Source: Marinilabilia salmonicolor JCM 21150 (GTDB lineage Bacteria > Bacteroidota > Bacteroidia > Bacteroidales > Marinilabiliaceae). From it: a DNA stretch of 56,703 bases. Made by a program: the position numbers and the translations under genes. Of this stretch, positions 1 to 56,703 are shown piece by piece. The stretch lies in NCBI RefSeq assembly GCF_000259075.1, contig NZ_AJKI01000067.1, positions 1 to 56,703 on the forward strand. Reading direction: 5' to 3'. The stretch's first letter is position 1. Each line of letters starts with the position of its first letter. A model generated the notes under the pieces. It saw only the letters and a list, made by a program, of their open reading frames with translations, was not told the DNA's origin and did no database searches.

Positions 1-56
1 ATGAATGCCTTAAATATCAAGGAGTTTAATGATTGTATAAATATTTTGTCATGTAC

Positions 57-1127
57 TTAGAAATTTTGTACACCATAATATCCATCATAAGTAATGGTTG
101 GTTTAGACTCAAATTTTCCGGATTTAGTTGTAACCAAAACAACCCCATTGGCAGAACGTGACCCGTAAATGGCAGCCGAAGCAGCATCTTTCAATACATC
201 AATTGACTCAATATCAGAAGGATTGAGAAAATCAATATCCCCGACAGGTATTCCATCAACTATAAATAAAGGAGAAGCATCTCCTGTGGTACCTAATCCC
301 CGAATATTAATTCTGTAGCCAGAGCCCGGCTGACCCGAAGTTTTAACAATCTGCATCCCTGCAGTGTTTGATTTGAGGGCATCTATTGCAGAAACTGTAT
401 TCTGTCGAGTCAGTTCTTCTGTATTAACCTGGGAGGTTGCTCCGGTAATTAATTTCTTTTTCTGAGTTCCGTAACCTACAACTACCACTTCATCCAAACC
501 CATAATTTCTTCTTCCATGGTTACTTCCAACCTAGTCTGGTTGCCCAACACAACTTCCTGGCTTTTCATTCCAATAAATGAGAAAACAAGAACGTCTGAA
601 TCGACAGGAATGGAAAGTTCAAAAACCCCGGACATATCGGTAATGGTACCAGTTGTAGAACCCTTTACGGTAACGGTTACTCCTGGAATGGACTCTCCTT
701 CAGCATCAACTACAACCCCACTTATGACTTTCTGCTTATCGTCTTGAATCCCGGGCAGTTGAGTCGATTTAACAGGGCTTATAGCTATATACTTATCAAA
801 AACTTTATAAGAAAGATCAACTTCAGATAAAACGATGTTCAATATCTGGAAAATGGTACCTCTTTCAACATTTATATCAAAAGTCTTGTCAAACGTCAAA
901 TCTTCACTCCTATAAAAGAAATGAAAATCACTCTCATTCTCTATTTTCTTAAAGATGGTCTCTAATGAAGAATCTTCAATTTTCAGGGATAACTTCTTCT
1001 CCTGACCATAAATTGAACTAGCAAACACCTGGGTAACGCCAATAATCATCAGTATAACAACAACTTTCATAATCTTAAATAACCTTTGTAACTCAAAACA
1101 GTTACTACAATTCTCTGTTTTTTTCAT
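57..1127 (-). pseudogene. SusC/RagA TonB-dependent receptor, N-terminal fragment with STN domain
   Basis: This is the first third of a SusC-type outer-membrane transporter. Residues 1-37 are an export signal. Residues about 45-115 are an STN domain, which contacts the anti-sigma factor in transducing receptors. Residues about 133-210 are a carboxypeptidase-regulatory-like beta domain, followed by the GYGTQKKK linker and a TonB plug (GLGTTGDASPLFIVDGIPVG, then DVLKDAASAAIYGSRSANG). The frame stops at 356 residues, right after the plug, where full receptors have about 1000-1100 residues. The whole beta-barrel is missing, so I call it broken. It follows sigma and FecR genes on the same strand, the usual layout of a sigma-regulated PUL. 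An insertion just left of the stop is the likely cause, but only 56 bases remain to judge. Confidence 0.8.
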
Positions 1128-1204
1128 ACATTTGTAATGTTTTGGATTAATGCAATTCGTTTGCTGATGTAAAATTCAAAATGCAAGAAACTCATTGTTT
1201 CGTG

Positions 1205-1242
1205 AGGGAGTTGGGAAATACTGGTACTATTTTCCACTCCCT
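1205..1242. other. Inverted repeat between fecR-like gene and SusC fragment
   Basis: Arms 1205-1219 and 1229-1242 pair imperfectly (AGGGAGTTGGGAAAT against ATTTTCCACTCCCT). A T-run follows on the plus strand only, where no gene ends. On the minus transcript it would be a leader hairpin ahead of the receptor gene. Function unknown. Confidence 0.4.
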
Positions 1243-1272
1243 TTTTAAATTTTTGTTTTTTACCATAGGCAA

Positions 1273-2241
1273 TTATTTTATGAATACTACACTTGGTTCT
1301 GTATCATTTATTTTCATCGAATAATCGATGTCGGTAGTGTATTTAAGTATTTCAAAAATCTGATCGATGGGCTTGTTTTTTAAAATAGCCCCGGTGTATC
1401 GGACTTCTTTTAAAGTGGGATCCTGAAATACGATATTAAGATTGAACCAATGCTCCAGTTTTTTAGCAATATCTCGCAATTGCTGGTTTTCGAAATATAT
1501 TATGCCATCTTTCCAGGATGTAAGCATTTTTGTATCAACTTTCTTCTCAATTTTCAATATTTTGCTTTCCCTATCAAATGCTGCATTCTCATTTGGATTT
1601 AAATCTGCCAGAATACCTCCGGCACTGTCTTCAATATTTACTTTTCCTTCAACAAGGGTTACATTGATGGTTTCTGCGCCTTCAAATGCTTCTACATTAA
1701 AGCTAGTACCCAACACATTGACATTAAGGTGAGAAGTAGAAACAATAAATGGTTTTTTTTCATTTTTCTGAACCTTAAAATAAGCTTCTCCCTCAAGTTC
1801 AACTCTGCGATTCCTATTGTCAAAAGCGGTAGGATATTTCAACTTTGACCCCGAGTTTAACCATACATGAGTGTGGTCACTAAGAATCACTTCGGCAGTT
1901 TCTCCATACGGAACTACAATTTCATTAAGGGATGAGGCATTTGAAGGAATATTGAGCCAATACAAAAAAAATGATGCCCCACCGGCCATAAATGCAAGAA
2001 TAATTAAGGCCGCATACCTAACAAAAGTCGAAAGAATAAAACGCCTTGTGTGTTTATTTCTATTCTGGATTTGGAGAATCGTGTTAAAATTTTTGAAACC
2101 CAAATACGACCAAGTATTTTTGAGACGGTTGTATTCTTCACGGTTTTTCTCATCCAATTCAATCCAATTAATCACTTCCTCAATCTCCCCACTGTCTGTA
2201 AGTGAGTTATCAACAAATTTCTGTAGTTTTTCTCGATCCAT
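1273..2241 (-). CDS. FecR-family anti-sigma factor
   Basis: An inner-membrane anti-sigma factor of 322 residues. Residues 1-70 are the cytoplasmic sigma-binding part. One membrane helix lies at about 74-95. The periplasmic FecR domain is at about 108-205 (IVVPYGETAEVILSDHT, then LNVNVLGTSFNVEAF). A C-terminal DUF4974-type domain is at about 250-320 (YFENQQLRDIAKKLEHWF). In this family the periplasmic part senses a substrate-loaded STN receptor and releases the ECF sigma factor. It lies between the sigma gene upstream and the STN receptor fragment downstream, on the same strand. Since the receptor barrel is lost, signal input to this protein may also be lost. Confidence 0.9.
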   Translation of the reverse strand: MDREKLQKFVDNSLTDSGEIEEVINWIELDEKNREEYNRLKNTWSYLGFKNFNTILQIQNRNKHTRRFILSTFVRYAALIILAFMAGGASFFLYWLNIPSNASSLNEIVVPYGETAEVILSDHTHVWLNSGSKLKYPTAFDNRNRRVELEGEAYFKVQKNEKKPFIVSTSHLNVNVLGTSFNVEAFEGAETINVTLVEGKVNIEDSAGGILADLNPNENAAFDRESKILKIEKKVDTKMLTSWKDGIIYFENQQLRDIAKKLEHWFNLNIVFQDPTLKEVRYTGAILKNKPIDQIFEILKYTTDIDYSMKINDTEPSVVFIK

Positions 2242-2383
2242 TTACTATCCGGTTTTATATAGTAGTACGCTGGGAAAAGAAATACCCTATGATTTTTTTA
2301 CCTTTTTTTTTAAAAAAAACACCACTTCAAGAAGAAAACAAGAAAAAAAATGAATTCATAAAATATAAATCCAACCACCAACA

Positions 2384-2444
2384 AGCTAATCAAATTAGCA
2401 TAATCCAACACATTAACCCACGATAAGGAAAGCTAATCTAATTA
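2384..2444. repeat. Direct and inverted repeats in sigma-fecR gap
   Basis: AAGCTAATCAAATTA (2384-2398) and AAGCTAATCTAATTA (2430-2444) are near-identical 15-mers 46 bp apart. The first contains the perfect palindrome GCTAAT-CAA-ATTAGC (2385-2399). They lie upstream of the anti-sigma gene and could be a binding site, but no promoter match fixes this. Confidence 0.35.
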
Positions 2445-2475
2445 AAAAGTCCGGTAAAACACCACAAAAACACTC

Positions 2476-2501
2476 GTCATACAACATATCTGTTGTATGA
2501 C
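2476..2501 (-). terminator. Hairpin after the sigma gene
   Basis: A perfect 11-bp stem (GTCATACAACA / TGTTGTATGAC) with a 4-nt loop starts 5 bp past the sigma stop codon. On the minus strand it is followed by GAGTGTTTTTG, so the T-run is delayed. It may be a partial terminator between sigma and anti-sigma genes. Confidence 0.5.
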
Positions 2502-2505
2502 ACAT

Positions 2506-3096
2506 TTATTGAAGCCAAAAAAAAACTAAGAGTGAAAGATAACCTTTCAGAGCTTCTCTAAATATTTTTAAGCATTTGGAAATGTGTGCCTCCACAGTTT
2601 TGAGTGAGACATCCAACTCGACAGCAATTTCTTTGTTCTTCTTATTCTCAAAGCGGCTAAGTTCAAATATTCTTCTGCTGTGAGAAGGTAAAGATTTTAA
2701 AGTAGCCTGAATGATTCCACTTATCTCATCAAAAATCATCGGAGAGGTATCAAGTTCATTCAACGAATTCTGATTAACACAAAGTTCACGGTATTTAAGA
2801 TAATCTGAATGCTTCCTAACCACCTTCAAATGATCCATTTTTTTCAGACAAAGATTCTTCGCAATGGAGTAAAGCCAGGCAGATAAATTCTCAATGTTTT
2901 CAAGTTTTTCTTTTTTTTCCCATACTACTGAAAACAAATCCTGCACTACATCTTTCGAGGCCTCATTGTTGTTAAGATAATGTAGTGAAAAATAATACAG
3001 GCGCTCATAATAGGACGAAAACAGCAAACCGAAGGCCCTCTCATCACCACAGCTTAATCTTTTCAACAGCTCTTTTTCGCTAAACATATACATCAA
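2506..3096 (-). CDS. ECF RNA polymerase sigma factor (Bacteroidota expansion family)
   Basis: A sigma-70 family protein of 196 residues. Region 2 covers about residues 20-90 (GDERAFGLLFSSYYERLYYF, then KDVVQDLFSVVWEKK). Region 4 covers about 125-180 (LKSLPSHSRRIFELSRFE, then IAVELDVSLKTVEAHISKCL, a helix-turn-helix). The coding start could also be the Met at 3087, three residues in. With the downstream FecR protein and STN receptor it forms the usual cell-surface signalling set that turns on one PUL. Its target would be the truncated PUL at the left edge. Nothing links it to the peptidoglycan genes to the right, which seem to use the GntR regulator. Confidence 0.9.
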   Translation of the reverse strand: MMYMFSEKELLKRLSCGDERAFGLLFSSYYERLYYFSLHYLNNNEASKDVVQDLFSVVWEKKEKLENIENLSAWLYSIAKNLCLKKMDHLKVVRKHSDYLKYRELCVNQNSLNELDTSPMIFDEISGIIQATLKSLPSHSRRIFELSRFENKKNKEIAVELDVSLKTVEAHISKCLKIFREALKGYLSLLVFFWLQ

Positions 3097-3161
3097 ACAA
3101 GCTTAAAACTCTCAAACATTCAAGTTCTATCAAAAATTTTAAATCCCATCTTAGAACACCT

Positions 3162-6017
3162 CTAGTCCAAAAATCCTTTTTTATAAATCTGTGTCGCCTC
3201 ATCCACCAAATAAACAATCGATTTATAGGAAATTCCGCTGTGCAGGGATAAACCTATTTCACAGGTACGACTGGTGCTGTATCCACACTCCACATCATCG
3301 GGCAGTTGACGCCTCAGAGGTTTAAGCGCTGATGCATTCAGTTCGGGATGTGTAAACCCACGATCGCCCGCCCAACCACAACAACCAACTTCATCCGGAA
3401 CAATCACCTCTTCTGCACACATCTGTGCTACCTGAAGCAATTTACTTTCCAACCCCATTTTTGTACTACTGCAGGTAGTGTGTATGGCAATTTTTTTATT
3501 TAGTTTTTTAAAATGAAGCCTGTCCGGAAAGTATTTCAAGATAAACTCCACCGGTTCATAAAGATCCAACTCGGAAGAAAGCGTCTCCTTCATCCTCAAT
3601 AAACAGGGACTCATATCGCAATAAACCGGATATTTCCCGTTTTGGGAAGCTTTAAGCAATGCCTGGTCAAGTTCTCTGGCTTTTCGCAATCCCTGTTCTT
3701 TAAAACCTTTACTATCGAAAGCCATTCCGCAGCAAAGATTCTTCAAACCCTCAGGAAAAACTACATTAAACCCGGCTTTCTCCAGTAATTGACGAGTCTT
3801 CTCCACCACCGTCATCTCTTTGCCATAATCGACCGACTTACCCATGGTACGATTGATACAGGTGGGAAAATAAACCACTGTATCCTCCGTTAAGTCATGC
3901 CCATTAGACTCATAGACTGAAAAAGAGGGTCCTCCATGGGGCATATGCGGGTTCCATAAAGGAATGCGATGCCCCGACACTTTAAACAAAAAACTGGAGA
4001 CACCAGACATAACCTTAGTCCCCAAAACCCTATGAGCACCACCAACAACTCCCAGAACAAATCTTCCTGACAAAGTAACCGAACTCATATGATTTGCAAT
4101 CCAGGAGGCAACCTTGTTGCCCGTAGAAGAATTGCCATCAAACCGGAGATCTTTAATTAATTTCCCGGTGTTTATATCCACAGGACATGCCAACTCACAA
4201 AGGCCATCGGTAGCACACGTGGCATCGCCATCGTAGTTGTATCTCTTTTTAAGCTCCGAAAGTCTGTCTTTGTCCTTGCCCTCCAAGGACAATCGATGCA
4301 TTTCGCGATAGGCCACAATGCGTTGTCTGGGCGTAAGTGTGATCCCACGGGAGGGACAATTGATTTCACAAAATCCACACTCTATGCAATTGTCTATTAA
4401 ATCATGAGCAACAGGAAGAGGTTTCAGATTTTTTAGATGAATCTCCGGATCGTCATTTATTATGACTCCGGGATTAAGTATTCCACGAGGATCAACCACT
4501 TCCTTAATCTTTTTCATCAGATCATAAATGTCCTCCCCCCATTCCTCTCTTACAAAAGGAGCCATATTACGTCCGGTACCGTGCTCGGCTTTCAAACTTC
4601 CGTCATATTTGTGAACCACCAACTTCACCAAAGCCTCCATAAATTGGCGGTACCTTTCCACACCAGACCGGTTGTTAAAATCGGGCATCATGACAAAATG
4701 GATATTGCCATCCAACAAATGCCCCCAAATCACATACCCCTCATACCCGAACTCTTCTATAAGTTTTTTAAGATCTACCAAAGCATCCCCCAGAACATCA
4801 GCCCTGAAAGCCAAATCTTCAATAATACAGGCCGTACCTTTGGGACGGGACGCCGCGGCAGAAGTAAAAAGCCCCTTGCGAACTTTCCAGAGCCTGTTAT
4901 ACTCATCCTTATCAGTAGTAAATTCCACCGGGTAAACCGTATCAAAAAAGCTCAGTGCCTTTTCAATTTCCTTCATCCGGATGTTTAGCAAATCCTCCTC
5001 TTCCGCAGATGTTTCAACCAACAAGGCAACAACCTCTTCATCCAGCGTTTTGAGCACCGGAGGCATCCCAGACTTATTTTCAACAGAGCGCAAAGCATTA
5101 CGATCCATCAGTTCGGCAGCACTTACACTACAGCCCCGCAATGGCAGAATAGCCTCACAAGCCGATTTGATATTTTTAAAAAACACCATGGAAGTAGCTT
5201 TTAAGCCATATTCTCTGACTGTTTTAAAGCTTACTTCAGAAATAAAGCCCAAAGTCCCCTCCGACCCAACCATCAGATGCTGAAGAACATCAATGGGATC
5301 TTCAAAGTCAATGAGTGAATTAACGCCATATCCACAAGTATTTTTTAATTCAAACTTATGCTGGATTTTCTGCCTGACTGCTTCATTTGATTTAGCAGAT
5401 TTACTAAGAGCCGTTAACTGACTCAACATGTCGGAGTGAGTTTCTTCGAAGCATCTCCGCGATTCAAGATCACCGGTATCAAGCACTGTGCCATCAGCCA
5501 AAACCATACGCATGCTTTCAACCGTATTATAACTATTGTACCGTATTCCATAACTGGCTCCACTGGCATTATTGGAAACAATACCCCCGATGCGGGCCGA
5601 ATTGATTGAAGCCGGACTTGGCCCCAGCTTATGGCCATAGGGTGCTAAACGAGCATTTGCAAGCCCTCCGGAAATTCCGCTTTGAAAACTGGCATATTTT
5701 CCGTCCGGGGAAATTTTAAAATCCGAAAAGCCGTCACCAGTATCAATAAGTACTGAGTTGGTTATGGTTTGTCCACTTAAACTGGTGCCCCCTGATTTAA
5801 AGGTGACGGGGATATTATACAGAGAACAAAGTTGAAGTACGCCCACCATCTCATATTCTGATTCAACTTTTATTACCATATCCGGAATCAGCCTGTAGAA
5901 GCCGGCATCGGTCCCTTTGGTAAGGGTATATAAAGCGTCGGTATAGACTCTGGATGCCGGTAGAATACCGTTTAACTGTTGCCGGAACCTCTGCAAAGTA
6001 GTCTTATTATTTCCCAT
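3162..6017 (-). CDS. FAD/Fe-S D-lactate dehydrogenase (Dld-II/GlcD-GlpC type fusion)
   Basis: A 951-residue flavin oxidoreductase that probably oxidises D-lactate to pyruvate at the inner face of the membrane and passes electrons to quinone. The FAD-binding PCMH domain is at about 40-230 (TFKSGGTSLSGQ, then GGIVSNNASGASYG). The FAD-oxidase C domain is at about 240-530 (HLLDGNIHFVMMPD, EHGTGRNMAPF). Two 4Fe-4S motifs lie at about 541 (CIECGFCEINCP) and 600 (CATDGLCELACP). Two CCG motifs lie at about 762 and 881. This layout matches Shewanella Dld-II; E. coli YdiJ, a 2-hydroxyglutarate enzyme, is the main alternative. MurQ in this window makes D-lactate from MurNAc-6-P, which favours D-lactate. 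The gene has its own promoter with an operator-like site (6162-6190), behind a terminator that closes the SusD gene upstream. Confidence 0.85.
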   Translation of the reverse strand: MGNNKTTLQRFRQQLNGILPASRVYTDALYTLTKGTDAGFYRLIPDMVIKVESEYEMVGVLQLCSLYNIPVTFKSGGTSLSGQTITNSVLIDTGDGFSDFKISPDGKYASFQSGISGGLANARLAPYGHKLGPSPASINSARIGGIVSNNASGASYGIRYNSYNTVESMRMVLADGTVLDTGDLESRRCFEETHSDMLSQLTALSKSAKSNEAVRQKIQHKFELKNTCGYGVNSLIDFEDPIDVLQHLMVGSEGTLGFISEVSFKTVREYGLKATSMVFFKNIKSACEAILPLRGCSVSAAELMDRNALRSVENKSGMPPVLKTLDEEVVALLVETSAEEEDLLNIRMKEIEKALSFFDTVYPVEFTTDKDEYNRLWKVRKGLFTSAAASRPKGTACIIEDLAFRADVLGDALVDLKKLIEEFGYEGYVIWGHLLDGNIHFVMMPDFNNRSGVERYRQFMEALVKLVVHKYDGSLKAEHGTGRNMAPFVREEWGEDIYDLMKKIKEVVDPRGILNPGVIINDDPEIHLKNLKPLPVAHDLIDNCIECGFCEINCPSRGITLTPRQRIVAYREMHRLSLEGKDKDRLSELKKRYNYDGDATCATDGLCELACPVDINTGKLIKDLRFDGNSSTGNKVASWIANHMSSVTLSGRFVLGVVGGAHRVLGTKVMSGVSSFLFKVSGHRIPLWNPHMPHGGPSFSVYESNGHDLTEDTVVYFPTCINRTMGKSVDYGKEMTVVEKTRQLLEKAGFNVVFPEGLKNLCCGMAFDSKGFKEQGLRKARELDQALLKASQNGKYPVYCDMSPCLLRMKETLSSELDLYEPVEFILKYFPDRLHFKKLNKKIAIHTTCSSTKMGLESKLLQVAQMCAEEVIVPDEVGCCGWAGDRGFTHPELNASALKPLRRQLPDDVECGYSTSRTCEIGLSLHSGISYKSIVYLVDEATQIYKKGFLD

Positions 6018-6161
6018 ATATTCAAATAGTTAACTAATGCCTTACAGCAAACACATTATTGTTCGAGCTTATTTTGGCCACAAAACAAGGCAGTCAAAAC
6101 CCCGAAAGAATTACTTTCAATAAATCATTATTGGATTGTCACTAAAAGTTAATCACTTGAA

Positions 6162-6190
6162 CAAAGTTATAATACTTATTATATATTACA
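6162..6190 (-). promoter_or_regulatory. Promoter with overlapping GntR-type operator for the D-lactate dehydrogenase
   Basis: On the minus strand TAACTTTG (6162-6169) matches the -7 box TAnnTTTG. TGTAATATA (6182-6190) is one base off the operator core TGTAATACA and lies where the -33 box should be. A repressor bound there would block the polymerase. Confidence 0.5.
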
Positions 6191-6220
6191 TCTGTATAAG
6201 TTTGTTTTTTTGACCTTAAA

Positions 6221-6251
6221 GAAAAAAGAGCTGCCTTAAAAAGACAGCTCT
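6221..6251 (-). terminator. Rho-independent terminator after SusD 1
   Basis: Minus strand: stem AGAGCTG / CAGCTCT, loop of 11 nt, then a T-rich run. It lies 25 bp past the SusD stop and separates the SusC/D operon from the dehydrogenase gene. Confidence 0.8.
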
Positions 6252-6275
6252 CTGTAATCAAACCTTGTTTCAAAC

Positions 6276-7961
6276 TTACTCAGCCCACCATAGCTTGGTG
6301 TCTTGTACATCCGGTCCCTGTCGACCAATAGCAACCTCCAGATTGTCTAAATTTCGGGAATACGCATTGGTTCCGTATCGCATACGCTGCGGGTAATGTC
6401 CCGAGATATCCCCAAAACCAAATATATCGGAATCTGAGACTCCGTCAGCCAAACTGGCAGGATAGCCCAAATCTCTGACCACTGCCCAGGCATGGAAGCC
6501 TTCGGTATAGTAAGCCAGCCATCGTTGAATCGCTATTTTCTCCAGATCATTGGTCCCATCCAGGGTTGCCATGGATGAATTGGCCATGAAATCATCAATC
6601 TCAGCAGGATCAACACCCCACAAAAGCATGGCCTGGCGCAGTCCCATCTGGTAGTGAGCATTGGCATCACCAGAGCCCACTCCACGAACAATAGCTTCTG
6701 CCTGAAGAAGATGAGATTCTGCCGTTGTGACAACAATCTCAGGCGCAATTGGCTCTTCTTCGCCTTTATTTTGAATAATATATTGGGCAGGTTTACTAAA
6801 TAAATCATACCGGGCATAGTTGCCCATTTCTCCCCTCAATCGCACAGGCTGCCCAACATAAAAAGTATCAGGATCCATCGAAATTACCGATTCTCCGTTT
6901 TCATTGCTGGCTTCGGTATAAACGGCTCCGGCAGCATCAAGAGCTGATAAAATAAAGTTTTTCCGCTTCAAATACAAAGCTTCGTCGTCACTATCTGGCC
7001 AAGGAATGGTTATTTCGCCCCCAACCGCCGGTTGGGCATATTTCGACAGCCTGGGGTCATCATAGTTCTGCAAATAATTTATCACTTCCTGGCTAACTGT
7101 CCAATCCGACCCTGCACCGAAATTATACCAAACATCTCCATAGGCAGCACTGTTCCACTGACTTATTTCAATATCCTTTGACATAAGCGCATTGTCCCCT
7201 TCATCAGCAAGCAAAGGGGCAGATAATGCTTCATTAATTGCAGGTTGAGCAAAGTCAGCACCGGGAGCGCCAAGTGCCTTAAGCGCAATACGTAGTTTAA
7301 TAGTATTGGCCAGACTTTTCCATTTTTGCAGGTCACCACCATAAAACAAATCATTCTCGCCCAGATCTTCATCGGTCTCCCCCGTACTTGTTGCATCACC
7401 AATAGCATTCATCGCAGCATCCAGGTCATTGATTATTCCCTGATAGATGGCCTGATGTGTGTCAAATTTTGGCAATAGAATATCCAATTGCCCCGTTTCG
7501 GAATAGGGAATTTCTCCAAAAGTATCGGAAAAATATTCATAGAAAAGACTTTTTAAAACCAAAGCCGTAGCATGCGCCAATGGGTTTTCACGATCGCCTC
7601 CGTCACCTGTTACCTGAAGAAAAGTAACAATAGTTCCGGTATAACCCTCGAAATAATCCCAGGCTGCATCGGTATATCCTCCACTGTAGCTATAACCCAA
7701 CTCACCGGACCACCATGAAGAGGAGTGTCCAAAACAAAAATGACCTGCATATCTGTCGGCATGAATCAAGTGCGCTCTCCAGTAGGGGTACCGATCCGGA
7801 GCCATCAACTTAACCTGACTCTTGGTAATAAAATACCGGGCTGAGATATCATCTCCACTAATGGCAGATGGATTTTGGTTAATTTCAGTAAAATCATCTG
7901 TACACCGAGGAAGTGTTACACAGGCCAAAATCCCGATTAATATGAACTTATATATTTTCAT
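6276..7961 (-). CDS. SusD/RagB-family surface lipoprotein (pair 1)
   Basis: A 561-residue SusD-like protein that would cap the neighbouring SusC barrel and bind its substrate at the cell surface. The leader ends at Cys20. The mature start CTDDFTEINQNPS is typical of the SusD-like-2 group, though Arg before the Cys is an unusual lipobox. The body holds the helical repeats of the family (ATALVLKSLFYEYFSDTFGEIP near 150; QRWLAYYTEGFHAW near 500). It starts 21 bp after the SusC gene, clearly one operon, and is closed by a terminator. It lies next to the peptidoglycan enzymes, so a muropeptide or glycan fragment is the likely ligand. That is inference from position only. Confidence 0.9.
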   Translation of the reverse strand: MKIYKFILIGILACVTLPRCTDDFTEINQNPSAISGDDISARYFITKSQVKLMAPDRYPYWRAHLIHADRYAGHFCFGHSSSWWSGELGYSYSGGYTDAAWDYFEGYTGTIVTFLQVTGDGGDRENPLAHATALVLKSLFYEYFSDTFGEIPYSETGQLDILLPKFDTHQAIYQGIINDLDAAMNAIGDATSTGETDEDLGENDLFYGGDLQKWKSLANTIKLRIALKALGAPGADFAQPAINEALSAPLLADEGDNALMSKDIEISQWNSAAYGDVWYNFGAGSDWTVSQEVINYLQNYDDPRLSKYAQPAVGGEITIPWPDSDDEALYLKRKNFILSALDAAGAVYTEASNENGESVISMDPDTFYVGQPVRLRGEMGNYARYDLFSKPAQYIIQNKGEEEPIAPEIVVTTAESHLLQAEAIVRGVGSGDANAHYQMGLRQAMLLWGVDPAEIDDFMANSSMATLDGTNDLEKIAIQRWLAYYTEGFHAWAVVRDLGYPASLADGVSDSDIFGFGDISGHYPQRMRYGTNAYSRNLDNLEVAIGRQGPDVQDTKLWWAE

Positions 7962-7982
7962 AATTAATTATTTTAAGCACGA

Positions 7983-10900
7983 TTAAAACTTAAGATTAAC
8001 ATTGAACCCCAAACTTCTGCTTGATGGCAGCGGATTATAAAGGATACCCTGAGAGAAACTACTGGTACTGTAACTCAACTCGGGATCAAAGTTGTCAACC
8101 TCTTTGTAAAGGAAGAATAGATTCCGGGCGACGACGCCAACGGAAGCAGACTTAACAAAGCCATTTCCTAACAGAGTGTTTGGCACATTCCAAACCAGAG
8201 AGGCCTCTCTCAGTCTTATATTTGTCTGATCATAAACATACTCCGAGCCAATGCCAGCAACACTGCCCCAGTACTGCTGTGCAGTAATTCTGGAATCATT
8301 AGCTACATAACTGCCATCTTCCTGTTCAACAACAGCATCTAAAACAACCCCATCTTCACGATACTTCAGGGTGCGCTCGCCAGCACCGCTTGCATCAAGT
8401 GAAGCATCGGTTCCTGAATAAACCTCGCCACCTATGCGGGCATCAATTAAAAACCTGAGCGTAATATTTCTGTATTTCAAAGTATTTGTCAATCCACCAA
8501 CCCAATCAGGCTGATAATTTCCAAGTTTCACTTTTTCGGTAGTGGCTCTTGGACGGCCGATTTCGTCAACAACAAGTTCACCATCATCATTTCTCAGCCA
8601 ATCGGTTCCGTAAATATCACCAAATCCACCACCAACTGTTCCCTGAACGATAATATTTCCACTATTGGTTTCACCGAAAGGATAAGTTTCTGTCCCTGGA
8701 ATCAACTCATTAAGTTCATTTTTATTTGTGGAAAAATTAACCGATAGGTCCCACGACAAATCAGGAAGATCCAACGGTGTGCCCCCCAACAAAATCTCAA
8801 AACCTCTGTTTTCAATTTCACCTACATTGCTAACACGGGAAGAGTATCCTGTTGATGCTGAAATAGGAACAGCGAAAATCAAATCCTGGGATTTGATATT
8901 ATAAAAACTAAAATCGGTATAAAGTCTGTTATAGAAAAACCTGAATTCGCCTCCAAATTCAAGAGAGGTAACTTCTTCCGGCCGAAGGTCAGCATTATTT
9001 TTTTGACTGCTTCGGCTCATAGTTGTAAGCCCAAGATAAGAACCAGAAGCATCATCAATATAGTAAATATCATTCAGCATATAAGGATCCGTGTCGTTAC
9101 CTACCTGCGCCCAGCTTAAACGAAGCTTCGAATAGGTAAGTGCAGGTGTTTCTATATCCAGAAGTTCATTTAATAATACAGAGGTACTAAGTGATGGATA
9201 AGAATAAGAACGACTGTCCTCAGGTAAGCTGGATGACCAATCATTTCGAAGTGATCCCTCGAGATAAAACCAGTTGTCAAAACCCAAACTGGCAGTACCA
9301 TAAAGCGAATTAATCTTCTTCTTGCTTAATGGAGAATATCCATAAAAGACCAGCTCAGAAATAGAAACAGGAGGTCCCTCAGGAATCCGGAAATCTTCCC
9401 CGTTAATCCGCATACTCCTGTTATCTGTGTACATATGGTTTCCACCAAAAGTAGCATTCAGGTTAATATGTTCAGTAACATCATGTTCGAACATAAATAA
9501 AAAGTCGGCATTGGTTTCACTGGTTTGGTATTGATTATAACTAAAGCGTCCCCGATCATAATACCAGTGTCCGTATGCCTCAAGGTTTTCAATATTTTGT
9601 TTTACGAAATCGGATCCAACTCTGACGAAGGCAGAGAGCCAATCCGTAAATTCATATTGAACCTTTACAAATCCTGTAAAACGATTCCGCCAGTCCTCTC
9701 TGCGGTCGTTGAACATCATCCAGTATGGATTGGCCCCCAAAGAAGAATGAGAAACAGCCCGCAATGTTTCCGGATTCTGATAATCGCGATAGTCGTCAAT
9801 TGCAGCATTCCGTGGAATGGAATACACATAAGCCATCACCCCTTCGGTACCAAGTTTAGGGCGGTTTTCTCCATGTTGATGAAAATAAGTAGCTTTAGCA
9901 TCGATGGTCAATTTATCACCCATTTTGGCAAACCCCCTAAGATTGAAATTATGCCGGTCAATGCCGGAGTTAGGCAAAATTGAAGTGGAATGCGTGTTGG
10001 TATAAGAAAACCTGACATTTGCGTTTTCCACTCCCCCTTCGAGGGCCAGGTTGGTAATCAAAGTCTGCCCAGTTTCAAAAAAATCTTCAACATTAGACGG
10101 CTGTGCAGTATAAGGTTGAGCTTCTCCGGTCCAGTAGAGCTTTTGAGAACCATCCATCATTGGCCCCCAACTGCCTCCGGCCTCTTTCAAGTCCAGAAGA
10201 TTATCTGGTACATATCCCTGTGTCCCCTGTCCATATTTATTTTGGTATTCAGGCAACACCAATGGACGCTCAAATGTCAGGCTTGAAGAAACTGAAACCC
10301 CTAATCCCTTCTGAGCAGAGCCTTTTTTGGTAGTAATCAAGATTACCCCGTTAGCGGCACGGCTACCATAAAGGGCTGCAGCATTTGGCCCCTTCAATAC
10401 AGAAATGGATGCCACATCGTCCGGGTTAATATCAGAAATCCCGGTACCATAATCTGTTTTCGAATAAGATCCCACATCATTGGAATTAGCTGTCCCATAA
10501 CCAGAATTGTCAATGGGAACCCCATCCACTACGTAAAGAGGTTGGTTGTTCTGGGAAAGTGAGTTATTCCCACGAATAACTACACGGGAACCTCCTCCCG
10601 GGCCAAACGCCCCCTGAGTAATAGTAACACCAGCAACTTTACCAGCCAGGGAATTCATTACGTTTGTTTCTTTTACTGTCGACACTTCATCGCTTTGAAC
10701 TTCAGTCACAGTATAACCAAGAGATTTTTTTTCACGCGAAAGCCCCAATGCAGTGACAACCACCTCATCCACATCAAAGACAGTGGATTCCATCTGAATA
10801 TTGTAAGTACCAGGTGTGCCGGGAACAATTTCCTGCTTGGCAAACCCAATAAACGAAAAAACAACGGTTGCTTCTTCGGAAATACTTAATGAATACCTGC

Positions 10901-11087
10901 CATCCAGATCGGTAATGGTTCCATTGGTGGTACCTTTCTCAACTACCGAAACCCCGGGAATAGGTTCACCGTTGGAACTCTCGGTTACTACTCCTGAAAT
11001 CTCAATTTGCTGAGCAGCAATAAATCCGGCATACAACAACAAAAGCGTTGTAATGAACCATTTTTTCAAAAAAAGCTTCTTTTTCAT
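7983..11087 (-). CDS. SusC/RagA TonB-dependent outer-membrane transporter (pair 1)
   Basis: A full-length 1034-residue TonB receptor. The signal peptide ends at about residue 25. A carboxypeptidase-regulatory-like domain is at about 28-105 and the plug at about 115-255 (GVTITQGAFGPGGGSRVVIR, then ISVLKGPNAAALYGSRAANG). The rest is beta-barrel ending in NVNLKF, with the terminal Phe used in barrel assembly. There is no STN domain, so it is not a sigma-linked transducer. It is paired with the downstream SusD and imports a ligand with TonB energy. No clear -33/-7 promoter was found in the 275 bp upstream, so it may be partly read from the NamZ/serine hydrolase genes. Confidence 0.93.
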   Translation of the reverse strand: MKKKLFLKKWFITTLLLLYAGFIAAQQIEISGVVTESSNGEPIPGVSVVEKGTTNGTITDLDGRYSLSISEEATVVFSFIGFAKQEIVPGTPGTYNIQMESTVFDVDEVVVTALGLSREKKSLGYTVTEVQSDEVSTVKETNVMNSLAGKVAGVTITQGAFGPGGGSRVVIRGNNSLSQNNQPLYVVDGVPIDNSGYGTANSNDVGSYSKTDYGTGISDINPDDVASISVLKGPNAAALYGSRAANGVILITTKKGSAQKGLGVSVSSSLTFERPLVLPEYQNKYGQGTQGYVPDNLLDLKEAGGSWGPMMDGSQKLYWTGEAQPYTAQPSNVEDFFETGQTLITNLALEGGVENANVRFSYTNTHSTSILPNSGIDRHNFNLRGFAKMGDKLTIDAKATYFHQHGENRPKLGTEGVMAYVYSIPRNAAIDDYRDYQNPETLRAVSHSSLGANPYWMMFNDRREDWRNRFTGFVKVQYEFTDWLSAFVRVGSDFVKQNIENLEAYGHWYYDRGRFSYNQYQTSETNADFLFMFEHDVTEHINLNATFGGNHMYTDNRSMRINGEDFRIPEGPPVSISELVFYGYSPLSKKKINSLYGTASLGFDNWFYLEGSLRNDWSSSLPEDSRSYSYPSLSTSVLLNELLDIETPALTYSKLRLSWAQVGNDTDPYMLNDIYYIDDASGSYLGLTTMSRSSQKNNADLRPEEVTSLEFGGEFRFFYNRLYTDFSFYNIKSQDLIFAVPISASTGYSSRVSNVGEIENRGFEILLGGTPLDLPDLSWDLSVNFSTNKNELNELIPGTETYPFGETNSGNIIVQGTVGGGFGDIYGTDWLRNDDGELVVDEIGRPRATTEKVKLGNYQPDWVGGLTNTLKYRNITLRFLIDARIGGEVYSGTDASLDASGAGERTLKYREDGVVLDAVVEQEDGSYVANDSRITAQQYWGSVAGIGSEYVYDQTNIRLREASLVWNVPNTLLGNGFVKSASVGVVARNLFFLYKEVDNFDPELSYSTSSFSQGILYNPLPSSRSLGFNVNLKF

Positions 11088-11362
11088 AAACCTGATTTTT
11101 TAAATTAAGAAAAATCCAGTAGTCAATTTAAGCCTTTTATCAGATACATGTCTTTTTTATTTAACTTTTTTTGTTTTCAGAGTGCTTTTTTTAACATTTT
11201 CAATTAATTTGGTCCAAACTCAAGGTCCTACCCTTACAAAACCCCATAACTTCCTCTAGAGCAAGAGTAAATAGGAAAGAAATTTAATATCCGGAGAAAA
11301 AAGGAAATAAGAAGATTCACAAAACTTTTCAAATGCACCACTTCTGCAAATGGCACAGAATG

Positions 11363-13225
11363 TTAATTTGCCTCCTCCAGGACATCATATAATATTTGCT
11401 GAATTGCAGTGCGAACATTGAGATCGTAAAGCGCAACATTCTCTCTGGTGGGAAAAACTCTGTTTGAAAGAAATATATACAACACCCGGTAAGCAGGATC
11501 CATCCATACAAAAGTGCCTGTAAAACCGCTGTGCCCAAAACTGGCAGCAGAGGCACTTCGGGCTGGATAGGCTTCATCTATTTCCTTTGAATCATTATTC
11601 AGCAGAGGTTTATCAAATCCAAGCCCCCGTCGATTTTCATTTTCCGGAAATTGAACACAGGTAAACTCATTCACTACTTGCTCAGGGAGAAGCTGCTGAC
11701 CACCATAACTGCCTTTATTGAGATACATTTGCATCAACTTTCCCAGATCATTGGCATTGCCAAACAATCCGGCGTTGCCACTTACTCCGCCAAATACAGC
11801 AGCCGCTTCATCGTGGACTCGCCCGTGAACCTGACTTTCGCGATAAAACAGATCCATTTCGGTGGGAGGAATCTCACCTTTGGAAAAACCCTTCTCCAGA
11901 GGATTGTAAACGAGTCTGGAAGCCCCCAATGGTTTGAAAACCTCAGAGTAAAGAAGTTTTTCGTACGACGTCCCTGTAATTTGAGAGATCATTTCAGGAT
12001 AGACCAAAAAAGAGAGTCCCGAATAACGGTATTCAACATAAGGAAGGAGTCTTGAACGACGAATCATCCGAAAGATCTTTTCTTGAAACCTTTCTTTTAA
12101 ATAAAGATGCTCATCGACTTGGTAAGGAAACCCTGGAGAAGCTTCCAACCGATAAAAGCGCCGTTTGAAACGTCCCTCCCGTTTCGTTTCCCGCCAAAAA
12201 CCAAGATAAGGGACTAATCTGGCCTGATGGGCTAGTATTTGCCGCAATGTAAGTGTATCTTTATTGGAGCGGTGGAAAAGCCTGTTCTTCCAATCTTCCC
12301 AATAATTGGAGAACGGCCGGTCAAGATCAAGCACTCCGGTACCAGTCAACTGCATCAGGAGTGGCAGGGGGCCGCTAATTTTGGTAACCGAAGCAAGGTC
12401 ATACAAATCGGTATCCTGCACTTTTACCCGTTTATTATAGGTGTGATAACCATACGACTTACGGTGGATAACCTTTCCATCAACTGCCATCAGAATCTGG
12501 CACCCGGGAAAAGCTTTCAGGGCCATAGCATGCATTACCACACTGTCAATTCGCTCATTCAAACGCTTTCCGTCCAGGCCTAAAGAATCGGGATGCGCAT
12601 ATTCAAAACGGAGGCCACCTCTTTTGTCTATCCCATGCCCTTTAGGATACTTTCCCGCGAGCTCCGTTTGTAATTTTCCATGAATGCCTATGCCCCCAAA
12701 AAGTGCCTGGGCAGCATGGTCCTGGCTTATGGAATCGTTCTCTTCACTCAGCAACAGGACTTCAGCGGAAGACAAGCCGTCCCATTTCTCAAGGGCTTCA
12801 GCACTTCCAAAAAAGACGACCACTGTCGGATGCTCTTTAACGAAATCTGCAACAGAGTACCTCACGGTTGCATCATCACAGTCAGAATTAATTCCCAGAA
12901 CCAACCGTTTCTTTTTATTTTCTGATTCACGAAGTAATCTCTTCTCCAGCATACTGTCCAACGGAAAAGAATCCACGTCCATTTCCTGATAATCCAGCAT
13001 TCGATCACCGAAATGACTCAGTTCCCCTGCAATAAAGCAGGAAAACCAACTTTCTTCCAACCCTGTAAATGGAATAATTTCATCCTTGTTTTTAAGTAAA
13101 ACTAATTGATAAATAGATTCAGGTATGGAGTCGTTCTTCTCTTCAATAACGATGGTGTCATTCAATGAGAGCAGATTCACAGTAAAATATAAAAAAACAA
13201 ATACCAGAAGGAGAAGCCGTTTCAT
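11363..13225 (-). CDS. GH3 C-terminal domain fused to class-C beta-lactamase-like serine hydrolase (YbbE-like), GH3 barrel absent
   Basis: A 620-residue exported protein with signal peptide at 1-21. Residues about 35-215 look like the C-terminal sandwich of GH3 enzymes (QLVLLKNKDEIIPF; AAQALFGGIGIHGKLQTELA). Residues about 220-620 are a serine beta-lactamase/AmpH fold: Ser279-Val-Thr-Lys282 is the SxxK motif and HSG near 565 replaces KTG. In many Bacteroidota one long protein joins a complete NagZ-type GH3 barrel to this part, matching YbbD plus YbbE of Bacillus subtilis. Here the GH3 catalytic barrel is missing while the start has a proper signal peptide. It follows namZ by 36 bp. It may be a D,D-peptidase or amide hydrolase on muropeptides, without glucosaminidase activity. 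Confidence 0.8.
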   Translation of the reverse strand: MKRLLLLVFVFLYFTVNLLSLNDTIVIEEKNDSIPESIYQLVLLKNKDEIIPFTGLEESWFSCFIAGELSHFGDRMLDYQEMDVDSFPLDSMLEKRLLRESENKKKRLVLGINSDCDDATVRYSVADFVKEHPTVVVFFGSAEALEKWDGLSSAEVLLLSEENDSISQDHAAQALFGGIGIHGKLQTELAGKYPKGHGIDKRGGLRFEYAHPDSLGLDGKRLNERIDSVVMHAMALKAFPGCQILMAVDGKVIHRKSYGYHTYNKRVKVQDTDLYDLASVTKISGPLPLLMQLTGTGVLDLDRPFSNYWEDWKNRLFHRSNKDTLTLRQILAHQARLVPYLGFWRETKREGRFKRRFYRLEASPGFPYQVDEHLYLKERFQEKIFRMIRRSRLLPYVEYRYSGLSFLVYPEMISQITGTSYEKLLYSEVFKPLGASRLVYNPLEKGFSKGEIPPTEMDLFYRESQVHGRVHDEAAAVFGGVSGNAGLFGNANDLGKLMQMYLNKGSYGGQQLLPEQVVNEFTCVQFPENENRRGLGFDKPLLNNDSKEIDEAYPARSASAASFGHSGFTGTFVWMDPAYRVLYIFLSNRVFPTRENVALYDLNVRTAIQQILYDVLEEAN

Positions 13226-13261
13226 CGCAGAAATATTTTAAAAATAAACCAATACAGGTTG

Positions 13262-14431
13262 CTATTCCTCATAAAGCAAATAGGATCTTCGCTGCTTTTT
13301 AAATTGTTCAACATCATCTTTCCACATCGCCTTAATCTCTTTGGCGGATTTTCCCTGCATAATCATTTGTCGAACGTAATCAACACCTATCAGCTTTTCA
13401 AAAAAAGGACGAAAGAAATGGCTGCCCATATTCAGATTATTGTAAGCATCAATAACATACGACAAATCTATGCCTTTCTTAAATATTTCCTCATTGGATA
13501 AATCCGAAAGATCCACCCCATAGCATTTTTTATCCAACTGGGGAGGATTTTTAGCCCCCGGCACACTTCTGGGGGTGAAGCTAAAATCATATCCTTTCAT
13601 GTTTGGATGTCCGTAAACCTGGAAAGGTTTGGAAGTCCCGCGTCCGAGGCTGACGGGAGTCGCTTCAAAATAGCAAGTTGAAGGATAAAGATAAATAGAT
13701 CTCATGTTGGGAAGATTGGGTGATGGCGCAACAGGCAATTCATAGAGCGTTTGGTGGGTATAGTTATCGCAGGCAATGACTTCCAGTTCGCATTCCCGAT
13801 TTTCAGGCAACCACTTTTCTCCATTTACCATACGCGCAATTTCCCCTAAGGTCATACCATGCACAACAGGAATGGGCAACCAACCGACTCCCGACTTATG
13901 TTTCATATCCAGAATTGGTCCATCCACATAATGACCGTTCGGATTTGGCCGGTCAAGAACAATCATTTTCTTTTCATTCCTGGCACACACATCCATTAGC
14001 TTTACCATAGTAACATAGTAGGTATAAAATCTAAGCCCTACATCCTGAATGTCAACCAGCAAAACATCGAATCCACCCAAAATCTCCTGATCAATTTCTC
14101 CCTTATTCCCTCCATATAAAGAGAAAATGGGGAGTCCGGTTTTTTTATCCACCGAATTGGCCACATGTTCTCCTGCATCAGCTGTTCCTCTGAAACCGTG
14201 TTCGGGAGCAAAAATGCCTTTCACATCAAACTCATTTTTCAGTAAAAAATCAACCAGGTGCTCATCTCCGACCAATCCGGTGTGATTGGAAAATACTGCA
14301 ATGCGCTGATTCTCTAAAAGCGGAAAATACTCAGACGATCGCTCCGCACCTACAACCACCTGACCTATAACAGAGTGATTAGCACAAAGCATAACGAACA
14401 ACCCCAACAAAATAAAACCTAGTCGTTTCAT
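13262..14431 (-). CDS. namZ: Exo-beta-N-acetylmuramidase NamZ (GH171, DUF1343), copy 1
   Basis: A 389-residue protein with signal peptide (1-24), acting in the periplasm or outside. NamZ removes MurNAc from the non-reducing end of peptidoglycan glycan fragments. Family motifs are present: APEHGFRG with Glu77-His78, LVDIQDVGLRFYTYYVTM near 130, LDRPNPNGHYVDGP near 158, and a C-terminal segment KKGIDLSYVIDAYNNL. It sits 93 bp after a SusD gene and 36 bp before the serine hydrolase, the same order as ybbC-ybbE in Bacillus. A second NamZ lies at 29778-31001, about 40% alike by eye. A hairpin in the 93-bp gap may lower expression relative to SusC/D. Confidence 0.92.
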   Translation of the reverse strand: MKRLGFILLGLFVMLCANHSVIGQVVVGAERSSEYFPLLENQRIAVFSNHTGLVGDEHLVDFLLKNEFDVKGIFAPEHGFRGTADAGEHVANSVDKKTGLPIFSLYGGNKGEIDQEILGGFDVLLVDIQDVGLRFYTYYVTMVKLMDVCARNEKKMIVLDRPNPNGHYVDGPILDMKHKSGVGWLPIPVVHGMTLGEIARMVNGEKWLPENRECELEVIACDNYTHQTLYELPVAPSPNLPNMRSIYLYPSTCYFEATPVSLGRGTSKPFQVYGHPNMKGYDFSFTPRSVPGAKNPPQLDKKCYGVDLSDLSNEEIFKKGIDLSYVIDAYNNLNMGSHFFRPFFEKLIGVDYVRQMIMQGKSAKEIKAMWKDDVEQFKKQRRSYLLYEE

Positions 14432-14476
14432 ATAATTTCTTTAAAAACAATCTACCAACAAAAATAAATTAAGGCA

Positions 14477-14497
14477 GAATCCTGAACTACAGGATTC
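14477..14497 (-). terminator. Intra-operon hairpin between SusD 2 and namZ
   Basis: A perfect 8-bp stem, GAATCCTG / CAGGATTC, with a 5-nt loop, flanked by further partial pairing (AAGG/CCTT). No long T-run follows, so it may be an attenuator or an RNA-stabilising 3' end rather than a full stop. Confidence 0.45.
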
Positions 14498-14524
14498 CAC
14501 CTTAATAATAATCAATTCATGCTT

Positions 14525-16303
14525 TTACCAACCTGGATTCTGCTCTAGTGTTACTCCGTTTTCTTTATATAAAGCAATCTCATCAGTAGGCAATGGATAT
14601 AAATAATCTCGTTCATCATAAGCTCTCACTGCTGAAGGATCATCAGTAGGAATAATATATCCGGCAGTACCTTCCCTGTCAAGATTGACACCATCCAGAT
14701 CACTTAAATCAATCTGAGTATCCGCATCAGCGACATTTTCATTAAACCACAAAACAAAGGCTTCCTTATCAAGCCATGCTCCCATGTTCAATTTTGTGTT
14801 CAGCGTCATGTCGGCATATTCCAGCTTTTTCCAGCGTCGTAAATCATCATAACGTTTTCCTTCCCAGACCATCTCAACTCTCCGTTCGCGTCTGATTTCC
14901 CAAAGCAAAGAAGACACATCAGCATCCCTGTTAGGATCATTGATTACCATACCATTCACAGACAAATTATTTCCGTCAAAAGTAACCAAAGGCATATCCA
15001 CACTTTCTCTCTTTCTCAGCTCATTAAATGAGATGTCAAAGTCATTTTGATTAAGTGAGTATTCACCCAAATCATGCAACTCGGCAGAAGCTTCGATATA
15101 ATTTAGTAATACTTCACCATACCTCATCACCGGAGCATCGGTTATTGAAAGCTGTCCGGAATACTCTGTTAAATTATAATTTATAAATCTATGAGAATAA
15201 TAACCTGAGGACGCAAATAGGACATCTACTCCATCCAGGTATTTGCGTGACGAATCAATATTTGCATAAAGTCTTGGATCACGATTGGCCATTTCCAATG
15301 AGAAGGTCTTATCTGATTCGAATAAATCATTCTCAGCCTGTTCAATGGGCAAACCATTAGACGAAAGATAACTATCAATCAAATCCTTGGAAGGAGCATT
15401 GCGTTGCCCATCCTGAAGCTGAAACCCCATCACAGAATGAGTTACCTCACCGGGCTCATATGCACGATAAAGAATAATTTCCGGATTTCCATCAAGGGTC
15501 TCAGATGTTGTGAGGGATAAGTAATCAGGGGCAATGGAATACCTGCCACTTTCAATTAATTCCAGGGCGGCAGTCCGGGCTGCAGAAAGGTACTTTGTAG
15601 CTGCAGCATTGTTCTGACCATGATATTTCTGCCAAGTTCCCTCGAACAGCATAATCTGTGAGGTAAAAGCTTTTACCACATCCTGGTTTACTTTCAAGCC
15701 GGGCATGCCATCAGATACACGAACATGCTCCATGGCAAACTCCAGGTCTGCCAGAACATTATCCATTACCGTGGTACGAGCATCTCTTTGACGATAAAGT
15801 AAATCTTTCTCAGTATCATCAACCACCTGTTCAAACCAAGGTACATCGCCGAATCGTTTAACCAAACGATGATATTCCATCGCCCGGAAGAATCGTGCAA
15901 CTCCAAGCCAGTGATTCTTTGATTCCTCAAGCATATCAGCATTATCTAATCTATCAATGATTAAATTGATCTGTCTGACATAGCTAAATGACCATCCTGC
16001 AGATGACGCAGTAGAAGGGGCATTGTTAATAAAATAAGTTGCAGCTTTTTGAGCCGCATCATCTGTCCATGATGTTTCAGGGGCATCGGCAAGTGTCCAG
16101 AAATTAGAGCGGGTCCAGCCACTCTCATAACCCGGAAAAAAATGAGTATAAAAAGCAAACATCCGATTACCTACATTACCTTCATCGTTCCAAAACTCCG
16201 GATTATCCACCAGAGTGTCGTTTGGCAGTCGTTCCAGATAATCATCGGAACAGGCGGCAAACAATGAAAGAATAATTCCAAATATTAATATTCTTGTCTT
16301 CAT
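14525..16303 (-). CDS. SusD/RagB-family surface lipoprotein (pair 2)
   Basis: A 592-residue SusD-like protein. The leader ends at the lipobox LFAAC (Cys18), followed by the typical SDDYLERLPNDTLVDNPEFW. The N-terminal SusD_N region is at about 20-230 and the C-terminal RagB region at about 300-592 (ELRKRESVDMPL, WEIRRERRVEMVWEGKRYDDLRR is the usual signature). It starts 13 bp after its SusC gene. It lies between genes for muramyl-glycan and muropeptide enzymes, so a muropeptide is its likely ligand (inference). Confidence 0.92.
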   Translation of the reverse strand: MKTRILIFGIILSLFAACSDDYLERLPNDTLVDNPEFWNDEGNVGNRMFAFYTHFFPGYESGWTRSNFWTLADAPETSWTDDAAQKAATYFINNAPSTASSAGWSFSYVRQINLIIDRLDNADMLEESKNHWLGVARFFRAMEYHRLVKRFGDVPWFEQVVDDTEKDLLYRQRDARTTVMDNVLADLEFAMEHVRVSDGMPGLKVNQDVVKAFTSQIMLFEGTWQKYHGQNNAAATKYLSAARTAALELIESGRYSIAPDYLSLTTSETLDGNPEIILYRAYEPGEVTHSVMGFQLQDGQRNAPSKDLIDSYLSSNGLPIEQAENDLFESDKTFSLEMANRDPRLYANIDSSRKYLDGVDVLFASSGYYSHRFINYNLTEYSGQLSITDAPVMRYGEVLLNYIEASAELHDLGEYSLNQNDFDISFNELRKRESVDMPLVTFDGNNLSVNGMVINDPNRDADVSSLLWEIRRERRVEMVWEGKRYDDLRRWKKLEYADMTLNTKLNMGAWLDKEAFVLWFNENVADADTQIDLSDLDGVNLDREGTAGYIIPTDDPSAVRAYDERDYLYPLPTDEIALYKENGVTLEQNPGW

Positions 16304-16316
16304 AATCTATATCGTT

Positions 16317-19300
16317 TTAGAAGCTTATTTGTACACCACATGAAATAGTTCGAGAGTAGGGATAACTACGACCGAAAGAAAATCCGGTTGTATTTCCGTT
16401 TTTGTTTTCAGTTGATTCCGGATCGACAGGAAGATGCGCATCAGTAAATTCAAATAAGTTTTCACCACTCACATACACTCTTACCTGTTCAAAGGAAGCT
16501 CTGGATACCAGCTGACGTGGCAAAGTATATCCAAGAGTCATATTTTTACATCGAAGATATGACAAATCCAAAAGATATCTGCTTTGACGTAAAAAGTTCC
16601 TGCCGTTGCTCACCCATGAATGACTCGCAGGCCTGGGATAAAAAGCATTTGTATTTTCAGGTGTCCAGTAATCCATGAAGTGGTCATAATATGCTTCATT
16701 GTCGATAAACGACGGAATAGCAATACTCCCAATGGCCCAAATATCTCTTTGTCCCACTCCCTGGAAAAAAGTGCTAAAGTCAAAGCCTTTCCATGCCAGG
16801 TCGAGACCAAAACTATATTCATACCGTGGTCGGGTATTACCGATCACTCTCAAATCACCATGGTCGTCCAATGTATTACTTCCATAATTTATTTCTCCAT
16901 CACCATTAAGATCCTGGTACTTGACATCCCCAGGTCCATACTGAAAGGCTCCTGATTCAAATAAACTTTGTGAAGCAATACCCTCTCTCATTTCGCCATT
17001 AACAAAATCGGTTTCCTGGAACAAACGATCGGTTTCATATCCCCAAATCTCTCCAAGTTCTTTGCCTTCATAATTTGAATAAATATTCTCGATACTGTTA
17101 CTATACTTAACAATCTCTTCCTTAACATCTGAGAATCCGGCTCTCAAACTCATCTGTAAACCGTTAGAAAATTGGTGATTGAAATCAAGCATGATTTCAT
17201 AGCCTTTTCCTTCAAGTTCTCCATAATTTCTCAATGGCGAGCTTGCGCCAAATGAAGCAGGAAGAGTTTCCCCGGGTGAATGCATATCGGTTGTGGTACG
17301 TTTATACCAATCAAAGACAACACCCATTTTATTTCTAAAGAATCGAGCATCAAGTCCAATATCTAATGTTGAAACACGTTCCCAGGTAAGACTGGGGGAA
17401 ATAATTGTAGGACTTGTAATATATGGAATCTGTCCTCCATCCATAACCCACCCGGAAGATGGACTGTTTGACATTGTGGAAAGGAAAGAATTCGCGGCTA
17501 CATCCTGGTTCCCAATAGTTCCCCATGAACCTCGTATTTTGAGATCAGACAAGACCGGATCAGTAAAATCCATAAAAGGTTCTTCTGTAACCCTCCATCC
17601 CACAGAAGCCGATGGGAAGAAAGCCCACTTATCACCTTCAGGAAATCTGGAAGAACCATCATAACGACCATTTACTTCAATAAGGTATTTTTGTTGGTAA
17701 TCATAGTTGATCCTTGCAAATGCCCCGGCAGATGCAAACTCATAATCATAAGCATAAGTTGAATTTCTTGCATACTCATCTCCTGTTGTAAGTTGTATGG
17801 CAGGAGTTGTTGGATCAATCAATCCGCGAGCTTCAGAATAATGACTAAAATTTCTGCGATCTTCAGCATCCATACCGGCCATTACCTTAAAATTGTGCTG
17901 ATCATTCAGGTCAAATTCATAGGTTCCATAAGCTTTAAAAACATTACTAACAGTATAACGGCTGGATTCAATTACCCTGTCATGTGTTTGTCCGTAAATG
18001 TCACCATAATTCTCGGTAGGGTTGGCTGTAAACATATTATAGGCCATAATGGTACCACCATTTCTTCTCAGGTTTTTATTCAACAAAGAGAAAGTGTAGT
18101 CTACATTGATTGCCATTCCATCAATAGGAGTAAAAATACTTCCAAGGTTTAACCTTCCATAATTTTGGGTATCTGATTCATCATTGGCATATTTCATATC
18201 TGTAACAGCAGACCTGAAAGGTTTGTCTTCATAGTCGGCATAGGGATACCATCTGGGCCAGCGCAAAAGATAATACCAGGCATCGTACAAACCAGACGTA
18301 AAACGATACGGTTGAGTTTCCGTAGACCGTGTAAGCAAAACTCCTGTTTTTACCTCCCACCAATCTCTGACCTGGGTGGTGACATTGGTACTAAAATTAT
18401 AACGCTCATAAGTATCGGTATTTTCTTTCATCACTCCGGATTGCTCCAGATAACCAAAACTCACATTAAAAGTAGATTTGTCAGAGCCCCCGCTTACAGA
18501 GAAGTTATGAGATTGCTGAGGCGTCCATTTTCTGGTAAACTCTTTAAAGGGATCAAAAGAACGATAAAAATAAGTTTTTCCTCCTCTGATCTCAAAATCA
18601 CGTCCCATCTGCATTTCTCCTAATTCATTCTGAGACATATGGCCATACTGTTCTTCCCAGTCCTTTATTTTGCCTAATGCCTCCTGATCCACATTATAAC
18701 CGATACTGGAGATACTATTTGCACCACTTGTTCGTTCGGCGATGTCCAGTAAAACCTTAGCATTCTCGTATGCAGAAGTTTGTTCGGGCATCATAGTGGG
18801 CGTATTCCACGCAATATTGTTTCTATAAGTAACCCTAACTTTGTCATCCTTACTTCCTTTTTTAGTGGTAATCAGAATAACACCCCATGTTGCTCTGGTA
18901 CCATATATGGCTGCTGATGCAGCATCTTTAAGAACTGATATTTCTGCAATATCATCAGGATTAACAAGATTCAAACTTGGGATTTCAACGTTATCTACAA
19001 GAATAAGCGGTGATGTACCTCCCGAAGCATTGAGCGAACCGGTTGAACCACGTAAGCGAATTGTGGACTCGGTACCAACACCACCTTGTTGATTCGTAAT
19101 TGTCAGACCCGGAGAAATTCCCTGCAATGCTTTACCAACATCAGTAACGGGACGACTGCTAATAGCCTTCTCCACATCAATACTTGAAACAGCACCGGTC
19201 AGGTTCTCTTTCCGTTGTGAACCATAACCAACCACCACCACATCATCCAACATCATATCGCTGGGAACAAGATTAATGGTGTAATTTTCTCCTGCCTGGG

Positions 19301-19553
19301 CTTCAAGAATAAAATTATCATAGCCAATGAACGAAAACCGAACATTAGCAGATTCCTGACCAAGGTCAAGCTCAAATTCTCCTTCCATATTGGTAATGGT
19401 ACCGCTACCGGAGCCCACAACCACTATGTTTACACCGGGAATTGGATCACTGTTTTCAGAATCCAGAACTGTCCCCGTAATGCTTTGCCCTATTGCATGG
19501 CCTGTTAACACACAGAACAGAGCTAAGAGTAACGAGATTTTTTTTGTCATCAT
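16317..19553 (-). CDS. SusC/RagA TonB-dependent outer-membrane transporter (pair 2)
   Basis: A 1078-residue TonB receptor with signal peptide (1-22), a carboxypeptidase-regulatory-like domain (about 24-100), a plug (about 110-230; GVGTESTIRLRG, ISVLKDAASAAIYGTRATWG) and a barrel ending in GVQISF. There is no STN domain. The start is the Met at 19553 or the next one at 19550. It follows the phosphoesterase gene by 44 bp and precedes its SusD by 13 bp, within a run of genes that starts at the NlpC/P60 gene. This operon position ties it most firmly of the three pairs to peptidoglycan fragments. Confidence 0.93.
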   Translation of the reverse strand: MMTKKISLLLALFCVLTGHAIGQSITGTVLDSENSDPIPGVNIVVVGSGSGTITNMEGEFELDLGQESANVRFSFIGYDNFILEAQAGENYTINLVPSDMMLDDVVVVGYGSQRKENLTGAVSSIDVEKAISSRPVTDVGKALQGISPGLTITNQQGGVGTESTIRLRGSTGSLNASGGTSPLILVDNVEIPSLNLVNPDDIAEISVLKDAASAAIYGTRATWGVILITTKKGSKDDKVRVTYRNNIAWNTPTMMPEQTSAYENAKVLLDIAERTSGANSISSIGYNVDQEALGKIKDWEEQYGHMSQNELGEMQMGRDFEIRGGKTYFYRSFDPFKEFTRKWTPQQSHNFSVSGGSDKSTFNVSFGYLEQSGVMKENTDTYERYNFSTNVTTQVRDWWEVKTGVLLTRSTETQPYRFTSGLYDAWYYLLRWPRWYPYADYEDKPFRSAVTDMKYANDESDTQNYGRLNLGSIFTPIDGMAINVDYTFSLLNKNLRRNGGTIMAYNMFTANPTENYGDIYGQTHDRVIESSRYTVSNVFKAYGTYEFDLNDQHNFKVMAGMDAEDRRNFSHYSEARGLIDPTTPAIQLTTGDEYARNSTYAYDYEFASAGAFARINYDYQQKYLIEVNGRYDGSSRFPEGDKWAFFPSASVGWRVTEEPFMDFTDPVLSDLKIRGSWGTIGNQDVAANSFLSTMSNSPSSGWVMDGGQIPYITSPTIISPSLTWERVSTLDIGLDARFFRNKMGVVFDWYKRTTTDMHSPGETLPASFGASSPLRNYGELEGKGYEIMLDFNHQFSNGLQMSLRAGFSDVKEEIVKYSNSIENIYSNYEGKELGEIWGYETDRLFQETDFVNGEMREGIASQSLFESGAFQYGPGDVKYQDLNGDGEINYGSNTLDDHGDLRVIGNTRPRYEYSFGLDLAWKGFDFSTFFQGVGQRDIWAIGSIAIPSFIDNEAYYDHFMDYWTPENTNAFYPRPASHSWVSNGRNFLRQSRYLLDLSYLRCKNMTLGYTLPRQLVSRASFEQVRVYVSGENLFEFTDAHLPVDPESTENKNGNTTGFSFGRSYPYSRTISCGVQISF

Positions 19554-19597
19554 AATCGTTGAATTAACTGATTTAAAAATTAATGAACTGTTTCTAT

Positions 19598-21457
19598 TTA
19601 TTTACTCATGGGATGTTTAATCTTTAATAATCTACCTTCCATCAATGATACCCAGAGGTGCCCCTGGCTGTCAGTGACAATTTTATTAATCGATGAATTT
19701 CCCGGCTTATGTTTCCACAGAACTTTATTTCCATTAGCAGAAACGGCAGTAATAAGACCGTTTTTAGTAGCAGCAGCAACCCACGCGTCTTTAGAAACGA
19801 CAGGACAAGGATTGTGGTCGTACTCAATACCGGCATCAATAGCCCAAAGCGTTTTGGGAAAAAATGTACGGGAGGATATGGCGATTATGGAATCGTTCAT
19901 CAACTTGGCATATACCTGCATCCCATCCGGACTAATGCCCATGGACTCACGTACCTGGTGTTTTTGGGTTCGCCAAACTTCTTTTCCGGTTTTCAGTTCA
20001 ATAGCAGTCATAAACCTGTCTGGGGCAACGATAAATACTTTTCCTTGAGAAATCACAGGCTTTACGTTTCCGGGAGAGAAAAGCTGAACACTATTACCGT
20101 TATTCCATGTCCATTGAACCGCTCCGGTATCTTTGTCAAGACAATAAAGATGTCTGTCCCAGGCACCAAAGACCACTTCTTTGTCTGCGAGCACTGGTTT
20201 TCCCTGAACAAGACCATCGATGCCATCATATCTCCAGATGACACTGCCATCAGACATATCGATCTTGTAGAAGGCTGTTTGTCCGCCTCCTATATACAAA
20301 GCATTGTCTTCAACAATCCCTTCGGCAAGCACGGGTGTTCCCACATTAACCTTCCACACTTCCCTTCCATTTTTGGCATCCAGGCCGATTATCTCTCCTC
20401 GCACATTCCCAAAAGCAACCACTTTCTTATTTGTCACCGGAGTGGAAAAAAGGGCTCCTTCATAACGGCGTTCCCAGAGAATTGATTTATCAGAAGTTCT
20501 CACTCCTTTAACATACCCCAGCGAATTACCGTAAACCAGAAGAGAATCATGGACCAGACAAGGCCCCGTAAAAATGGAAGCCGTATCTCTCAATTCAAAC
20601 ACCACTTCAACCCCCGGATACTGTGAATTGACCGAGTAATTCGGTCTCGAAGAAATCGGTAATGTTTTAATCGTATCCGGAGAAAATAAACTCAGAGAAA
20701 TAATCGGGTCACCTATATCCTCCGAGGGTTGTTTATTAAAAATCAATGCACTGTCGTTTCGAAGTTCCAATAGGGTATAGCCCGGTGCATCAAATTGAGG
20801 GCTGGAAAGAGATCGTCCCATGACCCCGGGAATTCCGTCAAAATTTAACAACTTAATTCTGTGACCATGGCCGCACAAAGTGAGTCGGCAATCATGCTCT
20901 TTAAGTAAACCTACTACATGGGTCCAATTGTCCAATCCTTCAGCCAATGGATAATGAGCCATAATTACCAATGTTTTATCCTTATTTTCAAGGTTATTCA
21001 AGACACGCTTCAGCCATTTCAGATCTTCCTGTTTCACATGCCCGTCCCCCATTTTCATATACGGACCGGTATTGAAACCAACAAAAAGAAAATCGTCCGT
21101 GGTGAAGATAAATCTGTCATTTCCCCATAGTTCATTAAACTTAAGACCTGCCGATTCAGACCAATTGGTTTCGTGATTCCCGGGAATCGCATAATATGGA
21201 ACATTCAACCGATCCAGAACTTTCTTAACAGCCATCAATTCAGCATTTGATCCCGTATTGGTTAAATCGCCCGTTACTACAACAAAATCAGGTTTAGCAG
21301 CATTGATATCATCTATTACTTCAATAAGATTCGCTTCTGCTTCCGAACCGGGAGAAACGTGAATGTCCGTCAGGTGAGCAATGCTCAAACTCTCAGAAGC
21401 AGGCTTGCAGGCAGAAAAAGCTACTACTGAAACGAAAACAAAGAACAAAACTCTCAT
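19598..21457 (-). CDS. Metallophosphoesterase fused to PQQ-type beta-propeller, lipoprotein
   Basis: A 619-residue protein with lipobox FSAC (Cys17). Residues about 24-245 are a calcineurin-like phosphoesterase with all metal motifs: Asp31-x-His33, GDLTN (Asp64), GNHET (Asn94-His95), AHYPL (His168) and GHGHR (His197, His199). Residues about 320-619 form repeated PQQ-like blades with pattern xxGxVxALDxxTGxxxW (IIGLDAKNGREVWKVNV; LYCLDKDTGAVQW). Known relatives cleave phosphodiesters or phosphomonoesters, but the substrate here is unknown. It lies between the epimerase and SusC in the muropeptide operon. It might remove phosphate groups from wall polymers linked to muropeptides, such as teichoic acids from Gram-positive prey. 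That is a guess from context. Confidence 0.8.
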   Translation of the reverse strand: MRVLFFVFVSVVAFSACKPASESLSIAHLTDIHVSPGSEAEANLIEVIDDINAAKPDFVVVTGDLTNTGSNAELMAVKKVLDRLNVPYYAIPGNHETNWSESAGLKFNELWGNDRFIFTTDDFLFVGFNTGPYMKMGDGHVKQEDLKWLKRVLNNLENKDKTLVIMAHYPLAEGLDNWTHVVGLLKEHDCRLTLCGHGHRIKLLNFDGIPGVMGRSLSSPQFDAPGYTLLELRNDSALIFNKQPSEDIGDPIISLSLFSPDTIKTLPISSRPNYSVNSQYPGVEVVFELRDTASIFTGPCLVHDSLLVYGNSLGYVKGVRTSDKSILWERRYEGALFSTPVTNKKVVAFGNVRGEIIGLDAKNGREVWKVNVGTPVLAEGIVEDNALYIGGGQTAFYKIDMSDGSVIWRYDGIDGLVQGKPVLADKEVVFGAWDRHLYCLDKDTGAVQWTWNNGNSVQLFSPGNVKPVISQGKVFIVAPDRFMTAIELKTGKEVWRTQKHQVRESMGISPDGMQVYAKLMNDSIIAISSRTFFPKTLWAIDAGIEYDHNPCPVVSKDAWVAAATKNGLITAVSANGNKVLWKHKPGNSSINKIVTDSQGHLWVSLMEGRLLKIKHPMSK

Positions 21458-21506
21458 AAAATCTACTTTAAATAATTAAATCACAGAAAAAATTGTACTA
21501 CTCCCT

Positions 21507-22658
21507 TCAACACCCTAGCACCCCTATTCCGGGTCTTTCAGGCAATACCAAGCGACCATCCTCTATTATCAGTCCATCAAACACATCATTGGTGATAAGC
21601 AAGTTCCCATCCAGGTCAGCCCAGTCAGCCATGGGAGATAATTGTGCGGCAGCAGTAACTGCACAGGATGTTTCAGTCATACATCCAAACATCACTTTCA
21701 TACCCAGGCCTTTTGCGGCTAGCGCCATCTGTCGTGCTGCACGCATTCCGCCGCATTTCATCAGTTTAATATTCACACCACTGTAAACACCAAATACGTT
21801 TTTGATATCGTCAACAGTTTGTAGCGCTTCATCGGCGATAATGGGTAGCGGACTATTCTGAGTGAGCCAGGCAATATCTTCAACCGAAGTCTTGGGCATG
21901 GGCTGTTCCACAAAAACAATTCCCTGATCTTTGAGCCAGTGTATCATCTCCAGTGCTTCGTTGCGGTCTTTCCAACCCTGATTCACATCCACGCAAAGGG
22001 GCTTGTCTGTAACCGATCGCACACTATTGATCATCTCCCGGTCGTTACCTCCGCCCATTTTTACTTTCAGAATATTGTAAGGCGCTGCTTCGCGGGTTTT
22101 TTCTTTGACAAGATCAGGCTTGTCAATACCTATGGTGTAAGAAGTATCCGGCGTATCTTCGGGGTTAAATCCCCAAATGCGGTACCAGGGTTGCTCCATG
22201 AGTTTCCCGACCAAATCATGCAGCGCAATATCTACAGATGCTTTAGCAGCATAGTTTCCCGGGGCAATTTGATCCACATAATCCAGAATGTCTTCCATCA
22301 AAAAAGGATCGTTAAAACAAGACAGATCAACCTTTGAGAGGAACTTCCGCACAGACTCATGACTTTCTCCAAGGTAAGGCGGCATGGAAGCCTCCCCATA
22401 TCCTACCGTACCGTCCAATTCTATTTCGGTCAACATAACCGGGGTGGTGGTTCTGCTACCTGATGCCAGCGTAAACGCATGTTTCAGCTGCAATTCATAG
22501 GGGGTAAATTTCAAATTCATAGTATTACTCACCATCGATCTGCTTCGGTTGTTTATATTGACACACCCTTTTGTTCCCATTGATATAAATGCCGACCCGG
22601 CAATAATTCCGGCTGTTTTCAGAAAATCCCTTCTGTTATTGAATCTGTTATTTCTCAT
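21507..22658 (-). CDS. L-Ala-D/L-Glu dipeptide epimerase with Tat export signal
   Basis: A 383-residue enolase-superfamily epimerase that turns L-Ala-D-Glu from peptidoglycan stems into L-Ala-L-Glu. Catalytic and metal residues are in place: Lys198-x-Lys200, Asp224 (DVNQGW), Glu251 (VEQP), Asp276 (IADEA), Lys298/Lys301 (NIKLMKCGG) and the DLD motif (348-350) that marks dipeptide epimerases. The N-terminus, NNRRDFLKTAGIIAGSAF, is a twin-arginine signal, so the folded enzyme is exported, unlike the cytosolic E. coli YcjG and B. subtilis YkfB. It starts 10 bp after the NlpC/P60 endopeptidase gene, which would make its substrate in the same compartment. Confidence 0.9.
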   Translation of the reverse strand: MRNNRFNNRRDFLKTAGIIAGSAFISMGTKGCVNINNRSRSMVSNTMNLKFTPYELQLKHAFTLASGSRTTTPVMLTEIELDGTVGYGEASMPPYLGESHESVRKFLSKVDLSCFNDPFLMEDILDYVDQIAPGNYAAKASVDIALHDLVGKLMEQPWYRIWGFNPEDTPDTSYTIGIDKPDLVKEKTREAAPYNILKVKMGGGNDREMINSVRSVTDKPLCVDVNQGWKDRNEALEMIHWLKDQGIVFVEQPMPKTSVEDIAWLTQNSPLPIIADEALQTVDDIKNVFGVYSGVNIKLMKCGGMRAARQMALAAKGLGMKVMFGCMTETSCAVTAAAQLSPMADWADLDGNLLITNDVFDGLIIEDGRLVLPERPGIGVLGC

Positions 22659-22668
22659 AAATCCTCAA

Positions 22669-23835
22669 TTAATTGCAAACATACCACGGGTGTTCCGGCA
22701 GGTAAACGATTCCTTTATCAGTAAGCTGCCCTTCAATCCTACGAGCTTTTACAAGAGTCTTCTCCCGGAAACGACTGTAGTTAACGCGAGTACTGTCCAG
22801 ACTATTTATCTTAACTTTTCCTGCTTCATGAATGAATTCTGAACTTTCCAGATATATTCCTACGTGCGTTATGCGATCACTTTTTTCATCGGGAGAGAAG
22901 AAAAGCAGATCTCCCGTTTTAAATACTTCCCATCCCTTATCAACCGGCAGGTCTTTCCCATATTCTGCCTGAAGAGATGCATCCCTGGCCAACACAATTC
23001 CGTGTTGTCGGAAAACCGTTTTTGTGAAACCACTACAATCAAGAGCCCCCATTGAAGTTCCTCCCCACAAGTACGGCGTTCGAATAAGCTCCAGGGCAGT
23101 TGCCGCCAGATCATGACAATCCAACATCTCAGGGAAATGATTTCGATCAAATGACTTAATATCGTTGACATTTACAAGCCCTTCAATCCCACCAGGGGTT
23201 TTTACTTTTATTTGAATTTTGTCCATTCCTGTTTTCTCCAAAAGACATCCGGCAACTAAATCGCCAAGAATCTTCCCGGTTTCAGAATCCCTAATTTCTG
23301 AAAAACGTCTGGTCACAAAAACCCTGGGACTTTGTTTCCATTCCTCCCATTCTCCATCTGAAATAAAACAGAGTGCCGAAACATCACACCATCCCAGATA
23401 ATGGTCAGGGGTTTGAATAAAAGCCCAACCTCCCTTTTGTTTTAGCACCCTCACAGGCATCCCCATCAAAGCCTGACTGACAATAGGAGCTAAATGAGAT
23501 GGAGATGAGCGCATGGTAGCAACACTTAAATCAATCAAAGCACGGGTGGAAGGCACTCCATATGGTAAGACTCTTACACTATCATGAACATGCAACCCTT
23601 CAGCTTTGAGCGAATCCAATAACATGTTTTTCAGATCCGGATCATCTACTTCGCCCCTAACTATATAGGTACTTCTGGCAACACGCTCGCATGAAATGTC
23701 AAAAACATTCTCTCTTAGATCTCCTGCTTTTTGGTCTTGAAAAAAACCAACAACTTTTTCAATTTTCTGATTATTTACGCACCCGGTGAGAAACACTGAC
23801 AGGAAAATAAAAAAGGAATAAAAAACTGTTCTCAT
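22669..23835 (-). CDS. SH3b-NlpC/P60 gamma-D-glutamyl-L-diamino acid endopeptidase (YkfC-like) lipoprotein
   Basis: A 388-residue lipoprotein (LTGC, Cys19). Residues about 85-230 hold two bacterial SH3 domains (MRSSPSHLAPIVSQALMGMP; WAFIQTPDHYLGWCDVS). Residues about 240-375 are the NlpC/P60 cysteine peptidase with Cys267 (LDCSGF), His324 (ITHVGIYL) and His336. YkfC-type enzymes cut the gamma-D-Glu to diaminopimelate bond of free stem peptides; their SH3b domain makes them need a free N-terminal L-Ala. The product L-Ala-D-Glu feeds the next gene, the epimerase. This is the first gene of a run of at least seven, read from a strong -33/-7 promoter flanked by two operator copies. Confidence 0.9.
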   Translation of the reverse strand: MRTVFYSFFIFLSVFLTGCVNNQKIEKVVGFFQDQKAGDLRENVFDISCERVARSTYIVRGEVDDPDLKNMLLDSLKAEGLHVHDSVRVLPYGVPSTRALIDLSVATMRSSPSHLAPIVSQALMGMPVRVLKQKGGWAFIQTPDHYLGWCDVSALCFISDGEWEEWKQSPRVFVTRRFSEIRDSETGKILGDLVAGCLLEKTGMDKIQIKVKTPGGIEGLVNVNDIKSFDRNHFPEMLDCHDLAATALELIRTPYLWGGTSMGALDCSGFTKTVFRQHGIVLARDASLQAEYGKDLPVDKGWEVFKTGDLLFFSPDEKSDRITHVGIYLESSEFIHEAGKVKINSLDSTRVNYSRFREKTLVKARRIEGQLTDKGIVYLPEHPWYVCN

Positions 23836-23941
23836 TCGTTTAAAACTTTTTAGTCATCTGATAAAAAAGAAGATTTAAAACCCAAAAGCAGATGGAACTG
23901 CTTTTCACTAATTTAAAGAACAAAAAACCCACCTGTTTTTT

Positions 23942-23950
23942 TGTATTACA
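23942..23950. promoter_or_regulatory. GntR-type operator, perfect copy, downstream of the NlpC operon promoter
   Basis: TGTATTACA is a near-palindrome (TGTA-W-TACA) as bound by FadR-type GntR proteins. It covers about +8 to +16 of the operon. The longer 14-mer TGTATTACATCTTA is repeated exactly at 24024-24037, 82 bp away. Confidence 0.6.
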
Positions 23951-23962
23951 TCTTACCGAGTT

Positions 23963-23993
23963 CAAAATTAATGTTAATATTTATATGTGCAAA
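23963..23993 (-). promoter_or_regulatory. Promoter of the NlpC/P60-epimerase-SusCD-NamZ operon
   Basis: Minus strand: TTTG (23990-23993), 19-bp spacer, TAATTTTG (23963-23970). Both boxes match the Bacteroidota consensus exactly. The leader to the start codon at 23835 is about 120 nt. Confidence 0.75.
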
Positions 23994-24023
23994 CATTTTT
24001 TAAATTTTTTATACCATATAACA

Positions 24024-24032
24024 TGTATTACA
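24024..24032. promoter_or_regulatory. GntR-type operator, perfect copy, upstream of the NlpC operon promoter
   Basis: TGTATTACA again, about 30 bp upstream of the -33 box. With the copy at 23942 it brackets the promoter. The 82-bp distance would suit repression by a looped or co-operative dimer pair. Confidence 0.6.
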
Positions 24033-24237
24033 TCTTATAGTGTAAAAAAAATGGTCCTTTTTATAAGAAAAACAGATCGCCACAAATGCCTAACCCTCTA
24101 ACCTAAAGTGCCATTCACCCCAAAATAAGATGTCAGACGTTTTACCACCCAAATCAACCAGACCTGTTTCTTCCAATCAAATTCTAAACATTTGGTACAG
24201 ATTAGGTAACCCGGAAAATCTTCCCCGGGTAAAGACA

Positions 24238-24267
24238 CAAAAAAGGAGGCTACCAAAAGCAGCCTCC
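24238..24267 (-). terminator. Rho-independent terminator after SusD 3
   Basis: Minus strand: GGAGGCT / AGCCTCC stem with a 9-nt loop followed by TTTTTT. It lies 26 bp past the SusD stop codon and isolates pair 3 from the NlpC operon. Confidence 0.85.
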
Positions 24268-24292
24268 TCAATTAAAAATTCAGATTAAACGG

Positions 24293-25843
24293 TTAGTTCG
24301 ATCCTGAATATCCGTCGTTTTGCTCAATCTCGCCGGTAGTCACATCAATCTCGGCCTGGGGCACAGGCCAATACTTGCGCGACTCGCTCCATCCGGTTAG
24401 TTTATCAGCTTTATTCAATCTGATCAGATCGTGATATCGGTCGTTCTCCCCTGCAAGTTCAAGTCTTCGTTCTGCATAGATAGCTTCTAACAGAGCCTGA
24501 CCGGTAGCTGTAACATCTTCCAGACCAGCTCTGTCACGCACCCAATTCAATTTTTCCCGGGCTTCATCTTCCGCATTTGTATGGGCACAAGCCTCAGCAT
24601 AAATCAAAAGCACATCAGCATATCTCATCAAACGAATATTATTTGCATTGTTACGAATTTGGGAGGATCTGTTCTCAGGTGAAACATACATCTTTTCATT
24701 ATAGAAACCAGTTCGATTAAAGGTCAGTCGATCCTTTCCCTCTTCCAGATCTGCTTCTGCATCAGCAATAGCTTCTGGATCACCTGACTCTTCTGCAGTC
24801 TCAAGTGCAGCATAAAGATCCGCAAGTTCTATTTCAAACACCTCATCGGTAGTCAGCAGAGTGGCATCCCGTCTTATCTCATCTCCCTGCGATTCAAAAG
24901 CCTCAAACAAATCCTGAGTGGGTTGATTAATCCCATAACCATAAGTTATATTCCTGGGCAACATAAACAATGTCTGAAAGTTTCCATTATTCGTAAAAGC
25001 CCCCGATTCAGTCTCTGAATCATGGTAAACGATCTCAAAAATCGATTCTACTCCATGTTCTCCCTCAAAAGAGAAGATGTGAGCAAAATCAGGATCCAAG
25101 TCATACTCATCGGACTTAATTACTTCCATGGCCCAATCACGCGCAGCCTCCCAGTTTTCCACATACATATTTGCCTTTGCCAGATAAGCATGAGCCGTCC
25201 CACGAGTAACGCGGCCCAAATCTGCGTCGGCATATTCACTTTTAAGCGGAAGGTCTTCCGCTGCCATGGTCAACTCATCAATGATAAAAGCATATACATC
25301 ATCTATCTCAGATTGTCCAATCTTCTCACTGGCGCTCTGCACCCAATGATCCACCACCGGCACCCGTCCAAAAGCTCTTACCAGCTCATAATGAAAGAAA
25401 GCGCGAAGAAAACGGGCTTCTGCAATCAGCCGATTCTTGAATCCAACTGAGGAGAATAAGTCATCATCCATCGAGGCAATCCCTTCAATCGCCTGAGAGG
25501 CCTTATTAATTCCCCGATAACACAACCTCCACTTATTAGTTACATAGTGCATGTCGGGTGTCCCGTTAAAATTCTTCAACAACTCGAAACCAGCATTATC
25601 TGCATCACTTCCACTATAAACAGCATTGTCACTTAATGTTTCTCCAAAGGCCCAAAGTGTCCATCCAAACCGATAGTCTTTCACATCTGAATAGGCTGCA
25701 GTAACACTATGGACAGCTTTCTCCTCACTATTAAAATAAACATCGAAAGTTTCTTCCCCCAATTTTTCCCTTTCCAGAAAGTCCTCGCAGGAAATAACCA
25801 ACGGAAGAAGCATCACTATGACTATATATTTTATTTTTTTCAT
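24293..25843 (-). CDS. SusD/RagB-family surface lipoprotein (pair 3)
   Basis: A 516-residue SusD-like lipoprotein with a leader ending at Cys19 (PLVISC), then EDFLEREKLGEETFD. SusD_N signatures lie at about 20-230 (NKASQAIEGIA; LIAEARFLRAFFHYELVRAFG). The RagB C-terminal half follows (YADVLLIYAEACAH; EAIYAERRLELAGENDRYHD). It begins 28 bp after its SusC and ends in a strong terminator. It is a self-contained two-gene unit with its own operator-bearing promoter, probably serving a related but distinct ligand. Confidence 0.93.
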   Translation of the reverse strand: MKKIKYIVIVMLLPLVISCEDFLEREKLGEETFDVYFNSEEKAVHSVTAAYSDVKDYRFGWTLWAFGETLSDNAVYSGSDADNAGFELLKNFNGTPDMHYVTNKWRLCYRGINKASQAIEGIASMDDDLFSSVGFKNRLIAEARFLRAFFHYELVRAFGRVPVVDHWVQSASEKIGQSEIDDVYAFIIDELTMAAEDLPLKSEYADADLGRVTRGTAHAYLAKANMYVENWEAARDWAMEVIKSDEYDLDPDFAHIFSFEGEHGVESIFEIVYHDSETESGAFTNNGNFQTLFMLPRNITYGYGINQPTQDLFEAFESQGDEIRRDATLLTTDEVFEIELADLYAALETAEESGDPEAIADAEADLEEGKDRLTFNRTGFYNEKMYVSPENRSSQIRNNANNIRLMRYADVLLIYAEACAHTNAEDEAREKLNWVRDRAGLEDVTATGQALLEAIYAERRLELAGENDRYHDLIRLNKADKLTGWSESRKYWPVPQAEIDVTTGEIEQNDGYSGSN

Positions 25844-25871
25844 AACTCTATTCTATAAAAGGTTCCCTAAA

Positions 25872-28800
25872 TTAAAACTGAATCTTTACACCAACAGTAT
25901 ATACCTGCGCCTGGGGATAGGTTCCAATATCAACCCCCCGGCTGAGATAATTGGTAGTAGAAACCTGACCGATTTCAGGATCAGCACCACTATAATCCGT
26001 TTTGGTCCATAAATTCTGCCCCGATACATAAAACTTTAAGGACTCAATACCAACCCGTTCAGTGAAACGACCCGGGACATTGTATCCCAAAGTGAGATTT
26101 TTCAACCTGACATAACTACCATCTTCCACGAATCGATCTGAAGTTCTATTGGTATTATTATCATCGCTCCCATTTAAACGAGGCATGCTTGTATTCGTAT
26201 TTTGTGGAGTCCAGGAATTCAGCATATCTTTATGCTTATTCGTCTCATCAAAAGCATAAAGGTGTGTCTTCATGGCATTGAAAACATCATTTCCCTGCGA
26301 TCCCTGAAAGAATGCATCTATTTGAAAACCCTTGAATGTCAAACCTGCATTAATGCCATAAGTAAAATCAGGAATCGGATTTCCAATTCGTGTACGGTCT
26401 TCATCATTAATAACACCATCCTCATTGGTATCTACGAACTTTAAGTCTCCCGGCTCCAATTCTGAATTGTCATCTCCCAATTGGGCGGCATGATTATCTA
26501 TTTCAGCCTGAGACTGAAAAACGCCATCAGTTTTGTAACCATAGAAGTAACCAATAGGCTCTCCTTCTTCGGTCCGGGTTGCTGAACCACCATAATAAGA
26601 TCCTCCTGTAATAGGCTGACCAGTCCCAAGAGACAACACCTCGTTGTTGTAGGTAGATATGTTAAAGCCAACATTATATTGAAAATCATTCGTTACCCGA
26701 TCCCGATAATTTACAGACCACTCAATTCCACTGTTCCGGACAGATCCAACATTGGCTACAGGTCCGCCTTCATATCCAAAATAAATTGGAATGGGAACAC
26801 TTACCAACATATCTTTAGTGTCTTTCTGGTACCAGTCCAAAGTTGTTTCAATCCTCCCGTCAAACAGCAAAGCATCGATCCCCACATTAAATGATTCCAC
26901 AGTCTCCCATTTAATATTCTGATCTCTCATATTCACAACCGCATACCCCTGATCAATACTTTCATCAGGACCAAACAGATAACGGTACTGGGCATTTCCA
27001 CTCATGGTTGTCTGGTAAGGATAATAACCAATATTATTATTCCCTATCTGCCCCCAACCTGCGCGTAATTTAAAAGAGGTGAGCCAGTCAAGATTACTCA
27101 TAAAATTTTCCTCTGAAACTTTCCACCCAAGGGCAACGGACGGGAAATTACCCCATTTCTTACCATCAGGAAAACGGGAAGAGCCATCGGCCCTAAAGTT
27201 TATCGTGGCCAGATATTTATTATCGAAGCTATAATTCAAACGGCCCAATCCGGACGTCAATGCAACTTCTGAAGCATTTCCGGAAACATTATCCGCATCC
27301 GCAGCAGCATCAAAATACCATAAAGCTTCATCTTCATTAGGAATATTCTTTTTAGAAGCATTGATCCATTCATAAGTTCCTTCCTCCATGGTATAACCGA
27401 CCATCACTCCAACTGAGTGCTTTTCACCAAAAGTTTTCTGAAAGTTCAGAACATTTTCCCATGTCCAGTAATCTCCCTTATTATACCCCCGACTCACCTC
27501 ATTTTCCACATTTTGCTGATTGACATTTACAAAGTAAACCGGCTCAAAATCATATGTATCGTTTCGATAGCTATTCTGACTGTAAGAAGTTTTAAAAGTC
27601 AGCCCGGGTATAAATTCATACTGCGCATAAACATTCCCCAACAGGTTAAGTTTCTCATTCCTGGAGTTTTCATATTCAATTTGTGCTACAGGATTAGGAT
27701 AGTCAGTAAACCTCGAATAATCATACTCTCCTGCAGCCTCATCTCTCCATACCGGAATCAATGGCTCAATTTTAATGGCAGTATTAATTACGCCGGTATG
27801 ATAAGACCCTTCAAGAATGGATTCCTGTTCACTGGTTTGAACATTTATATTGGATCCAATAGAAAACTTTTCGGAAACATTGTAATCTGTATTCACCTTA
27901 AGGGTCCTTCGCTGAAATTCACTCCCTTTCACAGTACCTTCTTGTCCAAACCCACCCACGCTCAAAGAATAAGTGAGTTTTTCAGATCCACCCGCAACAT
28001 TTAAGTTCATATCATAAATAGGAGCAACCTGTGTAATTTCGTCAAACCAATCGGTATTTTGATTTGGGTCAACTACGGAAAGATCTAACGGAGAAGTACG
28101 TGTTGCATTCATCTGCTCCTGAATGCCATACCATTCCGGACCACTGGTCGTCTCCCACTGATTAATCACTCGCTGGGTTCCATAATAAGCATTAAAAGAA
28201 ACCCTGGCCTCCTGGTTTAGCTCTCCCTTTTTAGTAGAAACCAGCACCACACCATTGGCTCCCCGGGAGCCATAAATAGCTGAAGCTGATGCATCCTTCA
28301 ACACTTCTATGGATTTAATATCATTGGCATTAAGAAAATCAATGTTCGGGACAGGCATTCCGTCCACTACATACAAGGGGTCGGAATTGTTAATGGTTCC
28401 AATACCGCGAACACGAACAGCCAATGATCCACCAGGCGCACCGCTATTCGAAACAATTTGTACTCCTGCAACTCTTCCCTGAAGTGCCTGATCCAAATTT
28501 GAGACAGGTTGGTCTTCAAGTTTAGAAAAATCCACCGAAGCCACTGAACCTGTTACATCACTTTTTCGCTGAACACCATATCCAACTGCAACCACCTCAT
28601 CCAGATTTACAAATGCTTCTTCCATCACAACATTTATTCTCGTCTGCCCATCCACTGGAACCTCTGTCGATTTCATCCCGATGAATTGAAATACCAAAAC
28701 ATCATTTTCTTCAACGCTAAGCTGGAAAGAACCTTCGGAATCAGTAATTGTCCCAACAGTTTGATCAGCTTTTAAATAGACATTTACACCTGGAATCGGA

Positions 28801-28904
28801 ACACCCTGGGGGTCATTCACTACCCCTGAGACATTTATCTGCTGGGCAAACCCCAATTGACCAAAAAGGAAGGTCAATAAAGAATACAAAAATAATTTTC
28901 TCAT
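25872..28904 (-). CDS. SusC/RagA TonB-dependent outer-membrane transporter (pair 3)
   Basis: A TonB receptor of about 1010 residues. I place the start at the Met at 28904 because MRKLFLYSLLTFLFGQLGFA is a clean signal peptide; an upstream in-frame Met at 28931 would add nine residues. It has a carboxypeptidase-regulatory-like domain, a plug (GAPGGSLAVRVRG, IEVLKDASASAIYGSRGANG) and a barrel ending in TVGVKIQF. There is no STN domain. The promoter at 29094-29125 carries an operator copy over the start of transcription, so this pair is likely in the same regulon as the MurNAc genes. Confidence 0.93.
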   Translation of the reverse strand: MRKLFLYSLLTFLFGQLGFAQQINVSGVVNDPQGVPIPGVNVYLKADQTVGTITDSEGSFQLSVEENDVLVFQFIGMKSTEVPVDGQTRINVVMEEAFVNLDEVVAVGYGVQRKSDVTGSVASVDFSKLEDQPVSNLDQALQGRVAGVQIVSNSGAPGGSLAVRVRGIGTINNSDPLYVVDGMPVPNIDFLNANDIKSIEVLKDASASAIYGSRGANGVVLVSTKKGELNQEARVSFNAYYGTQRVINQWETTSGPEWYGIQEQMNATRTSPLDLSVVDPNQNTDWFDEITQVAPIYDMNLNVAGGSEKLTYSLSVGGFGQEGTVKGSEFQRRTLKVNTDYNVSEKFSIGSNINVQTSEQESILEGSYHTGVINTAIKIEPLIPVWRDEAAGEYDYSRFTDYPNPVAQIEYENSRNEKLNLLGNVYAQYEFIPGLTFKTSYSQNSYRNDTYDFEPVYFVNVNQQNVENEVSRGYNKGDYWTWENVLNFQKTFGEKHSVGVMVGYTMEEGTYEWINASKKNIPNEDEALWYFDAAADADNVSGNASEVALTSGLGRLNYSFDNKYLATINFRADGSSRFPDGKKWGNFPSVALGWKVSEENFMSNLDWLTSFKLRAGWGQIGNNNIGYYPYQTTMSGNAQYRYLFGPDESIDQGYAVVNMRDQNIKWETVESFNVGIDALLFDGRIETTLDWYQKDTKDMLVSVPIPIYFGYEGGPVANVGSVRNSGIEWSVNYRDRVTNDFQYNVGFNISTYNNEVLSLGTGQPITGGSYYGGSATRTEEGEPIGYFYGYKTDGVFQSQAEIDNHAAQLGDDNSELEPGDLKFVDTNEDGVINDEDRTRIGNPIPDFTYGINAGLTFKGFQIDAFFQGSQGNDVFNAMKTHLYAFDETNKHKDMLNSWTPQNTNTSMPRLNGSDDNNTNRTSDRFVEDGSYVRLKNLTLGYNVPGRFTERVGIESLKFYVSGQNLWTKTDYSGADPEIGQVSTTNYLSRGVDIGTYPQAQVYTVGVKIQF

Positions 28905-29079
28905 AAATACTTGGATTTTAATGATTAACAATGTACTACCTAAAAAACAGAATTAGTCTTACCAACGGAGTGAGTTGGCTTAACAGTCCGTTTTCAAACA
29001 TTCATTTTTATTTTAAAGCAGGAATTCCATTAGCCTGAAACACCTTCTTAATCTTAAAAAGTAAAAACAAGTGTATTCT

Positions 29080-29088
29080 TATATTACA
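29080..29088. promoter_or_regulatory. GntR-type operator at the SusC 3 start of transcription
   Basis: TATATTACA, one mismatch to TGTATTACA, lies about 6 bp downstream of the -7 box, over the expected +1. A second ATTACA lies beside it at 29090-29095. Confidence 0.5.
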
Positions 29089-29093
29089 TATTA

Positions 29094-29125
29094 CAAAAAT
29101 ATAAAACTAATGTTAATTATTCAAA
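29094..29125 (-). promoter_or_regulatory. Promoter of SusC/SusD pair 3
   Basis: Minus strand: TTTG (29122-29125), 20-bp spacer, TATTTTTG (29094-29101), an exact match to the Bacteroidota -33/-7 pattern. The leader would be about 185 nt. Confidence 0.7.
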
Positions 29126-29680
29126 GCACAAATAGTTTTAAAGACTTTATGAAAAAAAACACAGTTATTGAGATAGTATTCTACAAAAGCCCTTTAGACT
29201 GCAAAACAAGCCCAAGAACAAACAAGAACTTCCGGCTCGATATCCTTAATAATTAGAGAATAGTAATTTCCACCAAGACCCAAAGCACTCCATCGCAGCC
29301 TATTTCACACCATTCATGAAGATTAATACATCAGGAATGGAGCATCCATCCACCTTGCCAGCATGTGGAAATGCCTTTCTGACGGACTGTGACGATGAAT
29401 ATTATTTTCGAGCGTGCTCCCCATATTAAACAAGACAGCTTATTAACACTGCCCGATTTTAAGTAATGGGTTTCTCAAACACAGAAATTTATCTTTCCAA
29501 TTCGGCAAAACTGCAATCCCTTAATAATTAATCAACTTCACCTGGAAGTGTTGCATTCACCTTACTATCAACCCATGGCATCAAGATCAACATTAACAAT
29601 TGGATTATCCTTTTTTATGCTTACTATCAACATTACGTATGAGATATAAGTTTCTTAAAAATCTTATTACATTTACAACT

Positions 29681-29696
29681 TGTATTATATGTTACA
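29681..29696. promoter_or_regulatory. Operator-like site upstream of namZ copy 2
   Basis: TGTATTATA (29681-29689) has one mismatch to TGTATTACA and continues into TGTTACA. It lies about 90 bp before the namZ start codon. No exact -7 box was found beside it. Confidence 0.4.
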
Positions 29697-29777
29697 AACA
29701 CACGGTTCGTTTTTTAAGAAAACAACAACAAAATTAACGCAGAAGGACTTTAACAATCGCATAAAAAGAATGAATAC

Positions 29778-31001
29778 ATGAAAAAATTAGTATTTATCCT
29801 GCTTGCATCACTGGTTACAACCGCGCAGGCCCAGGTAAAACCCGGAATTGAAGTTTTAAAAGAGCAAAACTTTGAGATACTGAAAGGGAAAAGAGTGGGA
29901 CTTATCACAAATCCGACAGGGATTGATGCCCAACTGAATTCTACCATCGATATTTTATTTGAGGCCCCCAAGGTGAACCTTGTTGCACTCTATGGCCCTG
30001 AACATGGTGTAAGAGGGAATATCGCAGCAGGAGAAAAAGTTAAAAATGCCACCGACAGTGCTACCGGAATCCCTGTTTACAGTCTATATGGAAAAACACG
30101 AAAACCTACACCTGAGATGCTCGAAGGAATCGACGTTCTGGTTTACGACATTCAGGATATCGGCTCCAGATCATACACCTACATCAGCACGCTTACTTTA
30201 GCCATGGAGGCTGCTGCAGAAAATGACATTGAATTCGTGGTATTAGACAGACCGAATCCCCTTGGAGGAAATAAATTTGAGGGACCAATGACAGAACAGG
30301 ATTTTATCTCTTTTGTTAGTCAGCTGCCAATAACCTATGTGCATGGTTTTACTGTTGGGGAACTGGCAATACACATCAATAACAACAATCTTCTTCACGG
30401 AGGCATAACAAGCAACCTCACCGTAATAGAAATGGAGGGTTGGAAACGCAACATGAACTTCGAAGAAACAGGACTTCCATGGGTTCCATCCTCTCCCCAC
30501 ATCCCCCACGCACATTCTGCCTATTATTATCCGGCATCTGGCATTTTGGGCGAATTATATGTTTACAATATTGGCGTGGGCTACACTTTGCCCTTTCAGT
30601 TATTTGGAGCCAACTGGCTGGATGCTAACCAACTTGCCAAAAAGCTACAGGCCCTGGAATTACCAGGGGTTATGTTTCGCCCGGTCTACTTCAAACCTTA
30701 CTACAGTACTTATAAAGGCGAAGAAATTGAAGGTGTTCAGGTTCATCTCACCGATATTGAAAAAGCCCCTCTGTCGCTTATTCAGTTTTATGTGCTTCAG
30801 GAAGCCTACAAGATGAACCCCGGAAAAAATGTTTTCAAAATGTGTGATCCATCGCGCCTGGGTATGTTCGACAAGGTTTGTGGAACCGATAAAGTACGAA
30901 AGGCATTCTCCAAAAACTTCAAAGTAGAAGATATGATTGAAATATGGAATAAAGATATAGATCATTTCAGGAAATTAGCGGAAAAGAGCTTTTTATATTA
31001 A
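29778..31001 (+). CDS. namZ: Exo-beta-N-acetylmuramidase NamZ (GH171, DUF1343), copy 2
   Basis: A 407-residue exported NamZ homologue with signal peptide at 1-18 (SLVTTAQA). Family motifs: LYGPEHGVRGN with Glu75-His76, VYDIQDIGSRSYTYISTL near 120, VLDRPNPLGGNKFEGP near 156, and the tail FKVEDMIEIWNKDI. It is the only plus-strand gene between 1 and 50 kb, transcribed alone and closed by a strong terminator. Tannerella forsythia also has two NamZ proteins. The two here may differ in substrate length, peptide content or location. An operator-like site upstream links it to the same regulon. Confidence 0.92.
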   Translation: MKKLVFILLASLVTTAQAQVKPGIEVLKEQNFEILKGKRVGLITNPTGIDAQLNSTIDILFEAPKVNLVALYGPEHGVRGNIAAGEKVKNATDSATGIPVYSLYGKTRKPTPEMLEGIDVLVYDIQDIGSRSYTYISTLTLAMEAAAENDIEFVVLDRPNPLGGNKFEGPMTEQDFISFVSQLPITYVHGFTVGELAIHINNNNLLHGGITSNLTVIEMEGWKRNMNFEETGLPWVPSSPHIPHAHSAYYYPASGILGELYVYNIGVGYTLPFQLFGANWLDANQLAKKLQALELPGVMFRPVYFKPYYSTYKGEEIEGVQVHLTDIEKAPLSLIQFYVLQEAYKMNPGKNVFKMCDPSRLGMFDKVCGTDKVRKAFSKNFKVEDMIEIWNKDIDHFRKLAEKSFLY

Positions 31002-31041
31002 ACAAAAGTCATAAAGACCTTCCTATTAGCAACTATTAGAA

Positions 31042-31087
31042 AGAGGGGCAGTTTTCGATAAATACGAAAACTACCCCTCTTTTTCTA
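31042..31087 (+). terminator. Rho-independent terminator after namZ copy 2
   Basis: A 16-bp stem with one mismatch (31042-31057 / 31065-31080), a 7-nt loop, then TTTTTCT. It starts 41 bp past the stop codon. Confidence 0.88.
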
Positions 31088-31189
31088 TCCTATTTAACTT
31101 TAAACCCAACAAGCCAGTCAATGACCCCTGCTATAATACAAAATTTCATCGTACCAGGTCTCCCACCACTCTAAGCCAAACTTTCGACA

Positions 31190-32299
31190 TCAGACTTTAA
31201 TAAAAATCTTCCTTTTGTAAAGTACGTAACCGATCAGCCAGAAGAAAAATATGTGTGTAAGTGCATACAACAACGATCCGTTCATATTACCGGCAATGGG
31301 CACAAAAATATTCTGATAGAGCCATGCACTTCCCCTAACAACTGAGCCGTCAGCGGTTTCAACTTTTATTAGTATGCCCAGCGTTCGTGCCCATAAGCCA
31401 GACAGGGCATAAATAAACAAAGGATTCACACCAAATACCACAAAAAATGATGTCCATTTTTTATATCCCTTAATATCGATGATGAAAACCAAAAGCGCCA
31501 AAAACAAAGCGGCCAACCCGGCAGTATAGAGCACATATGAACTTGTCCACAATGGCTTGTTGATGGGAAAAATGACTCCCCAAAAACGGCCAATAACGGT
31601 TGTTATCAAACCATACAATGCCAGGCGACCAGGAACCTTTGCGCGCTCGGTATTTTTTATAATCACCCCTGTCAGATATCCCAACAAAACGGTAACAATG
31701 GCAGGAACGGTACTCAGCAAACCTTCAGGGTCAAAAGGAATTCCAAACCCGGTATAAAGATGTTGCTCACCTAATATCGCCTTATCAAAAGGAATTACTG
31801 CATTGCCTTCCAGGCTGTAAGGTTCAGCTCCGCCAAACCAGGCCAGGATACCCCAATAAATCAGCAATATTCCCCCTCCGATGAAGGGGATATATTTGCG
31901 GGGAGCAGACAAGACTATCAGAGAGCCGATGCCATAGGCCAGAGCAATCCTCTGCAACACCCCCATTATACGCAAAGTGCTGAAATCGTGCGACCATTGT
32001 GGAAAGGAGTTAAGAAATAATCCGATGACAAAAATCAGGAGGGTTCTTCGCCCCAGTCGTTTTAATGATTCGGAGTTTAAAGCCCCTCCATATTTCCCGA
32101 ACGAAAAAAACATGGAAACACCTGCAACAAAAAGAAAAAACGGGAATACAAGGTCGGTGGGAGTACACCCATGCCAACTGGCATGACGCAAAGGCGCGTA
32201 AATATACTGCCAGCTTCCTGGTGTATTTACGGTAATCATTAATGCGATGGTCATCCCCCTCAATACATCAAGGGCCAAATATCTTTGTGATTGTTTCAT
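31190..32299 (-). CDS. nagX: NagX/DUF5009-type transmembrane N-acetyltransferase (HGSNAT-like, COG4299)
   Basis: A 369-residue multi-pass inner-membrane protein with about ten helices. The N-terminus RYLALDVLRGMTIALMI, then the first loop with ASWHGCTPTDLVFPFFLFVAG, is the family signature; the His in the loop aligns with the acetyl-carrying His of human HGSNAT. That enzyme moves acetyl from cytosolic acetyl-CoA to glucosamine on the far side of the membrane. NagX genes are common in GlcNAc loci. Here it could re-acetylate glucosamine residues in the periplasm, which makes sense beside the GH9-deacetylase protein. It is the last gene of the right block and has a 311-bp leader region. Confidence 0.8.
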   Translation of the reverse strand: MKQSQRYLALDVLRGMTIALMITVNTPGSWQYIYAPLRHASWHGCTPTDLVFPFFLFVAGVSMFFSFGKYGGALNSESLKRLGRRTLLIFVIGLFLNSFPQWSHDFSTLRIMGVLQRIALAYGIGSLIVLSAPRKYIPFIGGGILLIYWGILAWFGGAEPYSLEGNAVIPFDKAILGEQHLYTGFGIPFDPEGLLSTVPAIVTVLLGYLTGVIIKNTERAKVPGRLALYGLITTVIGRFWGVIFPINKPLWTSSYVLYTAGLAALFLALLVFIIDIKGYKKWTSFFVVFGVNPLFIYALSGLWARTLGILIKVETADGSVVRGSAWLYQNIFVPIAGNMNGSLLYALTHIFFFWLIGYVLYKRKIFIKV

Positions 32300-32399
32300 T
32301 CGTTTAAAATTTTGTAATTAACTGACAAAAACCTAATTATAAATCTGAGAACGAATGGAATCGCTTCGCTCTCCCATAATATTTTTTAAACAGATTCTT

Positions 32400-32462
32400 G
32401 GACCTCCCATCGGCCGCCAAAGGCTTGTCGACGGCCCGGCGCTAAAGCTTCAGCGACACGTG
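32400..32462. repeat. GC-rich palindromic intergenic element
   Basis: In an AT-rich gap this stretch is strongly GC-rich. It holds the near-palindrome CGCTAAAGCTTCAGCG and paired GGCCG/CGGCC segments. It looks like a REP-type unit. No second copy exists in the window. Confidence 0.4.
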
Positions 32463-32490
32463 GTTTGTGAAATTTATGCTTAAAAAATAT

Positions 32491-32503
32491 CATGCTCGTT
32501 TCA
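32491..32503 (-). promoter_or_regulatory. Leader block TGAAACGAGCATG, copy A (ahead of nagX)
   Basis: An exact 13-mer shared with 34292-34304 and 49632-49644, always in the leader of a minus-strand gene. On this strand it reads as ATG-AAA-CGA-GCA-TGA, a four-codon ORF (M-K-R-A). Confidence 0.45.
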
Positions 32504-32610
32504 TCAATAATTATTTTGATAACGATTTATTTTTAAAAGCTCAATATCAGTAAGATTTTATCACAACTAATAAAAGAGCAGAAAATAAACCATCCTACTT
32601 TCTTATTAAT

Positions 32611-34212
32611 TTATTCCTTCTCAACAAAAAAATCATGTTCGTCCTGCCATGGAACCAAAGGAGATTGATAAAAGTCAATCCCAAGTGCTTTGAAACGATT
32701 TTCATGGCGACCCAGTCGTTCTTTATATTCATCCCAGGATCTCTTTGAAGGATCTGTCCACGCAACCTCGGCATAACCTGGCAATCTTGGAAAAATCAAA
32801 AACTCCACGTCATCCAGGTCCTCTACTGTTTCAGACCACAAAGGTGCTTCAACTCCTAAAATATCCTTTGAATTAATATCGTCGATAAGTGTATCCGGAG
32901 ACCAGATATAGGCATCATCCACTTCTGTAAATCCGGCCCAGGTCAAACCTAGTACAGTGGTAGAATCGTACTTCATATCCATATAGGCATGTTTTGAAGG
33001 CGACATTATGATGCTAGCCCCTTTTTTAACACCCATCGAAGCATTCTTTTCCCTGGCCCAAAACTGAACCACATCTTCTGAGTTAATGTCGGCGTGAGCT
33101 ACCTCATCCCATCCAATCATTTGCTTACCATAGGATTTAACAATCTCTCTGGCACGATTTACAAAATAAACATAATCGTCTTGTTTCGTGGAATGAGATT
33201 CATCACCTCCGATATGAAAATAGCGTCCGGGGGTAATTTCTGAAATTTCACGAACCACATCATCTACAAATTCATAAACCACTTCTTTATCGGTACACAG
33301 GGTACTGAATCCTACCTTTATGCCTGTATAAAGCTCTGTCACTTTTCCATCACAATTCAATTCAGGATAAGAGGCTAAAGCTGCATTAGTATGACCAGGC
33401 ATATCTACTTCCGGTACAATCATAATATAGTGCTCTTCAGCATACCGGACAATCTCCTTATAATCCTCTTTTGAAAAATAACCTCCTTCGCCACCTCCCA
33501 CTTCCGTGCTGCCTCCATGACTGGTAAGATTCGGCCATGATTCTATTTCAATACGCCAACCCTGATCATCAGTAAGGTGAAGATGCAAAACATTCATTTT
33601 ATACAAAGCCAGATAATCAACAACACGCTTAACCGACTCAACATCAAAAAAGTGACGAGCAACATCAAGCATTGCACCTCTATAACCGTATTGAGGCGAA
33701 TCTATAATGGTTCCAGTGGGTAAAAGCAGCGGTTCCTCAAATATTCCTTCAGTCTCAATGTTTGAGGGCAACAATTGACGAAGGGTCTGAATTCCATAAA
33801 AGTTTCCCTCTTCTCCAGAGGAGGCAATGGTCACTAACTTTTCTGTGATACTAAGTTCGTAAAACTCATTCGAAGGGTTGTTTTCTTTTTCTTCCACTAT
33901 GGTCAAAAAAATATTGCCCTCCCGGGGTTTACGATTTGTTTCATTTATTTCTATTTCAAACCCTGTAGCATTTCTCAGCATTTCGGCCAGAAAAATGGCA
34001 TTTTTCATTAACCTCTCGTTTCCACTCTGAACGTAAATGGAGGTGCCATCGTCCAAAACAAATGTACCACTTGTTGCAGCCACCGAGTCGGGTCTGGGAA
34101 TCACACTGTTTATTGACATATCCGTAGTAGGATATGCCTTCTTGCAGGAAGGCGCAAATAATAACACCCCGCCCAAAGTCAAGATTGCAAAAAATAAAAA
34201 CTTCATTTTCAT
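32611..34212 (-). CDS. GH20 beta-N-acetylhexosaminidase, lipoprotein
   Basis: A 533-residue lipoprotein (lipobox APSC, Cys23). Residues about 30-155 are the GH20b domain and 160-520 the catalytic barrel. The catalytic pair is Asp-Glu in FHIGGDESHST near 336-337. Other signatures are YRGAMLDVARHFF, NVLHLHLTDDQGWRIEI and MPGHTNAALASYPEL. It removes non-reducing GlcNAc by substrate-assisted catalysis. In this locus it would alternate with NamZ to take a GlcNAc-MurNAc chain apart sugar by sugar, filling the place of the NagZ-type GH3 barrel missing at 11363-13225. It may sit on the outer membrane, facing either side. Confidence 0.92.
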   Translation of the reverse strand: MKMKFLFFAILTLGGVLLFAPSCKKAYPTTDMSINSVIPRPDSVAATSGTFVLDDGTSIYVQSGNERLMKNAIFLAEMLRNATGFEIEINETNRKPREGNIFLTIVEEKENNPSNEFYELSITEKLVTIASSGEEGNFYGIQTLRQLLPSNIETEGIFEEPLLLPTGTIIDSPQYGYRGAMLDVARHFFDVESVKRVVDYLALYKMNVLHLHLTDDQGWRIEIESWPNLTSHGGSTEVGGGEGGYFSKEDYKEIVRYAEEHYIMIVPEVDMPGHTNAALASYPELNCDGKVTELYTGIKVGFSTLCTDKEVVYEFVDDVVREISEITPGRYFHIGGDESHSTKQDDYVYFVNRAREIVKSYGKQMIGWDEVAHADINSEDVVQFWAREKNASMGVKKGASIIMSPSKHAYMDMKYDSTTVLGLTWAGFTEVDDAYIWSPDTLIDDINSKDILGVEAPLWSETVEDLDDVEFLIFPRLPGYAEVAWTDPSKRSWDEYKERLGRHENRFKALGIDFYQSPLVPWQDEHDFFVEKE

Positions 34213-34291
34213 CCGTTTAAAATTTGTTTATTAAGGTCGGATGGAACTCGCATGCAAGAACTTATAAATGCTCTCTCATAGCAATCGTTGC

Positions 34292-34304
34292 CATGCTCGT
34301 TTCA
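34292..34304 (-). promoter_or_regulatory. Leader block TGAAACGAGCATG, copy B (ahead of GH20)
   Basis: The second exact copy, 80 bp upstream of the GH20 start. The bases between it and the start codon also resemble the leader of the amidase gene (GCGAGTTCCATCCGAC against TCGAGATCCATCTGAC, then AAATTTTA and GGATGAAAA). Confidence 0.45.
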
Positions 34305-34333
34305 GCCGATTAAAAATATATACTACTCCCGGA

Positions 34334-34376
34334 TCTAACAGTCTGCCTCCGACACACTGAAAAAACCACTGTTAGA
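34334..34376. terminator. 9-bp stem hairpin
   Basis: TCTAACAGT (34334-34342) pairs with ACTGTTAGA (34368-34376) across a 25-nt loop. No T-run; weak as a terminator for the symporter gene. Confidence 0.3.
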
Positions 34377-34378
34377 AC

Positions 34379-34549
34379 ACTAGTGTCAAGTCAAGCATAG
34401 TCTGACGGGCCAAACCTTGCTCTTTCTACCTTGTGCTTCTCAAAAAAAAGACTCACGTAGCTATGGCTATGCTTACTTTTTTGTTGATTTGCATAAGGTG
34501 AAAAATAGCGGCGGCTTACCCGATATTCTTCACTTGACTTGGCACTAGT
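34379..34549. mobile_element. 171-bp MITE-like element with 17-bp terminal inverted repeats
   Basis: Ends ACTAGTGTCAAGTCAAG (34379-34395) and CTTGACTTGGCACTAGT (34533-34549) are inverted repeats with one mismatch. The inside is non-coding or a short relic frame. It lies 26 bp from the end of the symporter gene. No clear target-site duplication was seen. A transposase remnant or MITE is likely. Confidence 0.5.
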
Positions 34550-34575
34550 ACTAAATAAATTGAAAACCTGACAAA

Positions 34576-36024
34576 TCAAGATTCACTATCTTTTCGTCTT
34601 GAAAACATCAGCAGTCCTAAAAACACCAAAAGTCCATTAAGCATCAACAGTTCGAAACCAAATTTATAGCCTCCGAGCCATTGTTCCGAATTGGAACTGA
34701 TAATGTAACACAATATGGGAGAGAGCACGCTAATAAAAGGGACAAACCGGTCTCTGGTGCTGCGCTTTGTCAGAATACCAAATGTAAACAACCCAAGCAG
34801 AGGCCCATAAGTATATCCGGCAGCTGTAAAAACTGAGTTCACAACACTCTCATCGTTAATAATCCGGAAAGCCACAATTACCAGAAACATAATGAAGGAG
34901 AAAGCTATATGCACTTTGATCCTCATTTTTTCGGTGGAAGGTAATTTGGGATCAACTTTAAGAAAATCTATGCAAAACGCAGTGGTCAATGCTGTAAGGG
35001 CCGAATCGGCACTGGAATAAGCTGCAGCTGTTATCCCCAACAGGAAGAACACTCCCACGACCGTTCCAAAATATTTTATGGCCAGAAGCGGAAAAACATC
35101 ATCCGTTCGTTGAGGCAATTCAATGCCCATATCTGCGGCATAATGATAAAGCATTACCCCGAGACCCAGAAACATCAGGTTGGTTAAGACAAATGCCAGA
35201 CTGAACCAAAAAAGGTTCTTCTGAGCCTCTTTCTGGTTTTTACAGGTTAGGTTTTTCTGCATCATATTCTGATCCAGGCCGGTCATCACAATGGTAATAC
35301 CTATTCCTGCAATAAACTGCTTAAAAAAGTTTGTGCCCGAACGCCAGTCCCAGTCAAAAATTTCACTATGGGGATGATGGTCAATAGCCTGAACCATCTC
35401 TCCAAAACTCATATTCAGTTGCTGAAGAATAACGACTATGGTCACAATCACCGACAGCAAAATAAAAAAAGTCTGCAGAGTATCGGTCCAGACAACGGTT
35501 TTAATACCTGCCTTGAAGGTGTAAAGCCAGATGAGTGTTATGGTGGTAAGCACTGTTACCCAAAAGGGAACCCCAAGCGCATCGAAAAAGGAAATCTGCA
35601 AAACCCCGGCAACCAGGTAAAGCCTAAAAGAAGCTCCAATCGTCTGGGATACAATGAAAAAGAAAGACCCTGTTTTGTAGGATCTCAGTCCAAACCGTTG
35701 ATCGAGATAAGTATAAATCGAAACCAAATTACGCTTATAGTAAAGTGGCAAAAGCACCAGAGCAATAATCCAGTAACCCACAAAATTACCCAGGATAAAC
35801 TGGAAATAGCTCCAGCCACTGTTGCCAACTTCACCCGGAACAGATATAAAGGTGACGCCCGAAATGGTGGCTCCAATCATTCCAAAAGCCACAAGATACC
35901 AGGGCGATTTTCGATTCCCTGTAAAAAAGGTCTCGCTATCACTGTTGCGTGAAGAAAACCAGGATATTAGAAACAAGGCTGTAAAAAAGCCCAGAATGAC
36001 CAGTAAAACAAGTGATGTGCTCAT
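34576..36024 (-). CDS. Sodium/solute symporter (SSS family), probable MurNAc or amino sugar importer
   Basis: An inner-membrane permease of 482 residues with about 13 helices. I place the start at 36024 (MSTSLVLLVILGFF); the longer frame to 36093 adds 23 residues coded by a low-complexity stretch. Family signs: SRNSDSETFFTGNRKSPWYLVAFGMIGATISGVTFI at the start, GLDQNMMQKNLTCKN near 265, ITAAAYSSADSALTALTTAFCIDF near 340 (sodium-site region). Because MurK and MurQ are present and no PTS MurP is, a cytosolic kinase route needs a non-PTS MurNAc importer as in Tannerella forsythia. This is the best candidate by position; GlcNAc or sialic acid are alternatives. Confidence 0.8.
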   Translation of the reverse strand: MSTSLVLLVILGFFTALFLISWFSSRNSDSETFFTGNRKSPWYLVAFGMIGATISGVTFISVPGEVGNSGWSYFQFILGNFVGYWIIALVLLPLYYKRNLVSIYTYLDQRFGLRSYKTGSFFFIVSQTIGASFRLYLVAGVLQISFFDALGVPFWVTVLTTITLIWLYTFKAGIKTVVWTDTLQTFFILLSVIVTIVVILQQLNMSFGEMVQAIDHHPHSEIFDWDWRSGTNFFKQFIAGIGITIVMTGLDQNMMQKNLTCKNQKEAQKNLFWFSLAFVLTNLMFLGLGVMLYHYAADMGIELPQRTDDVFPLLAIKYFGTVVGVFFLLGITAAAYSSADSALTALTTAFCIDFLKVDPKLPSTEKMRIKVHIAFSFIMFLVIVAFRIINDESVVNSVFTAAGYTYGPLLGLFTFGILTKRSTRDRFVPFISVLSPILCYIISSNSEQWLGGYKFGFELLMLNGLLVFLGLLMFSRRKDSES

Positions 36025-36080
36025 AGTTTTTAGTAATGAGATTGAGAATGAGATTGAGGCTGTGGTTAAGATTAAAAAAG

Positions 36081-36240
36081 GAAGCTGTCTCAAAAGTACA
36101 AAACATTAATGGCTTGTCATGTTGATCGTAAGCGAAACATCTGTATATCAAACAAAAAGATTCTTCGACAAGCTCAGAATGACATCAAATTTGGACTCTG
36201 GTGGCTGCCTCTTGCCAAACACCGCAGAGACTGTGTCTCA
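36081..36240. repeat. Palindromic intergenic repeats between GHL10 and symporter genes
   Basis: Unit 36156-36184 contains TTCTTCGACAAGCTCAGAATG, a form often seen in Bacteroidota intergenic repeats. Unit 36111-36142 looks like an inverted variant (CATGTTGATCGTAAGCGAAACATC). Flanks GAAGCTGTCTC (36081) and GAGACTGTGTCTC (36227) also pair. Non-coding. Confidence 0.45.
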
Positions 36241-36262
36241 CTTCTCAACCTTAACCTAAGAT

Positions 36263-37780
36263 TTATTTCTTTAGACTTACATCTTTAAAAAACTCCGTAA
36301 CCGACTCTAAATTGGTATGACTCATGGCCGAAATCACAAAATAATACTTTCGGGGATGTGTTTTACAAGACACTTCAAACGTCATTTCATTGCCACCGGT
36401 AACGGCAAAAATATTCTCAGGATTCCCGGTATTGGCCTGTTTCCTTCGCTTAAACTTATAGACAACAAAAGTTTCATTATTGGATCCCGGTTCCCAGGTC
36501 ATCTGAATAGAATCACCCACCAACTTGATTTCCGGATTTTGTGGGACCTCAGGAGTCACTTGTGCTACTCTGGGGTTAACAGGAGGTAAAGCTTCATAAC
36601 GAAAAGCTCTTCTCAGCAATTTCTCCTTTAATCTGCGGGGATTATTGCGCAGCGATTTCGCACTGAAAAACATACTCCCATCGATATTGGGATAAGTACG
36701 ATTCAGGTTAATTTGCTTAAGAATCTGCCGGGAAGAGCGCCATTCCCGATCTTTTGAATCCCTATTGATGCGGTAAAAAGCCTGTCCGATGTAAAGCCGG
36801 CACCCGAGGGCATTTTTACTCCACCAATCGGCAATTATGGCATAATCGGCCACCTCTTTCCCAATGTGCCAGTATATCTGTGGTGTAATATAATCAATCC
36901 ATCCTTCCTCTTGCCAGCGCAGGATATTGGCATACAAATCATCATAATTGGTTTGTCCGGCTCTGGTGGCAGACCCTTTTGGATCCACCGATTGGTTGCG
37001 CCAAACCCCGAAAGGACTGATTCCAAAGGCTACAGATGGGTTTACATGTTCTATGGTGTCATGCAATTGCTCAATAATCAGGTCCACATTGTCCCGACGC
37101 CAATCATCCTTTTGGTCGGTTGTAAAACCGCGGGGATACATTTCAAATGCTTTCTGATCAGGGAACTCTTCCCCGGAAATACGATATGGATAGAAATAAT
37201 CATCAAAATGAAGGGCATCCACATCATATCTTTTCAGGACGTCAGCCACCACCGTTGCCACATGATTGCGGGTCTCAGGCAAACCGGGATTGAAATACCT
37301 TGCTTTACCATAAGTTACAAAACACCCGGGATGTTGATTAACGGGATGATCCACAGCAATGGAAGCTTTTGCTGTATCAACCACGGCCCGGTAAGGGTTT
37401 AACCAGAGATGTATCTCAAGTCCCCTCTTTCTCCCCTCTTCGATGGCAAACTCCAGCGGATCGTAATATGGTTCAGGAGCCTGCCCCTGCTCTCCGGTAA
37501 GCCACTGCGACCATGGCTCCAGATCGGATGGATAAAAAGCATCGGTGGATGGACGAACCTGAAATATTATTGTATTGAGATTGTATTCCTTGGCCAGATC
37601 AAACAGCTCCAGCATTTCGTCTTGTTGAATATCAACAGAAAGCCCGGATTTCGAAGGCCAGTCTATATTTGCCACTGTGGCAATCCAGATGGCGCGCATC
37701 TCGCGCTTTGGATATTCTCTGGCTTGCAGTGAAGCAACAAAAAGCGACAGGATGAAAAGAAGTGTTAGTTTACGTAACAT
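36263..37780 (-). CDS. GHL10 (DUF187/DigH-like) glycoside hydrolase
   Basis: A 505-residue exported protein with signal peptide at 1-20. Residues about 25-400 are a GHL10 TIM barrel: MRAIWIATVANIDWPS, IFQVRPSTDAFYPS, WLNPYRAVVD, DALHFDDYFYPY, FGISPFGVWRN, YITPQIYWHIG. Residues about 410-500 are a fibronectin-like beta domain. E. coli DigH (YddW) of this family cuts glycan strands stripped of peptide at the division site. In this locus the amidase would strip the glycan and this enzyme would then cut it. It lies 188 bp after the AmpG-like gene. Confidence 0.85.
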   Translation of the reverse strand: MLRKLTLLFILSLFVASLQAREYPKREMRAIWIATVANIDWPSKSGLSVDIQQDEMLELFDLAKEYNLNTIIFQVRPSTDAFYPSDLEPWSQWLTGEQGQAPEPYYDPLEFAIEEGRKRGLEIHLWLNPYRAVVDTAKASIAVDHPVNQHPGCFVTYGKARYFNPGLPETRNHVATVVADVLKRYDVDALHFDDYFYPYRISGEEFPDQKAFEMYPRGFTTDQKDDWRRDNVDLIIEQLHDTIEHVNPSVAFGISPFGVWRNQSVDPKGSATRAGQTNYDDLYANILRWQEEGWIDYITPQIYWHIGKEVADYAIIADWWSKNALGCRLYIGQAFYRINRDSKDREWRSSRQILKQINLNRTYPNIDGSMFFSAKSLRNNPRRLKEKLLRRAFRYEALPPVNPRVAQVTPEVPQNPEIKLVGDSIQMTWEPGSNNETFVVYKFKRRKQANTGNPENIFAVTGGNEMTFEVSCKTHPRKYYFVISAMSHTNLESVTEFFKDVSLKK

Positions 37781-37810
37781 AGTATTATGGATATTGGCCC
37801 CCTATAAACA

Positions 37811-37997
37811 AGCCCCCTAAATCCCCCCAAGGGAGACTTCAAAAAGGGTCTGAAAGCTTAGAAGGCCTGTTTTGAGATTTTATTTAGGACAAATCCTCAG
37901 AAATTTATTTTTCACATATGATAATTTAACCTCATCCCCACAGTCCCCCTCCAGGGGGATTTAGGGGGCTATTCTCCCTTTGGGGGATTTAGGGGGC
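37811..37997. repeat. Inverted and direct copies of a C/G-run palindromic repeat, reaching into the permease gene
   Basis: AGCCCCCTAAATCCCCCC (37811-37828) is inverted relative to GGGGGATTTAGGGGGCT at 37954-37970 and 37982-37998. The last copy codes the tail of the AmpG-like protein, ending KKSPLNPPKGE. Such SPLNPPKG tails mark a repeat common in Bacteroidota genomes. Confidence 0.65.
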
Positions 37998-39831
37998 TCT
38001 TCTTAATACCAAAAGTGGGATCAATTTTCAGGAACTTAAGAACAATAAAACCGGGGATGGTACATATCACAACCCAGATAAAGAAATTCTCATAGCCCAC
38101 AATTTCCTGGATCCAACCAGAAATCATTCCCGGAATCATCATGCCAAGAGCCATGAGTCCTGTACAAATAGCATAATGGGCAGTTTTATGATTACCGGCC
38201 GCAAAATAGATCATGTACAGCATATACGCAGTAAAACCAAATCCATATCCAAATTGCTCAACAGCTACAGATGCAGAGATGAGCCACATGCTCTGTGGAG
38301 TAGTATATGAGAGATACACAAATACAAGGTTGGGCAAATTCATTGCAAAAGCCATTGGCCAAAGCCAGAATTTGAGTCCGTGCTTAGAGGCAACCAAACC
38401 ACCCAGAATACCACCCAGGGTAAGGGCAAGGATTCCGATTGTACCGTATATGAGGCCTACATCTCCGGTGGTTAGTCCTAAACCACCCACTTCGCGTGCA
38501 TCCAGCATAAACGGAGAAGCAAGCTTTACAATTTGAGACTCTCCCAGACGGAACAACAAGAGGAATGCCAGTGCAGGACCTATATTCTCTTTGGTAAAAA
38601 AAGATTTGAAAGTGGCAAAAAATTCAGAAAACAGGTTTTCACCTTCTGCATGAACAGTGGCATTGTCTGATGCAGGACGTGGCAAGATAAACCGATGATA
38701 AAGAAAAAATACCAAAAACATACCAGCCAGAATCACAAAAGTAATGGTCCAGGCCAAAGGAATATTACCCGAACGCCCCTCGTAAAAAGCAGTCGTTGCC
38801 TCGTCCAGTTTGGAATCCAGCTGAACCACTACCCAGGCCGTCTCCTGCCAGTTAGAGGGATTTACCTCAATGCGTTCTCCTTCTATTAACTTAATACTCT
38901 CATCGCCTCTGCGAATACCGGTATTCAGGACAACTGTTTCACCTGTTTCAGGTTTTTTGGTTAACCGCACACCCACAATTCCAATATTCCCGGGATTTAA
39001 TGTAGATTCTACCACCTCATCCCTCCCAAAAGCAGACTTCAGCTTCTCCTTTAGAGGACCGGACACATAGGTGGCAAACAATCCATCGTCTTGCTTCACC
39101 TCTTTTGACTTTTCTGGCAATACAAAACCATTGGCAAGGTTTTCGCTTTCTGTCCATTGAATGAGACTATCAATGGTCGCTCTTTCTGCTTTCTTGGTAG
39201 GAATCTGAAAATCATCAGAAGTCAGCACAAATGCCATTTCATCACTTTTGACTTCCTTCCCGAATTCAGGAACCCTAATTTCAGCCGGTTGATCGGGCCT
39301 GGCATGCACGGTAAACTCGATGGGATCCAGTCCTGTATGAGTTTCAAAAAACCCGGCCAGGATAATGAGTAATCCTTGTCCGGTAATCATCGCAACGCGG
39401 TAAAAGGTACTGCGAATTCCGATAAAATAGGCCTGTTTGTGTTCATCCAGCGCCAGCATATAAAACCCGTCAGCAGCAATATCATGCGTAGCCGAACTGA
39501 ATGCCAACAGCCAGAAAAATGCCAGCGTATATTGGAAAAAATCAGGCACAGGAATGGTAAAGGCCACACCAGCCAATCCTGCACCCACCAGTATCTGCAT
39601 GATCACAATCCACCAACGTTTGGTCTTCAGCAGATCCACCACCGGACTCCACAGCGGTTTAATGACCCATGGCAGATAAAGCCAACTGGTGTACAAAGCA
39701 ATATCGGCATTAGATATCCCCAGGCGCTTATACATAATGACCGAAACGGTCATCACAATTACATAAGGAATACCTTGCGCAAAGTAAAGAGTAGGCACCC
39801 AACTCCAGGGTGAACGGTTTTTTGAACCCAT
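37969..39831 (-). CDS. ampG: AmpG-like muropeptide permease (MFS) with large periplasmic insert
   Basis: A 620-residue MFS permease. AmpG brings GlcNAc-anhydroMurNAc peptides into the cytosol. The N-terminal helices include YFAQGIPYVIVMTV, WVIKPLWSPVVDL and the AmpG motif ATHDIAADGF near 115-122. Helix 5 ends near residue 163. Then about 190 hydrophilic residues (164-357) follow before helix 6 near 358. By topology this loop is periplasmic, and AmpG of E. coli has no such insert. The insert may bind ligand or a partner. The C-terminal 11 residues come from an intergenic repeat that overran the stop codon. It starts 48 bp after the GH9-deacetylase gene. Confidence 0.82.
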   Translation of the reverse strand: MGSKNRSPWSWVPTLYFAQGIPYVIVMTVSVIMYKRLGISNADIALYTSWLYLPWVIKPLWSPVVDLLKTKRWWIVIMQILVGAGLAGVAFTIPVPDFFQYTLAFFWLLAFSSATHDIAADGFYMLALDEHKQAYFIGIRSTFYRVAMITGQGLLIILAGFFETHTGLDPIEFTVHARPDQPAEIRVPEFGKEVKSDEMAFVLTSDDFQIPTKKAERATIDSLIQWTESENLANGFVLPEKSKEVKQDDGLFATYVSGPLKEKLKSAFGRDEVVESTLNPGNIGIVGVRLTKKPETGETVVLNTGIRRGDESIKLIEGERIEVNPSNWQETAWVVVQLDSKLDEATTAFYEGRSGNIPLAWTITFVILAGMFLVFFLYHRFILPRPASDNATVHAEGENLFSEFFATFKSFFTKENIGPALAFLLLFRLGESQIVKLASPFMLDAREVGGLGLTTGDVGLIYGTIGILALTLGGILGGLVASKHGLKFWLWPMAFAMNLPNLVFVYLSYTTPQSMWLISASVAVEQFGYGFGFTAYMLYMIYFAAGNHKTAHYAICTGLMALGMMIPGMISGWIQEIVGYENFFIWVVICTIPGFIVLKFLKIDPTFGIKKSPLNPPKGE

Positions 39832-39879
39832 AGTACCAAAAGTTTATCTGTCACGCCCGATACGACCGTGATCGCACAT

Positions 39880-42342
39880 TTATAATTTCTCAAATCGATA
39901 GCCACGACTTCGAAGCTCATCTATAATATCTCCAATATAATTGTAAAATTTATCCTCCCTGTCGACATGCACCCCAGGGTGCATCAATAACAAGGTCCCA
40001 TTCAGACCATTCTCTTCTTCAAAACTCCAGAGCCTTTCAAGCAATTCCCGGCTGCTTTTGTAATTCGGCATATCTGGAGTTGTGTAATCGGCATTGGTGC
40101 CAATACCCGGAGTAAACGACACTACCTGCATTCCATAATTTCTGCTCCAGGCAACAATGTCCCTGTTGTACCATTCATAAGGCGGCATAAACCACCGGAC
40201 AACTTTTCTGGAAACCCCTTTTTCTTCGATGGCTTTAAGATTCTCCTCCAAATCGTTTTTAAATTGCTCGTAAGAAACCAGTAAAGAATCTCTTTTCTCC
40301 CAATCTGCATATAATAAGTGATCATTGGAATGAGGTCCAAGATAGTGGTTTGAGCCAATAATACGAGCGATTACCTCTGAGTTTCCCGGCTTTTTTAAAC
40401 AATTACCGGTAAGAAAGAAAGAGCCCTTCACATCCCTTTGCTCCAAAACACCCAAAATATGAGAAGCCCCTTCGAAATACTCATCCGCAGGAAATACAAG
40501 ATAGACCAAAGGTTGGGTCGCATCCAAACGGACAACCGCACCTTGTGAATCTCTATCTAATTCAGGTGTATTGTAAGTTTCCATCGACGACAGGTAATAA
40601 ACCAAAGATGCGGTGCCGTCCATAGTTGGTTCATTCGTGGAGTAATCGCCAATATCATCGTGATAAACTGCTTTCCCGTTTTGGAAAGGTGCATATTCGT
40701 CCTCTTCCAATAAACCAACCCCTCTCAGACCCTCAAATATGGTTTTATAAACAGGTCCGTCAACCAAACCGCCAACGGTATTTTCCTGCAGCAACAAAGG
40801 AAAAGCAGAATGCGGCTGAGTTGGAGCGTCCGCAACCCCTGGAAATTCGCAAATCATCGCCGTGCCCCAGGGATTACAACCAAACAGCCAGTCACGCAAA
40901 GCAGCCTCCATTTCCAAAAACTGCTGATCCCCGGATACTTCGTGATACAATCTGGCCTGGGTCAAAGCGGCCGTCACCAAATTGTTGGAACACCAAATAA
41001 AGGGAATGCCAATCCTGAACGGATCGGAGGCTGCTTCTTTTTCCAAAGCCAACAACCCTTTCCTCATAAAGTCTGTATATTTCTTTTGTAAATGCTCATT
41101 GCCCTGGCTGGCCATCATGTAATGCCCCACATTCACAAATGGATAAAACTGATAGTGGCGAGCCCCGTGAAATTCAATCCAGGGCGTAACGGGCTCCACC
41201 TCTCCCCAGAAATCACCGACTTCCAGCCATTTTTCCAGGCTGTCATTCTCGGCAAAAGCTAACGCAGAAGCTCCCAGCTCCATGTCATCCACATAGTTCT
41301 GCTCTTCATAAAAATAAGGCGAAACATAACAGGCGGTCTGTACAGCTCCGGGAAACTGTTCCCCAAAAGATAAAGCCTCTTTTGCTTTTTGCAGCATCTC
41401 GGCAGCCCAACCAGGATGTTCCTCCTTAAAAACTTTAGCAGCCAGTGCAAAGGCAGAAGCAAATTTACCAGCCGTAGAAGCAACTCCGGTGGTACGATTC
41501 AGGTGCGGGCCCAACCCCTGTCGCTTGCCTGTAACATAATAAACAGGTCTTCCTATCGGGACATCATAGTCCACTGAGTCCATATTTGGCAACCGGTAAC
41601 CTGCATGATCCCGGTCATCTGCAATCTGATTGTACATCTCCCCGGGTGCAGGATTCATGCGCATGAGCCACTCCAATCCCCAAACGGTTTCATCCAACAC
41701 ATCGGGCCGACCATTGGGGCCTTTATGTCCATTGGCATCGTATACATCCTTAAAGACTCCGGGATTCTTTTCATATGCAAACAACATTTGAAAAACCGCG
41801 TTGGCCGAAGTGTTGGTGTATTGCAGATAGTCAGAAGCATCGTGCCAGCCACCATGCACATCAATATATTCACCGCTTTTTTCGGGATGATCCACAATGG
41901 TGCCATCGTGCACATGACAACTGTCTTTCAAAAACGGATTGTATCCACATCGCTGCTGTCGCATATAGTTCAGTAGAAAATCAGCCGCCCCTTCATAAAC
42001 GTCATATCCGATGCGGAATTCAGGTGAACGAAATTCTGAAGATTCGATAAAATAATTTCCCGGTTGAGTCACCTCTGAAAAACTGAGTCTAAAAGCCGTT
42101 TTCATGCCCCACACAGAACCGTCTTCAATTCGTGGGGTTCCACTAAAAACAACCTCCCCCGATCCCGAGGCCTTTACCTGGAAACTTTCCGGCGAAACTG
42201 CTTCATCTGAAATCATTACTGCCACTTTAGGCGTATTGGGAATATACCCAAGCTGATTTACACGAATCCACCCTTCTGCAAGCAGGGTACCTGTAGAAAG
42301 ACAATAAATCGCAACCGGAAGTAAAATTCGTTTCAGACTCAT
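39880..42342 (-). CDS. GH9 glycosidase fused to polysaccharide deacetylase
   Basis: An 820-residue exported protein with signal peptide at 1-22. Residues 24-112 are the CelD_N Ig-like domain (IRVNQLGYIPNTPKVAV). Residues about 118-600 are GH9, with GGWHDASDYL (Asp168, Asp171) and the acid Glu581 in NEPTMDGTA. Residues 620-820 are a NodB-like deacetylase: HSNDH metal pair at 681-685, RWFMPPYE, and LLMHPG near 798. Motif 1, normally TFDDGP, reads VFPADEY, so activity may differ. GH9 includes exo-glucosaminidases in chitin pathways, so this enzyme may deacetylate GlcNAc-containing glycan and then release GlcN. A cellulase role is unlikely in this context. A 316-bp gap with palindromes lies upstream. 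Confidence 0.75.
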   Translation of the reverse strand: MSLKRILLPVAIYCLSTGTLLAEGWIRVNQLGYIPNTPKVAVMISDEAVSPESFQVKASGSGEVVFSGTPRIEDGSVWGMKTAFRLSFSEVTQPGNYFIESSEFRSPEFRIGYDVYEGAADFLLNYMRQQRCGYNPFLKDSCHVHDGTIVDHPEKSGEYIDVHGGWHDASDYLQYTNTSANAVFQMLFAYEKNPGVFKDVYDANGHKGPNGRPDVLDETVWGLEWLMRMNPAPGEMYNQIADDRDHAGYRLPNMDSVDYDVPIGRPVYYVTGKRQGLGPHLNRTTGVASTAGKFASAFALAAKVFKEEHPGWAAEMLQKAKEALSFGEQFPGAVQTACYVSPYFYEEQNYVDDMELGASALAFAENDSLEKWLEVGDFWGEVEPVTPWIEFHGARHYQFYPFVNVGHYMMASQGNEHLQKKYTDFMRKGLLALEKEAASDPFRIGIPFIWCSNNLVTAALTQARLYHEVSGDQQFLEMEAALRDWLFGCNPWGTAMICEFPGVADAPTQPHSAFPLLLQENTVGGLVDGPVYKTIFEGLRGVGLLEEDEYAPFQNGKAVYHDDIGDYSTNEPTMDGTASLVYYLSSMETYNTPELDRDSQGAVVRLDATQPLVYLVFPADEYFEGASHILGVLEQRDVKGSFFLTGNCLKKPGNSEVIARIIGSNHYLGPHSNDHLLYADWEKRDSLLVSYEQFKNDLEENLKAIEEKGVSRKVVRWFMPPYEWYNRDIVAWSRNYGMQVVSFTPGIGTNADYTTPDMPNYKSSRELLERLWSFEEENGLNGTLLLMHPGVHVDREDKFYNYIGDIIDELRSRGYRFEKL

Positions 42343-42658
42343 AATGACTGATTGTTAATTAGTTTATGGCTAACATATGATGCACTTTTCGTTTCTCCTC
42401 GCTGGTGCGAAACTGATTTCAACTACAATCTACCACCTCGCTGGTGCGGATTTCTTTGCTTAACAAAGCGTCAGAGCCGAGCGGTAATTCGCACCTTCTC
42501 TTAAAAGTGGATATGCAATCCACTTTTGGGTAAAAATTTAGATTTTTGATTTCTTTTAAACAGGAATACAAATCCTGAACTATTAAGACGCGGATTGCAA
42601 ATCCGCGTCAGCGAAGGGATCTGACATCCGCATCAGCTTCGACCTACAAATAAGGAAA
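42343..42658. repeat. Cluster of palindromic repeats between SpoIID-like and GH9 genes
   Basis: Perfect hairpins lie at 42503-42527 (AAAAGTGGAT / ATCCACTTTT) and 42587-42609 (GACGCGGATT / AATCCGCGTC); a weaker one, CAGGA / TCCTG, is at 42561-42577. All share the core GGAW...AATCC. CCTCGCTGGTGCG occurs twice (near 42397 and 42438), and GGTGCGAA near 42404 can pair with TTCGCACC near 42488. The gap holds no gene. It may end or stabilise the upstream transcript. Confidence 0.6.
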
Positions 42659-43993
42659 TCAATAACGCTTTTCCAACGCAGCCCCTCTGAAATAATGAGT
42701 CAAAATCTCCTGATAGGAATAACCTTTAGCTCCCATCACCGCAGCTCCAATCTGACACAAACCAACACCATGGCCCCAACCTGCACCAATCAGAGTAAAA
42801 GACTTTGGAAGGCCCCCTTCTCCCGCTTCTTTCTCAACCACAAAAGCAGAGCTGTAAAGGTGAGATTCTGATAGCGCTTTACGGATTTCCAATTCTTTTC
42901 CAATGGTCAATTCTCCTTTGGTTCCAACAATTTTAAGGCGAATCAGGCGACCAGATTCACCCCGCTCTACCGGAATCAGATCCATAACATCTCCCAGGTC
43001 CAAATCAATTTTCTTCTTTAAAAGCCGCTTCACATCTTCCTGACTCAGAGTTACTCTCCAACGGTAAAAATCGGCGGTTTCCTGATCGTAATCGTTAAGC
43101 ACCTGCGACAGCACTTCTTTATTCTGAGTATTACAGAAAGCCGGGGGATTACCGGTAATCCACTCCTGAGCAGCATCTTCCTGCTTTAAATCCAACTTGA
43201 AGCCCTCGGGTGTAAAATCATTGTCAATCACCTTGGTGAGGTATGGGTGATTGACAGGCTCCCAAACATTCTCAAAAACTTCGGCAATACCTCCGCAAGC
43301 TTTAGAGAACCGGGCATCGCAGATTGCATTATCGTAGATTAATACTTCTCCGAAAGTATCAGCAATGGACGCCTCCACTTCTTTAGTAGAAGCCCTGGTT
43401 ATTCCCTGATATCGCTGACAGTGATCATCGGCACAAACGTCAAAGTTGATGTGATCCTCCCGGTCGTACCATTTGATCTTTTCGCCTTCTCTTTCGATAA
43501 CCGTTTCGTAGGTTCCGGTCTCTTTCAGCTTTTGCTCTTTTTCCTTCTGTGCCATCAACCAACTGCGCGAAATTACAGCATGGGCCCGCAACAGCTGCGG
43601 TGAAGATGTAGCACTCATCTCGGAAGATATAACACTTACCAGGTAATCCTCCATCGGAAGCCGGTTAACCGCGGTTAAATGCCCATCCTCACTAATGATG
43701 CGCAATGTCCCCTTAAACCGCTGGTCTTCTTTTCGTTCCCAGTGAAAATTAATTCCAATCACCACATCTTTCAGTTCAAAGCTGGCCTCCTCATAATTCA
43801 CAGGTTCAAATTCTACCGGCAAGTCGGATGAAATGGCCTCTCCATTGATCATTATGGTAATGGTTCCATCCTCCAGGAAAGCTTCACCTTTACCCTCAAC
43901 CACTTCACCGGTGGCCTTCAACTTATAATCCCCATCCAACAAAAATGAAAATTCAGGCGCAAAAAGCACCCCTACTTCTATATTAGGTTGCAT
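42659..43993 (-). CDS. SpoIID/LytB-domain protein without signal peptide
   Basis: A 444-residue SpoIID-like protein. SpoIID is a lytic transglycosylase that cuts glycan stripped of peptide and leaves anhydroMurNAc ends. Family features: MEDYLVSVISSEMSATSS with the catalytic-type Glu near 124, LLRAHAVISRSWLM, a Cys-rich middle with VCADDHCQRYQG and FSKACGG, and the tail GAGWGHGVGLCQIGA then YQEILTHYFRGAALEKRY. The N-terminus PNIEVGVLFAPEF begins directly in the domain with no leader or membrane helix, so the protein is probably cytosolic, which is odd for this family. It begins 12 bp after the DUF4922 gene and forms a tight set with it and the GT2 gene. Confidence 0.82.
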   Translation of the reverse strand: MQPNIEVGVLFAPEFSFLLDGDYKLKATGEVVEGKGEAFLEDGTITIMINGEAISSDLPVEFEPVNYEEASFELKDVVIGINFHWERKEDQRFKGTLRIISEDGHLTAVNRLPMEDYLVSVISSEMSATSSPQLLRAHAVISRSWLMAQKEKEQKLKETGTYETVIEREGEKIKWYDREDHINFDVCADDHCQRYQGITRASTKEVEASIADTFGEVLIYDNAICDARFSKACGGIAEVFENVWEPVNHPYLTKVIDNDFTPEGFKLDLKQEDAAQEWITGNPPAFCNTQNKEVLSQVLNDYDQETADFYRWRVTLSQEDVKRLLKKKIDLDLGDVMDLIPVERGESGRLIRLKIVGTKGELTIGKELEIRKALSESHLYSSAFVVEKEAGEGGLPKSFTLIGAGWGHGVGLCQIGAAVMGAKGYSYQEILTHYFRGAALEKRY

Positions 43994-44005
43994 AATCTTC
44001 AGATT

Positions 44006-44971
44006 TTATTCTTGAAATATCTTCTTTACCAATTCCCAGTCGTTTTTATTCAAGGTTACCTGCTTAAAGATATCCTCTACAAGATCGGTGTTTAATTTTT
44101 CAAAATCTTCCTCTCTTGGCGTAATGAGGACTCCCCCAAAATCAACAGAAGCCGGGCTCAACACAATTTGCTCCCCGCCTTCAGCATAAAACTGACGCGG
44201 ACGGTGTCCCTGACGGGGAAACACAACCAAACGCCAGGTGCCTTTATCCCACGAACACAGAATATTAAGCATAGGTTCCTCCTCATTTCGTTGAATTGTA
44301 TCCAGAAAACGGTAAACCCGGTTAAACCAACATTCTATCTCATCGGGTTGCTCTCCTTCAAAAACCAACGTCTTACGCAAATAGTTATCCACGCAGAATA
44401 CACGTACATCCCTGCGATCAATCAACAATGACTTTCGTGGATGAAGCTGAAACTCTTCCTCAATGGGCATAAAGCCTTTATTGCCCGCCTGAAAGTGAAA
44501 ATGATCAGGAGCACTGGCACCACATCTGGGGCCATTATAGAAAAGAACGAATCCAGGGAGTTCCCGGGCCAGCATCATCATATCCGACAACCTTCCTTTG
44601 ATACGCTGGTCGGTATGCCTCACATGAGGAATGGTAAGATGCCTTGGAAAGATGGGAAAGGGATTCACCAAAATGAGGTAATCATCCCGAAAAGCCACTT
44701 TATTTTGTTCCGGAGGTAAATTGTCCTCGCAAAGAAAACATTTCCGTTCCTGAATAGATTTGGCATCCACTTTGGCAGCTGAAGACCTGATGCGTGCTGG
44801 ATTGAACTGCACTCTCATCTCTGTCGCAGAACCAAATTCAAGAGAACGAATTTTTACTTCACTCAACCCTTCATAATTCCCTTTGGCCATTGGCCAGTTG
44901 ACCATCTGTTCATCAATCAGTTGATCAACTTTTTCCTGCAAAGAGGCATTCATGGAAACATCTTTCGACAT
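44006..44971 (-). CDS. DUF4922 protein, HIT-like (GalT/Ap4A phosphorylase branch)
   Basis: A 321-residue cytosolic protein. The motif ASAPDHFHFQAG near 150-160 is a H-x-H-x-Q triad as in galactose-1-phosphate uridylyltransferase, Ap4A phosphorylase and GDP-L-galactose phosphorylase. CFLCEDNLPPEQ near 77-88 and NPFPIFPRHLTIPHVRHTDQ near 105 also resemble that branch. So a nucleotidyl transfer or phosphorolysis of a nucleotide-sugar is likely; the substrate is unknown. It is separated by 2 bp from the GT2 gene upstream and 12 bp from the SpoIID-like gene downstream, so the three are surely co-translated. Confidence 0.75.
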   Translation of the reverse strand: MSKDVSMNASLQEKVDQLIDEQMVNWPMAKGNYEGLSEVKIRSLEFGSATEMRVQFNPARIRSSAAKVDAKSIQERKCFLCEDNLPPEQNKVAFRDDYLILVNPFPIFPRHLTIPHVRHTDQRIKGRLSDMMMLARELPGFVLFYNGPRCGASAPDHFHFQAGNKGFMPIEEEFQLHPRKSLLIDRRDVRVFCVDNYLRKTLVFEGEQPDEIECWFNRVYRFLDTIQRNEEEPMLNILCSWDKGTWRLVVFPRQGHRPRQFYAEGGEQIVLSPASVDFGGVLITPREEDFEKLNTDLVEDIFKQVTLNKNDWELVKKIFQE

Positions 44972-44973
44972 AT

Positions 44974-46446
44974 CTACTTTCTGTTTTTAGCAATCCGGGC
45001 CCACAATTCCATGGTTCTCACCCTGTCTTTGTACAAATTATGGTTGTTCATTTTAACAATATCCAAAGAAGCATCTGAGTTATCTTCCCAGCGGCGACAC
45101 ATATAAAGTGACCTGTATATGCGTCCGATTTGATAATCACGTGAAATCGCCAATCCTACTGCGTAGTCTTCTCCGTAGCTCACATTAGGCACCCGGATTT
45201 CTCTCAACGCAGGCGTATAAAAAGCACGGGGAGCACCCAGTCCGTTGATGCGCAAAGCATTGTTCCGCCCATTATCGGGGGTCCATTCTTTGTGGTCGAT
45301 CAATCCGGGAGGTATCTCTTCCAGTTTAAAATTCACCATCTGATAGGAACCGATTACCATAGCGCAGTTTTGTTCATAAAATGCATCAACAACAGTTTGC
45401 ATAACGGAGTCATCAGCATATAAGTCATCACTATCAAGCTGGATGGCGAACTTACCACAAGACTCATGCATAATGGCCATATTCCAGCAGCCTCCAATGC
45501 CAAGGTCTTTGCGATCGGGAATAACATGAATCAAACGATCGTCTTCATCCGCCAGTTTTTTCAATATGTCGGTTGTCCCATCATCCGAATGGTTGTCGAC
45601 AATAATTAAATTGAATTTAAACGAAGTGTTTTGGCTGAAAACAGATCTTACCGCATCTTCGATGGTTTTGGCGCGATTACGCACCGGAACAATCACTGAG
45701 GCCTCCACCGGGAAATCCGATTCATCAAACTTTACTTCTTCGAATTCCGGCTTAAGATATCCGCCTATAGCTTTTAGATGTTCGGTACAGGCAACTTCCA
45801 TTTCAATCTGAACGTCCCGGTTTTTAGGATCCACATAGTCGAAAATCTTTTCCCCTGATTTACGTGTATCCGTTTCCATTTCGGTATATAGAAATTCCGG
45901 CAAACGGAAGAGCTTATGATTCTGAGACACTTTGAGTCGAAGGTCATACAGTCCCGCAAATTTATAGTCGGCTTTCATTTTGTCTGCGGCTTCTTTTACC
46001 ACTGCCGACGGGAAAAGCAGCAACGAACCAAAGTTAAAGTCGTCTCTTAAACTTCCGTCCTGATAATCAATTACCGGATTTTGCATCCTATTACCTTCCT
46101 TCAATGCAAAGTAATCGGAGTAGATCATTCCCGCCCCGGTATATTCAGCAGCCTGAATCATGCGTTCCAGGGACAAAGCACCCAATTTCAAAGGAAGCGA
46201 TTTGGCATACAGCAAAACATGTGAAGAAGCCTCAGCTCTTTTTGCTATTTCTTTCACCATATGAGTGGAATTAAGAACCGGCACTTCAAACGAGTCAACG
46301 CCTTCCGGCAACTCTGCTCCCTTACTTTCAGGGGTGATCATTACATAAATTCCGTCAACCAGACCAACTGCTTTCAGTTCATCAATGGTTTGCTTAAGAT
46401 CGGCCGGTTCGGCCACCGGCAAAAAACATGAAATCTTGTTATGCAT
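44974..46446 (-). CDS. Double GT-A (GT2-family) glycosyltransferase
   Basis: A cytosolic protein of about 490 residues. I start it at the Met at 46446 (MHNKISCFLPVAEP); a start at 46479 would overlap the amidase gene by 14 bp. The second half is a classic GT2 domain: ASVIVPVRNRAKTIEDAVRS, LIIVDNHSDDGT, FAIQLDSDDLYADD with the DxD-type metal site near residue 337-340, and YGEDYAVGLAISR. The first half has a similar but weaker fold (AAEYTGAGMIYSDYFALKEG, LRDDFNFGSLLLFPSA). There are no membrane helices. Acceptor and donor are unknown. The DUF4922 partner could supply or recycle the nucleotide-sugar. Confidence 0.8.
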   Translation of the reverse strand: MHNKISCFLPVAEPADLKQTIDELKAVGLVDGIYVMITPESKGAELPEGVDSFEVPVLNSTHMVKEIAKRAEASSHVLLYAKSLPLKLGALSLERMIQAAEYTGAGMIYSDYFALKEGNRMQNPVIDYQDGSLRDDFNFGSLLLFPSAVVKEAADKMKADYKFAGLYDLRLKVSQNHKLFRLPEFLYTEMETDTRKSGEKIFDYVDPKNRDVQIEMEVACTEHLKAIGGYLKPEFEEVKFDESDFPVEASVIVPVRNRAKTIEDAVRSVFSQNTSFKFNLIIVDNHSDDGTTDILKKLADEDDRLIHVIPDRKDLGIGGCWNMAIMHESCGKFAIQLDSDDLYADDSVMQTVVDAFYEQNCAMVIGSYQMVNFKLEEIPPGLIDHKEWTPDNGRNNALRINGLGAPRAFYTPALREIRVPNVSYGEDYAVGLAISRDYQIGRIYRSLYMCRRWEDNSDASLDIVKMNNHNLYKDRVRTMELWARIAKNRK

Positions 46447-46465
46447 ATCTTGATTTTTTTCGTTT

Positions 46466-49400
46466 TTAATTATTCTCATTCTGAAAAAACTGTAAGATCT
46501 GTTTCATCAATTCAGCCCTCTTCTTTTCTGATGGAATGGCTTCAAAGGGAAACCCAAGGATAACACTCTGATAATCGCCTGAAAAGCCTACTCCTGCACA
46601 GACATTGTTACCATCGTACCTGAAAATTCTGAAAGCATCGTCTCCCACGGGCTCAATGCCGTCGGGCGATTCAACTTTATAAATATCGGGATGATATTCT
46701 ACATTATAGCTGAGCGATGGCAGGAACAGAGAAGAAGCTTTATCTGTCACTTTCAGATTTCCCACATTGTCAGCATGATTGGTCATCCAACGAAAGTGCA
46801 AAACTTCTTTTAAAAATTCGATGGTGGTTGAATCATTGTTTTCCACAGCGTCAGTGCCTATGTATGCTCCGGAGATCAGGACATTTCCTCCGGACAAGAG
46901 GTATTTTTTCAATACCTCCCTTGTTCCCTGGCAAAAAAGCCTGTATTGTTTTTCATCTGAGTTGAATAGAGATTCGGTCCCTCTCTCTTCGCCATAGAGC
47001 AAATCAACAGCTTTGTAAGGTTCAACCTCAAAACCATCAGAAGCAAACACTTCATCACTTACCGAAACAAAGGAATAACCGGCATCGCGGATCGCTTTTC
47101 CGTGTGTAAATACAAAGTCGAAGTTATTACCGGGAATTATTTTCCCTTCCATGTCGGCATGACTGGCTCCATGCCCCGGACTGTCATCATCAAGCCACGG
47201 AGAGGAGCGGTCATAATCGTATTGTTTGCCTGTGTGGCTCATATCTCTGTTCCTGGGTACACCTTCATCCTCCCACCATGCTACTCCGGCAGTTTCTCCA
47301 TCCACAAATGCGGGTGGCCCCACTCGGTCAAATCCGTTGACTACCAAGACCAAATCATCAGAAGAGGAGTTCAGTGATACAGACAATGTTTCGCACGGAA
47401 AACTCTCTCCTCCCTCGTTTAAAGCAGTAACCTTAAAGCTATAAATAGTATCCCAATCAGGTAATTCAAGAACCATCGATGTATCTGAAGTAAACACCCC
47501 ATTGGAAAAACCATTGCCTTCAATTCTTTGGTAAACCTTGTAGCCGGAAGGAACTGCACTCTCTTCCAGAGGATCCATTACAGGTCTCCAGCTTAATCTT
47601 ACACTTTTTCCTCCTGGGTGTGTCAGAGAAAGATGATCGGGAGCCAGAGGCTTTATGATCGCCAGGCTCCCCTCTCGCACTGACAGGAAGCGCACCATCC
47701 CTTTATATATAGCTCTGGCAACGGTAAATTGAAACCGGGGATCAAGCCCGTATTTCATATCAGCCAGGTTTTGGTGAGACAACAACTCCAGCAACATGGT
47801 GGGCACATTAGGCCGATAAGCTTCGGAATACTGTTTGTCCCACATGGCCCGGCGCGTCCATTCATCGTTAAAGGTTAATCTGATATCAGACACAATTTGA
47901 GATTGAACCAAATCTGTCAAGTCGCGACTGGCCAGTTTTGATTTTCCATCCGGAAACCGGCCTTCATTCGTAACTGAACTGTAAATTCCAAGCGTTCCGA
48001 CAACGGAATCTCCCGGGGTAGTTCCGGCATCTGTATGAAAAGCAAAGGCCAGATCAATCGGAATATTCAACCCCTGGCATTCAGTCGCTTTGGTAGGCCC
48101 GTTGGGATTGCCCATCAGGTAATTCACCCATTCACCTCGCGACTGATAATCATCGTTGTAGTCATTCTTTTGCTCATTTAGGCTGTAAACAATTGAATCA
48201 GGCACTCCTGCATATTGTAACCAATACCTTCCGGCTTCCATCCACCGTGGCTTGCCACTTAGCTTATAAACGTAGGATACCGAATCGTTTATCTCCACCT
48301 CTGAATTTTCCGCATGATTATCATCCAGTGACCATTTTCTTTTGGTATAAGACTCTTCGGGACGCCTGGCAACATTGCCCATCCCTCCGCCAAAGCGAAT
48401 GGCATCAGTTGTCACCACCCCGATGGAATTGGATGGAACTTCTATCACGACAGATCCCGATTGTATATTTTTCCCTTTGGAAAAGTGGAAAGTTCCAAGG
48501 TAAACCCAAGTCCCGTAACCCATTTGCTGATTAAGTAAAAACCGGGTACTCCCTCCAGAATGATTAACACGATATGAAACATTGTCAAGTGCGCTCTCTA
48601 TTTTCCCATACGAAACATAAACAGCATACTCCCCTGCTTCAGGAATATTGGGTAAATAGGTGATGCTTGAAGAATTTTCATCCGAAGCTTGAACTTGCAT
48701 CCAGGTTCCCATTTTAAAAGGATTATCTCCATTAAATAAAGTATCCTTAATGGCAAAACCTTTTTCGCCAGAGCTCTCTATTTGACGGATTCCCTTGCCT
48801 ATGATTATCTCACTTCCTCCAGATGCCCCATCATTATCTACAATGACTTCATGAATTTGAGTATCTCTTTCCCTGGGCACAAAAACGTTCGCCCCGGCAT
48901 CCTCCAACATAGGCACAAGATAATTGCGCGTAAAAGCAAATGGGTAAATGTCCTCCACGGTTCCAAACAACCTGGCTCTTTGCCATTCCCACCGATCCAG
49001 TTCTGACTCATAATAATAACCATGACTCGCCCACAAAGCAATATTGTGATTGGTCAATCCAGAGTTAAAAACTCCCTGATTTACCCTTTTTACCAGGGGA
49101 TCTCTTAATCCTATATCTTTCATCCGGAAGGAGTCCACCGAAATATGTTCCCTGAAGTACAACGGAACATATTTTTCAAGAGTCTCCCCCTTACAAAACA
49201 ATTGAATTTCATAATCTTTGAACCTCCTGCCTGTAAGATTTCTAAGAGCGTATTTCAAAGAAGTTATCCATGCCTCTCTTACCGGAATCATTGCAACATT
49301 GGGAGAAAGAAAAACATCCAGTTCTTCATCGGATGCATTTACTTCAACTGAATCAACATGCATTGGCCCCATGTACTGATACGGATGTAAAAGATCAAAT

Positions 49401-49534
49401 CTTTCATTGATTCTTTTCATCGCTTTATTTTCCAGCCGGTGTTCTTTTCTTTCCGACTGAGAAATCAATTCAAATGGAAAAACCATTAATAATATAAGAA
49501 TTAACACACTCTTAAGTATCAAAAAATTCTTCAT
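46466..49534 (-). CDS. N-acetylmuramoyl-L-alanine amidase split by golvesin-like domain, with Fn3 and unknown C-terminal domain
   Basis: A 1022-residue exported protein (signal 1-26). Amidase_3 residues are found in two blocks: His171 (WASHGYYYE) and Glu194 (GTVEDIYPF), then His500 (AFAFHTDAG) and Glu583 (MLLELLSHQN), matching the His-Glu-His zinc set and catalytic Glu. Between them, about 235-385, lies a golvesin C-terminal-like beta domain (ITYLPNIPEAGEYAVYVSYG; GVVTTDAIRFGGG). Fn3 is at about 625-735, then a domain of unknown type (735-1022). Databases often name such proteins xanthan lyase, which the residues do not support. It is the first gene of the right block and would remove stem peptides from glycan. 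Confidence 0.8.
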   Translation of the reverse strand: MKNFLILKSVLILILLMVFPFELISQSERKEHRLENKAMKRINERFDLLHPYQYMGPMHVDSVEVNASDEELDVFLSPNVAMIPVREAWITSLKYALRNLTGRRFKDYEIQLFCKGETLEKYVPLYFREHISVDSFRMKDIGLRDPLVKRVNQGVFNSGLTNHNIALWASHGYYYESELDRWEWQRARLFGTVEDIYPFAFTRNYLVPMLEDAGANVFVPRERDTQIHEVIVDNDGASGGSEIIIGKGIRQIESSGEKGFAIKDTLFNGDNPFKMGTWMQVQASDENSSSITYLPNIPEAGEYAVYVSYGKIESALDNVSYRVNHSGGSTRFLLNQQMGYGTWVYLGTFHFSKGKNIQSGSVVIEVPSNSIGVVTTDAIRFGGGMGNVARRPEESYTKRKWSLDDNHAENSEVEINDSVSYVYKLSGKPRWMEAGRYWLQYAGVPDSIVYSLNEQKNDYNDDYQSRGEWVNYLMGNPNGPTKATECQGLNIPIDLAFAFHTDAGTTPGDSVVGTLGIYSSVTNEGRFPDGKSKLASRDLTDLVQSQIVSDIRLTFNDEWTRRAMWDKQYSEAYRPNVPTMLLELLSHQNLADMKYGLDPRFQFTVARAIYKGMVRFLSVREGSLAIIKPLAPDHLSLTHPGGKSVRLSWRPVMDPLEESAVPSGYKVYQRIEGNGFSNGVFTSDTSMVLELPDWDTIYSFKVTALNEGGESFPCETLSVSLNSSSDDLVLVVNGFDRVGPPAFVDGETAGVAWWEDEGVPRNRDMSHTGKQYDYDRSSPWLDDDSPGHGASHADMEGKIIPGNNFDFVFTHGKAIRDAGYSFVSVSDEVFASDGFEVEPYKAVDLLYGEERGTESLFNSDEKQYRLFCQGTREVLKKYLLSGGNVLISGAYIGTDAVENNDSTTIEFLKEVLHFRWMTNHADNVGNLKVTDKASSLFLPSLSYNVEYHPDIYKVESPDGIEPVGDDAFRIFRYDGNNVCAGVGFSGDYQSVILGFPFEAIPSEKKRAELMKQILQFFQNENN

Positions 49535-49588
49535 CTTTTCATCCTTATAAAATTTACTTCTTAAAGTCAGATGGATCTCGAAATCCTT

Positions 49589-49645
49589 TTAAAAATTGCA
49601 CTTTTGTGGCATCTTTAAAGAATCAAAGTTCCATGCTCGTTTCAT
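49589..49645 (-). promoter_or_regulatory. Leader block copy C with possible 18-codon leader ORF
   Basis: The exact 13-mer TGAAACGAGCATG (49632-49644) occurs 98 bp ahead of the amidase gene. From its ATG an ORF reads MKRAWNFDSLKMPQKCNF then stop. Copy B gives KRAW in the same frame but starts with CTG, and copy A stops after MKRA. Translation is unproven. Confidence 0.35.
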
Positions 49646-49903
49646 TGTGTTTAAAATCATCGGTTCTGTTATTTTGTCCAACATCCGATTTCAGAACGTC
49701 TATTCAAACAAACTGACTTCTGCTGAAGTCCAGACTACCTTATAGGAAATTGAATAAATACATCTAAATTCACCCGCCTCAGGAAAAAACGACCAGCTCC
49801 TGAATCAAAATCAACCCTCAACAAGCCACTAAAAACATAACTATAAACGATTTATCAAGCTCAAGAGACTCACTCAACATAAAAGACTGTCAATTTTTGT
49901 TTT

Positions 49904-49934
49904 CAAATGTAGAAACATTTTTTCAAGAAACAAA
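49904..49934 (-). promoter_or_regulatory. Promoter of the right-block (amidase) operon
   Basis: Minus strand: TTTG (49931-49934), 19-bp spacer, TACATTTG (49904-49911), an exact consensus match. The operator at 49939-49947 lies right behind the -33 box. Confidence 0.7.
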
Positions 49935-49938
49935 AATT

Positions 49939-49947
49939 TGTAATACA
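49939..49947. promoter_or_regulatory. GntR-type operator, perfect copy, between divergent promoters
   Basis: TGTAATACA, followed by TCTTATA as at the other perfect sites. It lies 4 bp behind the leftward -33 box and about 33 bp before the rightward -7 box, so one bound dimer could act on both directions. Confidence 0.6.
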
Positions 49948-49980
49948 TCTTATATAATATCAAAAACCAAACTTTTTTTA

Positions 49981-49988
49981 TATATTTG
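49981..49988 (+). promoter_or_regulatory. -7 box for murK-murQ
   Basis: TATATTTG matches TAnnTTTG. No TTTG lies at the proper distance upstream, so the promoter may need an activator or be weak. Confidence 0.45.
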
Positions 49989-50085
49989 CGTTTAACAAAA
50001 ACAACAACAAACAGGGATCTTAAACCAATGGAATTATATAAGAGAATCCATAATCCATCAAGAACAAAAACTCAAAAACACAACC

Positions 50086-50094
50086 TATAATACA
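50086..50094. promoter_or_regulatory. GntR-type operator copy just before murK
   Basis: TATAATACA, one mismatch to TGTAATACA, followed by TC as in the other copies. It ends 10 bp before the start codon, where a bound repressor would block elongation. Confidence 0.45.
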
Positions 50095-50104
50095 TCATTC
50101 TATT

Positions 50105-50941
50105 ATGATATTAGTGGCCGACAGCGGATCAACCAAAACAACATGGTGCCTCCTGGACAAAAAAACAGGAAAGAAAGAACTAATTCAAACACCAGGAATA
50201 AACCCTTTCTACCAGGATGAAGATACTATTATAAAGGCGCTCGAAAAGGATTTTACATCCTCACAAAGAAATTTCGAAGCTATCTATTTTTATAGTGCCG
50301 GATGCAGCAATCCGGTTATCAGCAAAGTTGCATACGGAGCGCTCAACAATTTCTTCTGTGCATCAACCATAGAGGTGGCAAGCGACCTCATGGCCGCCGC
50401 CCACGCACTGTGTGGGACTACCGAAGGAATTGCGTGCATTTTAGGAACCGGCTCCAACTCATGTCATTACAATGGTAAAGAGGTCATCGAAAACACACCT
50501 CCCCTGGGATTTATTCTTGGAGATGAAGGCAGCGGTGCAGTTATTGGCAAAAAGCTACTTTCAGACATCCTGAAAAAACAACTCCCTGAACATGTTTGTA
50601 ACAAATTCTTTAACAAATATAAAACAGACAGCATTGATATTCTGAATAACATCTACAAAAAACCCTTTCCAAACCGATACGCAGCAGGTTTTACAAGATT
50701 TATCGCTGAACACATCAGTGAACCTTCCCTACAAAAACTGGTACTTGCATCCTTTGAAGAATTCATAACCAGAAACATATTACAATACCAGATGGCCACA
50801 AAACTACCAGTGCATTTTACCGGCAGCATAGCCTACTACTTCAAAGATCTGTTGTATGAAATTCTTGAAAAGCACCAATTAAAACGAGGAACAATTATTA
50901 AAGATCCAATAGACGGATTAATTGATTTCCATCTCAAATAA
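50105..50941 (+). CDS. MurNAc/GlcNAc kinase, BadF/BadG family (MurK-like)
   Basis: A 278-residue cytosolic ASKHA-fold kinase. LVADSGSTKTTWCLLD at the start is the first phosphate loop; IACILGTGSNSCHYNG near 117 is the second; LGFILGDEGSGAVIGKKLL near 137 and the C-terminal VHFTGSIAYYF complete the set. In Tannerella forsythia MurK phosphorylates both MurNAc and GlcNAc at C6. Here the murQ gene starts 41 bp later, so MurNAc-6-phosphate is the expected product. There is no PTS importer in the window, so the kinase is needed. It is controlled by a region with two operator copies. Confidence 0.85.
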   Translation: MILVADSGSTKTTWCLLDKKTGKKELIQTPGINPFYQDEDTIIKALEKDFTSSQRNFEAIYFYSAGCSNPVISKVAYGALNNFFCASTIEVASDLMAAAHALCGTTEGIACILGTGSNSCHYNGKEVIENTPPLGFILGDEGSGAVIGKKLLSDILKKQLPEHVCNKFFNKYKTDSIDILNNIYKKPFPNRYAAGFTRFIAEHISEPSLQKLVLASFEEFITRNILQYQMATKLPVHFTGSIAYYFKDLLYEILEKHQLKRGTIIKDPIDGLIDFHLK

Positions 50942-50982
50942 CCTCATCATACAAGTAAAGAACCTCAAAAAGAACAAAAGAA

Positions 50983-51816
50983 ATGTCGGATAATAAATAT
51001 ACCCTGAGCATTACAGAATCACCTTCCAGATTTCAAAATCTTGAAAAAATGGAAGTCGCCGACCTGATTCAAAACATCAACCGGGAAGACGCAAAAGTAC
51101 ATGAAGCGGTAAAAAAAGCATTGCCACAAATTGAAAAATTAATCGTTCGAATTGTGGAAAGAATGAAAAAAGGAGGAAGAGTATTTTACCTTGGAGCAGG
51201 GACAAGCGGCCGCCTGGGCGTACTGGATGCATCTGAACTCCCCCCCACCTTTGGTGTCCCTGACACATTGGTAATCGGATTAATTGCAGGAGGCGATATT
51301 GCACTAAGGAATGCCGTGGAAGATGCAGAGGATGATCCCAAAATGGCCTGGCAGGAACTCAACAAACATAACATAACCCAGCTAGACACAGTTATTGGGA
51401 TCGCAGCTTCAGGAACCACCCCCTATGTCATAGGTGGCATCATGGAAGCAAGAAAAAGCGGAATACTCACAGGCTGCATCACCTGCAATCCGAATTCTGA
51501 GATTGCCAAAGCTGCAGAATTTCCTATTGAAGCAATTGTAGGACCTGAATTCATTACTGGCAGCACCCGTCTTAAAGCAGGAACCGCTCAGAAGATGATT
51601 CTCAACATGATAACAACCACCCTGATGATAAAGCTGGGTAAAGTAAAGGGAAACAAAATGATTAATATGCAGTTGACCAACAAAAAATTAATTCAGAGAG
51701 GAACCATAATGCTAATGGAAGAACTTGGTCTGAAAAAAGAAGATGCTCAGGCACTCCTGATTAAAAATGGTTCCGTAAAAAAGGCCATTGATGCACACAA
51801 CAAAACCAAAAAATAA
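50983..51816 (+). CDS. murQ: N-acetylmuramic acid 6-phosphate etherase MurQ
   Basis: A 277-residue SIS-domain enzyme that cleaves the lactyl ether of MurNAc-6-P to GlcNAc-6-P and D-lactate. Signatures: ESPSRFQNLEKMEVADLIQ at the N-terminus, YLGAGTSGRLGVLDASELPPTFG near 70, GIAASGTTPYV near 137, and the family stretch FITGSTRLKAGTAQKMILNMI near 193. It is a little shorter than E. coli MurQ (298), with a shorter C-terminal helical tail, as is usual in this phylum. The D-lactate is probably used by the dehydrogenase at 3162-6017; GlcNAc-6-P goes to NagA/NagB, which are not in this window. Confidence 0.96.
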   Translation: MSDNKYTLSITESPSRFQNLEKMEVADLIQNINREDAKVHEAVKKALPQIEKLIVRIVERMKKGGRVFYLGAGTSGRLGVLDASELPPTFGVPDTLVIGLIAGGDIALRNAVEDAEDDPKMAWQELNKHNITQLDTVIGIAASGTTPYVIGGIMEARKSGILTGCITCNPNSEIAKAAEFPIEAIVGPEFITGSTRLKAGTAQKMILNMITTTLMIKLGKVKGNKMINMQLTNKKLIQRGTIMLMEELGLKKEDAQALLIKNGSVKKAIDAHNKTKK

Positions 51817-51896
51817 AATCATTGGCCGCCACATTTATTTCCATACTTCCTGTTATCAACTGCTACTATCTGTGGAGTCAATGAAAGCGATGAATC

Positions 51897-51924
51897 AAAC
51901 TTGCCTGGTCATCAGGCAAGTTTT
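51897..51924. terminator. Bidirectional terminator between murQ and gntR
   Basis: A perfect 11-bp stem, AAACTTGCCTG / CAGGCAAGTTT, with 5-nt loop and T-run. It serves murQ from the left and may also serve the regulator gene from the right. Confidence 0.8.
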
Positions 51925-51967
51925 AAAGTATCAGGAAAAATAATTTCCAGTAGTGAAGCCACGGTGG

Positions 51968-52696
51968 TTATTTAAAAACTTTTTTAAGATAACGCTCATA
52001 TACTTCATGATTCCTAATCACAAGCTTTTCTGTTTCAGCAAAAGCATCATCTTCATCCCTCTCCTTAACCGCCTCCAGAATTTTTTTCTGGGCCTCAATA
52101 GTAAATTCTTTTTCTCCTTCAACATTCGCATAAATAAAATTACGCATACGGGGTAAAAGAGAATAAATGGGCTCCAGACTAATTATAATAATTGGATTCC
52201 CGGTTGATTTGGCCAGGCTCATGTGGAAACGGTTGATGATATCCACTTCCTGCTGAGTGTTGTCGGGATCACAACTTACGAGCTCTTCAATTATCTGTTC
52301 CAGAATTTTTATATCCTCATCTGTCCTATTCCTCGCAGCCAGTCGTGAAATTTGCGGCTCAAAAATACGACGAACATCAATAATCTGAGAAATAAGATCG
52401 GAATCGAAACTCAGGTCATAGTATAGATTAAGAGATTTAATTGCATCCTCTATCTTTATCTCAGACACATACATCCCACTTCCTTTTCTAATCTCTATCA
52501 AACCACGGGCACTTAAACGCCTCAATGCCTCCCTAAGTGCCGTTCTACTAACTCCAAAGAGTTCGCAAAGTTCCTTTTCAGAAGGCAACTTGGCTCCCGA
52601 AAGCAGTTTCTTCTGCCGGATAGCCTCTTCAACTTTTCTTTCGATCTTCTGACTTAAGGTTTGCGTAGTACCTATCTTGCTAAAAATATCGTCCAT
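51968..52696 (-). CDS. FadR-type GntR transcriptional regulator
   Basis: A 242-residue repressor. The winged HTH is at about 12-78 (AIRQKKLLSGAKLPSEKELC, FGVSRTALREALRRLSARGL, EIRKGSGMYVSE). The FCD ligand domain is at about 90-225 with its metal-type residues in DVRRIFEPQISRLAARN, INRFHMSLAKSTGN and RNHEVYERYL. It is convergent with murQ. FadR-type proteins bind short palindromes of the form T-x-GT-N-AC-x-A; the TGTAWTACA sites near six promoters in this window fit. MurNAc-6-P, GlcNAc-6-P or a stem dipeptide would be sensible effectors. This pairing is inference, as no binding data can be read from sequence. Confidence 0.9.
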   Translation of the reverse strand: MDDIFSKIGTTQTLSQKIERKVEEAIRQKKLLSGAKLPSEKELCELFGVSRTALREALRRLSARGLIEIRKGSGMYVSEIKIEDAIKSLNLYYDLSFDSDLISQIIDVRRIFEPQISRLAARNRTDEDIKILEQIIEELVSCDPDNTQQEVDIINRFHMSLAKSTGNPIIIISLEPIYSLLPRMRNFIYANVEGEKEFTIEAQKKILEAVKERDEDDAFAETEKLVIRNHEVYERYLKKVFK

Positions 52697-53213
52697 TTAA
52701 ACCATTTAATATTATATACAACTATATGCTAAACCCTTATGCTTAAACATTACTAAACCTTGCAGCACACAAAATGCCAATCAAAACAAATCAACCAGTG
52801 AAAATTTAAGTAAACCTTTCCAAAAAGAAAAAGTCACAAATCACCTATAAAAACATCAAACCATCTGCAAAATCAAAGTGTCCTCACCAAATTCGACCTG
52901 CATGAACACCTCACTACGATAATTTAAGAATAAAACCCGGTAAAAACAAAAAAAAGAGAAAGACACTAATCTCACTAAAGAACATACAAATATAGGTCTT
53001 TTCTTTCGTTTTTGTAGTGAATAAAGTGAACTTTTACTTTTAACCGACATAGGATGTATGATCACACCGCATTTTCGCAACTTTCTCAACTCGGTTGAAA
53101 AAGCGAGCCATAATCTTCGTTAATTCCAATATTAACACATCATTATGACTAACTCCTTCCTTCTAACAAATTATCTCATAAAACAACATTGATAAATATT
53201 GTTAAAAAAAAGG
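52697..53213. other. Intergenic region left of the integrative element
   Basis: About 520 AT-rich bases. A 77-codon minus-strand frame (52856-53089) has no family features and poor composition. No promoter box for the gntR gene was found and no other structure. Confidence 0.5.
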
Positions 53214-53303
53214 ATGAAGACTCCAGGAAAATCTTATCTCAACTATAAAAATCATCCCCAAAAAGGATCCTATAGAAAAATTCCAGATTCAACCATACAA
53301 TAA
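53214..53303 (+). CDS. Possible small basic peptide, 29 residues
   Basis: An ATG frame preceded by AAAAAAAGG, beginning MKTPGKSYLNYKNHPQKG and ending two bases into a strong hairpin. It has seven basic residues (Lys/Arg). The terminator can be explained instead by a lost tRNA gene on the other strand, and no -7 box lies upstream, so this may be chance. Confidence 0.2.
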   Translation: MKTPGKSYLNYKNHPQKGSYRKIPDSTIQ

Positions 53304-53340
53304 AGGCCACAGCAAATTAAATCATTTTGCTGTGGCCTTT
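53302..53340. terminator. Strong symmetric terminator beside tRNA remnant
   Basis: A perfect 15-bp stem (53302-53316 / 53326-53340, AAAGGCCACAGCAAA) with a 9-nt loop and A/T tails on both sides. On the minus strand it lies just past the 3' end of the tRNA remnant, where a tRNA terminator belongs. Confidence 0.8.
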
Positions 53341-53343
53341 CTG

Positions 53344-53360
53344 TGATCCCGGGAGGACTT
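53344..53360 (-). other. tRNA 3'-end remnant, candidate attachment site (attL-like)
   Basis: Read on the minus strand these 17 bases end in AAGT-CCTCC-CGGGATC-A: the end of a T-loop, the 3' strand of a 5-bp T-stem, the 3' strand of a 7-bp acceptor stem, and a discriminator base. The rest of the tRNA is absent; the match stops at 53360. A tyrosine integrase gene starts 208 bp away. This is what integration into a tRNA 3' end leaves at one border. Confidence 0.55.
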
Positions 53361-53492
53361 ATTTTGTGAAACAAAGATGTTTTTTGCAAGTGCTTAAATC
53401 ATCGAAAAACACCATAGGATGCAACAATATAGAGGCATTTGATAATATTCTGTTTTTTCGCTTGGTTTCTTTACTTTTCATTTTGTGAATGC

Positions 53493-53539
53493 AAATAGGG
53501 TGCAAATATTGTAAAGTTGCACCCTATTTCATATCTTTG
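53493..53539 (+). promoter_or_regulatory. Integrase promoter with 13-bp inverted repeat
   Basis: ATTG (53508-53511), a 20-bp spacer and TATCTTTG (53532-53539) form a promoter. A perfect inverted repeat, AAATAGGGTGCAA (53493-53505) and TTGCACCCTATTT (53517-53529), covers the -33 region and spacer. A related half site, ATAGGATGCAACAATAT, lies near 53412. It could be an operator for self-control or integrase arm sites. Confidence 0.55.
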
Positions 53540-53567
53540 TTTGTGTAAATTCTAAACTGCTTAAAGG

Positions 53568-54872
53568 ATGGCTTCATTAAAATTTTTTATTCGCACACAA
53601 CTAAGCGACACTTCCAAAAAACCTGTTAATATACGGGTAAGGCTTCGGGATAGTCAAAAGGACATCTATTCAAAAACTCATCTAAGCATCCCCCCAAAAT
53701 TTTGGAACCAGAAAGCACGGACAACCCGTGCAAAGATTTCCAATTCCGGAGACTTCAAAGAAAGAGACTTCTATAAAAACCAGCTGGAAGCATTGGAGAG
53801 GCACATCCTAAAAGATTACCAGGGAGGCGGGCAATTTTCCAAAGAATGGCTTTCTGAATGTATTGAGAAATTCAGGAACCCGGAGAACTTTGAGAAAAAG
53901 CCCGTCACTTTGTTTGATTACATTGCCCACTTTATAGAACAATCAGAACACAGCTTAAACCCCAAAACTGGCCAGCCATTACACTACCGTATAAAGCGCG
54001 ATTACATACGGACGTTTGAACTACTCAAAGAATTTGCCGGTGGTCGGAAAATAGACTTTCAGGATATTGATTTGGATTTTTACAACGACTGGATAACTTT
54101 TTTACAGACAAAAGATATCGGATCCAAAAAAGAGCCGAAATACTATGCCGGAAATACAGTTGGGAAATTTATTAAAAACCTGAAAGTATTTCTTAACAAA
54201 GCAACGGAGGACGGAATTAATACAAATCTGCGGTACAAATCACACCGCTTTGTTAAAATTCAGGTAGAGACAGACAGCATCTATCTAAATGAAGCCGAAT
54301 TGAGCCGCATTCAACAAATTGACCTTTCAAATAGGCCATATTTGGAACGGGTAAGAGATTTGTTTTTGGTCGGTTGCTGGACTGGCTTAAGATTTGGCGA
54401 CCTTTCACGAGTGAGGCCGGAAAATATTCAGGACGGGTTTATCCGTGTTATACAATCCAAAACAGGTGACAGGGTTGTAATTCCATTACACCCGGTTGTT
54501 ACTTCCATTCTGGAAAAATATGAAGGTCAACTTCCAGCGGCCATAAGCAACCAAAAAACAAACGACTTTCTTAAAGAAATTGTAAAACTGGCAGAACTAA
54601 ATGATGAGCTTCATATCTCAGAGACCCGCGGAGGCATCAAAAGAACTGTAAAACGGCAAAAGTGGGAATTAGTATCCAGCCACACGGCCCGGCGGTCATT
54701 TGCCACTAATTTATACAAATCGGGCTTTCCTTCTCAGTCAATTATGCGGATCACTGGTCACAAAAGCGAATCAGCTTTTCTTAAATATCTGAAAGTATCT
54801 GAAGAGGAACACGCTAAACTATTACAGCAGCACTGGACAAAGAACGCTAATCATTTGAAAATTGTAGGATAA
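53568..54872 (+). CDS. Tyrosine recombinase (integrase) of an integrative element
   Basis: A 434-residue site-specific recombinase of the Bacteroidota type. Residues about 5-90 are the arm-binding domain (FFIRTQLSDTSKKPVNIRVR, YSKTHLSIPPKFWNQ). Residues about 105-205 are the SAM-like core-binding domain. The catalytic domain shows Arg in GCWTGLRFGDLSRV near 276, Lys in QSKTGDRVVIPL, His372-x-x-Arg375 (HTARRSFATNLY), His398 (GHKS) and the nucleophile Tyr407 (FLKYLKV). All active residues are in place. It sits at the left end of the element near a tRNA remnant, the usual place. The next gene overlaps its stop by one base. Confidence 0.93.
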   Translation: MASLKFFIRTQLSDTSKKPVNIRVRLRDSQKDIYSKTHLSIPPKFWNQKARTTRAKISNSGDFKERDFYKNQLEALERHILKDYQGGGQFSKEWLSECIEKFRNPENFEKKPVTLFDYIAHFIEQSEHSLNPKTGQPLHYRIKRDYIRTFELLKEFAGGRKIDFQDIDLDFYNDWITFLQTKDIGSKKEPKYYAGNTVGKFIKNLKVFLNKATEDGINTNLRYKSHRFVKIQVETDSIYLNEAELSRIQQIDLSNRPYLERVRDLFLVGCWTGLRFGDLSRVRPENIQDGFIRVIQSKTGDRVVIPLHPVVTSILEKYEGQLPAAISNQKTNDFLKEIVKLAELNDELHISETRGGIKRTVKRQKWELVSSHTARRSFATNLYKSGFPSQSIMRITGHKSESAFLKYLKVSEEEHAKLLQQHWTKNANHLKIVG

Positions 54873-55723
54873 TGGACAAAATACCTTCTCAATTAATATA
54901 CCACCTTAGGCAAAAGTTTGGAACCTCTAATATGTTTAATTTCCTTTTATCTGTTGATCTTATGGAAAATGATGAAGAGTTAAAAGAACTCATTAGAGAA
55001 GAAATTCAGAACACAAAAAAAGAAATTCAGAAACTGCCTGTTGCGATCCGATGGGCTATTGCAGAAGTTAATGCAAAAAGGAAAAACGACCCCAAAGCCA
55101 GATCTGTATTGTTTGATGAAGTTATTGGCAGAAATTTGGGCAATGACATTACCAAACAATACAAAGATATTTTTAAGCGAAGTTTGCTAACGGGAAAAAC
55201 CCACGTATTACACATAGAAAGCAGATTAAGGGAGCCGGAAGAAACCAAAGAAGAGCCCAGCAACTTAATTCATGAATTGGAAAACCTTCCTTTCTCCAAG
55301 GAAATAGGGGAAGCATCTGAGTTACTTAATTATTTAGACTTTCTATATGAAAAGACTTTCAAAAAAGATCATTCTATTTTAATGCTAAAATTGGCAGATA
55401 GCAAATATATCTCCAATGAAAACCCGGAACGATTTAACAATGCAATTAACAAAGGATCGATACCAGAGAAGGAGGAAAACAAAATTGTATGGACAGGTCC
55501 ACCTGCAGAGGCAATAAGATTTTGCGATCATTTAGGAATGATTGACAATGGGCATGGCAAATATAGGACGTGGAATAACTACTTTATGCTTCCTGATGGG
55601 AAAAGACTTTATGATAATTCTCGAACTAAGGATAACCCGGGCGGTGACATCATAGATATTCTTGAAAATCTTGGTTACAGTGAAGGCTATTTTATTAACA
55701 AAAAATCAGGAATCAGAAATTAA
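54872..55723 (+). CDS. Unknown protein, co-translated with the integrase
   Basis: A 283-residue soluble protein that I do not recognise. It starts on the last base of the integrase stop codon (TAATG), so it is translationally coupled. Residues 1-120 are helical and charged. Residues about 205-283 look like a separate small domain (IVWTGPPAEAIRFCDHLGMI, NNYFMLPDGKRLYDNSRT, IIDILENLGY). No signal peptide, membrane helix or catalytic motif was seen. Coupling suggests a helper of recombination or regulation of the element. It is closed by a terminator at 55754-55778. Confidence 0.7.
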   Translation: MDKIPSQLIYHLRQKFGTSNMFNFLLSVDLMENDEELKELIREEIQNTKKEIQKLPVAIRWAIAEVNAKRKNDPKARSVLFDEVIGRNLGNDITKQYKDIFKRSLLTGKTHVLHIESRLREPEETKEEPSNLIHELENLPFSKEIGEASELLNYLDFLYEKTFKKDHSILMLKLADSKYISNENPERFNNAINKGSIPEKEENKIVWTGPPAEAIRFCDHLGMIDNGHGKYRTWNNYFMLPDGKRLYDNSRTKDNPGGDIIDILENLGYSEGYFINKKSGIRN

Positions 55724-55733
55724 CGAAAAACTC

Positions 55734-55815
55734 ATCTAAAATATAAGTAATTGAAGGCCATTAATTTGGCCTTTTTTTATGCCATAAATCTAAATTCATC
55801 TAAAACAGTTTAGAT
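55734..55815. repeat. Four ATCTAAA heptads upstream of the excisionase-like gene
   Basis: ATCTAAA occurs at 55734-55740, 55788-55794 and 55798-55804, and inverted (TTTAGAT) at 55809-55815. The last two form a perfect hairpin with a 4-nt loop. They lie upstream of the promoter of the HTH gene and may be its binding sites. Confidence 0.4.
55754..55778 (+). terminator. Rho-independent terminator after the integrase operon
   Basis: Stem AAGGCCA / TGGCCTT with 6-nt loop followed by T5. It lies 31 bp past the stop codon. Confidence 0.85.
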
Positions 55816-55832
55816 ATAATACTGTCTTTCAA

Positions 55833-55864
55833 TTTGTTACGATAATATTTCATTTCTAATTTTG
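55833..55864 (+). promoter_or_regulatory. Promoter of the excisionase-like operon
   Basis: TTTG (55833-55836), 20-bp spacer, TAATTTTG (55857-55864): exact consensus. The leader to the start codon at 55902 is about 30 nt. Confidence 0.75.
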
Positions 55865-55901
55865 TTGTGTTCAACAATAAATAACTGAAAAACTGGAAAA
55901 C

Positions 55902-56213
55902 ATGGAAACTATTCAAACACTAATTAACGAACGAAATTTAAATGTAAGTATTCCCGTAACTCCAAAAGACCTTCAGGAATTTGCTACCAGCGTAGCCAAG
56001 TCTGTATTGGCTAATTATCAGCCGAAAGATAAAGATGAAGAAGAGTTATTAACGGTTGACGAAGCAATGGCCTTGCTCAAAATAAGCCGGACAGCTCTTT
56101 GGCGCTGGGAGCAAAAAGAATTCCTTAAGCCTGTAAAGCTGGGACGCTTTGTCCGTTACCGGAAATCGGACATTGATAACTTAATAAGGAAAAAGGAGGT
56201 TAACCATGCTTAA
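55902..56213 (+). CDS. Excisionase/MerR-like helix-turn-helix protein
   Basis: A 103-residue DNA-binding protein. Residues about 48-98 are a winged HTH of the helix_turn_helix_17/excisionase type: LLTVDEAMALLKISRTALWR, then WEQKEFLKPVKLGRFVRYRK and SDIDNLIRKK. Residues 1-45 are a helical extension. Such proteins next to an integrase act as recombination directionality factors or as regulators. Its stop overlaps the start of the next small frame. Confidence 0.85.
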   Translation: METIQTLINERNLNVSIPVTPKDLQEFATSVAKSVLANYQPKDKDEEELLTVDEAMALLKISRTALWRWEQKEFLKPVKLGRFVRYRKSDIDNLIRKKEVNHA

Positions 56214-56301
56214 GGATAACACCTACGGCGTAGCAGTTGACCCCGACACCGGGAAAATTAAAATAATTGAAAGGATATTTCAACCAATAACAGGTTATTG
56301 A
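56206..56301 (+). CDS. Small 31-residue protein of the element
   Basis: The ATG lies inside the last codons of the HTH gene, behind AAGGAGGTTAACC, a strong ribosome-site-like sequence. The product reads MLKDNTYGVAVDPDTGKIKI and ends ITGY. The next gene begins 2 bp after its stop. Tight packing on both sides suggests it is translated; function unknown. Confidence 0.45.
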   Translation: MLKDNTYGVAVDPDTGKIKIIERIFQPITGY

Positions 56302-56303
56302 TA

Positions 56304-56703
56304 ATGAAAGACGGGTTTCTCTTATACAAGGGCTTTTGGGAGCCTATAAAAGACCTTTCAGATGAACAGCTGGGAAGACTTTTTCGAGCTATTTACGAAT
56401 ATCAAGTCAAAGGAGCAACCGAAACCGACCCAGACATTAAAATGGCCTTCATGTTCTTTTTAAATCAATTTCATTTAGATGAAAAAAAGTATCAAGCCAT
56501 AGTTGAAAGGAACAGAGGCAACGGAACCAAGGGAGGAAGACCAAAGAAAAACCCAAGCGAACCCAAAAAACCCACTGGGTTAATTGAAAACCCAAAAAAC
56601 CCAAGCGAACCCAAAAAAGCCGATAAAGAGAAGGAGAAAGATAAAGATAAGGATAAGGGAAAAGATATCTGCGATAATGATTTAAGTTTTGTTAATGATG
56701 GTT
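56304..56703 (+). CDS. DUF6291-domain protein, 5' part, runs off the window
   Basis: At least 133 residues are visible. The start MKDGFLLYKGFWEPIKDLSD, then LGRLFRAIYEYQVKG and MAFMFFLNQFHLDEKKYQAI, matches the DUF6291 domain found in Bacteroidota phages and integrative elements, often near replication genes. After GGRPKK comes a low-complexity Pro/Lys stretch with KNPSEPKK twice, then many Lys-Asp pairs. The gene is cut by the window end. Confidence 0.75.
   Translation, partial: MKDGFLLYKGFWEPIKDLSDEQLGRLFRAIYEYQVKGATETDPDIKMAFMFFLNQFHLDEKKYQAIVERNRGNGTKGGRPKKNPSEPKKPTGLIENPKNPSEPKKADKEKEKDKDKDKGKDICDNDLSFVNDG

Follow-up and report, generated by a model that had tools for sequence, protein, structure and literature searches.

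The locus at positions 3162–52696 of the window (the whole 56,703 nt stretch of DNA analysed, contig NZ_AJKI01000067.1 of Marinilabilia salmonicolor JCM 21150) appears to be a murein-processing gene cluster, a reading that is well supported because its linkage to the salvage operon of Tannerella forsythia is conserved. We further consider it probable, at roughly 0.7, that this core has been extended by SusC/D importers of murein fragments, foreign or own. Marinilabiliaceae-type bacteria would have added SusC/D pairs and extra periplasmic enzymes to a murein-salvage core that is widespread in Bacteroidales. What is read directly is the gene content and its conserved linkage; the activities of the individual enzymes are those predicted from their families.

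The original prediction had placed a full inventory of enzymes and SusC/D pairs within 50 kb, and every family on that list was indeed matched in this span by Pfam or NCBIfam profiles (Table 1). Missing from it were the MurT-like gene, the GH9-CE4 fusion, the PBP4B-like serine hydrolase, the metallophosphatase-propeller lipoprotein, the DUF4922 and GT2 genes, the GntR regulator and the ECF/FecR set. It should be noted that the names D-LDH, PBP4B, epimerase, AmpG and NagX are given by NCBIfam matches under the curated cut-offs. As in a PUL, susC and susD genes lie in adjacent pairs together with linked enzymes for one substrate, murein, a linkage that is conserved for pair 2.

Table 1. Genes and gene sets in the window, with the evidence for each name.
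Feature	Position	Strand	Basis
ECF/FecR/incomplete SusC set	57–3096		
FAD/4Fe-4S D-2-hydroxyacid (probably D-lactate) dehydrogenase	3162–6017	-	FAD-oxidase_C, FAD_binding_4, Fer4, CCG
SusD1, SusD-like_2 type	6276–7961	-	PF12771
SusC1	7983–11087	-	TIGR04056 644 bits
Exported beta-lactamase-fold protein, PBP4B-like	11363–13225	-	PF00144; PRK03642 154 bits, cut-off 385; SVTK at 279
NamZ-B exo-N-acetylmuramidase	13262–14431	-	NamZ_N 248 bits, NamZ_C 111 bits
SusD2, predicted substrate-binding lipoprotein, linked to murein loci	14525–16303	-	SusD_RagB; neighbours of homologues
SusC2, partner TonB-dependent transporter	16317–19553	-	TIGR04056 825 bits
Lipoprotein metallophosphatase + PQQ propeller	19598–21457	-	domain matches
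Exported dipeptide-epimerase-like enzyme, Tat-like signal	21507–22658	-	MR_MLE; N-terminus RRDFLK
SH3 + NlpC/P60 endopeptidase, lipoprotein	22669–23835	-	domain matches
SusD3	24293–25843	-	SusD_RagB
SusC3	25872–28931	-	TIGR04056 936 bits
NamZ-A exo-N-acetylmuramidase	29778–31001	+	60% identity to T. forsythia protein in ybbC place
MurT-like inner-membrane protein (NagX family)	31190–32299	-	NagX 156 bits, cut-off 480
GH20 hexosaminidase, lipoprotein-like N-terminus	32611–34212	-	GGDE at 335
SSS sodium symporter	34576–36093	-	domain match
GHL10 glycoside-hydrolase-like protein	36263–37780	-	258 bits
AmpG-like muropeptide permease	37969–39831	-	TIGR00901 174 bits, cut-off 350
Exported GH9 + CE4 deacetylase fusion	39880–42342	-	domain matches
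SpoIID/LytB-like protein	42659–43993	-	TIGR02669 163 bits
DUF4922 protein, core operon	44006–44971	-	215 bits
GT2-like protein, core operon	44974–46479	-	81 bits
Amidase_3-like protein, Golvesin_C domain inside amidase part	46466–49534	-	sub-cut-off Pfam match
MurK-like MurNAc kinase	50105–50941	+	solved relatives; MurNAc-site residues
MurQ MurNAc-6-phosphate etherase	50983–51816	+	TIGR00274 316 bits, over cut-off 302
GntR/FCD regulator, NanR-like	51968–52696	-	profile matches

The core, about half of the locus, consists of the right half (37969–51816) together with NamZ-A and the MurT-like gene. Each of the nine genes in the T. forsythia muropeptide/MurNAc operon Tanf_08345–08385 (PMC5388701, PMC7670621) has a counterpart here, with 44–65% identity: the amidase ('xanthan lyase'), two gtf-like genes, LytB/SpoIID, AmpG (65% over 422 of 620 residues), NamZ, MurT, MurK and MurQ. 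MurT is counted by its place and by its match to the T. forsythia gene at the murT position (46% identity across 360 of 369 residues). Whereas the T. forsythia operon is a single transcript ending at murQ, namZA, murK and murQ of M. salmonicolor lie on the plus strand and the other core genes on the minus strand, and a single transcription unit in the T. forsythia order is absent from this locus. Moreover, the 21-kb T. forsythia locus (L114) has no SusC/D, in contrast to the three linked pairs found here.

The amidase scores 22 bits in one Pfam search and 24.9 in another, under the cut-off of 27, but H171, E194, H500 and E583, the residues expected for its zinc site, are each conserved in at least 95% of 36 aligned rows (window included). 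The same level of conservation holds for C267 and H324 of the NlpC/P60 endopeptidase (26 rows) and for E125 of the SpoIID/LytB-like protein (61 rows, from the first 60 homologues), in which inspection of the N-terminus revealed no evident signal peptide; in the GH9-CE4 fusion, catalytic-type residues are conserved in 6/6 rows. The MurK-like protein agrees with the TfMurK site, D95, N119, D141, P134 and L135 corresponding to D94, N118, D140, P133 and L134, with S93 as the small residue at TfMurK 94; it departs from TfMurK in having P132 for S133 and Y36 for F35, and I69 falls at a gap.

Several of the other genes also recur in related loci. The FAD/4Fe-4S dehydrogenase gene stands between namZA and the murT-like gene in many Bacteroides loci, an SSS gene lies directly 3' of namZ-B in three relatives (L215, L216, L219), and the GntR/FCD regulator adjoins murKQ in three (L064, L066, L070) and susCD2 in L217.

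We infer the cargo of the three complete, adjacent SusC/D pairs from linkage only. Given that the genome holds 84 first-look SusC candidates (11 of them scored), about one SusC per 57 kb is expected, so three pairs alone are not striking; gene density was therefore dropped as evidence, and the weight rests on the arrangement conserved in relatives. In the 18–20 kb stretches around the 15 other SusD2 homologues, which were found by a SusD2 search and not picked by murein genes (six stretches, L042, L053, L060, L062, L065 and L067, had originally been fetched around NamZ-A), at least two murein-set genes occur in 12, spread over four families. This holds for 7/7 family homologues and 5/8 order-level matches. 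By comparison, at least two such genes were found in 0/40 random stretches, drawn from 15 contigs that each carry a NamZ gene rather than genome-wide, and in 0/6 of those with a SusC (Fisher p 1.0e-9 and 0.0015, respectively, on rows that are not independent). For example, the order is murK-susC2-susD2-namZB-sss-amidase in L215 and susC2-susD2-ghl10-namZB-sss-gt2-duf4922-ampG in L219. The weaker order-level matches have no murein-set gene nearby (L221), GHL10 only (L218) or one in its own stretch (L217). In the last of these, the second gene before SusCD2 encodes an amidase whose T9SS tail is a weak match (24.8 bits, cut-off 27).

The original prediction, in which the SusC/D pairs import murein fragments, stands for murein processing, through the conserved T. 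forsythia-type linkage, and divides among the pairs. Import of such fragments by pair 2 is supported. For pair 3, which is rarer, it is weakly supported: the 60 family genomes hold three other SusD3 homologues, two at the murein locus and one beside dld near a contig end. Pair 1 was rejected as part of a single three-pair murein system, because five of the eight other SusD1 homologues lie elsewhere and three at murein loci; murein import by it is not supported, and it resembles an importer of general type, perhaps for peptides.

These counts bear on an alternative that we judge unlikely, namely that the SusC/D pairs import other cargo, such as peptides or chitin-type or other aminosugars, and lie beside a murein operon in the same region. 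Two of the SusD1 homologues found elsewhere adjoin an M49 peptidase by Pfam (in L154 together with a zinc dehydrogenase, and in L155), chitin-type sugars are conceivable substrates of GH9, CE4 and GH20, and SusD1 matches, among others, the solved BT_2263 (5fq6) and a chitin-binding SusD (8j0p). Such matches of the SusDs to solved structures are no guide to the ligand, and the predicted structures were of too low quality to serve as evidence (mean pLDDT 42 for SusD2 and 49 for SusD3). Against other cargo stands pair 2, recurrently linked to NamZ, MurK, amidase, AmpG and others in four families, or five counting L217.

We also asked how often the core is accompanied by SusC. In 10 of 14 genomes a SusC is encoded no more than about 20 kb upstream of NamZ-A. 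The window itself and genomes in which NamZ-A lies at the end of a contig are not part of this count, nor are two genomes, G057 (L040) and G044 (L043), whose upstream stretch is partial and has no SusC; with these two restored the figure becomes 10/16, against 6/40 random stretches (p 8e-4). By genus, the figure is 8 of 12 (p 1.2e-3). On the NamZ-A tree, in a count that excludes 36 of 80 loci as incomplete and without SusC, the SusC label changes 4 times, compared with a mean of 10.0 after shuffling, and none of 500 shuffles was as low. This tree replaced a contrast drawn between six 'environmental' loci and 34 others, which was set aside since the grouping was partly post hoc. In the seven family stretches centred on NamZ-B, from genomes without a NamZ-A match, no SusC was found.

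Conversely, 34 of the 44 judgeable named loci have no SusC of at least 100 bits near NamZ-A (L101 has a 92-bit piece), showing that the core does without SusC/D; ampG and murK are each present in 29 of these 34, and the metallophosphatase-propeller gene in 14 of the 34, counting full-length loci. Such a widespread SusC-less core favours recycling of own murein only, in which the SusC/D pairs would at most recapture leaked own fragments and no foreign murein would be fed upon. The enzymes of the locus, moreover, appear periplasmic or cytosolic. An acidic run in the lipoprotein N-terminus, taken here as a surface-export signal, was seen among the window proteins on the SusDs only; the other lipoprotein-like N-termini, judged by eye and compared with homologues, have no such run, and none of the window's murein hydrolases showed a signal of this type. 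However, the three importers, the D-lactate-dehydrogenase-like enzyme and the exported epimerase suggest catabolism, and the amidase of L217 with its weak tail also speaks against pure recycling, which we hold to be improbable. A MurNAc-auxotroph scavenging system of the T. forsythia type, although it would have the same core genes, is highly improbable and in its strict form refuted, because the genome has MurA (448 bits) and MurB (220 bits), both over family cut-offs, and the system is thus unneeded for MurNAc supply; T. forsythia is described as a host without either enzyme.

If the locus is indeed a salvage core extended by importers, surface SusD2 would bind soluble murein fragments for TonB-dependent inward transport by SusC2. 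Pair 3 probably acts like pair 2 on a related fragment, and pair 1 probably imports peptides. Once in the periplasm, murein fragments would lose their peptides to the amidase and the NlpC/P60 endopeptidase, the epimerase would convert L-Ala-D-Glu, and NamZ-A and NamZ-B with GH20, perhaps also GH9-CE4, would split the sugars. The products may cross the inner membrane through AmpG, the MurT-like protein and SSS; MurK and MurQ would then yield GlcNAc-6-phosphate and D-lactate, the latter being oxidised by the FAD/FeS enzyme.

NamZ enzymes make up family GH171. The Urechidicola symbiont of Idas mussels has a murein PUL with two susCD pairs (PMC10199937). It shares with M. salmonicolor, in gene content only, susCD pairs, murQ, ampG, an epimerase (L-Ala-D/L-Glu epimerase), GH171/NamZ and a sodium symporter (described as a sodium co-transporter), whereas nagB, ampD, dacA, GH3, GH18 and GH10 are listed for this Flavobacteriaceae PUL, unlike the M. 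salmonicolor locus. For the sialic acid SusC/D system NanOU (PMC3969230), SusD2 is a weak NanU match (40.6 bits, cut-off 425); both NanOU and pair 2 would handle an acidic aminosugar but, unlike NanOU, pair 2 has murein genes as neighbours.

How environmental Bacteroidota bring murein fragments across the outer membrane has received little study, and among the literature matches listed, a scope with subscription papers mostly outside it, there was no tested murein SusC/D. The original remark that such systems are little described is fair, even though one two-SusCD murein PUL is already published (PMC10199937). The T. forsythia-type core and that PUL being known, the M. salmonicolor locus adds a new member, with the MurT-like gene and the GH9-CE4 fusion as further putative parts of the system.

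Murein makes up a notable share of bacterial dead matter. SusD2 clearly lends itself to a binding test, and since some loci have SusC/D and others do not, the question of recycling versus feeding can be put to the test. More tentatively, and at slightly less than even odds in our view, SusC2/SusD2 may represent a dedicated subfamily of murein-fragment importers across several Bacteroidales families, one that would turn a recycling operon into a means of feeding on the cell walls of dead bacteria.

The original prediction listed murein-degradation and SusC/D families in the window, which is the entire contig C67, 56,703 bases long, in a genome of 4.98 Mb. Each family named was borne out by Pfam and NCBIfam, and these searches added a MurT-like membrane protein, a GH9-CE4 fusion, a PBP4B-like hydrolase, a metallophosphatase-propeller lipoprotein, DUF4922, GT2 and a GntR regulator. 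The nearest row to the window on the NamZ-A tree is L073, which fits placement in Marinilabiliaceae. The features are collected in the table.

Features of the window and amino acid identity to Tannerella forsythia counterparts
Feature	Position (strand)	Identity
ECF sigma, FecR, STN-bearing SusC (SusC frame ends near contig end)	57-3096	
dld (D-lactate-dehydrogenase-like)	3162-6017 (-)	
Pair 1, SusD1/SusC1	6276-11087	
NamZ-B	13262-14431 (-)	
Pair 2, SusD2/SusC2	14525-19553	
Pair 3, SusD3/SusC3	24293-28931	
NamZ-A	29778-31001 (+)	60%
MurT-place gene	31190-32299	46%
AmpG-like	37969-39831	65% across 422 of 620 residues
GH9-CE4 fusion, exported	39880-42342	
SpoIID-like	42659-43993	58%
murK/murQ	50105-51816 (+)	MurK 45%, MurQ 65%
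Tyrosine recombinase, excisionase-like helix-turn-helix gene (right contig end)	53568-56213	
Amidase		44%
GT2		61%
DUF4922		48%

In T. forsythia, a single transcript carries a 'xanthan lyase', two gtf genes, lytB, ampG, ybbC, murT, murK and murQ, as described in PMC5388701 and PMC7670621, and the T. forsythia locus L114 keeps this order. Every gene of that operon is matched by a counterpart in the window, which upholds the claim that the locus processes murein. The MurT-place gene, absent from the original list and named NagX-like by NCBIfam at a score below cut-off, is the MurT counterpart by place and by its similarity to the T. forsythia gene in the murT place. The AmpG-like protein may contain a long insertion. 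In the 34 full-length named loci that have no SusC, ampG and murK were each found in 29, spoIID, amidase and GT2 each in 28, the MurT-like gene and murQ each in 25, while 23 have DUF4922 and 20 have dld; the murein-salvage core is therefore ordinary for Bacteroidales.

The single enzymes were also inspected. The closest solved chains to the MurK-like protein are 1zbs and 1zxo, both uncharacterised, followed by 8oqw (E 2.2e-75), an 'ATPase' by its deposited name, which, judging by its 283 residues, we take to be T. forsythia MurK; chains named N-acetylglucosamine kinase match less well (about 1e-60). In the alignment, the main MurNAc-site residues given in PMC10465942 are conserved, with deviations from the site described there at S133 (proline), T94 (serine), F35 (tyrosine) and I69 (at a gap). 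MurQ scores above its equivalog cut-off. The 1022-residue 'amidase' scores under the Pfam cut-off; its H171, E194, H500 and E583, presumably the zinc residues by their motif, are conserved in at least 95% of 36 aligned rows, T. forsythia among them, and a Golvesin_C domain sits between E194 and H500. In the SpoIID-like protein, E125 is conserved in at least 95% of 61 rows among the matches listed; its N-terminus has no evident signal peptide, and it is thus perhaps cytosolic. Homologues of the GH9-CE4 fusion occur in core loci L061, L064, L068, L080, L083, L119 and L133, and its predicted role could be GlcNAc-MurNAc deacetylation followed by splitting.

In family relatives, NamZ-A stands divergent from an nlpc-epimerase-SusC/D-NamZ-B-PBP4B-like-dld run of varying completeness. 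In 10 of 14 genomes, three of them from the window's genus, a SusC gene lay upstream of NamZ-A at a distance of up to about 20 kb, versus 6 hits among 40 random 20-kb stretches (Fisher p = 1.9e-4); adding two genomes without SusC in partial stretches gives 10/16 (p = 8e-4), and counting per genus gives 8/12 (p = 1.2e-3). It was found downstream in 2/15, and was absent from 7/7 NamZ-B-centred stretches of genomes giving no NamZ-A. Across the 80 named loci, SusC of at least 100 bits occurs near NamZ-A in 10 and is absent in 34 full-length loci, L101 among them having a 92-bit piece, while 36 are incomplete with SusC status undecided. On the NamZ-A tree the SusC label requires 4 changes versus a shuffled mean of 10.0 (0/500 shuffles that low); 9 of 11 positives, window counted, share one side with Marinilabiliaceae, Prolixibacteraceae and Marinifilaceae, and L138 and L140 fall outside it. 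In the same-genus relative L060/L061, identity to the window ranges between 51% (nlpc) and 99% (SusC2, MurK), which suggests mosaic exchange.

The three pairs, all predicted to import murein fragments, fared differently when each SusD was searched singly, so that murein genes had no part in choosing matches. SusD2 homologues occur in 8/60 family genomes, window counted, and in all seven others the 18-20 kb stretch holds three or more murein-set genes (NamZ, MurK, amidase, AmpG, GHL10 and similar). The 198 order-level genomes gave eight more matches, five with at least two such genes (L215, L216, L219, L220, L042). L217 has one, together with a window-like GntR and an Amidase_3 gene bearing a weak T9SS tail, and its adjoining stretch L222 holds NamZ-A, nlpc and epimerase; L218 has one and L221 none. 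The strict total with at least two is 12/15, across families f1, f20, f59 and f93 (L217 would add f72), and even one murein-set gene was found in 0/40 random stretches, drawn from 15 NamZ-carrying contigs rather than genome-wide. Pair 2 is a likely murein importer. Pair 3 is a possible one: SusD3 occurs in 4/60 family genomes including the window, two of the other three standing at a murein locus and the third next to dld, close to where its contig ends. The claim was not supported for pair 1; SusD1 occurs in 9/60 including the window, three of the other eight at a murein locus and five without any murein-set gene in the stretch. An M49 peptidase lies near homologues L154 and L155, with a zinc dehydrogenase also near L154. 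Pair 1 is linked to peptide-type SusC/D, and we read it as a putative peptide or general importer.

An acidic run after the lipobox cysteine sends lipoproteins to the surface. With the cysteine located by a crude pattern, at least two acidic residues at +2 to +5 were found in 19/25 SusD homologues, 1/18 nlpc, 0/18 metallophosphatase, 1/12 NamZ-B, 0/3 PBP4B-like and 0/1 GH20 homologues. Within the window the run is, by eye, on the SusDs only, which makes a periplasmic location probable for its hydrolases; the system would then take up soluble fragments, coming from others or from turnover in the cell itself. In L217, a possible T9SS tail on the amidase (24.8 bits; cut-off 27) and a clear one on the next gene (44 bits) point to extracellular murein in that relative but do not establish it for the window. 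The locus may feed on foreign murein, as originally proposed, or on the cell's own.

In a Urechidicola symbiont, a PUL of about 27 kb combines two susCD pairs with murQ, ampG, epimerase, GH171 and a sodium co-transporter (PMC10199937), and the ability of Petrimonas mucosa to use peptidoglycan has been deduced from its lysozyme-type enzymes (PMC7768429). The literature searched, which left out most subscription papers, contained no experimentally tested murein SusC/D. The locus belongs to an already known kind of system, and the SusC2/SusD2 subfamily is one good new lead.
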